Shown: piece by piece, positions 1 through 64,000 of the stretch | Layout of the letters: every line of letters begins with the position of its first letter | Position numbering within the stretch: position 1 is the first letter of the stretch | Origin: Phorcus lineatus | Taxonomy: Eukaryota > Mollusca > Gastropoda > Trochida > Trochidae | Assembly (NCBI GenBank): GCA_921293015.1 | Contig: OV121097.1 | Span: 34,721,929 to 34,785,928 of the forward strand | Length of the DNA: 64,000 nucleotides | Reading direction: 5' to 3' | Translations under genes and position numbers: made by a program | Notes under the pieces: generated by a model | The model's input: only the letters and a program-made list of their open reading frames with translations | What the model was told of the DNA's origin: nothing | Database searches by the model: none

Positions 1-128
1 GTTTGGGTTTCAAGATTATTTCACTTGTATCGCTGCTGCTAGTATCATTGCAGGAAGAAAGCCCGCAACACCATTGTGGCTATACATTGCTGTGAAACCT
101 GCAAGCTTCGGCTGGAACTAGCGAAATT
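1..128 (-). repeat. 3' part of a tRNA-type SINE, cut by the window start
   Basis: Read in reverse this matches the 3' half of the SINE at 13352-13665: CTAGTTCCAGCC, GGTTTCACAGCAATG, GTTGCGGGCTTTCT, TGATACTAGCAGC and TGAAATAATCTTG. Similarity fades after about 128. Confidence 0.8.
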
Positions 129-460
129 CAGTGTAGCATTGCACTAAACCAGTGGAAATTTGAAGGGTTTGTCGTTGAATGTTTTATTTTTCAGGTGCAA
201 GCTGAGGCTTCCACACGTAACCACTCAGATACAGCCTAATCTTCAATTGCATGTGATAGTGCAAATGTCGCTGTACATCGGGTATAAATGTCGTTAAACG
301 AATGTTTGAAACGTATTTATCTTAACAACACAAGATTAGTAATACCCTACTGCAATCCGTTTTTCTCTTTGTTTTGAAAAGACAATCTTTTAAATGTACA
401 AGTGGGAATTTTGATTTAAAAACATGCACACTAAAACATTTCACTAATGTTTAAAAAAGG

Positions 461-675
461 TCCTCGATACTATGAGGACAACACACACACACACGTGTTG
501 TCATCGGATACTATGAGGACAACACACACACGTGTTGTCATCGGATACTATGAGGACAACACACACACACACACGTGTTGTCATCGGATACTATGAGGAC
601 AACACACACACACACGTGTTGTAATCGGATCCTATGAGGACAACACACACACGTATTGTCATCGGATACTATGGT
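461..675. repeat. About 40-bp tandem repeat with CA runs and ACACGTGT palindromes
   Basis: GATACTATGAGGACAACACA recurs at about 467, 507, 544, 587 and 628, with a last partial copy at 665. Each unit is followed by a CA run and CGTGTTGTCATCG. ACAACAC...GTGTTGT within each unit can pair as a hairpin. CA-number differences between units indicate slippage. Confidence 0.9.
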
Positions 676-887
676 AACATATTTTATAACAAGCTTGGAA
701 AGTAAAATAAGTAAATTTAGAAACAATATCGATATACTATATGACACTGAGTAAATAACACGAATGCGTATAATCTTCCTGGCAGATTTTCCTGATAGGA
801 AAAATTTAAAATATTGAAAAGCAATGCCAAATGAGTCAGCCTAACTCACAATTTTGATCTAATAGGGGCCTTACATGGACTCAAGTA

Positions 888-990
888 ATGTTTTCAGTTC
901 GTCAACCTTTGCACAATGAAATAACTTCCTGGTTTGCTCACGTTCAAGTTGGTTCATTGTTTTCATGGTCTGTCAGTTTTTCTAAATTGT
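888..990 (+). promoter_or_regulatory. Leader-exon-like cassette, copy 1 (upstream of gene A)
   Basis: Contains AATGAAATAACTTCCTGG, then CACGTTCAAGTTGGTTCATT and a pyrimidine-rich TTTTCATGG...TCAGTTTTTC. The same order appears in cassettes near 25.4, 27.3 and 61.3 kb. The CAAGTTGGTT position matches the presumed donor CAG|GTTGGT of the other copies. This copy abuts MULE sequence. Confidence 0.45.
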
Positions 991-994
991 TAAA

Positions 995-1255
995 GATCAA
1001 CGACGGTGCCAGAACAACCAACTACGTTGAGGGATGGCATTCCAAATTGAACAAATCTGGAACCTGCCATCCAAACCTCTTTAAGTTCATAAGCTTAATT
1101 CAGAAGGAACAATCATGCAATGAGATTGTTATGTGTCAACTTGCTGCAGGTGGACGTCAGCCACCACGGAAGAAGAAGTATAGGGAGTTGGACCAGCGCC
1201 TCACCTTGTTGGACTTTGAAGTTTATCTACATGTGTCTGAATCTCAATTATAAAA
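995..1255 (+). pseudogene. Mutator-like (MULE) transposase C-terminal fragment
   Basis: An open frame encodes NYVEGWHSKLNKSGTCHPNL followed by FKFISLIQKEQS, matching the NxxVEGWHxxL...HPNxxxFIxxxxxEQ pattern of MULE/FLYWCH-type transposase C-termini in animals. It ends at TAA near 1251. No N-terminal part or catalytic DDE region is nearby, so this is a dead fragment. Confidence 0.65.
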
Positions 1256-4200
1256 TTTATTGAGACGACCCCCTGCCACCTCTATTGTTTTACCAATTAG
1301 CATGCATGACCAACTTTGCCACCGAGAACAATAGGTGGTGGCAAAGTGAGAAGACGCCGATCAGTTCTCGGTCTGGGCTGGTGGTTTGCATGCTTCAGTG
1401 ATCCTGAGAGCTATTTATAGACCGGATCACTACATGGGTAAGGGGAACCATAGCAAAAACGTTTTGAGATGCTACCCTGATTGAAACAATTTCATAGCTA
1501 TCGTCTATAGAAAATAGAACGATACAACATTCTCCCGAAGTTTGAATAAAAATATGCATTTATTATTGACCATCGATCACAACTCATACTAGTAAATTCT
1601 ATTAGTTTCAATTTTTTACTATAAAGCTATCCTCGGGAATTAATGTGGTATGTTTTAATTCTCATTTAAAAGAGTTATCTGATATCAGGTTATCCCAAAT
1701 CTTTCTATGTGATTTTTATATTATTTGTAGAGCTGTTACCGGTTGCGTTTTGTAAATTCTGTGTTAGTCGAAATAAAAACATATTCGTAAATATACACAT
1801 ACCGGAATCATCGGGAATTTATGTGCTAAGTTTAAGTGACATATCGGATCGGTAACAGATCATTACTAAAAGGACCACAGAGTATGTTGTTTGAGTCAAA
1901 TGTATATGCAATTTCACAAATGGTGTTTTTAGAAGTAGTGGTTGTTTCTGAACCGATTAAGAATATGAGAAAACGCATCTTAAAATAACAACCCTGACTT
2001 GGCAAAGCATTAGGATGATGGCATGGTTCCTGCTATCGATTTAATACCGAATGACATTAAAACTAAGATTCCATCCCAGTGATAGTAAGACAGTTACGTA
2101 AATTGTTCCTGAACATTTATCATAGGTAGTACTTAATAGGTTTGTTGCACGACGATTGTCAAGAGTTTTCATTACAACTTACTTCGGTTTCAACCAGTTA
2201 CTAAATGGGCCATGACATAAATCAAAATTCACAAGTCTTGATATCGCTAAGTGATAACATTACTTATTCTTTAATGGTATATTTTTATTAAGAGGATTTA
2301 ACATAAACTATAAATTAAATGCAGTATTATTACCTCAGAAAAGAATATCCTTGATTTTTGCTTACCAAATAATTTAAAAAGATAAGTCAACGGAAGCGTA
2401 GTTATAAACCAGCCAATACCATTAGTCTTTCAAGGACAGCAGTACGTTTTCTGAAATATTAATTTCAAAATTTCGTCAATAAACATTAGTTTATACCATG
2501 CCATGCCAAGACAATTCTATCAAAATAACATAAACATTGTTATACTTTATAGCTGATTAACCTTTTGCAGTGATCAATCACATTGCAGTCTTACCATTAA
2601 ACTAAATATAACGATAAATACAACTATTCAGGAGATATAACTTTGTTTGATGATTGATGAATCTTGTAACTACGGTAATAGACATTTATTCAACCTTTTC
2701 AACCAATGTCTCCTATTGTATATTATATATCATAGATCTCCTTTCAGCAATTTTGTAGCACCATAAGCAGGTATAACTACCTGAACAGTGGCGCATTTAT
2801 TAATATTCATTATTATCATTATTATTCTGAGTTGTTTATGGTCCTCAATTTTCAAGAATTCTTGAAAATAAGGCCTCATGAGCAATTGTAGGTTACCAGA
2901 GAATATATGTTAGATCTTATCCATATCATATATTCATTCATAGTCATGATTTTTAGTAATCAGATCTGTTGTGACTTATGTAAAGTATGAATAATTAAGA
3001 GAGAATTACAAGTCCATTCCATACTTTGTAGCATGACTCAAATGAAACCGAATAATGAATAAGTTTTAGCTTATACGGCTTCTACAATTATGATTTCCAG
3101 GGCATCAAACATGATTATCAAATATGTTTTTTTATTACAAATTAAATACTTTTATAGGATGATATGTATGTGTTGATTTTACCGATTATTTAGGTTCTGA
3201 ACAAATAATAGGTATTTATATAGTGATACATAGTCAAAATACCTACTACATGACCTTCTGCTATGATGCTTGCAGCTAGCGTTATCTCCAATTATGATAT
3301 ACGGTTGTATTCTGACATGAAAGTAAATAGTGTGTACAGCACTTATAAGAGTCAATAAAAGTCGCGACAGGGTCTGGATTATTTATCCACTTATCTACTT
3401 ATATTACCTACAAGAATGCTAACCTTGACACGCAACAACGAGCAGAAGCTGCTATGCTGTGAGTGTATCGCGCAGTACATTTAATAATATGCCTATCAAT
3501 AATAATATATTGAACGCTTAAATGTTTCATTTTCAAGAGCATCAATACATACATTGACCTGAAATGAATCATTATCTCGTGGTAAACTTTACTTCCATAC
3601 AAATATGAAATAACATTTGGATACACGAAATATGGATCCACGCTAAAATTATTGTTTAAATGTTACTTTAACAAGTTATTTATAAAATTCATCCGAAACT
3701 GAGAACCCTTTTTGTACGTGGCGTGCCTTATCTGAAAATGAGTTCGATGTTCTTAAGTAGATTATTGTCGTTTGGGTAAACGTGATGTGGACAAAAAGGC
3801 TGTATAAACACATCATCTTTGAATGGAAGCACGAAGGTGTGACGGTGACCCACCGTCCTTGTTTCTAGCAGGGTTCATATTTCAACGTTATAGCGCATTT
3901 CACACAACATTTTTACAGATGTTTCGCTGGTTGCCTTCCAGTGTTTAAAGCCGAAAACTCATCGCTGTGAGTAGCAGTAGTTATTGAAGAATATTTTTTC
4001 ATCTTTAATTTCGGCCCAAATGAATACAATAAACTTGAATAACGCTTAATTTCAAATTATTCCGAGTCACGTTTCGGGTACCTGATTGACAGAGTAAAGA
4101 TGATACTTTCAAGCGGAGTCTATGTATCGTCGAGGATTTTTATAAACGTAAGTACATTAACGAGAATCGTTACCAATACACGATTAGTATGAAACCTAAT

Positions 4201-4772
4201 CAAGACTATGAGAAATTGTTATTTATGAAGTTAAAGTTACACAGAGAATGGTTTATGATAATGCATGTTGTTTGAATGAAGGCCAAAATGCTATATATCT
4301 CTAGTATAGTTTAAAGCACCTCCCTTATCTTGCATCTTTATCTCTTAAAATGCCAAAATTATAATTTGTCATTGTTAATGGGTCCAAATTATGAGTTCTA
4401 ATTACATGTATTTTAGTTAAATTACTTACCAACCCATATTTGTCTCTGTGTCCGGTTTTCGATCACAATCCTGACTGAAATTTTTTTTATCACTATATGA
4501 AACTGTTAAGAATTACGATGTGAATTTAAGAAAAAAGACACCTTCTTGATGAAATACATGTTACAGCATTTATAACATTTATGAATAAAAAAAAATATGA
4601 ATATTTATTATTCCAACAAAAAACTCTGTGCCCCTTTTTTGCAGATATCATGGTGTGACAGATGCTTCTTTTCAAAATTTAATTTTTTTAAAAAGGAATC
4701 AGTGATATGCACGCACACCAGTGTGGCATTTACCAATCTTGTAATATACAACATGGTATCTGTTCGTTTCAG
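1256..4772. other. Intergenic DNA upstream of gene A
   Basis: AT-rich DNA with no convincing gene. A short fragment at about 4440-4500 (GTGTCCGGTTTTCGATCACA) matches the interior of the TIR elements at 6.1 and 55.4 kb. The noncoding first exon of gene A may lie here. Confidence 0.5.
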
Positions 4773-4805
4773 CAGTTTAGTCAACATCGACAGTGTCAGT
4801 CAAGG
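4773..4805 (+). other. 5' UTR part of gene A coding exon 1
   Basis: A pyrimidine-rich stretch ends in TTTCAG at 4772, and 33 nt later the ATG of gene A begins. Genes B and C have an acceptor-like AG exactly 33 nt before their ATGs as well, with similar intervening sequence (CAGTTTAGTCAACATCGACAG here). This supports an upstream noncoding exon splicing into this position and supports the chosen start codon. Confidence 0.6.
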
Positions 4806-4857
4806 ATGTATGCTGTCGGTCTTCTGGTTATCTGGACATTGTCGACCTTCGTCACAG
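4806..4857 (+). CDS. Gene A exon 1: signal peptide
   Basis: This 52-nt coding exon encodes MYAVGLLVIWTLSTFVT plus the first base of a Gly codon. It is a short hydrophobic leader typical of a secretory signal peptide. The donor is ACAG|GTTTGC, phase 1. Exon 1 of genes B and C is the same length, has the same phase and gives nearly the same peptide. Confidence 0.88.
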
Positions 4858-7800
4858 GTTTGCGTCTTTTAATATGTTGATAAAACTAAAGTGACTATAA
4901 TTCAGATGCCGTTTGATGTTAAGCCAGAGTAATAGTTCGAAAATGATAATCTAGAATAAATATTTAGTATATCAGTGAAGAGATAGTATTAAAAATGGGG
5001 ACATGTGGATAAGCATTAATTCATATTAACTTGGTTTATTTCGAGTAAGATCATTTAAAAAAAGTTATCTTACAGCAATGCAAGAAGTAAGTTGTCAAAG
5101 AAATGGCGTACAAGATTATAATAATTATGCCATTGGTTACTTTAAAGAAATGCTAGGCAGTTTTGTAATTGAAATATTAAAAGAAAGCGATTCCAGTTGA
5201 CGATTAAATAAAAGTGGGGGTGGAAAGAAGGACAATTTTATAGCGATTTGTTATTTCGTTGTAGAAAATATAAAGGTTTATACAACAAACATAAGAAAAG
5301 TATAATTCTTTGAAAACACCACTCTATTGTGAACATGAACGGATATGTCAACTCATTTAATGTTGGAAACTAGCAATTATTAAGATTAATACAAACAGAG
5401 AAATATTCTCGATGAAGGGGTCATCAAGAAATATAAAAAAGAACGTATTTTTGCCTTTATCACTTGAGTCATATTGAAATATATCCCTCGAGTTTAGGTA
5501 AACTTTTGGCTAAGATTTTATTATGATATACATTGGTAAAAAAATGGGTAAAATATATAGATATCACACATACAACGTAAAATCACTTACCACCCACCAC
5601 ATTATATGGACGGTGAAGATTTTCACCCATGTTTTACCGACGTTTTGCTTACGATATCACCTTCCTGTGGGCTCATATCACACTACAATTTAATATAGTG
5701 ATATGATGTTGTTATTGCTACTACAGACATTCGGAATTGGGTTAAGCGTACGTAAAATATTTCGATGGTTTCTACAACCGACATCCTTAGTTGGTATTTA
5801 GATGGGAGATAATGCTGAAAGTAATAAATCTTTACATATATGTTTTTCAATGAAATGCACATACTTTTTTTAAAGAATATTTATAAGAAAGTATGCAATA
5901 ATCAACAAAACATTCAAATTGTCTCATGGTAAAATTCCTACGAAATCTACATTACATGTATTGCCAGTGCCATCATGATGAACATTCTCTTTTCATGTAT
6001 CGCTGTAGAGTTGACAAACCATTAAAGGACCACTCAGTGAGTTATTGGATTCATATATGCCAAACTTAATCAATGGTGTCACTTGATCGCCAAGTATCGA
6101 CTGTTACCAAAGAGACACATTTTAAAGCTTATTCGTCATGTACGATGAAAATATATAAAGGTCGATAGTCGTACTTATGTAGTAAATAATGACCCTGTGC
6201 CGAGCGGTAATGGCAAATAAACTCGCGAGGGCATAGCCCGAGCCGAGTTTATTGCCTAAACGCGAGGCAATCGGGTCATTATTAAGGATTCAGCAATTTT
6301 GCTGAATCCTTATTGTTATTGGCGTGTTTTATTATTTTTTTTCCCCACCGATTTTGTGGACACGATTTAGCCCAAACCGCTAAAGCTACAACAGCCAATC
6401 TTCGCAGTCTGGTAGAATTTCATGAGAAGGGGTTCTAATAAGCTTTTGGGCTTAATCGGATTAAGCGTTAAAGGCACAGTGCCACTCAAATTTTCAAAAA
6501 TTAACATGGGATTTTTTTTCAAAATGCACTTAGAGACCTGAAACCTTTTTTAAACGATAGGCAATTACCTTTGGAGCAAAAAAGTAAATCATGGCAATTT
6601 CGTAGCGTTAGTACTTTCGCCGCCATATTCTTTTTTTGACTTTTTTCAATTTCCGGACCCCATGCATCTTTGACAATCTTCTTCTCTGAAGATACATGCA
6701 ATTAAGAGCCGAAACTCACATATATCATAGCTGAAGGAGTGGAAGCTCGATAGCTGAAGTTATCGAGCCACATTTGCAATTTTCTTAATACGTTTTTTTC
6801 TGCAACCCTTCAAAGTCGGGCGACTTAGCTCCTGTGACCATGTTCAAGGGGCGATAACTCAAAAAGTTAGACTCACCATTGCACCATTATTTCAGGAATG
6901 TGAAACCACTATAGGCACTTGACAAATCGAAAAAAACATTGGTCGCGAAAAGTCATTTCCGTTCACAATAATCGATCAAAATCGGGAAAAATACCTTTTT
7001 CAAAATTAACATGGGGTAATTTTTCAAAATTGACTTAGAGACTTGAAACTTGTTTTGAAAGAACCGTAATATCAATTCAAACAAAACAGTAAATCATGAC
7101 GAATTCTTATGTGTCATGTTTTTTTTTTTAGCATTATCAACTTCTTTGCAATAATCGCAGTTTGGTTACAAAACTTGGTCACATAAAACATGCTGCTGTG
7201 GACTAATGCGTGAGCCAATCTTCATGAGACTTTCAGGGTTGAATGCTAACATGACTATGTTTGTACTGAATGTGCTTTTACAGCGCTGAATCCTGTCGCT
7301 TGCGACTATATTTTAGCTTACAATCCCGCGGAATTTATATTTATATTTAATGAATTTACAAACGTTTTACTTTTACACTTTGCGGGTTGATGTTTTCCGA
7401 CCGAACGAGTCTACTAAAATATTTACAAAACACGCCAGATTTAGATTTTAAAGCTTTACATCAGAAATTTACAAAACCTATTACCTATAAATACATACAG
7501 GGGGAAATCAGTGTAGATATGACACAACAAAAAGTTCCTTAGCTTACATGGATCCTCGTGAGCTCCAGTGGTCGAGGCGTTGCTAGTCAACGGAGAGGTC
7601 CCGGGTTCGCATCATTATGAATCTTATATTTCTAGCTTGTTGAAATTTTCAAATTTTACACGACCATTGAACATCTCATAACCGAACCAGGTGTTCAGTA
7701 ACTGAAATGATGTTTAAAAACAAGTTAAACCCCAGCTCATCTCATAACCGACCATGGTAGTTATGAGATAACCAACCTGCGCACATGGTGGTTACGGCAT

Positions 7801-10800
7801 ATAATCTTCAAATAAAACAAAGGAAATAACTTCCCAAGGGGTGGAGGATCAAAAACAAAAAGTCTTACACAGCCAGGAGGGCAATTAGGAGTTGATAGTT
7901 TGTTAGGTTATATAACTAGTATCCATGTATATTGGACGTGATATCTACACCTCTGTGCATCTATAAGGCTGTTTTTTGATTTTCATTGAAAATCAGTATT
8001 TGTTAAAAATATATCTTTTGGACAGGAAACGTTAAGATGTTTTGATTTTATATCACCACATATGACATTTAGGTTCGTATCAAAGGTAAATAATATGTTA
8101 TGAAAATCACGGAGTGGCTCTTTAAAGAACAATAGTGTATGTAAGTGTTTCTGAATCAACATTATGTTTTAAAAACACAGACGATATCAATTGGTAGATA
8201 TCTCTTTAACAACAACAGGATATATGAGAAATAAGGATGGGTATCGCTCCTCAATATATTGCAATAAAGAAAAGTGTATTGCAATACGTATAGCAATATA
8301 TTGGTTCTTTTCATATTTTAGTTTTTCCATGCTCTCGACTTAATAACACTTTTCAAGTTTACACTTTATGTTAAAACTTTCATTTCATTGTAACGTTTTT
8401 CTGCAAATTTACATGGAAATTGTAAATTTGTAAAGCTCCGATTTATTGGATACATTCAGAAGAGAGTACCGGTACGTATCGTCTTGTTTCTGTATTGCAA
8501 TATACCGATATACCGATAATACCGCGCACCTTTAATGAGAAATAAAAAGAATATCAAGATAAGTCGATTTGTTTCTCGAATGAGTACCGTGCGTTGTGAA
8601 TAATGCTTGCATTAAACGGATTTTTCTTCGTTCCCTACTGTGCCAGCTAGGGTTGTAGTAAAGATGAGTAAATGTTTCTTCTTTTAATTTGTAACATTGG
8701 TTATATACACAATAAATTCGTGGACAGAAATAACCGTTAACATGTTGACAAAGAAAAGAGACTTAAACTGACAAAAACAAAGATATATTCAAAGTAAAAA
8801 AAAGATTAGTTCCGTAAAAGGGTAAGTTACTATAACTTAACTCGTTCTTGATTAGTGACATGGTGGTTTTATGCAAATTACCTCAAAAAGCCATTTGGAA
8901 AAATTGAAAGTTTACAAGAATTACTCTTCTGTAATTTTCATCTGTCAAAGCATCGTTTAGATTCGCATTACCAGTGGTCGAAGTAATTTTAAAATTCGAA
9001 CCTCGTTTGAGAGCGTCTTAATTTGCAGCATTATATTAATTTGCAGCATTACACTATCCCCGTATGGTTTTGTTTGATTTTTGATTTTTTGATTTAAACA
9101 TATTTTATTCAGTGAAGAAAAGGATTAGGTACAAGTTATCCAACTTAAGTAACCTACTCCTAAGTATTTACAAATGCATATTACACAAAAACATATATGT
9201 AACAAGGAAAGTGATATATTACAGAAATAGTATAGTAAGAAATATACAAATTAACACAATGTACATACTGCAGTCAGGAGAATCGCTTACTGTTTGATAT
9301 ATATTGTTGGACTGCTTTGAAGATGGTCTGATTGTGCAGATATGATACGTTCTTACTGCCATTTAGAAGTAAATCTAAATTTACATCATTATCTTTCACA
9401 TACAGTTTTAACATGTTGAACAATTTTCGTCTCTTGTAGCATATATTGGACACTCAAACATAAAGTGAAAAACATTTTCGCATAAATAACCACATTTGCA
9501 TGTTGAATCTGGCTTAATTCGAACATTAAATAGATCATAATTTAAGTCACTTACATGATATCGCAAACGAGTGTGGTGAATATTTAGAATGCGTATACCT
9601 GATGAAAAATAACTGGGTGCTGAAATATTGGGTTTTTCCAAATACGATTTAAACTTTTCTCTTGATGGTAAATTTCGCTTGTCTAAAGGGATATTATTCC
9701 ATAATAATGTGGTTGAAGGGATAAACGACATGGTTGAGTGTTTCAATCTATAAGCCGGAATAACAAATTGGTCTGCGTTTCTAAGAAAATGAGGAGTTGA
9801 ATCACCAACGGGGGTAGGGAGTAAATCTATCAGATATGGTGGTTTTGTTTTCCAAAGTTAAAAGAGTTCTTTGACAACTATCTGAGATCATAGTGTTACG
9901 AAATAATTTGGAATAGTAAATTATCCCCAGTCAAACCAGCAAAATGTAACAAGACAATGGTATATTAATTACAATTTAATCAATCAAATAATAAACAAAG
10001 TGTTTAAGATTTCAATATCAAGCTTATACAAATAATAATACTATATCAAATGAGTCACACTAAGTTGATGAATGTAGAAAACAGTCAGTGGGTCTTGATA
10101 GGAGATAGATGAATCCGGCTTGTAAAGGAATCCAAAAACAGTGGAACGGCAGATGATCGCAAAGTTGATTGTAAGAAGCAAGATGAGTAAGAGTTCTAAT
10201 GCCGGCCTATATATAGGTTAGATACCTTCTAAAATGTTCTTTAAAGTTCCTTGACAAACTCCAGAAAGAAGTAGCCAACACAAGCAATAAAAAATAGATA
10301 GAACATCCTAGAACAGATGATTCTAGACACTGCCAGCTAAGACTATCAAAACAAGTGTAAGTGTGGCCCACTAAACAATACAACAATGTTATACAATGTT
10401 TAACTCATAAACAATAACATACTCATAACAATTGTAAATTTTCCATTATTTATTTCCAGGTACGGACTACCTTATATCGGTTCCTACAGCAAGCTATGTA
10501 GACGTCTCCACTGATTACTACGAAGGGGGTTCAGTGAGAGTAGCCTATCCGAATCACGATATACATCAGGGATACGGGTTCGTTTCCAGCCGTTCTTTTC
10601 GTTTAGAGAACACATTAAGTACAATGCTTGGATATGACAACAACACTATCCTTATATCAAGCAGCCACAGCGCAATCAAGGTCCAAGTTTACAGCCGCAC
10701 CGTCTGGGACAAACACAATTTGTTCTTCTCTCTACCACTCACTGCACTGGGGACCAAATACGTCGTGTCCTCATGTATCCAAAATGTCGAGTATTCAGTT

Positions 10801-13800
10801 CTTGTGATAACAGCATATAAACGTAATGCAGATGTTGCTATCAGATTTGATACGGATGTTGAGTTTTCATACGATGGTCAGAACTACGGAAAGGGGGACA
10901 TTTTTAGACTTAGTTTAAAATCTTTCCAAACGTTTACCTTTAGAGTTAGACATGACCTGAGTGGAACAAGGATCAACAGCACAGAGACCATAGCAGTGTT
11001 CAGTGGGACAGCCGACATTGCGACCGTATACACTTACACCCAGTTGCTGCCTGTTGAACAGTTCTCTGATGAGTATGTTGTTGCAGTTGATGACAGCCTG
11101 CCACCCATTCAGCTTCAGATAATCGGGGAAGACAATGGCTTTGAGATAACGTTCAGCAATGGAACTTTGGCTTCAACAAATAATGGCATCCTGAACCGTA
11201 TTCTGAAGACAAATGAAACATTTCACTTTGTGTCAAGCAAACCTGTCATGGCGACCCTTTGCAGGAGTGTTGGGAATCAGAAAGGATTTGCTTTAATCCC
11301 GCCAGTTTCATCATATCCTGATCACAAAGAAGTATATTTGACTGGAACTACTTTGATTGTGACATTAAACACAACAAATATACGTGTCAACGGCGCGAAT
11401 GAAGAATGGAAGCATATTTCCAATTCTCAATTCAAAGTTGGGGCATACTCACGAAAACCATATGGTGGGTCAACTTCTTTTCAAACATTTCGTGGCATTT
11501 CCTTCTTCTTCATACCAAACTCATTTGTCATTAATCGTGTATCAATAGTGAAGGATGAACCGCAAATCACAGGTAAGTGCTGTCTTATAAATATAATTTT
11601 GATAAACGATGTAAGCCTTAAATCTCCACACCTAGACAGGATTGTTAATACTGAACTCAAACATTACCAAAGCGGCGTTAGACAAAAACTCACTCACTGT
11701 AACTTGACTTTAAATGGATTGAAACAGGAAGCGGTACACTTATGTCTAGCTCTCTGGACAAAACCACGGTTTTATTTATTGAAAGTTTCTGCAATAAACT
11801 TAAGTTTACGCCAAATGTATTTTCTTCAGAGGGTGAATATCTTAACCCAATCATCAGTAACCGTAGAAGAAATAATCAAGTGTCATTAAAAAACACCCTG
11901 TGGCCGTTTACCCTTTACCTTTAATCATTTGCTTTTTGCTTTTTATTATTCTGTACAATTAGTTTGCAAACAAAAGAGTTTTGCAGAAATTAGAAAACAT
12001 TGTTGTGTTAAACGACTGAACTAGAACTATGTTCAGCTTTGCAATATACATATGTCTTTAAACCTATGACACGGAAGAAATATTCTTTATTGAAATACCT
12101 TTGTAACTAAACTCCAAGGCAGAAGAAACGTTTCACGTTTGTTTTGTTTTTCATGAAAACATTAAGCGGGTACGGGTTTGATTCTAAGCAGTAAAGTATA
12201 GTATTACTGCAATATTTCCTCTACAGAAACGCATCGCATCGCATCGTATGCAGACATTGGAATTGCAAAATGTGAAACGAGTTTTTGATGCATGATTTGC
12301 GATGCACGTGACCAAGATATCGGTATGTCAACTATGGGGCCTTCCGAACATCAGAAGGCTGTTAATACGCTACCAGCAGACAGACGATCCACAGGCAAGA
12401 CCATGATCGGAAAGACCAGGTACAACTGCTGCCAAACATCTCTACACCAGGCAAATTAACCTCCGAAGCCGGCGACAGCACTCTGTCATGTCATCATCAC
12501 AAGAAAAACCCTTCGTCGACTTCGTTTGGCTGGTTAACGAGCCTACCAACCTGTAGCCGGTGGCAGCGTCGTGACTGGGAGAAGGTGCTGTTTACAGACG
12601 AGAGCAGGTTTTGCCTATTAAGGAATGATTGCAGGTCACAAGTGTATCTGCGAGGGGGCGTGCGACTTGCGTCAAACTGCATTAGATAGGCATCATGTTT
12701 AGGGGATGGATTTGTGACGAAATGACGACGCCGCTGTTTGTTCTGCGAGGGAATCTGACTGGCCATTGATGAGGTACTGAGACCTATCGTCGTTCCTTTC
12801 ATGCAACAAGAACCAAGAAGATTGATATTGCAACACGACAACGCAAGACCTCACACTACCCGAAATATTAGAAATGTCACTGTTTTGCCGTCGCCAGCCA
12901 ATTCACCAGGTATGAACACCTTTGGGATCACCTTGACCCCCATTGACACAGCTAGTTCCACCTCCAAACAACCAGCAAGAACTTGAGCAAACTCTGTTAA
13001 ACGTATGGAACAGGATCCCTGCTGACGTCCTCTAACGCCTGGCGACTTCAATGAGGAGGCGTGAACGTGCTTGCATTGATGCCTAGGGTGGTCACAATCG
13101 CTATTGATGACAGAATCCGTGATTTCTGTGCCCCCTAGAGTTTCTCCGAACTTTTAACTCCACATTTTCATAATATTTAATATTGAGCACGTGTTTCTTT
13201 CCTTGAGTATTTGGGCAAATTAGATGCCGATATTTGGATGCTTTTTAAAGAGAATAACGGAAAATTATTTCTGTTCAAAACAAATCTTCAGAATATCTCT
13301 TATCATATCTCATTTTGAAAAATGAGTGAAACCTTTCTTTTGCCTGAAGGGGCGGGAAAGCGCAGTGTTTAGCGCGTTCGGCTTCGGATCAAGAGGTCCG
13401 TGGTTAGAATCATCCCAGGGACTCGGCAACTTTATCTGCAGTAGAGAACTGTTTTACACGCAGTCAGCTTTGGGTGCAATGTTTCACTGAGTTTCTGCGT
13501 AGTACCATCTATGGTTCGCTAGTTCCAGCCGTTGCTCGCAGGTTTCACCGCAATGCATAACCTCAATAGTGTTGCGGGCTTTCTCGCTGCGATGATACTA
13601 GCAGCCGCGATATAAGTGAAATAATCTTGAAAGCGGCGTTAAACGTCAACTCACTCACTCTTTTGCCTGGAGCGAGTTGGATGGGGTTTAACGTGTTTAG
13701 CCTGGAAGTTGACATTTATTTCTCATGAACAGTATAAGCAGTTTTGTTGTATTAATAAAAGCAGCATTTGTGTACAGAGTGTGTGAAAAAATTTAATATT

Positions 13801-16800
13801 ATCGATAGCATGGTAAGTGCTTTAATGAAAAAGTTTCAAATTGTTTGATATACGTCTTTTAGAATTAAAATAAGGGAGAATTGAGAAATCTTATAAATTG
13901 TGTAGAGATATAACCTTCGAATCCTTCAAAAGCAGGACGAAGTGTAAAGATATAACTTTTGAAACCAAAATATGAAATTTTCTTTCTGTCTTCACCAAGA
14001 TGCTAACATCATGTATTGGAATCAAGGAAACCTTGTTAATAAAAAAGACAAAGTCATTACCTTAAAGTATTCTTTTTTAAGGTAAATTTGTTTAAGATTA
14101 ATCGAGTGAGTGAGTGAGTTGGGGTTTAACGTGCTTTCAACAATATTTCAGTTATTAAACACGCGGATGACAAGCATCCAAAAGAGAGTGGACAGATCAG
14201 GGAGAAAGGGATAGAAAGGATTAGGGAAAAGACGGAAAGAAAGGCATAGTGAGAGATAGTAAGCAGGTTTTAGATTAATCGAAGACTCCATTCAACATTA
14301 GAAACTCTCAACCTTCATGTTTATTTTTATACTTTCAGCCATTTCATTTCTTGGTCAGAACTTTTCAAATGCCCTGCAATTACCTAAAGATCTATATTTG
14401 AATATGATAGCGCTCATTGAATCCATTTAATGAATAATTTTTCAAACAAAACATCAAACCAGCGCCAGATTTTTCCAGTAAATAAGTAACTTTAGATAAC
14501 TCCCTTTTTAGGTCATCAGGTCTGAAAGACCCGATGGGCTTATGGCATGGCAAGGCGTCCGGCGTCCGTCCATCCGTCCATCCGTCCGTCCATCCGTCCA
14601 TCCGTAAACATTTCACTTTTTCAACTTCTTCTCCATAACCAATGACTCTAGAGAGCTGAAATTTTATGTGCATACTCCTTGGCAAATGGGGATTCTTAAT
14701 TGTAAATTTTGTGACCCCATGACCCCAAATGGGGTCACAAGGGTCAAAACTTTAAAAATCTATTTTAATCTTCTTCTCCAGTTCCAAAAGGTCCAGAGAG
14801 CTGAATAGTTGTGTGTAGACTCCTTGGGCACTGGAGATTCTAAATTGTAGATTTTGTGACCCCATGACCCCAAATGAGGTCACAGGGGTAAAAATATGAA
14901 AAACCTATTTTCATCTTCTTCTCCAGTTACAAAAGGTCTAGAGAGCTGAAAAGGTGTGTGTAGACTCCTTGGCAAATGGGGATTCTAAATTGTAGGTTTG
15001 GTGCCCCCATGACCCCAAATGGGGTCACAGGGGTCAAAACCTATAAAACCTAATTTCATCTTTTTCCCTAGTTCCAAAATGTCTAGAGAGCTGAAAAGGT
15101 GTGTGTAGACTCCTTGGCCAACAGGGATTCTAAATTGTAGGTTTGGTGACCCCATGACCCCAAATGGGGTCACAGGGGTCAAAACCTAAAAAAACTAATT
15201 TCATCTTTTTCCCTAGTTCCAAAAGGTCCAGAGAGCTGAAAAGTTGTGTGTAGACTCCTTGGGCACTGGAGATTCTAAATTGTAGATTTTGTGACCCCAT
15301 GACCCCAAATGAGGTCACAGGGGTCAAAACATGAAAAACCTATTTTCATCTTCTTCTCCAGTTACAAAAGGTCCAGAGAGCTGAATAGTTGTGGGTAGAC
15401 TCCTTGGACACTGGATATTCTAAATTGTAGGTTTGGTGACCCCATGACCCCAAATGGGGTCACAGGGGTCAAAACCTAAAAAACCTAATTAAATCTTTTT
15501 CCCTAGTTCCAAAAGGTCTAGAGAGCTGAAAAATTGTTTGAAGACTCCTTGGACACTGGGGATTCTAAATTGTAGGTTTGGTGACCACTTGACCCCAAAT
15601 GGGGTCACAGGGGTCAAAACCTAAAAAATCCTACTTTCATCTTCTTCTCCAGTTCCAAAAGGTCTTGATAGCTTAATAGTTGTGTGTAGACTCCTTGGAC
15701 AATGGGGATTCTGAACTGTAGGTTCGGTGACCCGTTGACCCCAAATGGGCAATGGGCCTTTTTTATTTGATTGTGAATAACTCGGACGTTGGGACAGGCT
15801 ATCTTTCCTACACTGCCCATGACCCCATGGTCTAAACCACAACACCTATTTCTATCAAAAGTCTGATGAGCTACAGAGCCCATGGCTCTATTTTTCAAGG
15901 ACCCCACTACCAGAGTTGTATTGTTTTATGAATCTTTTATTGTGTTTATGTTACAGATCTTAAGGACTCTTTCATTTTTGTTGCCCCGTCGGTTGGGTAT
16001 GCTAGGGAAAGAATGGCAGTTATAGGAGAAACAGAAGCCTTCTACCAAGTGAGATGCCCTGGTAGAGACCTTATCAAAAGCCGGTACACATATCCCTATG
16101 TTGAGGATTACATGGAAATACCTTCTAACACGTTGTGTATTGTGAATGCCGATGAAGAAAAGCTTCATTTATTTCTTCAGGAGGACTTGGCACATATTCT
16201 TTTATCTGCACCTATTCTCCCTATTACAAGCCTTGGGAAGAAATACGTCATACCTTCATATGACGTGAATATAGTAAGCCAAGCACAGATCACTATAGCC
16301 ACAGGGAATTGGACGGCATCCGTCGATGTTACAAATGAACTTGGAAGTGTTACTCGTTATGAGCTAGCTGAATACAAGTCAAGAACAATAAACAGTGAGG
16401 CTGTTGGGATGGTTGTATCTGCATCTCAAGAAATCGCTGTGTTTAATGAACACAGATACGCTAATTACGAAACATATAAAGACATGTACACTCAGCTGAT
16501 ACCAAGTGAAGATTTTGGCAAAGAGTATGTGCTTGCAGTTGGATCGCTTAGAATAACATACTTCTTTAAGGGAGATATCCTCACTGAAAGTTACTATATT
16601 AACATAACCTGTCTCGATAACAATACAAGCATCGTTTTCAATGACGGGGTGAGCGTGACGATTGGTGAATCAAGGTTTTATCGTAAGGATGTAATGGTCA
16701 ATGGAAGTTTGCAATTTACCTGTTCCAAACCGGTGATGGTATATCTCTGCATGAAGGCTGAATTTCATGGTAATGATGGAATAGTTCGAGAAAATCCTTG

Positions 16801-19445
16801 CAGCATTCTGCCTCCCGTGGAACAATATAGAGAATCTGCTGTGATCAGCATACCTGCAAATGCATATTTAAAGATATTGACTAACCAAGAAAATTATGAT
16901 TTTCATGCATTCACAGTTGACAATCAATACCAAAACACACAATTAATTGTAGATTGGAACAATATTCCAAACACACACTATAAAGTCGGAACAGCAACGA
17001 CAAAAGGTGTTACACTGTTTATGGAATCAACAAAAATGTTTTCCACAATAATGTACAGTTTTGACTGCTGCCTCCAAGCCTTGTTGGTCATCTCAACCAT
17101 CTCCCGGAGTGTCCACCAGAGAACAACGAGTCTTTCCACAACTGCAGGTTAGTTCTTTTGTCATACTGACTCGCTGTGTCCATTGGAAAATAATGCTTAT
17201 ATCAATATGCGACATTTCTAGCAAGACCAATTTATTGATCACAAGTTATGAGGTTACTTACTATTTTGGAAATGAATTGCTAACACCTCTATGCTTTAAG
17301 TTTGAAGTCGCTCATATTTAGTGAGTGTTGTCTTATGCTTGAAAGGTGTCACATGTTTTAAGTACAGATTACAACACACATTATACACCTAGTTAATAAA
17401 TAGACACAACAAATATCTTTTGTAAAAATGGGCCTTTGAAATATTAATATTAAAGGGAAGTAAAATTTGTCTGTGATCATAATCTTGAATGATATTTAAT
17501 TGTACATAACCACACTTACTTTATACTGATGTAGCTATCCATTTTATTTACTTAGTAAAGTTTAGAGAAATCCTAATGAGTTTGCTTTAAATACACAAAC
17601 TGAAAAATGATCGGAAGAATGGTAACATTCAGAACACAGCAGTACGCCTATTGGAACAGAAAGTTATTCTATAGTTTTGTGTTCTTTTTACAAAACTTAC
17701 TTGATTTTCGCACTGTTATCTCAACTTGAAGTTTTAAAAATAGTACATAGCTCTTATACAAGGGGTTGTGTTTGACATCTCGCATTTGGGTTTGATTGAG
17801 TTTCTATTTGATAAATTGTGTCAGTCTCATTTCGTTTCCTAAAATGGGGCATAAGGGTTTCATTATAGTCGAGGGAAATTGTAAAGTTACTTTTTTTCTC
17901 CTTTTAATCAAACATATTTGATATTGATAGATAGATATCGTCATTATTCGTTATTTTTAAAAATAATGCATAACACTATTTTTTAAAGGTTTAACATCAG
18001 AACTTACTCCAACAAGTTCTCCAAATGATTTCAAGCAGACAACTGATTTTTCATCAGAACTGACCTCAGCAAATACACTGGAAGACCATCACGAGACAAC
18101 TGAATTTTCATCAGAAAAGACCTCATTAAGCACATCGGTAGACCATCATCAGACAACAGATATACCTTCCCCTTCATCAAGCAAAGTGACTTCAGAGGTG
18201 TCTTCATTTACCACACCTAATGATTATGAGTATAACGGTGATGACAGCACTGTAATGGAAGAAGGTGAGATAAGGATTATATCCGTGTAAAAAAATGTTA
18301 AAGTTAATCCCTAAAGTGAGAATTAAATACATTAAATCACACATTTGATTTGAAACTGCAAACTTCTTAGATCATAAAATCTAAAATTCCTCAAATAAAG
18401 CTCGAAACATATCAAATAGCAATACCATTATTTCTAATACTCAATTAAAAAATAATTTCTTGGGAGAAACTCATTTTAAAATGTTTAGATATCATCCGGA
18501 ATTATCCATATAAAGGTTTTAAAATATATGTAGGAAGTCATATCAGAAGACATTTTGAAGTATTGTGTCTAAATGGCTATAAACAGATTTAGAAGTTAAT
18601 TCAGGTATGCATAAGGAAGAATCTTCAACTATAACTTGTTTGTCATTGCTTTCCAGATAGGAGTATAATCCTATTGGTGGTTGGCTGTGTTTGTGGAATC
18701 ATCATTCTTGCCCTGGGATTCATCATTGGCTTTCTTGTCATTCGAATGTAAGTTTTAATTACTACAATTGGAAATAAAAGGTCGTCTTTTAAAGATTGAA
18801 TAAAAAAAACGAAATAATGACAATCGCCAAACTGCAGCAAATTGATTGTTTCACTCTGTATAGAAACAAACTATACTCCCAAACATTGACAATTAATGAA
18901 CATAGCCTTTAAAGAAATATTGAGAATGTTGATATTTCACTTTGTGTAAGAAAATGTCTGTAATCATCTTTAAGTGCAAATTAAAGATTATGTTGAAAAA
19001 CTAAATAAAAGTCATCAAAGTAGGCCACATTGACCTGCATTATGTTTGTCATACCAGAATTCTTTGCTGTGTGCAGAAATGACCTTTTCCTGATTCTAGG
19101 AGGCGGAATAAAAAATCCAACTCCATTCCCAATACACAAACAAGTCGGACAAGTCATACTACACAGGAGACGTCGCTTGAAGGGGAGAATACAACACCAG
19201 AAACCCGAGAGCAAAGATCCCAAAGTAACATTGAAGAAGAAGAAAGTCATATATATATAGACCTGATATCGGAGCCACAATCAGTTGATGAATACGAGAG
19301 TGTGGATGGGATACATGGTAACCTTGACACCCCACAACAAGTTAAAACCTATTCTGATTTGATCTTCGAAGGGCAGGCTGATAACGAATACGAGAAACTA
19401 GATCATAAGAGACAAGAGAAAAAGCCTGACTATGCCAATGTTTAG
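4806..19445 (+). CDS. Gene A: type I membrane receptor-like protein with two IgGFc-binding-like domains and ITAM-like tail (6 coding exons)
   Basis: Coding exons are 4806-4857, 10460-11572, 15957-17147, 17989-18264, 18657-18747 and 19100-19445. They join in one frame to 3069 nt (1022 aa plus stop), and every junction is GT-AG. Seen: signal peptide (1-18), two homologous large domains (about 19-388 and 389-785), a Ser/Thr-rich stalk (786-877), one transmembrane helix (about 880-906) followed by RRNKK, and a cytoplasmic tail (908-1022) with Y960, Y973, Y992, Y1005 and Y1019 in YxxL/V or YxN contexts. The two large domains share the signature YTQL.P...F..EYV.AV and resemble the IgGFc-binding protein N-terminal family (FCGBP N-terminus), which in vertebrates is secreted. 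Several NxS/T sites lie in the ectodomain. Gene B has the same six-exon plan and gene C begins the same way. Inference: a cell-surface recognition receptor that could recruit SH2 proteins. No ligand is shown; the family name does not prove antibody binding, since molluscs lack IgG. Confidence 0.88.
6186..7865. mobile_element. Insertion inside TIR element copy 1
   Basis: This segment is absent from the 55-kb relative. It starts near AATAATGACCCTGTGCCGAG, has a perfect-looking hairpin AGGATTCAGCA..TGCTGAATCCT at 6283-6311, and has an internal degenerate repeat (CAAAATTAACATGGG at about 6495 and 7000). A tRNA-like head with a GGGTTCGCATC B-box lies at about 7553-7620. No coding frame was recognised. 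Confidence 0.55.
7545..7625 (+). repeat. tRNA-derived SINE head
   Basis: CTCCAGTGGTCGAGGCGTTG resembles a pol III A-box region, and GGTCCCGGGTTCGCATC a B-box, about 40 bp apart. It does not fold as a complete tRNA in my reading, so SINE-derived is preferred over a tRNA gene. Confidence 0.5.
9300..9850 (-). pseudogene. Non-LTR retrotransposon ORF2 C-terminal fragment
   Basis: On the minus strand at about 9408-9746 the frame encodes LWNNIPLDKRNLPSREKFKS, then TRLRYHVSDLNYDLFNVRI and a CKCGYLCENVFHFMFECPIY zinc-knuckle block. This is the usual CxC...H...C tail of LINE reverse transcriptase proteins. The catalytic RT core is missing. Confidence 0.7.
10460..11572 (+). CDS. Gene A exon 2: first IgGFc-binding-like domain
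   Basis: This 1113-nt phase 1-1 exon encodes residues 18-388. It opens with TG-TDYLISV, matching TG-SDYLIAV in gene B. The core carries LGTKYVVSS, INSTETIAVFSGTA, YTYTQLLPVEQFSDEYVVAV and a late cysteine (MATLCRSVGNQKG). These blocks align with gene B exon 2 and, more weakly, with exon 3 of both genes. Predicted N-glycosylation sequons include NNT, NST, NGT, NET and NTT. The acceptor is TTTATTTCCAG|G and the donor ACAG|GTAAGT. The frame stays open past the donor to 11889, so intron retention would add a non-homologous tail. Confidence 0.88.
11671..11705 (+). repeat. SINE tail fragment
   Basis: AAGCGGCGTTAGACAAAAAC followed by TCACTCACTG matches the 3' ends of the SINEs at 13.6 and 52.7 kb. 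It lies within the open frame that follows gene A exon 2. Confidence 0.6.
12115..13350 (+). mobile_element. Tc1-like element with broken transposase
   Basis: Terminal inverted repeats are CAAGGCAGAAGAAACGTTTC (left) and GTGAAACCTTTCTTTTGCCTG (right, slightly mismatched). Inside, on the + strand, are Tc1 transposase remnants: the VLFTDESRF region near 12590, LLQHDNARPHT near 12830-12860 and SPGMN near 12905. Frameshifts and stops interrupt it throughout. The total of about 1.2 kb is near full length for this family. Confidence 0.75.
13352..13665 (+). repeat. tRNA-type SINE
   Basis: It has a pol III-like head (AAGCGCAGTGTTTAGCGCG), a degenerate B-box (GTGGTTAGAATCATCC) and a tail ending GCGGCGTTAAACGTCAACTC then ACTCACTC. 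It has about 310 bp and sits directly against the Tc1 right end. Related pieces lie at 1-128, 11671-11705, 14103-14170 and 52665-52735. Confidence 0.82.
14103..14170 (-). repeat. SINE tail fragment
   Basis: GAGTGAGTGAGTGAG followed by TTGGGGTTTAACGTGCTTTC is the reverse of the GTTAAAC...CTCACTCACTC tail family. Confidence 0.6.
14560..14606. repeat. CCGT/CCAT simple repeat
   Basis: A run of CCGTCCAT tetramers immediately before the 145-bp array. Confidence 0.9.
14620..15765. repeat. 145-bp tandem repeat, eight copies
   Basis: The anchor GTGACCCCATGACCCC or its variants occurs at 14711, 14856, 15001, 15146, 15291, 15436, 15581 and 15727, a period of 145-146 bp. Each unit contains AGAGAGCTGAA, GTGTAGACTCCTTGG, GATTCTAAATTGTAG and TGACCCCAAATGGGGTCA followed by CAGGGGTCAAAAC. 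The array ends about 190 bp before gene A exon 3. Confidence 0.93.
15957..17147 (+). CDS. Gene A exon 3: second IgGFc-binding-like domain
   Basis: This 1191-nt phase 1-1 exon encodes residues 389-785, starting D-LKDSFIFVAPSVGYARERM. Conserved blocks shared with gene B exon 3 include LGKKYVIPSYDV, ATGNWT, YTQLIPSEDFGKEYVLAVGS, YYINITCL, VMVNGSL and a CSILPPVE cysteine motif. YTQL.P...F..EYV.AV is also in exon 2, which supports an old internal domain duplication. The acceptor is TTACAG|AT and the donor GCAG|GTTAGT. Confidence 0.88.
17148..17988 (+). other. Gene A intron 3 (841 bp)
   Basis: It runs from GTTAGT to TTTTTTAAAG. It is AT-rich with no recognised element or exon inside. Confidence 0.75.
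17989..18264 (+). CDS. Gene A exon 4: Ser/Thr-rich stalk
   Basis: This 276-nt phase 1-1 exon (residues 786-877) is rich in S, T, E and D. It holds about three imperfect repeats of roughly 19-21 residues, including TTDFSSELTSANTLEDHH and TTEFSSEKTSLSTSVDHH. Mucin-like, probably O-glycosylated membrane-proximal spacers look like this. The equivalent exon of gene B is only 150 nt. The acceptor is TTTTAAAG|G, which has a weak polypyrimidine tract, and the donor GAAG|GTGAGA. Both phases fit the neighbouring exons. Confidence 0.82.
18265..18656 (+). other. Gene A intron 4 (392 bp)
   Basis: A short AT-rich intron from GTGAGA to TTTCCAG. Gene B's equivalent is 8703 bp because of a Polinton insertion. 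No element was seen here. Confidence 0.78.
18657..18747 (+). CDS. Gene A exon 5: transmembrane helix
   Basis: This 91-nt exon encodes about 30 residues, including IILLVVGCVCGIIILALG and the following FIIGFLVIR. That is one hydrophobic span with a GxxxG (GCVCG) motif; gene B keeps GCVSG at this place. It is followed by basic RRNKK from exon 6, as expected for a type I stop-transfer. The acceptor is TTTCCAG|AT and the donor AT|GTAAGT, leaving phase 2. Gene B exon 5 is also 91 nt. Confidence 0.86.
18748..19099 (+). other. Gene A intron 5 (352 bp)
   Basis: It runs from GTAAGT to TTCTAG. Gene B intron 5 is 354 bp, so this intron has kept its size since duplication. Nothing else was recognised. 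Confidence 0.78.
19100..19445 (+). CDS. Gene A exon 6: cytoplasmic tail with YxxL motifs
   Basis: The exon is 346 nt including TAG at 19443-19445. The tail (908-1022) is polar and acidic in its middle (IEEEES), then carries YIDL, YESV, YSDL, YEKL and the C-terminal DYANV. YIDL to YESV and YSDL to YEKL each have nine residues between motifs. The acceptor TGATTCTAG|G restores the frame from phase 2. Homology with gene B is strongest in the last 50 residues. Confidence 0.86.
19254..19400 (+). other. Two ITAM-like motif pairs in gene A tail
   Basis: Y960-I-D-L, nine residues, Y973-E-S-V; then Y992-S-D-L, nine residues, Y1005-E-K-L. ITAMs are YxxL/I-x(6-12)-YxxL/I, so the second pair fits well and the first fits with V for L/I at its second half. 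Y1019-A-N-V further on matches the Grb2-type pYxN preference. Phosphorylation and SH2 recruitment are inference. Confidence 0.65.
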
Positions 19446-20190
19446 GATGATGTCAGGACTTCTGTTCTGAAATTTTGTATTGATCGATTGTATAGAATTG
19501 ATAAATACACCTGTAATCCTCTGTTTGTATAATCTTTTGCTCATATTTAACATGACAATAATCCTGACTACGCAAATATTAAGGATGATGTTCTGAAATC
19601 TTTAATTGATCCGTTGTATAGAAATGATAAATACACCTGTAATCCTCTGCTATATTCATAAGTATCCTCATATTTAACATGACAATAACCCTGACTATGA
19701 AAATATTTAGGATGATGTTCTGAAGTCTTTTATTGATTAATTGTATAGAATTGATAAATACACCTGTAATCCTCTGCTTTGTATCATCTTTTGCTCATAT
19801 TTAACATGACAATAACCCTGACTATGAAAATATTTAGGATGATTTTCTGAAATCTTTTATTGATTAATTGTATAGAAATGATAAATACACCTGTAATCCT
19901 CTGATTTCCTTTTGCTCATATTTAACATGACAATAACCCTGACTACGCACATATTTAGGATGATGTTCTGAATTTTTTTATTGATCGATTGTATAGAAAT
20001 AATAACAACACCTGGGATCCTCTGCTTCCCTTTTGCTCATATTTAACATGACAATAACCCTGACTATGAAAATATCTAGGATGATGTCAGGACTTCTGTT
20101 CTGAAACTTGAATTGATCATTTTTTATAGAAATATTCAATTAAACTTTGGTCCTCTGTTTTGGTCTCCTTTTGCTCATAAAAGACATGCA
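19425..20190 (+). repeat. Tandem copies of gene A terminal codons plus 3' flank
   Basis: The block CCTGACTAYG...TTTAGGATGATG recurs at 19425 (the real C-terminus), 19563, 19690, 19817, 19938 and 20059, at spacings of 138, 127, 127, 121 and 121 bp. Shared text includes GATAAATACACCTGTAATCC and CTCATATTTAACATGACAAT. Each copy repeats a PDY(A/E)(N/H)(V/I) sequence, usually followed by a stop. They lie after the gene A stop, so they are probably 3' UTR. Confidence 0.85.
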
Positions 20191-20972
20191 TTACAATTAT
20201 CCTTAAATTTTCGCCATGTGATGTCATCTAAAACGGATTCTGGTGGTCGGGGAGGTCACCATTCATGTTTGAAAGGTTGGAGGTGTTAACAATCCAACAT
20301 AGATCACTCTGGTCAATGTGAGTTAGGTTAGGGACCAGCTCATCTAAAATGCTGGGTTTTTGTCTTATCCATTACCTGAGAACTAAAATACATCATTTCA
20401 ACTTAATCATACGATTATTATACTCAAATGACTGTGAATTCACTGAAAATCATACTATTGCTACAAATTCTATCGCACCGAATAGAAAAATAAAGTTTGA
20501 ATGTTTTTCCAGCTACCCAGACTCACTTGCAAAAGCCACTTTTATCATCTCTTATTTGTCAACTGTTGTTTATGACACCATAAATAGTGACAGGCCTTTT
20601 GATGATATTATGATGTTGACTGTAAACTTAAGAAGCAAGATAAATTACAATAAGTTGTATATTAAATTCATATTTGCCACAGCGCATCTGTGTTTTATTA
20701 AAAATATATCTTGTCGACGTCTCTTTTGACTCTCTGTCCAATAGTTTCCAATTCCGTCTTCTCATCTTGTTTGAAGAATTACTGTTTAATTGATTGGTAA
20801 CACGTAGAACTCCATGTATCTATATCATCATATAGCCTAACGATAGTAGGTTTTCCTTAGGTTTATGGTAGACGTACACGTACGTATGTTTAAACACTGC
20901 TTTATGTAGACGTGGCTTAAACCGCTATTTTCCCGGAATTTTAATGAATCATTTAATGCAAGCAAAAAATAT
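20191..20972. other. Gene A 3' flank
   Basis: Probably part of a long 3' UTR or flank. A GGTTGGAGGTGTTAACAATC stretch at about 20275-20300 has a weaker counterpart after gene B near 54125. An open frame at 20349-20729 (126 codons) resembles nothing known and I take it as chance. Confidence 0.4.
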
Positions 20973-21873
20973 GTATCATCCCAACTTGGAATCCTGTCCC
21001 ATCTTAAGATGGGACGCGTCCCAACTTGGAATCCTTCAACTTTATAATTCGTTTACTTGACTTACTTGCTTGGATTTATCTCTCACCGTCTAAAGGACAT
21101 TGGGCATTAAATGTATTGTACCGGGACACTGATTTAATCGTACATTTGATAACTTATTGAATTAAGTTTGTGTCGCATTATGTCACAAAAAGGAATACTG
21201 AAGTATTGAAAAAGCCTTGTTTTCGGCATTTTTTAAGTGTCAAACAACCATACAAATTTAATCGATGTAAACAGAGGGAAAACACCAAAGGGGGAAAACA
21301 AAACATTCGTTGTTAGATAATAAAATTGTCTATGTACATGTTGAAGCAATACGAAGTGTAAAAATATATGGCTAATATCCGTTTAAAAAAATGAAAATGA
21401 TGAATACTGACCCAGTTTGATTTGAAAGTAAAAGAGATTTATAGTTAATAAATAATATTTATTCATCGTTGTGACTAACCTGAATCAGAGAAATAAATAT
21501 TCCATCCACAGTCCTTGTATAGCAAAAATATGAATGTATCCTAAAACGTTATTCATGAAAGACTGAATCGGTGGATAGGTTAATCTGACAGCTTGGCGTG
21601 TTAGAGAACCTGACTTTGACACAGAGTCATTCATGGTCAATTGCTGGTTGTCATGAATGACTCTGTGTCAAATTTTTCTATGCAGGTACGAAAAGTATAT
21701 ACCTAAATGATTTAAAAACATATGTCATTTACAAACTTTATATATGAATAAGAATATTATTAGCATGATCTGATAACTCCCGTCCTATCTTAAGATGTTG
21801 CGTCCCAACTTAGGATTCCAAGTTGGGAAGCGTCCTATTTTAAGATGGGGCTAATCCGCAGTTGGGATGATAC
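20973..21873. mobile_element. Nonautonomous element with GTATCATCCCAACT terminal repeats
   Basis: GTATCATCCCAACT at 20973 is inverted at 21860-21873. Subterminal TTAAGATGGGACGCGTCCCA and CAACTTGGAATCC motifs recur near both ends. There is no transposase. A perfect 21-bp inverted repeat lies inside (21615-21672). Confidence 0.72.
21615..21672. repeat. Perfect 21-bp hairpin
   Basis: Arms are 21615-21635 and 21652-21672 (TTTGACACAGAGTCATTCAT...ATGAATGACTCTGTGTCAAA) with a 16-nt loop. Confidence 0.9.
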
Positions 21874-23119
21874 AACTATATTAAGTTAATAAATAACCCT
21901 ATGTACCTTTTACTGATTCCTGCATAGGTATTTTAAGTTTTTCGTCATTATACAGAGGACAAAATGGGAAGTTTGCGAAGTTTGGGAAGTTGTTAATTAG
22001 TGACATGGTTATTTCAAGTATTTTGTTTTATTGCTAGTTTCTGATTTAAAAAAAAATATAATGTACCTACTGTCTATATTATGAAAACGTAGTAGCTTCA
22101 ACCCTTAGAACTCTTATTTTAATTGAAGACATTGTGGCTGTATTATTTCAGTTGGAATGTGTATGAGTGAGTGTAATTAAGTAACATATAAGGTGTTTAT
22201 TTTTCTTATATTTTCATGGCCATTGTAAATTTAATCATTTTGACGATAGGGACCTTCGTCTAATACTTTCTTTCATGGCCGACCTTTGTCCTATACCTAC
22301 ATATATATGTACATTTGATTCTTTTTGAGGGATGAACGTACCTGTGGGGAGAGTGAAGAAGGTATCTAAGAATTGTAAGAATGATCATAGTTTGAAATAT
22401 ACATCTCGGAACCTTTATATGTATTGGATTGAAAGAAATTCAATATGCATGCCATTGTATACGAAATATAAAATTGCAGCATTCAATGTCAGACATACAT
22501 GTATAGTTGTTTTTCTTTACACATATACGTTTACACTTTCGTGTCTGATGTGTGAGTAGGCAAATGACATCCATACGCCTATACATTTAAACATTCGAGC
22601 ATGGTGTCACATAAACCTTCGTTATCTTCTTTTTGAAAATCTTTTCAACAAACGTCTCATGAATAAAACGTATATCAAATTCTTAAAATAGATTTGACTG
22701 TCAAATCTACGCAGACTAAAAGGTAACTGAATTAAACGGAAATATTAACCTTCATAAACGTTTTTGTTGAAATAATAAATCCTTGCTTGTTGTTGATTAA
22801 AAAAGAATTATATGCGTTCTACGATACATTTATTAACTTATTAAAAAATGACTTGCAAAATTTCAAAAGGATATAAACTGTTCAATTTATATATACAAGT
22901 TCTGAAGAAACTACACTTTGAATAATAGTCTTTTATTGTAAACACTGCTTATGAACTCATTTTTTTATGAACATCGATTGATGTTAAATCTCATATTATC
23001 ATTTAACCGAGTGTAACAAGGAATTGAATGATTTGACAGAGTTTTATCTTCCTTATGCGGTGTATTTTTTCATTGAATTAGTTATTATCCCCTTATTTCT
23101 TTAGTTTCGTCGTCTTTAG

Positions 23120-23340
23120 ATGTGCACCTTAGATTCATTAACTCCGCTGTTGGTCTTCGAAGCTCTACCCCAAACATTTGGCGAGTTTGGTAGAGAGCCA
23201 CCAACTATTGAATTATGTAAACGACTAATCTCATTTTGGTACAAAGTAGCAATAAATAATCAACACTGTAAAGAATCGGCACTTCTGTATAAGCTGATCT
23301 CTGTTGACAATAGTGGTCGTCAGCTATGACGGATGACATT
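23120..23340 (+). pseudogene. Possible LINE ORF2 fragment
   Basis: The frame encodes ELCKRLISFWYKVAINNQHC followed by KESALLYKL, resembling the region of LINE ORF2 proteins downstream of the RT (GELGRxPL...RxxxFWxKL). No RT core is nearby. This is a tentative call. Confidence 0.4.
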
Positions 23341-23599
23341 CGTCTCTAAAATTCTTAATAGCTGTGTTTTCTAAACTCCAGAATGCTCTCACGCCATGGC
23401 TAGTTCTTAAGGTAGAACCTATTTTAAGAGATCAGGTTTTACAAGATTTGCGTAGCACCATAGAGAGCAGCTCAATCTACAGCTCATCTACAGCTGCATA
23501 TTGAAAGTTTGTTCACCTCCCACTAAATCGTGCAAATATCATGTAATTTGGGTTTCGTTTCAACGTCATTAGAATAACTCTCAGCAAGACTGACAATGG

Positions 23600-23960
23600 A
23601 TCACTGGTCATGTGTGAAATAGCCATTCTTAAACTCATGTTGGCATTGTCTGGTCTGGAATTTTGGCATATTGATATACACAGATGGGGTTATATTTTCG
23701 AAATTTCGATTCGTTAAATGTAGAATAAAATGTTCCATATCATTCTCTGAGATTAAAACCAACATAATCACATTGACTTTCTGCTAAGAAACAAACGTGA
23801 CTAATTTTTAAAAAGTTGATAACTTATAAATTATTTTTATGGAGAAAAATATTAATAAGTGTTTTCGAATTTTGACCCCTGGCCACTTCAATGACCTGCC
23901 AAAACTGTTACGGGTAATTGTGGGGTACGATAAACCTTAACCTTAAAGAAGAATGGATCT
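23600..23960 (+). repeat. Dispersed repeat, + copy
   Basis: Blocks such as GATCACTGGTCATGTGTGAA, GGAATTTTGGCAT, TTTCGAAATTTCG and TGACCCCTGGCCACTTCAAT recur in reverse at about 42820-43160; the last block recurs again at 29812-29835. The family is unknown. Confidence 0.55.
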
Positions 23961-25339
23961 GCATATGTTCATTTTAAAAAATTCAATATTATACGTTTCT
24001 TTTTCGCAACGCTACGATACATCAAAGACATCTCAAATTAAATGATATTTGCACTAGTACATTCAGATATGTGAAAAAACTTTTGGCATGCAGCTGTACA
24101 TATGTTTCAAAGATAAATATATGCTTTAATCATTACTTATATTCACCTAAAAACATATATTTTCCCATATCAAAACCTGTAACCATTATCTACATTTAAT
24201 CCCTTAAGAGGAACGTTTGTGTGAACTGTGTAACTAGTGCTGTTTGAGATCAGTTTCACTATCTCTTTGGATGTGACACTCTTCTTCAACTTCGATATGA
24301 GTACGTTGAATAGACGTCTAAGAGACGTTGTTAGATGTTTAACCCCGATCTTGACCTAATTTAGACGTTTAATAGACGCCCTGTGCCTGCTGGCCCGGAC
24401 CTCCATTAGGGTGATTAGGCTGTATTTGACGTTGCAAGTTTTGCTATAGAATGGCCACAAATAGTAATAAAAATACACACGCCAATAACATTAAGGCGTT
24501 AACTAGTTAAAATACGATTTCCGAAGAACAGTATATCCATTAACAGGGAAGTAAACCTTATGCTCAATTCAAACATTTAAAATGGATTGTTTTTATGTGA
24601 ATCTTTTGTGACATAAGTGACAGATTAATAGAGGTAGTATGGGAATAAAAACAAATTTTAAGCTATCCTTCCTTACCTACCTTAGATAGAATTTGATTGA
24701 ATCGGATATGTGTGTATGATAATACATGAAAATAGATTTTGGTGAATGCTGTCTTGAAAAACTTAACACTTTTTGGTTCATCTTGGAACATTAAGATCAC
24801 TCTAATTTATCAAAATGAACATAAACGAATTATCACTTTATTAAATCTCACCGTCAGACCACAATCTAAACATGCTTACTGGAAAATGAAAAAGAAGATT
24901 GGCTGAAATAAGATTAAGGATTCTTTTCAATGGAAAACCACTGCCTTGATTTTTGGATTGTTAACACTTTTGTAATTTGATATAATCTGAAGGATCAAAT
25001 GAAGTGGTTAAATTAAGAATAGTAACAATGTGTTCGTTATCAAAACAGCAACTATTTCTTAAAAAGCTATTTGTAAAAAATATTATCATAGAAAATTGTC
25101 TTTACAAACTTTTGATATAATATTTTGCCACATGGGTGGTTTGTTACACACTATGTTTTTCCTGAATACATTCCACAGTCGGTTTGCAATATTTCAGTTG
25201 TTATTACCATCCCAAATGTATCCATCTTTTCAAAGTACCAAATAAAAAATTGGATAGTAAACGCATCTGCGTTCAAATGTTTGAATACATTCACCTGACT
25301 ATTAACCTCTTTCCAGTGAACAACATGAAGTATGTATTA

Positions 25340-25500
25340 TCAAAATACATGCCACTGCTGCACGAGATCTCGTGTTTGTTGTAGAACTGGAATTGTGATT
25401 GCGCAGTTAACATAAACGTTCTCGCAATGAAATAACTTCCTGGTTGGTGCGCGTTCAGGTTGGTTCATTATCAACTGTTCATGATTTTCTGTTTTAAGCT
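25340..25500 (+). promoter_or_regulatory. Leader-exon-like cassette, copy 2 (upstream of gene B)
   Basis: Contains ATGCCACTGCTGCACGAG, GATTGCGCAGTTAACAT, AATGAAATAACTTCCTGG and GCGTTCAG|GTTGGTTCATT, then CATGATTTTCTGTTTT. The order matches copy 4 closely. CAG|GTTGGT reads as a splice donor. Inferred to be a noncoding first exon or a decayed copy of one. Confidence 0.5.
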
Positions 25501-25804
25501 TTTTCTATTCGAAACATGAAATTCAATTCCTTAATTTTTTCATCATTTCATCATCTATTGATATTTGAGTGTCAACGTCATGCATTCGAACATTTGTAGT
25601 GGCTGTAGTCTGCTAACTGTCAACTTACTTGAAGCAGTGGAATGTACATTGCTGTCTAAAGTAGTTGATAGGAATGAACGAACTCCTTTTAAAAAAGCAC
25701 CAGTTAGTCATTAACCCATGCTCATTTAATGATTTAAGGCCTTATTTGCATGCACCCATCTGAATAAATAAAACGCTAAAGCAAACTAAAGGAAGTATAT
25801 TATC

Positions 25805-25965
25805 AGCGAATTGAATGCCTCTGCTGTCCTCGTGTTTTGTGTAATTACTTTTGTTGATGATTGATCACCCTACGTCTCGGCGCATTGAATATACAATGAA
25901 TAAGTTTCTGGATGGTCCACGTTCATGTTAGTCATAATCTTGTGCTCATTGTTTTCTATTTTCTC
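25805..25965 (+). promoter_or_regulatory. Leader-exon-like cassette, copy 3
   Basis: AATGCCTCTGCTGTCCTCG, then AATGAATAAGTTTCTGGATG and CCACGTTCATGTTAGTCATA follow the cassette order. The ACTTCC core is mutated and the donor is CAT|GTTAGT. Probably a decayed copy. Confidence 0.4.
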
Positions 25966-27115
25966 CGTTTTTTAATTCTTCACATTGTATCTTTCTATTT
26001 CTAAATTTGCTTTTTCCATTTTAATTCGATATAATGAAAATATTTATGTACTCAAAACGTTTTTACAGATATTTTCCCTTCTGTCATTGCTATTCACAGT
26101 TTAAGTAATTGTGATATGTTTAAAGCAATTAGAAAATGAGATTTAAGAATACATCATTTCCCTGAAGAGTTAATATATGTGACATTAAAGTGCATATATC
26201 CTTGACAAACGGATGTAACTTTGACAAATGTATTTCATTACCAATAACTTAGATTTTGGCCTACGTCGTTCTTAAATCAACCAACCTCACTGTCATTAAC
26301 TTTCAATCTTAATTGGTTTGCTATCAAGTAATGATTTTGAGCATAAATCTTACAGAAACATCAATTATATTCAAGCATTCTTTCATTTGAAATAAGTATT
26401 TCATATTTCATTTCATAAACTAGTATTAGTTAATATTTACCTTTTAAGTCTTCTACACTTTATTGAATTCCTATACTAAACCGCCGCCTTTTATCCATCT
26501 CTTTGACAGGTTAATTATATTCTTATTGTAAATTATGATTGAATTTATAACAAAGTTTACAGTGATATATAGCTTTTCCTCACTTTTGTTTGACAGTTTT
26601 TCAACATTTATAAATAATCCTGAGTTTAATGGCAACCCCTTTTCAAAGCGTTTTCCCACATATGTGAGTCTCGAAGGGAGCTGTTTTTGAAAGAAATGGT
26701 TTTTAGTTTCCGGTCAATGAGTTTCAAAGGGATTGGAGGATGGGGTACAGGCTGGGTTGGGGGTCAAACCCCTAGAATCCACCGCTTCAATTCCAGGTAA
26801 GACGAGTTAATATATCTTTTCGATATTCATCTTTCACTGCCTCTAAAAAGGACTCTTTTTGTCATTTGGACCTGTTTCAGTTTGTACCATATTTAGGAAT
26901 GATTCTTCAAATATAAAACTGGTAAGATGTATGTCAAATAATGTAATTATAAGAGGTAGTTTATTTCTAGTTTCTATCTTCCCCAATTGGTCTAATGAAA
27001 TTATTCCATATTGTGACAACTTTCTATTGATATTAAGTTCATTATAGAAAGGACATGCCCATTAAATTTTTTCGATCTTTGTTGTATGAAAATTCTCCTA
27101 CAGACTACATAAAAT

Positions 27116-27325
27116 ATGTATCAACATATTAAATGCCACTGCTGCTCCGGTGTAAATGGTGATTGCACAATTACACAAAGCCTTCTACCAGTTACATTAC
27201 TTCCCTTTTGGCCCTATTTATTGTTGCTCGAGCAGTTTACACAAAGCTCAGGCAGTGACATAACTTCCCGGTCGATCTACGTCCAGGTTGGTTCATTATC
27301 GTCTGTACATGATTTCCGGTTTTCT
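27116..27325 (+). promoter_or_regulatory. Leader-exon-like cassette, copy 4
   Basis: AAATGCCACTGCTGCTCCGG, GATTGCACAATTACACAAAG, GTGACATAACTTCCCGG and CTACGTCCAG|GTTGGTTC, followed by GTACATGATTTCCGGTTTTC. The same module order as copy 2, with a near-perfect donor. Confidence 0.5.
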
Positions 27326-27453
27326 TAATTGTTTCAATGTATAATATTTTTCAAACTTCAGCTCTTACATGTCATTTTCCCTTCAAACACATTTTGTAGT
27401 TAATATTTACCAAGCAAACATGATGTACTGGCTGATAAAGGCATCTAAACTAC

Positions 27454-28142
27454 CAGGCAAAAGAAAGGTTTCACTAATTTTTCAAGTCTATAAAATAAAA
27501 ACAAATCTGCGTTGACGGGTCCAAGCCATTCCACGGAAGAGGCGGTAGACTCGTATACCAGCCAAACTAAATCAACGAAGGGTTGTTCTTGTGCTGATGA
27601 CATGACCGAGTGCCGTCGCCGCTGTTGATGTCGCCGTTACGAAGCGGTTTCGGAGGTGAATCTGCCTGATGTAGCGATCTTCGGCCGCATTTGATACCCT
27701 CGGTTTTCCCGATCTTGGTCTGACCTGTGTCTGTACTATCTGATTTTAGCGTATTAACAACCTTCTGATGGTGATTTGGCTGCAGTTGAAGGTACTTGCC
27801 ATTTGACATTTGGAAGCCGCCATAGTGGACAAACCTCGCTTGGTCACGTTGCGCTTGCGTAAATCATGGCATACTTTTGGTTTTCTGAATGTAACTGAAT
27901 GCCTGCTCTTTTGAACAAGGGTATTTATGCAACATTGCTGCACGTACATCACAAATTATGCCTCAAAAAGACGTTTTACACGTATTTGTGAGTGCACTAT
28001 TCCAGTGGCTGCGTTTGATGCGATGCGTTTGTGTAGAGGAAACGATGCAGTAATAACATCATTTCTTGCTTAGAATCACACCCGTACCAGCCCACTTAAT
28101 ATTTCCAATGAAAAAAAGAGAGTGAAACCTTTCTTTTGCCTG
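27454..28142 (-). mobile_element. Tc1-like deletion derivative
   Basis: Ends CAGGCAAAAGAAAGGTTTCA and TGAAACCTTTCTTTTGCCTG are perfect inverted repeats, the same family as the element at 12115-13350. It is only about 690 bp and is reversed relative to that copy. The minus strand retains an N-terminal helix-turn-helix-like remnant (27567-27952), but the DDE region is deleted. Confidence 0.8.
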
Positions 28143-28640
28143 GGAGTTTAGTACCGACCCGATTCAGGCATACAGAACTAGCCCTGTACCAACTGGCTTA
28201 CGATACTGGGCTAAGTGTGGGCCATTATAAGGTCATAACCGGAACAGTGTCATTTCATATACTGGCCCACTGCAGATTAACCACATGTATTATACCCTGA
28301 TGGTCACATTTGTGTGAAACCGGTTTGTAACTGATATGCAAAGATTCATATTTTTAAGAATATTTTAAAAAGAAAACAAAGAAAACTTAATTTTACATCT
28401 ACATATATGTTATCAGTATACATGTATATATTATGAGCGTACTTTTATTTTTGAAATTGTCCATTCGAAGATCATTGGAGCATGAAACGCTCCACGCCCA
28501 GCCTGTTATGTAAGATCAGTCATTTACGGTTGAGTTTTTTTGCTTATATATGTTTATAAAAGTGCAGCAAGAGCCCAATTGAGCGACGGAAGCATTATCA
28601 ACCTAATACATATATACTATATACCTGTGCCTCATCAATA
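28143..28640. other. Intergenic, nothing recognised
   Basis: AT-rich sequence between the Tc1 derivative and the minisatellite. No element or gene was recognised. Confidence 0.5.
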
Positions 28641-29310
28641 ACTCAATGATAGTATATTCATGTACATTAGACTCAGTGATAGTACATTCATATACATTAG
28701 ACTCAATGATAGTATACGCATGTACATTAGACTCAATGATAGTACATCCATGTACATTAGAATCAATAATAATATATTCATATACATTAGACTCAATGAT
28801 AGTATTTTCATATTCATTAGACTCAATGATAGTACATTCATGAACATCAGCCTCAATGATAGTACATCCATGTACATTAGAATCAATGATAGTATATTCA
28901 TGTACATTAAACTCAATGATAGTACATCCATGTACATTAGAATCAATGATAGTACATCCATGTACATTAGAATCAATGATAGTACATCCATGTACATTAG
29001 AATCAATGATAGTACATCCATGTACATTAAACTCAATGATAGTATATGCATGTACATTAGACTCAATGTTAGTTTATTCATATACATTAGACTCAATGTT
29101 AGTTTATTCATATACATTAGACTCAATGATAGTACATCCATGTACATTAGAATTAATGATAGTATATTCATGTACATTATACTCACTGATAGTATATTCA
29201 TGTACATTAGACTCACTGATAGTATATTCATATACATTAGACTCAATGAAAGCATAGTCATGTACATTACACTCTATGATAATATATTTATGTACATTAG
29301 AGCAATGAGA
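28641..29310. repeat. 30-bp minisatellite, about 22 units
   Basis: The unit TCAATGATAGTACATCCATG followed by TACATTAGAA repeats with an exact 30-bp period. Because 30 is a multiple of three, several frames on both strands stay open across it, producing false repetitive ORFs. There are small base differences but no length change between units. Confidence 0.95.
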
Positions 29311-30650
29311 GATTTATAAACCTTTTCAGAGTTTAAGACCTGCCGTCGGTTTTCAACTAAATTTTAGGTTGTAAATTAACAGTGAATCAAGGAAATTTTA
29401 CAAACACAACAGGTTATCTTCTAATAAACTGGAAAGGTAGAGGACAGAATGAAAGAAAGAAGTGGTCATTCATATAACTCAAGTTTTTCTATAATGAATA
29501 TCATTTGACATATGCCGTTCATAATTGCTGTTAAATGTGTGGTAGTGCGCGTGGCACAGTATGTAATCAGGGTATTTGAATTTCTATTTGATCTAAACTC
29601 TACTTGATAATTGAGATACTATACAGATCTATTGGAGAGTTGATTTGTTTGCATGAAGATTATATTTAAATTAGGGGTCGGACTGTGAAAACTTCGATTT
29701 TTTAACTTTGAAATAAATCTGTCTTTATCGACTAAAAGAAACAAAATACATCATACGTATAATGAATGACTATCAGATAGATTACATGACTAATCTTTGA
29801 CGCTCGAAATGTTGACCCCTGGTCACTTCAACAAGTTACCAAAATCGTTACAGTTAACGATAAGATATCAAATAAAATTGTTATGGAATGGAATTAATGG
29901 ATTTTGTGGCCTAAATAAGAGCTCAGGGAGATACAGGCAAACCATCCCAGGAACACAGCATCTCACAATCTATTTCTGCCCTACTGGTTCAGCCAGTTGA
30001 CTTTATGTGTGAACAAAAAATCCACGTGTTTGACAACTGTGACGCTTGACCCACAGGTGAATATAAACTGTCAACAAAGATCTATTTGTTCAACTGAGGT
30101 AACTTAGCTACCATACCGAAAGTAGAGATATGTCCAAAAAAAAGAAATTATAAAACATATTTTCTTCACAAACAATTGAACAAAAGATAGTCGAAAGTTG
30201 TTGAAAGGAACATGGTTATGTCATATTATGTTCACCTGCTGAACAAGCTTTTTACAGTGAATGAATTTGTCTATGTAAAAAGATAATACTTTTGAGGACG
30301 TCTAACGCTTCTGCGGAAGATCATTATTGTAAAAATATAAACGTGTAATAGTCATTTAAGTCTCTTACATATAAACTTGCAAAACCTTTCCTTAGATTCT
30401 TTTGTAAAATCAAATGTAATAAACTTTCACGTAGCAAGCACACGTATTAATTTCAAATTAATATTTAGAACATAATAATATTATCATATGAATACGTTAA
30501 AGCCTTTTGGAAGGACGTGACACAATATGAAAGCCAATTCAGTGAAACGTCTTTGGTGGACAAGGACTTCAACTGAGGAAAACGGTGATTGTTAATTCAG
30601 AGAAGCATTTATATTCAAATGTTTGCACATTGATTCAACATAGAACACAA
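29311..30650. other. Intergenic, little recognised
   Basis: Contains a short piece of the dispersed repeat at about 29800-29870 (TTGACCCCTGGTCACTTCAA). Otherwise AT-rich with no gene. Confidence 0.5.
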
Positions 30651-30654
30651 GTCC

Positions 30655-30785
30655 TTAAACATAACTTCCTGAATATAAACGGTGTTCTGTGTTTAGTATA
30701 AGCACTCTATTGTTGACTGTGCAGTTAACATTCATGATTGTTTGCCACAGTTGTCCCCCAGTCAGGTTGAATAAATGTTTCTGTT
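30655..30785 (+). promoter_or_regulatory. Leader-exon-like cassette, diverged copy 5
   Basis: AACATAACTTCCTGAATATA, GACTGTGCAGTTAACATTCA and CCCAGTCAG|GTTGAAT are recognisable, but the order is shuffled. It is the copy nearest gene B exon 1, 1.2 kb upstream. Low certainty. Confidence 0.35.
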
Positions 30786-31927
30786 CACAATTTAGGTCTT
30801 AATTAATCGCTTTGATGTTCCATTTTTAATACGTAGAGTTTGTTAAGAAAATAAATCAAAATCACAATTTCTGATTCACAACAACCTTAATTGCATTTTG
30901 AGGTATACCAACCTTTTAACTTGCCGTCGCTAAGAACGAACGAAGAATCAGGTACGTCACTGGTATTTGTGTACTGCTTCGTTTATCATCACATGGTCGG
31001 ATGAGGTTTTGGTAATGGCAATGACCGATTTTTATTTTAGAAAAAAGACGTACGTCTTGAGCGAAATGGTAAAGTTAAGACATCCCTACAATCGGGAAAT
31101 GAAAGCAAAGAATCCGTGACGCGTTTTCTTTGCTAAATTTATGGTATTTTTGTTTTGTTTAAGGTCCTTTTTACTATCCTTTCGAGTTCATTCACGGCAA
31201 TGCCTGTCAATTGCACTATTCTATGTCAACGAACGTGCAAATACATCTTCCCATAGAAATGGCTCATTTTTTTTTATTGAAGCGTTGGTTAGATCATGCT
31301 TCTAAATGTGATTACCTACCAAAGTCCTTTACGCAGCCCTGAAAATAATACACACCTTTCTATTTTTAGCAATAAACAGATATGGGGATGCCTTTTGTTT
31401 TTTTGTCCGTACTTTCATCGATCATGTTTCCTATATTTTCAATTTGGTAGCAAACATTATCTAAATAAATAAAGAATACGTAAGATACGTTTTACACTGA
31501 TTGTGATCATGCATCTTTAAGTTCGTGTGTTTCCGTATCATAAATGTCATGTATTTGGAATAGAAATAAATGTATAATGCGAGCATCTGGCACCCGTATT
31601 ACAAATTCTATTCCTATAACACACTTTGTTCATAAGCTCCATATATCTGTGAGGTATTTACAGTTGTGTGTACATATATTTCGTATATATTTGTAGCATG
31701 ATTAAATGTATTATTACGTGTATTTATCATTTTAACTAAATAGCATCAGTGAATCTGTTTTACGATCATTTTTTAAATAAATATTGTATTGATTTTGTAT
31801 TTTAAAAAATCATGTCAAAGAATATGAAATCCAATGTATAAACAGTAACCTTAAGATATTTATTAGTTACATACTTATCAAACTAGAAAATACACTTTAA
31901 AAATAAATATACATCTGTTTATTTCAG
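30786..31927. other. Sequence immediately upstream of gene B exon 1
   Basis: AT-rich DNA with no repeat family recognised. If a noncoding first exon exists, this is intron or promoter. Confidence 0.45.
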
Positions 31928-31960
31928 CAGTTTGATCAACATCGACAGTGTAAGTCAAGG
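31928..31960 (+). other. 5' UTR part of gene B coding exon 1
   Basis: The acceptor-like TTATTTCAG ends at 31927, 33 nt before the ATG. The sequence CAGTTTGATCAACATCGACA nearly equals the same interval in gene A, again implying an upstream noncoding exon. Confidence 0.6.
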
Positions 31961-32012
31961 ATGTATACTGTGGTTCTTCTGGTTATCTGGACCCTGTCCA
32001 CCTTCGCAACAG
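31961..32012 (+). CDS. Gene B exon 1: signal peptide
   Basis: This 52-nt exon encodes MYTVVLLVIWTLSTFAT plus a split Gly. The donor is ACAG|GTTTCA, phase 1. It is nearly identical to exon 1 of genes A and C. Confidence 0.88.
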
Positions 32013-35000
32013 GTTTCAACTATTTTCTTCTTTTCCTTTGTTTGAAGGCGTTATTTTCATAAATGGATTTTCATGGTTAGTTCGGGGTCCAGTATAGGAA
32101 GCGCATTCCATTCTGTTCCCTTCTACAGTGAAGTACGAGTAAAACAGTTCAATCTTTGTAAGGCTTAAAAAAAATTCAGAAACAATTTCGCCTTTGTTAG
32201 AACACTATTCAGGCGAATAAAAGTATGCTGATAAGCAATAGCCGACTTAAATGCTAGATTTGATGGGACATATATATATATACATACTTAGCATATTTTA
32301 CTTAAGTATACAGCACAACTGTGATAGTTGCCATTTCTTCAAAATATTGATCTGTTGTTAAAAGTATATGTATTAAGAGTCACAATCATGGGTCGTCGGG
32401 TGAAATCTGTGTGTATCTACACTAAACACAATATTGTATTATTTGACTGCATTTCTAATTACAGGTTCTGACTATCTCATTGCTGTTCACGAACGAAGCT
32501 CTGTACGTATCCCAGATGATGAATCAGGAGGGTCTGTACAAATTGCCTATATCAACTATAACAGAACTCAAAGTCGTAAACTTGAAGAACATGACGATTT
32601 GGACATAGAAATTGAGGAGCATATTGATTCAACACTTGGCTACGACGACAGCACTACACTTATATCCTGCAGTAACAGTGCCTTCAACCTCACGATATAC
32701 GCCGGCACATACCGTAATGAATACAATATCTTCTCTCCATTACCTGTCACTGCTTTAGGCAAAAACTACGTCGTGTCTTCATGTCATCAGAAGGAATTCG
32801 AGTTTTCAGTTCTGGTGATAACGGCTTATAAAGTCAAGGCAGATGTAGCTATTAATTTTGATACCAATCTTGTGTTTTCGTATGAAGGTCATACATATAG
32901 AAAAGGGGACACGTTCAGACTCAGTATTAAAGCGTACCAAACTTTTACTTTAAGGGTTAGATATGACCTGAGTGGGACAAGAATCAACAGCACAGAGACT
33001 ATAGCAGTGTTCAGTGGGACAGCTAGCATTACAACTGTGTACACCTACACCCAGTTATTGCCAGTTGAACTGTTCTCTGATGAGTTTGTTCTTGCAGTTG
33101 ATGACAGCATGCCTCCCTTCCAGCTTCAGATAATCGGTGAACGCAGTGGCTTTCAGATAACTTTCAACAATGGATCTTTGGCTTCAACAAGTAGTAGTAT
33201 CCTTAGCCGCTTTCTGAAAGAGAATGAAACATTTTCTTTTGTGTCAAACGTATCGGTCATGGTGACACTTTGCCGGAGTGTTGGGAACCAGAAAGGACAT
33301 GTTCTGCTTCCCCCAACTTCAATGTATATTAATTACAAAGAAGTTTATGTAGGACGTACCACTATAATTTTGGCTTACAACACTGCGGACATATACATCT
33401 CTCATCCATTTGTTACTGGTGGATGTAAGAATATTTCTAATACAAATTTTACAGTTGGAATATTTTCAATAACGACTTCCCACACCCGTATTTACTTTGC
33501 TCGTAGATTTTTTGGAGTTTTTATCACTCTCGGATCAACATCATTTTTCACAGGTGATCTCTCATTAGCAAAGATGGACCATCCTATCACAGGTAATGTT
33601 TTTCTTATATAAGTAGTTTTACTGTTTTAATTTTATTTAGAATAAGCAAACTGTTATAAGTCCACATGATCTTTATGCCGAGACGTTAAGTTTAAGGTGG
33701 TTCTGTAAATTGCGCGATTGATTTTTCCATATATAGATAAATCCGCTAATCCTATTCTTTGTTGAGGTGATATCTCGAAATCTCTGCGACGAATGGCTAA
33801 TTTTAAACAAAGGTAAACATTGGAAAGATATGAGTTTAGAAGCCTCTTTTGAAAGAATATGTCTATGCAAGACAAGTCGTCTTCTCCATCATACCTTCAT
33901 ACCATCAAAAAAAAAATTTGAACGAAAATCGAGAAGTGATAAAGTCTTGGTTACCGGTTGTTAAAGCTTGGTACAGCAAATTGGCCGCGCCCGTTAGATT
34001 GAGAGAATGCCTCACGGAAAATTCAGTTGATGCGCCCAATAGTCCATTCCTAAACACATCCTGGGATAATTTATCAGACTTTAGGAATACAACTGCCAGA
34101 GGAAAACTTATATCAACAGTACCATCAAAATTCACGATACAGTTTGACTATGACCCGAGCTTTATCAAATGTTGACGCAATCTTAGATATAAACTTACTT
34201 ATAATGTGAAATAACTTTCATATTAACATTCAGCCATAAATAAACCTACGAGGGGAAGTCAATAAGTTCATAGAAGTGAGGATTGATACACCCCTGAAGA
34301 CATCATCGTTAATGTAATTTTGAGATCTGACGACAGTGTACAGAAATTAACAACCCTTCCCTATCACTTACTTGAGATTTACAGCATGTTAAACACAGGT
34401 GCCCTCCTGTCATCATGGATAGTTCTAAAACTGAGAATAGTGCTCACGAAAGAAGGGGTGAATTCGACCGAAATACATAAACGTATGAATGAGGTGTATG
34501 GAAGCCCCTCAATACCTCTAAATGTGAGTAGAGAGTCAGCATGCCTTATCCAAAAGCATAAAGTTGAAGTATCTTGACATCAGGGACCACACTACTAGTT
34601 TTTAAAAAAAAAAGTCTTAATTCAATATGTATACAGAGCTAATTATTTGACATTTGTTGTGTTGTGTTTTGAGGCTTATGATTTTATAATATGCTCTACA
34701 AAGATAATATATATTATATGTAATTTGAAGGCTGCATATACATGTATATCTATTGAAACATATGTCCAAAGTCCTCTTTGACAATGACACCTCCCAAGTC
34801 CTAATAAATCGCGTTCAACATTTACGACGACATTTACCACGTGTTCGTAAACGTTATATATGCCATAATGAATGTCTTATCACATGGTACAACTTTACAT
34901 AATTTTATTAAATTTTTGCAATTTCTAAAAATCTCACGATGCTTTGTTGCACTTTTACGTACAAAAGAAGAAACAAGGAGGTATTTCACTGTTTGTCTGA

Positions 35001-38000
35001 TACCGATGCCAAGCAATTGTAATTGTACATATAGATGTGATATTTAAAAACAATGGCGTTTATATTTTAGACAAAAGAAGATGTGATATTTACTTGAAAA
35101 CAATATGCAATTGACGCAGTCGGGTGAATTTTTTGAAATTCGTAAAGTAATATCGTATTTGAAGTTATTATCACTTATTAGTTATTAGACATCTTCCTAC
35201 GCAAACCTTAACTATTGCCAGTCTCGAACTGTCCAAGTGAACTCTTGCTGCCGACAAAAGACCTTCCAGTGCTAGCTCACTGCATAGGAGTTAGATATTC
35301 CAATCAGAAAGCTCCTAGCAAAAGCTACATCCGGGGACTCGAACAAACATGACTGCGCCCATGTCGCAGTCCGTCCACTGAAATATTTGTAAAGAGAAAG
35401 TGCCGCCTGCAAAGCGATGAACAATATATTCAAGTTCATTTATGTTTATAGTAAATTTGCGTTATTATTTTGTTACAACCTTATAGCGGACAGCGACCTG
35501 TCAAAGAATTTATTCTTAAATTGCTTCGGTAATCTATTCAAGCTCAATAAAATTGACCATGATTTAAAACACCGACTCGATGCACTATGCCCGGCAAGAC
35601 TTTATTTCTTGTCATCGTACAACTGTTTTATCTTTTGTGCTCGCAAAAACTATATTGAATACCCATTGAACCGAAACATTGATTACATTTTACATAAATC
35701 AACCGATAAAATTTGAACATATCTCGATGTCATAACACTCGAAATGTAATAGCCTGCGACCTCGTTGTATTGCGGTAGTAAACGTTTCTCTCAGCAAACT
35801 TTACTTCTTCCAGTCAAAAATCAGGTAGTTTGATGTGTGCCTTTTAATATCATGTCGTCAATATAAAATCAAAAAGTAAAACAATTGTTATGTTTTCTTC
35901 CATTTTCACTGATTTCACTGGGTCATTTACATTTTCGAAAATATAACTGTATGTGCCTTGATATAAAAATCATTCTCTCTCAACTAAATATTTTCCATTT
36001 GGCTTGTACGTCTGTTTGTGAATAGTTGGATAATCAAAAATGAGACTTGTGTACATGATAAAGATAGACAATTGTAAAGTTCTTGATATGGTGTCAAATC
36101 TTACCAACTAAAAAGGTGTGCCCGGTAAAACTAAGACAAGTTAAGTCCAATTTTGTGTAAAATAAAATAAAATTTATTGTATTTTACTTTTTTTCGTTCA
36201 CGGATATTAATTTATCAATTAAATCATAACTGCCCTGAAAATAGGGCACATCTGTTAATATACATTGCATAGACTATATATATTTTTCATTGTATGTCTA
36301 AAAATATATTCTCCCCTATAAATTTGATTTTCACATATGTTCCAGGATAGTTTTTCATTTGATGAAAATTATGAAAAATTATATAATGGTAACGCCCACG
36401 ATAAATAGGCCTACATACTTCCCTTTGCAAAATATAAGGGGCGCAGTCATACATGTATGTTATTTATCTACCAAAACCGGTCCTAATAACAACAAAAACA
36501 TCTTTTCCTTCCCTCAATTTCTTGTCAATTTGTCATCATCTAGTCTGAAGTATTAGATTGGTTTTTACGTATTACTATTTTGTACCTACTGTCAGAATTA
36601 ACTTTGAATATAAGATTGCTTATCCATCACATCTTATATACATATACAAATTATTACTTGTGTAAAATTGGTTCATTTTGAGAACTGTTATTCTTATATG
36701 TCCTTATTCTGTATGGAGTTTTGAAAAAAAATACATTTATAAACTCCATCTTCTTGCTTGAATGGTTTGCAAGGGAGGTAACTGGAGATTACTTAAACTA
36801 TGGCAATAGTTACGCTTTGCATAGGAAGATGGTTATTAAACATCACTCTACCTGAAAAGAATTAAATTATCTGATATAATTAGAATATTAGAATAATATA
36901 AGGGAATACGTGTTTCTTTTAATGTAAGTAAATAAAATGTAGTGTTCTAAGTTTTCATTTTATTTCGTAAAATTTGATGTGAAATCATTCATAAATTCAT
37001 CATTATTCTTTTGTTAATACTGATAAGATTCTTTTGCTGCGACATTTCCCTGGTTATCATTTTTCTTGTAAAAAGTGTTGAATCATCATTTCATTTTCAG
37101 AATTATTATTAATGCTGTCTACAGTATACACAAGTCTCACACAAGTGTTTCCCTGACAAAAATAGGACAAACAGTTTTTCTAATAATTAGGATTGCAAAA
37201 ATAAATCTTATATTTTATTTCCCCTTACATGATTTCTACTACAAAGGTCAATAAGTTGCAATATGTTGCGAAGCAACTTAAGTGAGCACTTTAAAGGGGC
37301 ATTGCAATTGGCATTTACCAATTATACATTTCTGTCATTCACACTAATGGCAGTTAGTATTTTAATGCACAAAAACACATAGTAGGGAATGCATATGTTT
37401 TTACATCGACTTAAAGAATGTGAAAAAAACCCACCAGAATATGGAATGCTTATGCCAAGAGAATTGAATAGGCTGAGTCTTGCCGAAACGTCATAGGCGG
37501 CGCACCTTAACCTCCTTAGTGGAAAAGTACCAGCAAAACACATTTAAAGTCATCCTAACAACTTAAACCTTCGATTTATCTATATTTAATTTGTGCATAG
37601 TAATTTGTATTGTTCAAAGCTATACTGTCAAAACACATAAATTTGAAATTAAAAATCAATTAAGAGAAGAAGACTGGGTTTATGCTTTTCTGTCGATGAT
37701 GACAATCATTTGATCAAATAGAACGTTTTGAACGCTTACCAAAATCCTTTAGGCTCAGGTTGTGATATGTAACATAAGATAACAACATATGTTGATTAAA
37801 TAAATTAAATCTTCCACCTTAGTAATTAGTTGTCAAGAAAGCTAAGGAAAAGAAAAGTTTTTGCCAAATATGATACAAATGTCCATACAGTAAATATAAA
37901 TGAATATGTAAACTAATTTAGAAGTAACTCCTTCATTAAAATCTTTTACTTTTTTCGAGACAATTTACACTTCATATAGATATAGTTATAGATAATAAAT

Positions 38001-41000
38001 ATTCATCAAGAAACATATGATATAACAAAAGGTGTTATTCAATGAAGGTAGATCTCATACCACCCAACATGTAAACTTTTTTTTATGTAAACACACCAGA
38101 GAAAACCGCGTAGGGATTGTCACACACCATTCAAAGTGAATATGAGGACTGAGCAGGAAAGTTGATACCTATTCAATCTTATTATGTCAAGCAATAAATC
38201 TAAATCATTAGCCGTATTACTCCTGCGAATGATTAAGCGGCGCAAATCCCTCAGCATTAGCATACACTAGGTTTTATCTCTAAAAAATCATGGTCACTTT
38301 TTAATCTTTTATTGTTATGCATCATTAATTCATTATGTATTTTATTGATTTTATGTGTCTCATAGGCCCCCAGTGGCCGGCTCGTGTACTTCTTAATAAT
38401 GTATAAAGGTCACATGTAATAAACTGTTATGTTGATAAAATACTTATTTTGAAATGGAATCTATATGCTGTGTAAATGCTACGACCCCCGTACAGGCCTA
38501 TTGTTTAACCATCTGACATGCCTCAGTGGCTCTGAACATCTAAACAAAAGGTGCCTGCACAGTGAGAACACCCCTTCTTAATATATGAACAACATTGTCA
38601 TTTTTGTACTGTACATGTGGTGACACATTAATAAAATTATTTTCTTCTTCTCTTTTTTTCTATCATATCGTATTTATTTTCGGTAATGCTATGGCCCCTA
38701 TTTGGTTGTCGAATTAGCTTACAATGGAGCTTACGGACAAAAACAAAGAGCTATCTAGAGTTTCAGTGGCGCCTAGTACGTCACACACTGGGCGGAGCTT
38801 CGATTCACGCTTTGGTGATTTTGATTGTGATGAACTTTTCGAATTTCTGTGTAGATTTTCTTTTTTTTTCTTTTTTTTATGATTCTTTAAAGTGATACGA
38901 ATACAGGTAAAAACGCGCAAAATTTTAAAATCCTCTTAAACCTGAAGGACAACAATGTGGCAGTGATTTAGAAAAAATAGTAGTAGTAATGATGGGATGG
39001 GAAACTTTATAAGTAAAACACTTATAAAGATTTTTACTTATAAAGTAAGTAATATTGTGTTGCTATACTATATGGTTTTAAGCTAAAGTTGTTTTATTAA
39101 TCTCTAAACTCCTTTTGATCTTCCTGGAACAGTTAGTATTATTGATTCAAATCTTCCACATTCTGTCTCAGAAAACATATTTTTCCAGAAATCCTAGGAT
39201 TTGAAGAGTTATTTGTTTGCCCATGCAACTCCGTATTTGCAGCGCTCTCGGCAGGTTAAATAGTTAAATTCTTAAATATTGCTTTTATCAGGTTAAAAAT
39301 CGTTTTGTGGTTTCAACTGTCCACGTCCGAGGACAGTGAGCTTATACTTAGAGACGACATCTCTTGCCAAATTGCATCGTGTTTTCAGATCCCTTCTACA
39401 GACTCTTTGAGTTCTCTGATTCCTCTAGGATCTCGTTTTTACTTTCAGCACGTCAAGTCTAAAAGGCGTTTCTCTTTGTTTACAGATCCCTCTGAAGCAT
39501 TCATCATTGTTTCCACCGATGGAGGATCAAGTTCATACATGATAGCAGTAGGGAAATCTGAAGCCAAGTACCAAGTGTTTTTCCCTGGTTATGATTCCGT
39601 CGAAACAAGGAGCACATACCCCTATGTAGCAGATTACTTTGGTATGCTTTATAGGCATCATAGAATGTATATTGTGGAAACCAACAATAAACACCTGCAT
39701 TTATTTCTTCAGGATAAGTATGATAACGAAGCAATGTCAGTTCCCATAATTCCTGTTTCGAGTCTCGGCAAGAAATATGTGATTCCTTTTTATGATGTCC
39801 GTATAACAAACAACATAGAAATTACGTTAGCAACAGGGAATTGGACATCCTCGGTCGAAGTTACCAAAAGAAATGGAAGTGTAACTCGCTTCGAACTCGT
39901 TGAACACCAGACAAAAAGTATAAATAGCGATGTCTCTGGAATGACTGTTACTGCATCTCGCAAAATAGCTGTGTTTGCCGAAAACAATTATCCAGGTAAT
40001 TATGACAGATATATGTACTCTCAGTTGACACCGAGCGAAGATTTTGGAAAGGAGTACGTGCTTGTAGTTGGCTCTCTTGCAACCAAAGATTTCACAAGGA
40101 TAAAGTTTTTAACTGAGGAATATTACATAAACATAACTTGTCTTTTCAACAATACAATAATCAATTTCATCGATGGGATAACTGTAATAATTGGTGAAAT
40201 AAAGTTTTATCAAAAAGACGTTATGGTCAATGGAAGTTTACATTTCACTAGTTCAAAACCGGTAATGGCTTATCTCTGTTTGAAGGCTGAATTTCAGTAC
40301 GAAGATGATGTTTATCAAGAAAACCCTTGCACCATTCTGCCTCCTGTGGAACGATACGACGACTCAGCTGTGATCAGCATTCCTGCAAGAGCAGAACTGA
40401 AGATCATGACTAAACAAGAAAACAATGATTTCCACTTCCAAAGCACCAACTTAATCCCACATTGGGAGGATATTCCAAACACGGACTATAAAGTTGGAAC
40501 AGCAAACGTGGACACAAGAGACCTGTTTATGAAGTCAACGCACAAGTTTTCTGTTACTGTGTATGGCTACGACCGATACTCAAATCCGAAGTATAATAGT
40601 ATATTAAGCATCTCGTCCCTCACTGGCCGCCAGAGAACAGCGGGATCCTCTGCTAATTCAGGTTTGCAAAGCTTATTCTCTTCTTCTCCATTCAAATCCT
40701 TTATAGGCAAACGACTGCAACCAAATTATGCATCCATCTGCTTGGAACATTCCCAGCAATGAACTTGTTGCACAATTTCAGTTGTATATAAATATCATTT
40801 TCATTAACCAATGTGAATAATATTTACAAAAATGTATTTCACACTTATTCTCAAATATAAGATTGCCCGATGTAAAACATTCTCTCTCCAGAGAGGTAGG
40901 TCCGTCATAAATTCCTAATCTAACCTACTGAACAGCTGCATGTGTAACAGCTTCCATATTCCTATTTTCTATGTCTTGTCTGTTGTAATGTTTGTTTGGG

Positions 41001-44000
41001 TTATTCTGTCCTACTGAACCAGCAAAGCTGGCTTTGTGTGGTTGGATAATCATCACTCAGACTTGCATCCTGAATAAAAAGATGAAGACGGATTAGTTTT
41101 CCTGATCGCTTTATACACATGAAAACACGCATCGAAACAGTGGAGTGCGCATGCGTCAAGGATAATAACTTGAGTCTGACAATCATCAGTGACTTGACTT
41201 AACTTTACAGTACTTCTTTAAGACAAAGTCATAAATATCCTTATTTCCTTTCACTTTAGCTAGCAGCATAAACTATTTTCTTTAAAACAACTCAAACAAC
41301 CTCACTCTGAACAATCAATGCTTGAACTTGAACAAATATGAATTTACCTAATTCATAAAACAAAGTGGTATAAGCCCTTTAACCATTTTCACAATGCTTA
41401 TTACCTTTACTTCAAACCCTACAATACTTAAGAATTGCACTATCTATACTGTTACAAATATTTATCTGTACTATAAATATTGAGCAACAACCCATCGAAT
41501 GGAACAATTGATCTGTAAATTATTGATAATGACCTTTAAAATAAACTTACTGAAACAAAACATTTAAAATTTATTTCAGAAAAAATAAAAGTTAGAATGG
41601 AATTATTTTAATAAAATATATTCCTGTATTTATATAAAATGAAAAGAATAAACATGACTTGAGAAATTGACTGAATTTTAGCAAATAGCAAATAGCAAAT
41701 ATTTATGAATGCTTTTTTTAAATCATCAATCAAGATAGCATTACTGAACTGTCAAGTTACCACATTCTTACATTAAAATATAAAACCATGTCAGAATCGA
41801 AATATTTAAATAAAATATATTCCTACATGTATTTAATATGAAAACCATAAACATGACTTGCCAAAATAAATTGGAAAATATAACTTTATATTGACTGTAC
41901 TTCAGCAATAGCAAACATTTTACGAATGCTTCTTTTCAAACCCTCAGTCAAGATAACAATACTAAAATGCCAAATTGCTAATTCCTATATTTCAAATACA
42001 CTAGATCTATTCCACAGTTATTCAAATATCAAACAATAACTATTAAGATGAAAACCTATGGAAATATTACTTTACTTTGCATAAAATAACCAAACATTCA
42101 TTTCGTCCGTGTCCGTAAACCATGGGCGCTGACATTTTGAAAAGGGACGTAACTCTTCTCAACATTGTGCCAAAGTAACAAAATACTTCAAAAGAACTAA
42201 TAAAATGATTTACTTCACTCTAAAATGTCTAAAGTACTTTATGAATAACCTAGAATATGTTTTCGTACAAATTCAAATATGAAAAACACTAATTCTGCAA
42301 AAACTGGACAAAACATGGAAATCGACATCGTGACCTGTCTTTACTGTGTGTCACGTTACGTCGCTACTTGGAAAAGGTTAATATTACAACATCAAACATT
42401 TTCCTGTACATGAAACCTAGCAAACATATACATGATAGTGTAATGGGGCATGGGAATGTGTTTTTGGTGCTTTGAACATACCTGAATAAAAAGATGAAGA
42501 CGGATTAGTTTTCCTGATCGCTTTATACACATGAAAACACGCATCGAAACAGTGGAGTGCGCATGCGTATAGCAAAAGGGAAATAACTGCATCTGCATAC
42601 CACTAAAAGATATATTCACATTTGAAAATATTTAACGTAATTAAGCACCTTTTACACATGCCAAAAGTTTGTTCACATGACTGGTTATACTAGTGCAGAT
42701 ATCATTAAATTTGTGATGTCTTTGAGGTATCGTAGCATTGCAAAAAGCAACGCATAATTTTCAATTTCAATACAGATGTGCAGATTCATCCTCCTTTAGG
42801 GCGAGTATTTATCATACCTCACAATTTACCGTAACACTTTTGGCAGGTCGATGGAGTAACCAGGGGTCTAAATTTCGAAAAAATTATATTTTGCTCTACA
42901 ACATCCTTTATAAGTCACCAAATGCTTTAAAAATAAGCATGCTTGTTCTTTTGCACTAAGTCGTTGTGATTTTGGTGATTTTATTGTCAGGGAGTCGATA
43001 TGGAACATTTTATTCGAAATTTAACGAAATCAAAATATCGAAAATATGACCCCTTCTGTCTATTTCAACATGCCAAAATTCGAAATTTTGCACCAGAGAC
43101 TGCACGATCCCTAAATATGTTCAAGAATGGGTATTTCACACATGGACGATATGTGATCCTTTGTCAGTTTTTCTGAAGTTATTTTATTGATGTCCAAAGT
43201 AAACCTAAATTATATGATATTTGCAAACTTTCGGTATGCAGCTGTATACAAGGCTCTTCTCGGGTTTCCGGCAGATTTCCTAGCGTCCAAATTATTGCAA
43301 CATAAACTATCTGTCATCGAGGCCTATGCAATGATGCAGGCGACAATGTTCTGCAAATAAGACTCAAAGTACAACGTATACGTTAGAATAGGTTTTCGAA
43401 AATAAGAGGGTTTTGGAAGGATAACTTTTGAAACGGCGTCGCTGATTGTACAATTAACTTTGATCGCATCCAATCAGATTTGGGCTTCTACATTTCTAGA
43501 CGGAGAAATGGATTTTCTATCACTATTTTGCTAGAAACGTAGGTAACAACTAAGGATCAATGTACACAGTTACAACCAAAATCGCACTTTAGTAAATATA
43601 AGTTGTGAATGAGATGGAGTGTTGTTGCGAAAAACAAAGTTATTATCACTTGCCTACTGTTTTAATCAATTGGTTGTCCCTTGATATCAGATCATACCTC
43701 TACAAGCACACTCGGAGACCATCAACTGTCATCAGGTGTAGATTTATCTTCAACAATGGAAAACCAACAAGGTGTGGCTTCATCTACTACACCTCAAGAC
43801 AAGAAGCGGGACTTCGTTGATAACATAGACTTGGACGGAGGTGAGGTTTTTGTTACTGAGAACTATTTGAAGGCTTTACTGATAATTATGTAATTGCCAT
43901 ATTTTCATGGTTGAGGTCAACTATTTCCGATCAATCATGCAATCAACAAAGGCTTTGAAAAAAACACATTAGTTGACATTTCGTCTTTGATTAGTATCTG

Positions 44001-47000
44001 GTATGCCCGCCGTTGGCATTAAGACATGCTTGAACTCTTTCTCACAGCAAACGTCATTCGTCTGATGAAAGCATCTCCATTCGTCTATAATTGCTGCAAT
44101 AAGTTTTTGACATGTATATGGTTGCTGCTGTCGTAACTTACTCCTTCGGTCTTCATTTTGCGTTGTAACCGGTGGTCTCCAGCTTCTGGGTCGGTCTTGT
44201 GATGTTACAGTCTGCTGTAAATAGAAAAATTCGCAGCCTTAAGATAGTGAGCCGATGACACCCAAATGCTAAAGCCACATCTCCGTCAGTCGTCTCAGTC
44301 TGCAGCATGCCAATGGCTCTTTCCAGCCCTTCTGCTGTTTATCTCGTCCGTGTAATCGAACTAACGTATGAAATGATGAATACTACGGCGTTTATAGGCC
44401 TAAAAGTTTCCAAATGTTTTCACGTGTTATTCATGCGAGGTAAAATTCCAGTAGAGCGGGATAGTTTAATATAACCTTCAACGACAACATAAAAGTCACT
44501 CGCGGTCTAACCTATTTAGACTTTGGCCGCAAACATAACACCTTTATCATCAAGAATGATCTAAAAACAATCAACCAATTTAAATTTCCTTTTACGTAAT
44601 TGATTGCTTACTGTTTTGTCAGAGACCGATCTTTTATCTTGGTTCTACAACACCTTTGTTAACTTCAACTTATTCTAACTATTCAGTACATATCATTGTT
44701 ACAACTGAAGAATGTATTCACAGGAATATTATCAATACTTATGAAGGACACATGTGTTTAGACTGTGGGGTAATTAATTTCTTTAATTTCTTAGATTAAA
44801 CTTGTTGCTAAGAAATTGCGATAGTAAAAAAATTAAATATAATTCTAAGAGGAAGCAAAAGACTTGGGTTTATCTTTAGGTTTGTGTAAAGTTTATGAAG
44901 AATGTTTGCTAGTTGATAGATTGAACAGTGGCAGTGCAATTTTGTTGATAAAATACCCATTACTTAATAACATTAAAAAAAGTAAAGATTGCAGGAAAAT
45001 GCAGACCTGAGGCAGGGAATAACAAACATCACCAAATTTTAGTTTTTGGTAGAAACCTTTTAGACAGCTCCATCTTAATCTACATGAAATCAATTGAAAA
45101 AGATAAAAAAATAGAATTAAAACTTAAACAAAACTTATTAGAAAATAAAAACAATTTAAGTATTAAGAATGATATGATAAAACCAGAAAATACAAACAGT
45201 TTTAGTGGATACCTAAGAAGAATTCGAAAATGGACCCGAATTATAAGGTTTTATCTTCATTATTCACAAATACAGGAACTAGTTTATTTAACAAATTGAT
45301 AGAACAATTAAAAGATATAACTGACATCAAATACAAATTAGCAATTTAAATTAACTTCATCAAGGGTAGTGAAAATAGGGATACTCATCTTTATCTTAGA
45401 AGCAAACATTTGGCATCAACTTTGACTAAATGACAACAAAAAGTGGGAGACAATTTAGAAAAAACTCACAAGAAATGGTTCTGGGGCAGTGTTAACACAA
45501 AGTGAAGAATTATGGTTAGGCGTAGCAAAATATAACGCATTGAAAGGGGGATCTTATATAAACTATAGACGTGCCTACTCATGTTTTACACATTTCGAGA
45601 ATAGAAAAATTAACAACATAGCTTATAATGTATTTGGGAGTTATAAAGTAACAATGGTAGCATTATTCATAGGAATAGTTTGGCTTATGAAGAGGTTCCA
45701 AGAATATACATATTTCTATTTAGGAAAACAACAAATATGGATAAAGAATTTTGATAAGCTTTTTAAGACCAATCTAAGGGAAAATCATAAAGATCATAAA
45801 GCAGACTGAAAAAGTGAAAATGCTGTTAGAATTAATATGCTAAAAGAGGAGAGGGAAATCTATGTTTTAAAAATTTAATTGAATATGATATAACTTGTAT
45901 TTGTATTTGTGCTCTTGGGATATGATAGAAAACTTGATTATTGTCCTATTACAAAAAATATCAAACAAGTATGGGAACAGCCATACTTTCTATTGCTGCA
46001 AAAACAAACGAAAGACACTGGGACAATTATTCATTAAATGATTTCTTTTTCAAAAACAATATTTAAAAAAATGCTGTATATATCCTGTAGAGCAGGCAGA
46101 GATGAGTGGGTGTCTTTTCAAAAGTCGCATGCCACCAAAGTAAGTCAATAATGAGTGTGTCTGTTTCTGTGCCATTCGACACAGCGAGATCTCATGGATC
46201 TCACCAGCATTCGAAGAGTAGCTCGGGGTATTGCGTTCCACTCCTGTTCGTTGCAGAAATCCCACCAGCTGTTGAAGGTTAATAGGAGGAGGATTATTTT
46301 CACGTACCCGTCTTCCCAATACGTCCCAGACGTGTTCAATAGGGGCAAGATCAGGTGAAAATGCCGGCCACTCCATCCTCTGAATACCCCCTTATTGTAG
46401 GAAATCATTAACGCCACGTGTTTCGTGCGGACTGGCATTGTCGTCTTGAAGAATTCTGCTTGGACCGATGGTGTTTTGAGTTGGAATGACAAGACGTGCA
46501 AGGATCGCATCTCTAAAATGGAGTCCTTTTAAACTGCCTTGCACGTGGTATAGGGGAGTTCTATGATTCAAGGTCGTAAAGCAGGACATCTGCAACGGAT
46601 TCCAACAGCACAAAGATGGTTTCGTATGGTCTAGTTGCTAACCTTCACGTGTGTGGCTTCTCAAAGTGTTTAATGAAGAGCACTTGCAGTAATGAAACTC
46701 TGTCGCAAAGCTGTCACAACCACAGAGTGATCATCAGCTCTTGATGTTGATCTTCATCTGTCTGAGCGTGGTTGGGCCTGCTTCCTGTTGCTTAAAAACG
46801 TTCCCATAGTTGGTAAATAACGGATGGTGATCGTTGCAGACGCTTAGCAACTTCTCTCAAAGAAACTCCACTCTGAAGCATGCCAATCACTCTTCCACGA
46901 TCTTCAACGGATGATGGTCTCCTCACCATTCGAATTGAAAACACGAACACCAGCAAAATGTTTGTGGCTTCAATTGTATACCCAAATGTGCACAAGAAGC

Positions 47001-50000
47001 ATTGATATCATGCAATTCACATTACTGATTGCTGTGTTCGAGTGATTCCCTTCCTTCTCAAATGATATGTTTGTACACTGAAGATAAAAAGAAACTGGTC
47101 ACCCTAAAATTTTGAATATTTCCGAAATGGATTTGAACCCATGCCTGTAACTTGTAGGAGCAGTGCACACAAACGCAACACACGCATCACACTCATTTTC
47201 ATTCGTCGGGGCACGTGCTGTGTCCCAAAAGCCAAAAATGCGTTTTTATCATTTTTATAGAATCTGCATGCACAGATCACTACATAAACCAATAAAAATT
47301 GCCTCGCTTGACTGCTGAAGAGAGAGAGAGGGCTATTGGCATGGGCCTGGTGGGGACAAATAAATCAACAATAGCCAGAAGACCTGGATGCCAGTGTATA
47401 ACTATGTTGTTCCAAAGGTACCATCAGTCTGGCACAACACGGGACAGACCTCGAAGCAGCAGACCTTGTGTAACAACACCCTTCGCACTTTGCATCTTCG
47501 GAATCGGTTCCTGTCAGTGACGTTATCGGCAGCAACGGCACTCGGCCTTCGGATTAGTTGAAACACAGTAAGGAGAGGTTCCGTCATGCTGGTATCAAAG
47601 CCTACCGACCTCTTCATGGGATGGCACTGACCCTTGAACATCGTCTTGCCAGAGTTCGATGGGCACAATGTGTATGACGCTGGCGGCGCCGCGAATGGCA
47701 AAGGGTGCTGTTTACCGACGAGAGTAAGTTTAACTTTTTCCATGCAGATGGGAGAGTACGAGTATATCGTCGTGTACATGAAAGAGCAGCTCCTAATTGG
47801 GTTCAAGAGGTCAATCAACAAGGCAGAGGTGGTATCATGGTTTGGGGGGGGGGGAATTTGTGGGGACCAAAAGACACGTCTGGTGATTATACGTGGCAAC
47901 ATGAATACACAACGCTATGTGTATGAAGTTCTGAGGCCAGTAGCTGTGCCATTCCTACAGCAGCGACCAATGGGAACCCTTCTACAGCAGGACAATGCAC
48001 CTCCCCATACAGCCAGGATCACCTGGATTACCTAAACAATGCAAACGTCAACGTATTGCCCTGGCCAGCACGTTCACCTGATCTGTCTGATCATAGGTGC
48101 TCTATGGGATGATCTTGGTAGAAGATTAGGGAACCGTCCCAACCAACCAGCTACTCTCCAAGAACTTGAACACGCCTTAATGGTTACGTGCACGTGGGAG
48201 CAGATTCCTTCTGACGTCATCAGAAGATTGATGTATTCCATGAGAAGAAGGTGTGAAGCGTGTATTCGTGCCAGGGGAGGTCACACAAGGTACTAGTGAC
48301 ATGTTCACAGTTGCTAGTGACAATTTATTTGCTATAGACGTTTGCCACAGATGGGGAAAAATGACTTTTTGGACCCCTGGTTGTTTTCAGAGACTGGAAC
48401 TCGCTTAATTCCACTGTCAGAAATTGGATTTTTGTCATGATTTACCACATATGAATGCATTAAACATATTTCATGATATGAAACTATTATGAGTTTTCAT
48501 TTTCATTTTAAAGTCAATCAAAAAAGGTGACAAACACACAATCATAAGGCATGGGAAATGCTGTCAATTTTACATATGGGGTACTTATCATGGGCAACAC
48601 TAAACATATGCAGCTAGATTATAGTCATTAATTTTCACAAGCTTAACACTATTGGATGTCCCCATACTTGTTTGAGGTAGTATATAATAATTATTGACAG
48701 TTGTCAGTTTCTTCTAATGTATCTAGATTCTTTAGTAGAGGCTAACAGTACATGTTACAATTACTGTGAAGTGTACTCAGGAATCTACGAGATATACTTT
48801 GTTGAAAAAGGTAATAGATATGTATTCTAATTTGACTGTTGGGGGAGGTTGATGAAACCAAGTTTCCACCTATTGAAAATGTCTATTACCATTAATCTTA
48901 AAATTATATAAATGATGATGAATACGAATATGCTAATAATGTATTGAACTGATTCGTATGTAAGAATTTACTGATGATGAAAAGACTAAAAACTGATTAT
49001 AACTGAAACTATTATATCTGGTTGATGTATTTGAGACACTCAAAACGACTCGTTTGACTCAATACGAATTGGATCCTGCTCATTGTTTCACTATTCCAGG
49101 AATCCAAATGCTTTGTTTAAGAAAACTTTTATATAATTAAAAGTTCTTAATGATAATGAAATGCATTAATTTATTGAGAAGTATCTGAGAATATATCCAT
49201 GGTTTCAAAGGCATGCCAGTATATGGTTAAACTCTCGAGCCTTTTAATAAAGACAGTGGATGTGAGGTTATTCAAAGCAAATGAGACTGAACCTTTTAGA
49301 AATGCTACTGCGCGTATAGCTTTTAACGAATTCTAAATATCATCATATCTAAAAATCATGATTTAGCTGCTGTTCATATGAATTAACCAAAGATAGTTTT
49401 CAATAAACCAATAAACGTTGTTATGAGTATCCTAGACTTATCTAAGCTATTAATCTTCAAATAATATTACAACGACACAAAGAAATCTTAAAGAGATAGA
49501 TGTGAAGTTTTATACACAGACACAGATTCTTTACTACTAGAAATACAAACTGATGATGTTTATGAGGATATCAAGAAAAACATTAATTTATACAACACCA
49601 GTGATTTTGATAAAGATCACTCACTGTATATAGAAAGAATAAAAGGTTTTTGATAAGATGAAGAACGAATGTATTCACATACATGTATATTTCTGAATAT
49701 GATGGGTTAAGACATAAAATGTGCTTTATAAAAATGTCACAGACAGAAGGCGCTAGCAAGGAAATAAAGAAGGATAAGGGGATTAAACACTATGAAGATA
49801 TACATACATGAAGTTTGAACAATATAAATATAAAAAGCCATTATTTGGTTAGAAGACTTTGAAACATGAAATGAATTCTTTGAGAAGTGAAGGACGTGAT
49901 ATATACGGAAAAAGAAGTAAGGCATCCTTTGGCTCATGTGAAAGTAAAGGGTTGATCAAGGATGATGGTGTTAACAAATATGCATAAGGTTATGCATATG

Positions 50001-53000
50001 TAGGTTATGCATATGTTATGCATATGGTTTTGCATATGGTTACACTTTTGGTCAGCTAGATATTGTATTATTGAAGGGATCTTTAAAGTTTGATTCACTT
50101 CTGAGAAATATTTAAAGACCCTTCATTTTCAAAATCTTTTATTCTCTTAACAATACGTCCCTTTTGTTCCTTTTCATAATCTAAATGTTCATGCAATTTT
50201 CATAGTTGAGACCTCTTTGAGGTCGAGCCCTCTTAATTACCCTGTACTCAATTCTTAACCCTGAGATTTTGATAGTGGTCGTTAATCATTTTTATGACTT
50301 TATCAATTGTATCCTCAGCTTGATTTTGACCTCGGTTTGGTTGTTTTACTAAGTTTGCTTTTGCTTCATTCAATTGAGACTTTCAACTCTCGTAGTTTTT
50401 TTTCTGGAAGGTTTAGTTTAATGTTTGGAAGTTTATATTCTGTAAACCAAATTGGTTATGAATAATATCTACACATGCACGTTTTGAGTGCTTAAAGACT
50501 CAATTTCCCCTTTTTATCGTGGACAGTCGTTTAGTCTAACCTGTCTATTTCTATCAGATGGTACCAATGATGAAGACAGTACCATTGTACAAAATATTGG
50601 CAAGGCAAAAGTAAAGAAAACCACTTTTAAGATTAGTAGTGATGAAGCATTATCAATTGATGATAGTGATATATATCACACTTATATGGATCTTTGGGGA
50701 TCCACACAAGAAAGAAATAATTAACAAAATCAGGGTATTGATACAACTGAAAATCAAAATGCAACAAGATTGCGGATGGGAAATGACTTGGATTCTTGGA
50801 TGACTTGATTCAATTTTGAACCATTTAGCAATAGCGGATAATCTAAGAAATAAATTTTACATTCCTCTAGATTTAGAGTTGCCTGATAGTCACATGTCTA
50901 CCTATCAGGCTGCTTCGGGAGATGAATGACAATATAAACTACGACTTAATGAAAAACAACTTATATAGTTTATAGGCCAAAACGAAATATGAAATTAAGA
51001 ATATTGCACACAGACAAATTTGGCACGTGAAATCCATTCTTTTTTGTTATAGCCCAGTGATCGTATACTTGGTCATTGCATGGTACCAGTTTATAAAAGT
51101 GATACGGTTTGGAATAGCAGTATGAATGTACCTGAATCATTTTATAACGCTACAAGAAAACCTTTCATACGACTATTGGAGGAGTTACAAATTAACTTAA
51201 CAGTCAACATATACCTAATAATTATTTATGAGATAAGATGAAAAAACTAGTCATGATAAAGCGTCGTCCAATAACATATATGGTGATGAAAGATTAAAAT
51301 CTGACTTATATAAACTGACAAGTACGCTTTGTGGCTTGATCTACGAACAACCGATAACGACGGCTCTGGAAGAAGACTTATGGCAGTGAAGAAATGGCAA
51401 TTGTAATCACCAAAAGAAGTAAAAACCGCTGGAACAATACATATTTATTTACGGATGATCGAAGAATTATGGCAGTGAAGAAATGACAATTGTAATCACC
51501 AAAAGAAGGAAAAACCGCTGGAACAATTTATTTTCGGATGCTCGTTGAATATTGATGTTGAGAGGTTTGACTCTATTGCCTATTAACAGTGTTTTTTAAT
51601 AGTAATATGAGAAAATGCTGTAGGTATAAATGGGAACTTTGATTAACCGGTGAGCAAAGCATATTTTTAATATCACAAGGGAAAACTACGAAGTACATTT
51701 TGTGTTTTCGATCCCGTTGGTCGAGAACCCTATTTATCCCTAATTGTTGTCATTTAAATTTAAGTATTTTTATCAGAATTTATCTTAAACTCTAAATCTT
51801 ATTTTCTTAATAAAAAGTTGATCAGTCCGTGGCTTAACTTAAAAGGTGTTGGTTAAACCACGGTTAACAATAAAGGAGCAAAGGTCCAATCTGCACTAAT
51901 CGATATGCTCAGCATTAAGTCAAGTGACGAAGATTACCACAAGACAACCTTTGAAGAGGGATTAATAATAAACACACAAAAGGGAGCTTTCACACTGAAT
52001 AAGAAACCTAAAATGCCAAACAAAATATTTGAAAAACAAATCGTTATGAAACATTTTGGGCTGAGTTAACTAACACAATTTATACAGTGGAAGATAAAAC
52101 GTGTCTGGACTAAACGACACATTTTAGTGTAAGATTTAAATCCTATTAAGAAATAAAGTAGGTGGTTGTAATAAACATTTCAAACAAAATAAAACTAAAG
52201 ATAAAAAAAAACATGAAATTATTGAATTTGACCTGAATTTATAATCCACGACTCGACATAGCTGGTGACGTCAAAACCCTAATGTTGTTGATACCATTCG
52301 CCCTTGTTCCATAACGTCATTCAAAAACTATTCTTTATCTCCGATCTTTATCTAAACAATGCTAGAAGGCGTTTTATAGATTATTGGCCGTCTTAATCGA
52401 CTACGACGTTTTGCTTATTTAACATGTGAAAGCGTTTTTTTCTGAACAGCCATCATGCATAGATTAATCCTGCTATTGCCTACTACATATTGAATGAGAC
52501 TTTAGGATAGTTATATTAAAAGTTGCTCGTCATATTTTCGCAGATAACAATGAAACCACATTGATTGTTGGCTGTGTGAGCGGATTCATCATTCTCGTCT
52601 TTGGGTGTATCGTTGGCTTTCTTGTATTTCGATTGTAAGTTTTAGATACACTGATTGTATCATTAAGATTTATCGCCGCTAATGGCTGAAATATTGACCA
52701 AGCGGCGTTAAGCAATAACTCACTCACTCACTCATTAAGATTTAATAAAGTACAGTATACTATACAGCATAAGAATTTCCTCACAAAGAAATATAACTAA
52801 AACCATTTTATATTAAATTTATTTTTCACAATTGTCGTTTTTTTCGTATTCAGTTGTTAATGGAACACTTCTTCCTAAGTCTCTTATGTTGACCATGATT
52901 TATTTGAACACCTCTTTTCATTTTGTTAATGACTGAATTGTTTGCAGTGTTGAGATAATTCTTCCTTTTGCTCTCTCCTTGTTTTCAGGAGACGCAACAA

Positions 53001-53325
53001 CAAATCAAAATCCAAGACTGATACCCGGACAAGTCAATCTAGTGCTACGGAACAGGAGACACCGTTTGACGGACACACCACACCAGTTGTCCAGAACAAA
53101 GTATTCCACGTTACCAAGGAAGACGGAGGGCATACCCATTCAAAACTGACCTCGGAGTCGCAGGCGGTAAATGAATACGAGAGCGTGGATTGGATACATG
53201 GTAACAGGGACACACTGCATGCTAACACTTATTCTGATTTGGTCTTTGAGGGGCAGGCTGATAATGAATACGAGAAGATAGATCAGAAGAGAAAAAACAA
53301 ACGCTCTGACTACGAAAATTGTTAA
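31961..53325 (+). CDS. Gene B: paralogue of gene A, receptor-like protein with two IgGFc-binding-like domains and ITAM-like tail (6 coding exons)
   Basis: Coding exons are 31961-32012, 32465-33592, 39486-40661, 43691-43840, 52544-52634 and 52989-53325. They total 2934 nt (977 aa plus stop) with all GT-AG junctions and the same phases as gene A. The order is signal peptide, two IgGFc-binding-protein N-terminal-like domains (about 19-393 and 394-785), short Ser/Thr-rich stalk (786-835), transmembrane helix (about 841-864) then RRNNK, and tail (866-977). Differences from gene A are a stalk of 50 rather than 92 residues, the first tail tyrosine replaced (HTHSKL against HIYIDL), and a C-terminus ending DYENC. 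Tail motifs are Y929ESV, Y947SDL and Y960EKI, with Y974EN. Intron 4 is swollen to 8.7 kb by transposons, but splice sites and frame are intact, so the gene looks functional. Role inferred as for gene A. Confidence 0.88.
32013..32464 (+). other. Gene B intron 1 (452 bp)
   Basis: A compact intron ending TCTAATTACAG, with a short TATATATATATA run near 32270. It is probably closer to the ancestral length than the 5.6-kb intron of gene A. Confidence 0.78.
32465..33592 (+). CDS. Gene B exon 2: first IgGFc-binding-like domain
   Basis: This 1128-nt phase 1-1 exon (residues 18-393) opens G-SDYLIAVHERSSVRI. It shares with gene A exon 2 the blocks LGYDD/NxTxLIS, LGKNYVVSS, LVITAYK, INSTETIAVFSGTA, YTYTQLLPVELFSDEFVLAVDD and TLCRSVGNQKG. 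It is slightly longer than in gene A because of an acidic insertion (EEHDDLDIEIEEH) near the start. The donor is ACAG|GTAATG, and the frame stops four codons into the intron. Confidence 0.88.
34249..34590 (+). pseudogene. Mariner-like 5' fragment (TIR plus HTH region)
   Basis: TA then CGAGGGGAAGTCAATAAGTT resembles mariner-type terminal repeats. About 160 bp later a frame encodes LTKEGVNSTEIHKRMNEVYG, matching the N-terminal HTH of mariner/SETMAR-type transposases. The element breaks off near 34590. Confidence 0.5.
35210..35385 (-). repeat. tRNA-derived SINE head, minus strand
   Basis: In reverse, TTGTTCGAGTCCCCGGATG looks like a B-box, preceded by AGTGGACGGACTGCGACATG as an A-box-like region. 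The fold does not make a full tRNA. Confidence 0.45.
35720..38169. other. Gene B intron 2, unassigned part
   Basis: AT-rich with scattered homopolymers. No repeat family or exon recognised. Confidence 0.5.
38170..38620 (+). repeat. LINE 3' region, copy 1
   Basis: ATTCAATCTTATTATGTCAA, GCGGCGCAAATCCCTCAGCA, CCCAGTGGCCGGCTCGTGTA and AACATTGTCATTTTTGTACT all recur in reverse at 57385-57655, directly downstream of a LINE ORF end there. This copy carries about 150-180 bp extra between the last two blocks. Confidence 0.68.
39305..39485 (+). other. Open in-frame stretch ahead of gene B exon 3
   Basis: Sixty codons stay open in the frame of exon 3 and the base composition is more balanced than in the surrounding intron. 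It contains further acceptor-like AGs (TTTTCAG near 39389, ACTTTCAG near 39449). Gene A has no counterpart. Could be an alternative exon extension or a transposon scrap. Confidence 0.35.
39486..40661 (+). CDS. Gene B exon 3: second IgGFc-binding-like domain
   Basis: This 1176-nt phase 1-1 exon (residues 394-785) starts D-PSEAFIIVSTDGGSSSYM. It shares with gene A exon 3 the blocks YPYV.DY, LHLFLQ, LGKKYVIP.YDV, LATGNWTSSVEV, YSQLTPSEDFGKEYVLVVGS, YYINITCL, DVMVNGSLHF and CTILPPVE. The acceptor is TTTACAG|AT and the donor TTCAG|GTTTGC. The reading frame is also open for 60 codons upstream of the acceptor; homology with gene A starts only at the acceptor. Confidence 0.88.
41069..42568. repeat. 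Segment bounded by 88-bp identical direct repeats
   Basis: 41069-41156 and 42481-42568 appear identical (CCTGAATAAAAAGATGAAGA ... GGAGTGCGCATGCGT). Between them is AT-rich DNA with two roughly 190-bp imperfect copies (AATAAAATATATTCCT near 41612 and 41810). It could be a solo-ended element or a duplication. Confidence 0.7.
42820..43160 (-). repeat. Dispersed repeat, minus copy
   Basis: Reverse of the 23600-23960 repeat: CTCCATCGACCTGCCAAAAG, TCGAAATTTAGACCCCTGG, GGAACATTTTATTC and CACACATGGACGATATGTG order is kept. Confidence 0.5.
43691..43840 (+). CDS. Gene B exon 4: short Ser/Thr-rich stalk
   Basis: This 150-nt phase 1-1 exon (residues 786-835) encodes a polar stalk including DHTSTSTLGDHQLSSGVDLS and ending in acidic DNIDLDG. 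The donor GGAG|GTGAGG matches gene A's GAAG|GTGAGA. It is 42 residues shorter than gene A's stalk, consistent with gain or loss of repeat units. Confidence 0.82.
44060..44400 (-). pseudogene. Tc1-like transposase N-terminal fragment
   Basis: On the minus strand, AIGMLQTETTDGDVALAFGC and the following LTILRL resemble the HTH region of Tc1 transposases, followed by a decayed RPTQKLETTGYNAK linker. Only the DNA-binding part remains. Confidence 0.5.
46050..46995 (-). pseudogene. Tc1/mariner transposase relic, minus strand
   Basis: The N-terminal HTH (MVRRPSSVEDRGRVIGMLQS, then GVSLREVAKRL) is at 46792-46930 and the C-terminal catalytic part (MEWPAFSPDLAPIEHVWDVL and GRRVREN) at 46270-46376. Intervening frames are broken. 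The SPDLAPIEHVWD block includes a DDE-region motif. Confidence 0.8.
47299..48296 (+). pseudogene. Tc1/mariner transposase relic, plus strand
   Basis: The HTH region (LTAEERERAIGMGLVGTNKS) is at 47299-47400; then come VLFTDESKFNFF (near 47705), MVWGGG (near 47838), LLQQDNAPPHTA (near 47985) and SPDLSD in order, ending IRARGGHTRY at 48293. At least three frameshifts separate the parts. Full-length order but inactive. Confidence 0.82.
50051..50540. other. Polinton interior, unassigned
   Basis: Short GTTATGCATATG repeats (49985-50040) precede AT-rich sequence with possible minus-strand coding traces too broken to assign. Confidence 0.35.
50540..51550 (+). pseudogene. Polinton capsid-like gene relic
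   Basis: Short pieces RNKFYIPLDLELPDSHMSTY (near 50850), VYKSDTVWNSSMNVPESF (near 51090) and KYALWLDLRTTD (near 51325), then ETAG-like text, follow the order of the Polinton/adintovirus-type jelly-roll capsid protein. Stops and frameshifts interrupt it. The end is locally duplicated (51370-51435 and 51472-51535). Dead fossil. Confidence 0.55.
51830..52500. other. Intron 4 remainder, unassigned
   Basis: May include the Polinton end. No clear terminal repeat or gene was seen. Confidence 0.4.
52544..52634 (+). CDS. Gene B exon 5: transmembrane helix
   Basis: This 91-nt exon encodes TLIVGCVSGFIILVFGCIVG and FLVFR, one membrane span with a GxxxG motif. It has the same length and phases as gene A exon 5. 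The acceptor is TTCGCAG|AT and the donor TT|GTAAGT. Confidence 0.86.
52635..52988 (+). other. Gene B intron 5 (354 bp)
   Basis: It runs from GTAAGT to GTTTTCAG and carries a SINE-type tail at about 52665-52735 (AAGCGGCGTTAAGCAATAAC then CTCACTCACTCACTC). It is otherwise unremarkable. Confidence 0.78.
52665..52735 (+). repeat. SINE tail in gene B intron 5
   Basis: GCCGCTAATGGCTGAAATAT ... AAGCGGCGTTAAGCAATAAC followed by CTCACTCACTCACTC. Truncated copy of the SINE family. Confidence 0.7.
52989..53325 (+). CDS. Gene B exon 6: cytoplasmic tail
   Basis: The exon is 337 nt including TAA at 53323-53325. The tail opens RRNNKSKSKTDTRTSQ, has a divergent middle, then regains identity with gene A: NEYESVDWIHGN, TYSDLVFEGQADNEYEKI and SDYENC at the end. 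Two Cys residues in the gene (SDYENC and TM-proximal ones) differ from gene A, which ends in V. The acceptor TTTTCAG|G completes a Leu codon. Confidence 0.86.
53230..53280 (+). other. ITAM-like pair in gene B tail
   Basis: Y947-S-D-L, nine residues, Y960-E-K-I matches YxxL-x9-YxxI. The upstream Y929-E-S-V is retained, but its partner position is His916, so gene B keeps one of the two pairs seen in gene A. Y974-E-N at the C-terminus keeps the YxN pattern. Confidence 0.65.
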
Positions 53326-55080
53326 GATGTTGTCAGCAATCCTGAATTGAATTTTTTTTTAATCAGTTGTATAAAAAATTATATTTTAAGCTGTGTTCTT
53401 CTTGCATGCACAACCAAGGAAACCGTCCGCTTACTTTCAACAGAATTGTCCACAAAATTCTGTTGCCAGGGAAAGGCAACATTGGATAACCGCGACTCGC
53501 ACTTATTTTGTCAAGGAGTTTTTACAATATCATACACCATGCAACTGCATACTGGAAGTTTGTCCAGTTACTTGCCTATTTATTTTGCTTATTTAAATCA
53601 CACCGTTAACTGTAACATTTGTGGCAGCTCGTTGAAACCTCAGTCCTAATTTTTCATTATAAAATCTCTAATAAGTGATCAACAGCGTCAAGCATTAGTT
53701 ACGCAATTTATTTTATACTCATCCTTTAAACGAATAATACAATTTGTTCCATTTAGTCGATAATTGCAATTTTGACAGATTAATTTTTTTCAAAATCTGA
53801 TCGCTTCTGTCCATTTATTTTATGTTTTGTTCAAATGCACAAGGGGAATCCTTATTGTACCCCAATGGTTGGTATTTAAGTTTAAAATTCCTGAAACTCA
53901 GAGATTTAGTAACAGATAATTAATAACAGATATTGTCGACATTTAAAGCCAACTTGGACATTAATTTTGTAACATCTGCTTATGCTGTTTATCCTGTATT
54001 TGTATGGTGATTCTTGTGCTCTTGAGTGTATTAGACGAATGACAGTTAATCTTTAAGACATATTTTAGTTATATGACGTTATATAATTAAGGTAAATATT
54101 GGCAGGGTACAATTGGTATTTAAGAGGTTGAAAATGTTAACCATCTTACATAATCACTCTTGCGGATATGTTTGGCCCTTTCATCTGGGATAGTTGATTT
54201 GTTATATAAATGTATTAATAGGATTGATATCATATTTTATTGTATATTATAGTTATTGATGGGATAGGTATATCTGTATAATAATCATATGACAATAATA
54301 TTCAATATTCATATACATGTACTTTATGTAAGTACATTGTACGTTTTTGTATTTTTTGTGATTCTTTTCTGTCTTTCACTTCACCTAGATCTATAGGTGG
54401 ATGAACATATAACTAGAGGGAAGGTTATGCTTTTTTATCAACTATTTTATAGCATTGGTTTTTGCAGGTAATGCAATACTATCTCTATTGCAAGTTTCTG
54501 ATATGTTATAATATATTTGTTTTTTTTATATATATTCATGAAATCTTACTTTACATGTTTGCATATAAACCCTGTAAGAGTTTTCCTTGTTTTTTTTAGC
54601 TGAAAACAGTGTCACTTTGATATTTCGATAAGTAAAGATATAAGTGTGAGTGTAATTAAATAAAGCAATCGAAGGTGTATTTCTCTTAATACATGAATGA
54701 CCATGAAAGTCACAGTTTGGATTTTTACTCTTAGGTATGTTTTGTACATGACATTAATCCTCTACACCTATAGACATAAATGATCTGTTCTTTAGGATGT
54801 AAATCATTAACGAGTTTAATAAAAAATAATATTAAATTGAAGGAAGTTTAGTATTTTGTTTATTACTTGACCTCAGTAATGAACCTTTATTGCCGAAAGT
54901 GTAATGAACGAAACATTCCCGCGACTTGGTCACTATCGTGACGGCGGTGCTAACTTTGTGACGTCACAACCACATAATATTGTTACGTCATACGCACAGC
55001 TGTATTACACTAGGTTAATATCGTCGTCGTACAAATATTACACTGCGGGATCTTACACGGGCGAGTAATAAATTGTTTTA
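53326..55080. other. Gene B 3' flank / probable 3' UTR
   Basis: AT-rich. TTAAATAAAGC near 54658 includes AATAAA, a possible polyadenylation signal; the surrounding GTGAGTGTAATTAA is shared with 22170 after gene A. No tandem duplication of the C-terminus occurs here, unlike gene A. Confidence 0.45.
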
Positions 55081-55560
55081 TTTAAAGAGCCACTCCGTGA
55101 TTTTCATAACATATTATTTACCTTTGATACGAACCTAAATGACATATGTGGTGATATAAAATCAAAAACATCTGAACTTTTCATGTCCGAAAGACATATA
55201 TATGACAAATACTGGTTTTCCAAGAAAATCTAAAAACAGCCTTATAATTGCACAGAGGTGTAGATATCACGTCCAATATATACAGATATTAGTTATATAA
55301 CCAAACAAACACTATCAACTCCTAACTGCCCTCCTGGCTGTTTTAGGTAAGTCTCCAAAATTACGTTTGACTATTTTACGCGCGCCACTGTCCGGTTTTC
55401 GATCATAATTGCGACTTTCTACCTTCATATTGTCACTGTAAAAAACCCAATAAGCTTTAAAATGAGTTTTTTTGGTAACAGTCGATACTTCGCGATCAAA
55501 TGACACCATTGATTAAGTTTGGCATATATGACTCCAACAACTCACGGAGTGGCTCTTTAA
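55081..55560. mobile_element. TIR element, copy 2 (480 bp)
   Basis: Ends TTTAAAGAGCCACTCCGTGA and TCACGGAGTGGCTCTTTAA are inverted repeats. The interior matches the outer parts of 6022-8125 in reverse. No coding capacity; a MITE-like element. Confidence 0.82.
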
Positions 55561-56572
55561 TGTATACATTTATTTCCTCCTATATTTTGATTCAAATAGT
55601 ATTCATTGATCAGACGAGGGTCAGTAGACCGATTTTGATATGTGCATGTATGTAGTGGTATATAACCTTTTTTCACATATTATCATTATTATACTTTCTA
55701 ACACTGAGGCATATGGAATCCCTCTATCTGAAACGGTATCTTTCGATTAGATATTTCTGTTCGGCGAAAGAAGCCCAAGTTTTGTATTAAAAAATTAGTA
55801 CTATTGCAGCATCGACTGAGATAATATATATTTATGATATATATCAATTGTACGAGAGGCCCCGCAAGCAGTATGCGTACGTAGATGATATACTATATAT
55901 GTTTGGAACAGACTATAGCTTGATTCCCTATTGTTCCCCAGTTGGTCATGGCCCAGTGAATCTGAACTCTGAACAATAGATGTGGGACAAGTGAGGGGCC
56001 TCCTATATACTTACCTGTCGATCTACAGACCGAAAACCGTGTGAGAAATATCAACACTATTAATCCTAAAAAGATAGAAGAGTACAAAAGTTTATAACGA
56101 TATTTGAGAAACGTGCTCATCAAAATATGTTGGCAGCTCCTTTTTCTTTGGTTTGGATACATGCTAAGAACGACGAAATAAATATACAAAAATGCATTCC
56201 CCTTACTTCAGTTGTCGCTATTTCAAGTACTCTGACCTTGACCATGTTGCAGAGACTGTTGATATTAGAGCTACGGTCTAACCACTCACACACAGTCTGA
56301 ACCGTATCTACTCAGCTGAATCCCGAAGGTATTTTCACCAATTTGTGCTTATAAGTGCAGTAACAAGAAAAGCCTTTAAAAAGGCAAAGTTGGAGGCTCC
56401 CTAATTAGGCTAGAAAATACTGCGAAATATAGGGTACAAATAGGATAGGATTTGCATGACGGCAAATGAGTAGATTAAGGCCAACAAAAGAACAAAAGAC
56501 CTACACGTTATCCTCTTTTTAGAAAAGGTTACATAATCATTTGTTCATTGCATCAGATAAAATAGAATAGTG
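55561..56572. other. Intergenic, nothing recognised
   Basis: AT-rich DNA without an identifiable gene or repeat family. Confidence 0.5.
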
Positions 56573-57278
56573 ATGCAAATATGCTGTTATTGGTTGGAGG
56601 CCCATAGGCCTCCAACCATCTTAACAGCTGATATGTATCTCTACATTACACTTGGAATTTTCAAAGGAACTTTCAACCAATCATACTTAGCCTCTTTGTA
56701 TTTCGGCAATATCGTAAACCAATGAACACATCTGTATTAAATTTAGAACAACGTGACCATGTGGGTATTCCGAAATAATTGGCAACCTTAAATACGAAAA
56801 ACGATTGTTTTTGCAAATCTCAACGTGAAGATCAACCAGTGGTGTTTAAGAGTCAAAATGGCTGTACAATTCTTCATGAATGCACGTGAACTAAATTAGA
56901 CACATAGATTTCTCATGAAAGGTCAGAAACATCAGAAACAGAGATAGAGGTAGTGAAATACGCTTCAGACAATTCATCAATATATCTTGTCCTTGTAGAA
57001 TTGTAATAATTAAACTCTCAAGGATTGCAAGGACAAGATCTATTGACGAATTGTCTGAAGCGTATTTCACTACCTGTATCTCTGTCAGTTAGTGATATCA
57101 CACTACTTGACTCGCCTTTTCACATTCTCTACTTATTGACTCGTAGCTGCTTGTTTCTCGCGTGTACCGTTGTAAAGGAAGTTTCTTTTTACTAATATGG
57201 AATAGATGTTTCTGACCTTTCATGAGAAATCTATGTGTCTCCAACCAATAAGGATTTCGCTTGAAATGACATTTGCAT
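56573..57278. mobile_element. Foldback element with long inverted arms
   Basis: The outer ends ATGCAAAT...TTATTGGTTGGAGG are inverted at CTCCAACCAATAAGG...ATTTGCAT. Inside, 56898-56933 pairs with 57205-57240 (36 bp), and about 56941-56997 pairs with 57028-57087 (TAGTGAAATACGCTTCAGAC against GTCTGAAGCGTATTTCACTA). A small palindrome GGTTGGAGGCCCATAGGCCTC follows the left end. Confidence 0.8.
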
Positions 57279-57384
57279 AACTATATCTATGTAGTAACCG
57301 CTTACATTTATGATAAAAATTCAGACTGCACTGTGCATGATTTCCTGATTATACAGAAGAAAATAAAATAAAATAATTGTACAG

Positions 57385-58030
57385 TACAAAAATGACAATG
57401 TTGTTCATATATTAAGAAGAAGTACGCGAGCCGGCCACTGAAGGCCTATGAGAGACATAAAATCAATAAAATACATGATAAATTAATGACGCATAACAAT
57501 AAAAGATTAAAAAGTGACAATGTTTTTTTTAGAGATAAAACCTAGTGTATGCTAATGTATGCTGAGGGATTTGCGCCGCTTAAAAATTCGGAGGAGCAAT
57601 ACGGCTAATGATTTAGATTTAGTGCTTGACATAATAAGATTGAATTGGTCTACAATTGATAACTTTTGGAAGAGGGAAAGATGCTTTCAATATTATACCT
57701 AAGGTCAGAATAAGTTTCAAAAGACAGTAAAAAGTGTACCTCATTCTCTACTTGCTCTTTATGGCAAATTTTACCAAGTTCTATTTCTAATGGCAGCGTT
57801 CCACAACGCAGTTTACTAATAATACTCCTCTCAGAACGATCCAGGTTATATGTGACATAATTTTCTGTTTGCAACACATTCTTAAAACGGTATGTCCGCA
57901 ATTTGTTACCATGGATCAAACCTTTATCATTCCATAATTCAGCAAGCCAATTCTCATTGTCTAAGAGTAACAACCACTGTTTTGCAGTGGTAAATTCCAA
58001 TTTGAAATCAAATTGAAAACACAATTATAC
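57385..58030 (-). pseudogene. LINE ORF2 C-terminus plus 3' region, minus strand
   Basis: On the minus strand 57650-58024 encodes LWNDKGLI, SIISKLRCGTLPLEIELGK and ENEVHFLLSFETYSDLR, the usual tail block of non-LTR retrotransposon proteins (LxKLRxGxxxLxIExG...ExxxHFLxxC). The downstream 57385-57655 matches 38170-38620. The RT core is absent. Confidence 0.65.
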
Positions 58031-59849
58031 CAGGAAGTTCTAAAATTGCGTGACCATGCATTAATGATTGATACAATGTTACACTGCGACGTTTGTATAC
58101 GACGCCAGAATCTTAGTACTTCGATATTCTGTTTTGTCAGACAAGATGCCCAGCCCATTTCACCACGGACTGCTAGATTTGGGGTTTTACCACTAACACC
58201 CAAAAAAAAAACCTGCATGCACGGCAATACAATTGTATTAGCATGCTTAATGAATAAACTGAATTCTGTTCTTTGACATAGGTTTTTTAAATTTTAATTC
58301 ATAATTCGATTATGAGATAAAGGACAAAACGAGAAACGTATAGCTAAAATGAGCTATGTACAAATGTATGTGACCCGAATCAAATTGAAGATACACTTTT
58401 AAAGATGAATTTGCATGACATGTAATCAATACGAAATGAAAAGAATTTTGAAAATCACGTAACATTAACAATAACAGGTGCATCGCTTGTTCGATAGAGG
58501 TCACCTATAGCTTTTCATACACGTTAGAAATCATTTTGTCAAGCAAAGTATGCAATGTAGTTGCAAAGCTGTCGATGGGAGGCCGAGTTAAGTAGACGTT
58601 TTAGGAGATCAAACTAAAATGAATACATTTACTTAAAGGGTAAAAGAGGTAGCACGTTTTCAAAATATGTTTTAGTGGTCTCCCAAATTAAATGTTTAGA
58701 ATTGTTTCATGATCACAGCAAGCAGTTTTTATACGAATGTATCGTGATCGGTTAAGCTATGCGAACCCATTTCCTTACCTCAAATCATTTAAAAGGTGTT
58801 CACGCACAAATGGTCACCAGTGGTTTTTGCCTGATTCCTGATTATTTTCTTAACGAATACGAATGATTGGGATAAGCATTGATATGGTTTAACGCTCAGA
58901 AGATAATGAATTTTGTATACATAATGTTATTTGGAGAATTACTAAAAGTCCTTTAAAAACGTGCCGCTGACCTTTAATAGCATTGCAGGTTAACAGGTAA
59001 GTACTTACACTCAATGCAAGATTGCATCATGACACTGCATTCGTCTAAATCTTTATCGACACGGATGAGAGATGAATGGAGGGCGTGGTGAAGAACCATT
59101 GAATTTGGTTTGTAAAGAATTCCAAAGCAAAAGCCTACTTCGACACTCTTCGTCTGAAATGAGATAGATGTATATATGTTTTCATAGGATAAACATTTTG
59201 GGGAGGGTGTCATTACGTAAAAAAAGGAGTGCTTATCAAAGAAATTTATACTAAACTGAGATGTTTTAAATTTATGAAATTACATCAACAGATCATCGTT
59301 CTACATTCATTATATGCTTTATGAAAATGAACAAAATTCGATCGGGTATGTTGATGTGAAGTTTTTTTCCAAATATAAATGCTAGATTCCCGCCCAACCA
59401 AATATATATGTGGTTTTCATAATAGCTAGTCCTAAACAGCTTTGTGTTAACATTGGTATCATTTGAATTTGAATATATAGAGTTTTCATTTTAAAAGGTG
59501 CGAAAACTCCTCTTCTTATACACAAAAATATGTTCTATGCTGCCAAAGAGTTAAGCCAAAATTTTAATGTAATTAAACAAATTATAGAATATAATGGGTT
59601 TTTTTTATCAAATTCAATATTCTGTCTATTAAGTCTCTGCAATAGTAATTCATGCTGAGTATGTATCGTCTTAACATGTGTATTTATCGATTCAATCCGA
59701 GTACCAAAAGCCATTACCTCTTTGTTAAGTTTTATCTTTTTAGAGAAAAGTCACACCCATTCAAAAGTTTGACCTCTGTGTTACGAATACAGTCACCTGA
59801 CTTAATGAAAGGCTCCAAGAAACTACACAAATTGTATAATATTATCAAA
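58031..59849. other. Intergenic, nothing recognised
   Basis: AT-rich; the LINE may extend some way into the left side, but no further motif is clear. Confidence 0.45.
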
Positions 59850-59980
59850 TGGATGCCACTTCTTCTTTATTGTTGTTGTATAAACTTTATTTGGTATTGT
59901 GCAATGTACATGAAACCTGCTCACAGTGAAATAACATCAAGGATAGGCTTTTTCATCATTTTCTGTTTATGTATATATGC
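59850..59980 (+). promoter_or_regulatory. Leader-exon-like cassette, diverged copy 6
   Basis: GGATGCCACTTCTTC, TATTGTGCAATGTACAT, CACAGTGAAATAACATC and TCATCATTTTCTGTTT follow the cassette order, but ACTTCC is mutated and no good donor is present. Confidence 0.35.
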
Positions 59981-60679
59981 TTCCCTAAGTGTTTTATTTC
60001 TCCAAATTATGAAGTTTGTCATTTTCTAATCAATCACATTTTTTTATTTTAATGTATATGATTTTTCCTTGTGTAGTTTTATTTTGTCTCGTTGATTTGC
60101 AAACTTAACAATTTCAAATGACTTGATAATGATAGTAATCGCATTGAGTAGTGAAAGAAAACGCTTAAGACACTGCATCCTGTCTCAGGGTAAGACGTAT
60201 AGCTGACGCTCCAATATCGAAATATGAAATAAATAAATAAAATATTGTCATATGATAAGGAAGGAGTTGACCGAATCACACATAGGTAACTATAGCAGAG
60301 ATTGTGGTTTAATAAGTTCTGACATCATAGCAGTAATAGTAAAAATAATTTCACCAGCATGTTTCGTCCACGTGAATTAGAACTTACCAGGCATTTATGT
60401 TATTGCATAGTCAGATTGTTACTACTTCATCTCTAACTGTCACTGTTACGTTATAATTCTTTTTTGCTAGTTAGAGATTCAAGTATTTGTTCTTCGAGTT
60501 CACTTGTTTTCGAAAAAATTTCAAAGAAAAAAACCATTTAAGCGGGCCCATGACTTATGGAATGTAGATATTTTGAGGTTATGTATTATAAACCCTCCGA
60601 AGGCTTTAAGAATATAATGCCAGTGTCTGATAATAGCTACATGTATACACTGTATGCATCCGTTGTCAAAATGAAAACT

Positions 60680-60722
60680 TTTAACTAACTAACTAACTAA
60701 CTAATTAACTAACAAAACTAAC
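60680..60722. repeat. TAAC simple repeat
   Basis: Several AACTAACTAACT units. Confidence 0.85.
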
Positions 60723-61139
60723 TTTATGTAAATATTAGTGTAAGTATGAAATATAGAAAAATTAAATATAATCACCATCTTCCCACCCAGCTAAGAAAGG
60801 TTATGCAGCATCCACCCATATTTTTTTAAAATTAGGCAGTGATAAAGGCTGGTGCAAATTGGAGCCCTGCTGGGGAAATTGTATAGTAGCAATAGTCTTG
60901 TTAACTAATTACATTTTTATATCATTTCTAAATACATTCATGAATTCTGTCTGCTCAGTTACTACACATGCTATTATATATGTTAGCAATGATGGTGATG
61001 ATACAGCATTTTTATATATGTTTTACCTGTTCTATCAGGCCCTGCTTGGCTTAACATAGCGCTCTAATAAACTGCATGAATTTTACATTATCAAGTCATA
61101 TGGGATCACTATTGCTATAGATATATATCTTTATATTTC

Positions 61140-61475
61140 TATAAACTCAGTCTGCAGTACATGTGAATAGCTCTGAAATAACTTCCCGGCTGGTTAACTT
61201 TCTGGTTCGTTGATGTTTTCAAAACGCTGGGGTTTGTGCAGTTATAGACAGCCATTCCAAGGTGACATAACATCCTTGTTGGTCCATGTTCAGGTTGGTT
61301 CCTATCTTCTCTTCATGATTTTTTTTTATAGTTTCAGTTGTTTTTCTTTTCCAATTTGTCATTTCATTACCAATTGCATATCATATTCAATATTGTGTAG
61401 TGGGAAGTTTGTGTGGTGCAGGTCTGCGTTCAGGTTGGTTCAGAAGGTTTCTTGTTTTCTGAAACCTGTTTAATT
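61140..61475 (+). promoter_or_regulatory. Leader-exon-like cassettes, copies 7-9 (upstream of gene C)
   Basis: TCTGAAATAACTTCCCGGCTGG is at 61170-61195. GGTGACATAACATCC and CATGTTCAG|GTTGGTTCC, followed by CTTCATGATTTTTTTTTATAG, are at 61260-61330. CTGCGTTCAG|GTTGGTTCAG is at 61425-61445. Three partial copies in 300 bp, 1.3-1.6 kb before gene C exon 1. Confidence 0.5.
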
Positions 61476-62742
61476 GCTGAAATTTTCTTATGTAGAAAGT
61501 AAAATATTCTTGGAAGTTATATACTCATTCTAAATTGTTGTAACTTAACTGCTTGAAATGTATTCAACCGTTTTAATGTGCCCAGTTTAATGGTTGTCAC
61601 GAAAGCATATGAATGACCCCTGGAGTGCTATAAAACAGGAGTCTGAACCTAAAAAATCGACTACTTTCATGTTTGATAATAATAAGCCTTTGTCGAGACC
61701 ATAGTTAAACGTTTCGAATACAGAGTGATTGCTTACAACAAACAAACTGTTTTAATTTCATCCATTGTATTTCTTGTTTCTATTACTGTAACCGTTTGAT
61801 TGGTGTGTGTGTAATATTCGGAGGGGTTGACAGGGGATGATCGATTCGTTGTTCATGTTCATGTTCAAATACCATGTGATTGTGATGATGATAGTATATA
61901 GATATACCCATGGATACCTTTCAAATTACAGCATATATACAACTTCTATGATCACCCTGGAAGTGTCTCTAGATAGATTTGCTCATTAGAGACAAGACTT
62001 TTCGTTTGACCTATTGAATTCCATTTCAAATATCAATCATTTAAGGTGAAACTGCGTCCATAATAGAATTGAAACTCATCGTTATCATCCAAGGCTAGTT
62101 TGCAGACAAGCAGGTAGATTTCATTCATCGAAATGAGGAGTTTTGTGTATTCAAGAGAAGAATTGCTGAAAAATTGCAAAACAAAACTTTAGCGTGGATC
62201 AGTCGTGTACATTGCAGGAAAGCTAGGAATATGTGTTAATATTGGACTCTGGTGTATGCCATGTACCAGACCCAATTTAAAGGCTTGATAACCGCAATAA
62301 ATAGTATTTTCAAATATTAAAAATAACAATTCGTTGTGGTAGAGATGGTATGAACAATTATAGTCTAAATTAGAAAGAATCATTATTTACATTTACTATT
62401 TGCTATTCATTATTTACAAACATACAATAAATACATGGTTTATCATTTACATGTGTGAAATGGACCAATTAAGCTTCTTACATTTTAAAGTTGGTTAGAA
62501 ATATTAAGTGATATCAATGTGCATGGCTAACTGACAAGCTTATGCTTAAAAGATAGTTAACATTATTGTTTTGAGGCCCGAGAATATAAAAAAAGATTTA
62601 GAAATGCAAATAAAGATAAAAGCATGTTTTAATGCATTGATGGGTAAAAGTATTTGTAAACTGATTCCTTGTTGTTTCTATGACGTACTTTTGAATTTTT
62701 TTCAATTTTGTATTAAATGCAAATGTTATCCGATTGTTTTAG
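61476..62742. other. Sequence immediately upstream of gene C exon 1
   Basis: AT-rich and unassigned; probable intron between a noncoding first exon and exon 1 if the cassette model is right. Confidence 0.4.
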
Positions 62743-62775
62743 CCCTTGGGTCAACATTGAAGGTGTTAGACAAGG
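62743..62775 (+). other. 5' UTR part of gene C coding exon 1
   Basis: The acceptor-like GATTGTTTTAG ends at 62742, 33 nt before the ATG, the same spacing as in genes A and B. The sequence retains GGTCAACATTGA. Confidence 0.58.
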
Positions 62776-62827
62776 ATGTATGCTGTCGGCCTTTTGGTTA
62801 TCTGGACCTTGTCCACTCTCGTCACAG
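62776..62827 (+). CDS. Gene C exon 1: signal peptide of a third family member (partial)
   Basis: This 52-nt exon encodes MYAVGLLVIWTLSTLVT plus a split Gly. The donor ACAG|GTTTGA has the same phase and length as in genes A and B. No second exon appears in the remaining 1.2 kb, so the rest of gene C should lie beyond the window, or this is an orphan exon left by partial duplication. Confidence 0.75.
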
Positions 62828-64000
62828 GTTTGAATAATCTACTTTACTATCCATAAGTCCGTTATAAGAAAAAATAATTATTCAAATTAAATAATACCAT
62901 ATAGCCGAGAGGGAAAGATACATTTTTCATTAAAAGCAAACTCTCTTGTGAGAGATCATACACGACAGACACAACTAATATTGATAAGTTTACAACAAAA
63001 TCAAAGATCCTTTACCATTACTGTAAAACGTTGACAAATAGCATGATCTCACAATGCTATCAATTATTGTCAATGATTAAAAACCTCAGTATAACCTCAC
63101 TTATAAAATCAACTTGAAAAAGAAATGGATATATGTTGAGTTTATTTATTTGATATGCAATGCATAAACATATGCACACACATACATGCTGTAGACTAGG
63201 TTCATACACGAAAAGTACATCAAACTGTGCCCATTACTTGAAATAAAGATCGATATCCCAGTGGGCAAAACAACGTTGTTTCAACGTTGAAAATTGGTTT
63301 GTCGTCAACGTTGAAACATTGAGGTTGAAAATATCAGTTTTTCAGACATCTGTATCTGACGTTGAATCAACGTTGAAATTATACCTGACATCAAAATTGA
63401 AGTTTGATGGGCCCAGTGCCGACTAACTTCATCAGGCTGGCGAAATTTTGCCCATTGGCCCTTCTTCGGTCGGACGTCAGCAAATGAAATCGGCTGAGCA
63501 TTGCTCGATCTTTGATTTACTAATCTATCTCTTTCACTACACAAAACGGATACAATGGTAATACAATTTGACAGTGAATCTTCCAGTTACTTAAAATATT
63601 GCTTTCTTGTAGGCCTAATAAGTATTTATTCACAGGTATTGAGCTCGAGCACGGGCTATAGTTAATTACTAATTTTTGTAAACTGTCACCTCTTTGACAT
63701 CTTACCCTCTGCTGAGTTTACAGTTAGTTTGATATTATCAAATTTGAATTCCTGACAATAATTTTCTGGATTAAAAAAAAAGTATTAATCAAACAAGTAC
63801 ATCATACCGAGACATGCTCAAAATTCAGAAAAAAATCTCCTTATGTACAGCATTTTAATTAACAAAACTGATACACTGGTAACTGAATTTGACAGTGAAT
63901 TGTCCAGTTTCCTTGAAAAGAATGATCCCATCGATCCTAAATAAAGTATTTTCCTGAAGGTGAGACATACTCATATGTTTCTCTGGCATTTGTATTCCTG
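62828..64000. other. Start of gene C intron 1
   Basis: No exon 2 homologue is present. 63260-63420 carries degenerate CAACGTTGA repeats beginning at CCCAGTGGGCAAAACAACGT, a common transposon-derived motif. 63542-63600 and 63865-63915 share ACACTGGTAA..GAATTTGACAGTGAAT-type text, a short direct repeat. Confidence 0.5.

Follow-up and report, generated by a model that had tools for sequence, protein, structure and literature searches.

A tandem array of genes for PF17517-domain membrane proteins with tyrosine-bearing tails in the gastropod Phorcus lineatus

The window analysed here, a stretch of 64,000 nucleotides from Phorcus lineatus (contig OV121097.1), contains two complete genes arranged head-to-tail, at 4806-19445 and 31961-53325, and, following them in the same orientation, a third gene's first coding exon (Table 1). 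Each complete gene has six coding exons, with products of 1022 (gene 1) and 977 residues (gene 2), and encodes in the same order a signal peptide, two PF17517 (IgGFc_binding) domains, a stalk, one membrane helix and a tyrosine-bearing tail. This architecture, comprising the domains, the single-pass plan and the exon plan that the two genes share, is confirmed. As the best of the explanations weighed below, we read the array as tandemly duplicated type I membrane receptors with a tyrosine-signalling tail, at about even odds (probability of roughly 0.48). Judged from their sequence, the products are plausible tyrosine-signalling receptors that could have a role in innate sensing; an immune function is what we infer for them.

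Gene array and domain content

All 10 introns of the gene 1 and gene 2 models have GT-AG borders, and the intron phases (1,1,1,1,2) are identical between the two genes, which bears out the exon assembly described in the sequence-only reading. The tandem array that it described, of two complete genes and the first exon of a third, is likewise exact in its coordinates, with 4806 being the A of the first ATG of gene 1 and 62827 the final exonic base ahead of the GT in gene 3 exon 1. Further exons of gene 3, if any, lie beyond the window end. On alignment of the three signal exons, conservation climbs right after TTTCAG or TTTTAG, which makes a non-coding exon upstream of the signal exon likely and suggests that in gene 1 the signal exon would start at about 4773, after an AG. 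Retention of the gene 1 intron after exon 3 adds one residue and a stop, and would give a soluble form.

Table 1. Coding exons of the array, in positions of the window
Feature	Position	Strand	Evidence
Gene 1 exon 1, signal peptide	4806..4857	+	translation, donor GT, alignment of three copies
Gene 1 exon 2, first PF17517 domain (A)	10460..11572	+	Pfam E 2.5e-28; phase 1 to 1
Gene 1 exon 3, second PF17517 domain (B)	15957..17147	+	Pfam E 1.5e-24; phase 1 to 1
Gene 1 exon 4, Ser/Thr-rich stalk with 57-bp internal repeat	17989..18264	+	
Gene 1 exon 5, membrane helix	18657..18747	+	hydropathy peak 3.09; phase 1 to 2
Gene 1 exon 6, cytoplasmic tail: YIDL, YESV, YSDL-x9-YEKL, YANV, stop	19100..19445	+	
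Gene 2 exon 1, signal peptide	31961..32012	+	translation, alignment of three copies
Gene 2 exon 2, first PF17517 domain (A)	32465..33592	+	Pfam E 6.2e-21
Gene 2 exon 3, second PF17517 domain (B)	39486..40661	+	Pfam E 1.6e-21
Gene 2 exon 4, short stalk	43691..43840	+	
Gene 2 exon 5, membrane helix	52544..52634	+	hydropathy peak 2.74
Gene 2 exon 6, cytoplasmic tail: YESV, YSDL-x9-YEKI, YENC, stop	52989..53325	+	
Gene 3 exon 1, signal peptide	62776..62827	+	blastn to gene 1, translation, alignment

The Pfam scan covered six exon translations (four domain and two tail exons) and matched PF17517 in all four large exons (E 2.5e-28 to 6.2e-21), with bit scores from 75.4 to 99.6 where the gathering threshold is 25.6. 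The assignment of two IgGFc-binding-protein N-terminal-like domains to each gene, for which an HMM comparison with this family had been proposed as the check, is thereby upheld; the two tail exons gave no Pfam match. The label 'Fc-binding' stands as a statement of family membership but is otherwise a name only, and antibody binding is supported by nothing here. Only PF17517 exceeds its Pfam cut-off in the domain exons, with no Ig domain among them. To our knowledge, invertebrates lack the antibody named in the domain's title (IgG). Exon A of gene 2 also gave two other Pfam rows at E up to 1, below their cut-offs, neither of which is an Ig model. Among the four domain exons NCBIfam returned one row, under its cut-off, and sequence comparison with the PDB gave one row for exon A (E 0.34) and none up to E 10 for a four-sequence profile. 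Searches with the four-domain alignment gave 77 pattern matches in prokaryote genome contigs and 34 in viral contigs with no confirmed relative in either set, and are uninformative on molluscs.

Domains A and B are 21 to 24% identical in three pairs (A1-B1 24, A1-B2 21, A2-B1 22) and are connected by tblastn at E from 4e-13 to 8e-7, indicating that the pair arose by an old exon duplication. Like domains of the two genes (A-A, B-B) are 55 to 56% identical, which points to a later duplication of the whole gene. At an E cut-off of 0.1, tblastn searches of the window that used the domain exons as queries revealed no further domain copy, and the description of the family as 'expanding' is to be taken with the qualification that its basis is three copies in one window.

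Each protein exhibits a single strong hydropathy peak (mean 3.09 at residue 883 in gene 1 and 2.74 at residue 846 in gene 2; second-best peaks 1.59 and 1.47, respectively), in agreement with one membrane helix per protein as previously proposed. The stalk contains 39% Ser+Thr in gene 1 and only 28% in gene 2, so that the earlier term 'Ser/Thr stalk' suits gene 1 and is weaker for gene 2.

Tail motifs and selection between the copies

Classical ITAMs have the form YxxL/I-x(6-8)-YxxL/I, whereas the wide form allows a spacing of 6-12 residues, YxxL/I-x(6-12)-YxxL/I. The tails, of ∼110 residues, have four tyrosines in common, and gene 2 is without the first tyrosine of gene 1 (motifs in Table 1). 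YSDL-x9-YEK(L/I) occurs once per tail, its sole change being Leu/Ile at the final position, and provides the one wide pair in each tail, at a spacing of nine. Of 20,000 shuffled versions of each tail, 1.13% contain a wide pair for gene 1 and 0.12% for gene 2. The claim of an ITAM-like tail therefore holds in both genes for the wide spacing but in neither for the classical spacing, of which there is no instance in either tail, and on its motifs the tail should be called 'ITAM-like, wide spacing'. ITIM ([SIVL]xYxx[ILV]), ITSM (TxYxx[VI]) and NPxY motifs are absent from both tails. The C-terminal motif keeps Y-x-N in both (YANV in gene 1, YENC in gene 2). Identity near the tyrosines is 0.56 versus 0.51 elsewhere in the tail for the full set of five tyrosines in gene 1, and 0.65 versus 0.47 for the four shared tyrosines; tyrosine-centred conservation is not clearly above chance, the five-tyrosine value being equalled or exceeded by 45 of 113 circular shifts.

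Protein identity between gene 1 and gene 2 is 0.55 in A, 0.56 in B and 0.54 in the tail, and codon third positions are the most changed in all three. The dN/dS ratios for A, B and tail are 0.36, 0.30 and 0.37 by NG86, and 0.43, 0.21 and 0.58 by YN00, respectively. Purifying selection acts on the domain and tail exons of both copies, a coding constraint that implies no specific role, and no positive selection is seen in A, B or tail. The domain cores are kept better than the edges (core dN 0.19 and 0.24; edge dN 0.50 to 0.65), with an edge dN/dS of 0.24 to 0.63 in which some dS are close to saturation. The ratio for the membrane exon (dN/dS 0.72, 30 codons) carries little information, and the stalk ratio (NG86 dN/dS 1.19, 65 codons) comes from a poor alignment and is not evidence of selection.

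Predicted fold and related systems

Fold models of the two domains are of modest confidence (mean pLDDT 60.5 and 54.2; both from the same four sequences). The best match to their central sandwich after re-alignment is, for both, the ASRT/ASRAH superfamily (TM1070); in plain Foldseek TM1070 is 23rd for A and is not among the best 50 matches listed for B. The likeness is one of predicted fold, whereas Pfam and PDB sequence searches give no link to ASRT, the SHExxCxxN signature of the ASRT-like family is absent from both proteins, and the first matched strand carries no Trp. On these models glycans are favoured as the ligand class, and the match suggests a testable class of ligand for a domain named after an antibody. 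A broader proposal, that PF17517 contains an animal form of the ASRT-type sugar-binding sandwich and that the array encodes glycan receptors feeding the invertebrate Syk-CARD-Bcl10-paracaspase pathway, we regard as a long shot. The idea that the PF17517 domain itself consists of repeated sandwiches found no support in sub-segment profile comparison, as eight of nine comparisons gave 0.1 to 0.5% probability and the sole high value (R3b versus R4) reflects the same residues overlapping.

PF17517 is most familiar from proteins secreted in mucus and glue, and what the domain itself does is poorly understood. In FCGBP and in other members of the family such as frog PRIT, PF17517 directly follows the signal peptide, as it does in the present proteins. 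FCGBP is secreted, whereas here the domains are followed by a stalk, a membrane helix and a tyrosine tail; in addition, none of the six scanned exon translations matches vWD, C8 or TIL, and neither protein has a GDPH autocleavage site, which argues against an FCGBP orthologue. Single-pass receptors that bear an ITAM, e.g. Fc-gamma-RIIA and Draper, carry paired YxxL/I in the tail. The present proteins share this plan, a likeness by motif alone, but differ in their ectodomain and in the nine-residue spacing. Molluscan proteins with PF17517 are probably numerous in public databases, and some of them may have membrane helices.

According to a study of frog glue, PF17517 is spread across a wide range of metazoans, occurs mostly singly and with vWD units in a vertebrate gene cluster, and is tandem and without vWD units in the frog PRIT glue proteins (PMC11237159), tandem copies being also the condition of gene 1 and gene 2. 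The Guadeloupe Resistance Complex genes of Biomphalaria are likewise clustered snail genes for single-pass proteins with beta-rich ectodomains, and have, as here, >50 residues on either side of the membrane helix; these clusters of other proteins map to parasite resistance, four of the seven reportedly have FN3 domains, and the main text makes no mention of IgGFc (PMC4361660). The comparison is one of description. A differential-expression table for Mytilus chilensis includes a PF17517 gene (PMC11817969), and a figure legend on sponge receptors places IgGFc-binding under 'other domains' (PMC8242945). In papers on a limpet and an abalone, the name 'IgGFc-binding protein' goes with vWFD or chitin-binding domains and PF17517 is not shown (PMC7333891; PMC6003135), which makes the name alone a poor guide. 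A clam gene of this name is common to LPS and peptidoglycan challenge, with values of -9.37 and -8.78 for two stimuli, the scale and domains not being given in the text available (PMC7430831). Among the matches listed from open-licence literature (25 of 123 and 20 of 50 in two of the searches), none describes PF17517 in combination with a membrane helix and a tyrosine tail, going by titles, abstracts and excerpts.

Receptor and alternative readings, and the rest of the window

If the proteins are receptors, the two all-beta PF17517 domains, held on a probably glycosylated stalk, would bind an extracellular ligand, most likely a glycan or glycoprotein if the predicted fold is a guide. Clustering of the ligand would then lead to phosphorylation of the tail tyrosines, and the paired YSDL-x9-YEK(L/I), to go by its motif, may recruit a Syk-type tandem-SH2 kinase and thereby elicit uptake or transcription. 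As a pair in a membrane-anchored protein whose tyrosine tail is conserved, PF17517 would acquire a role in sensing. Molluscs are among the groups with parts of a Bcl10-type pathway, and from the co-occurrence of Syk and CARD-CC/Bcl10 in invertebrates the authors of one study infer ancient upstream ITAM receptors (PMC5978004), for which the array offers a candidate. Against the receptor reading stand the missing classical ITAM spacing, tyrosine neighbourhoods that are not specially conserved, the absence from gene 2 of gene 1's first tyrosine, and a last motif in gene 2 that ends in Cys. The modest confidence of the fold models and the missing sequence link to ASRT count against it too. The clam values are negative under challenge, in a gene that may or may not carry PF17517 (PMC7430831).

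The endocytic motif YxxPhi also fits five of the five tail tyrosine motifs in gene 1 and three of the four in gene 2, which weighs against receptors and for membrane-tethered adhesion or mucus-layer proteins, where the PF17517 pair would be structural or cross-linking and the tail would only anchor the protein and recycle it via YxxPhi. The stalk of gene 1 is mucin-like, and PF17517-type domains occur elsewhere in secreted proteins, as tandem copies in frog skin glue (PMC11237159) and as FCGBP in toad skin secretion (PMC10206775). We nevertheless consider this less likely, because a tail of such length under purifying selection, with its four shared tyrosines, exceeds what endocytosis should need, and because the paired motif is kept apart from its one Leu/Ile change. 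That the tail acts in the manner of an adaptor, via single SH2 sites, e.g. for Grb2 (YxN), and not via a paired ITAM, appears more doubtful still: the Y-x-N kept at the C terminus would suit it, but there is a single such site per tail, and identity is higher in the paired-motif segment (72% over residues 982-1011) than in residues 1012-1022 (45%). Wrong gene models, in which domain exons and tail exons would belong to different genes, the former to separate secreted proteins, are very improbable. The introns reach considerable lengths (8.7 kb at most in gene 2), the splicing of both models is inferred from sequence, and the soluble form expected from intron retention in gene 1 would be in keeping with such an error, whereas exon order, phases and GT-AG borders are alike in two paralogues.

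In the rest of the window, Rfam (gathering threshold) and tRNA scans returned nothing, and comparison of eight other open frames with Pfam gave two rows, both under the cut-off. A dispersed AGCGGCGTTARAC...AACTCACTCAC element, which we take to be one familiar from molluscan genomes, is present in three copies in the window and in none of 100 shuffles.

Possible read-through of the intron following exon 3

If the intron 3′ of exon 3, the exon of the second PF17517 domain, is retained in gene 1, the reading frame continues through a single Gly codon to a stop (17148–17152), and from the sequence such retention would yield a soluble protein with two domains. Retention of the corresponding intron in gene 2 would add 33 residues (40662–40762).

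Repeats at and around the genes

The last codons of gene 1 form part of the 127-bp repeat array, and PDYENI-stop is readable in three of the repeat copies (at 19690, 19817 and 20059), all of which lie downstream of the gene 1 stop. The 145-bp repeat is also detected with a 435-bp period, and the long open frames within the 30-bp repeat are probably repeat artefacts.

Repeats, dispersed element copies and transposon-like stretches in the window
Feature	Position	Strand	Remarks
Tandem repeat, 37-bp unit, and CA run	466–673		5′ of gene 1
Transposon-like, broken	9411–9857	-	by eye
Dispersed element end	11671–11697; 13632–13658; 52701–52727	all one strand	n = 3
Transposon-like, broken	12366–13100	+	by eye
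Tandem repeat, 145-bp unit, 7.8 copies	14619–15749		gene 1 second coding intron
Tandem array, 127-bp unit, ~5 copies	19463–20087		3′ of gene 1; whole region 19425–20087
Tandem repeat, 30-bp unit, 22.3 copies	28641–29308		gene 1/gene 2 intergenic
Transposon-like, broken	47631–48032	+	by eye
Transposon-like, broken	57653–58024	-	by eye

Possible transposon remains and a dispersed element

The four broken transposon-like stretches, as judged by eye, are located in introns and intergenic DNA, and the three covered by a Pfam scan gave no match at E 0.1. The dispersed element end AGCGGCGTTARAC-AACTCACTCAC occurs in three copies in the window, as compared with none expected by chance.
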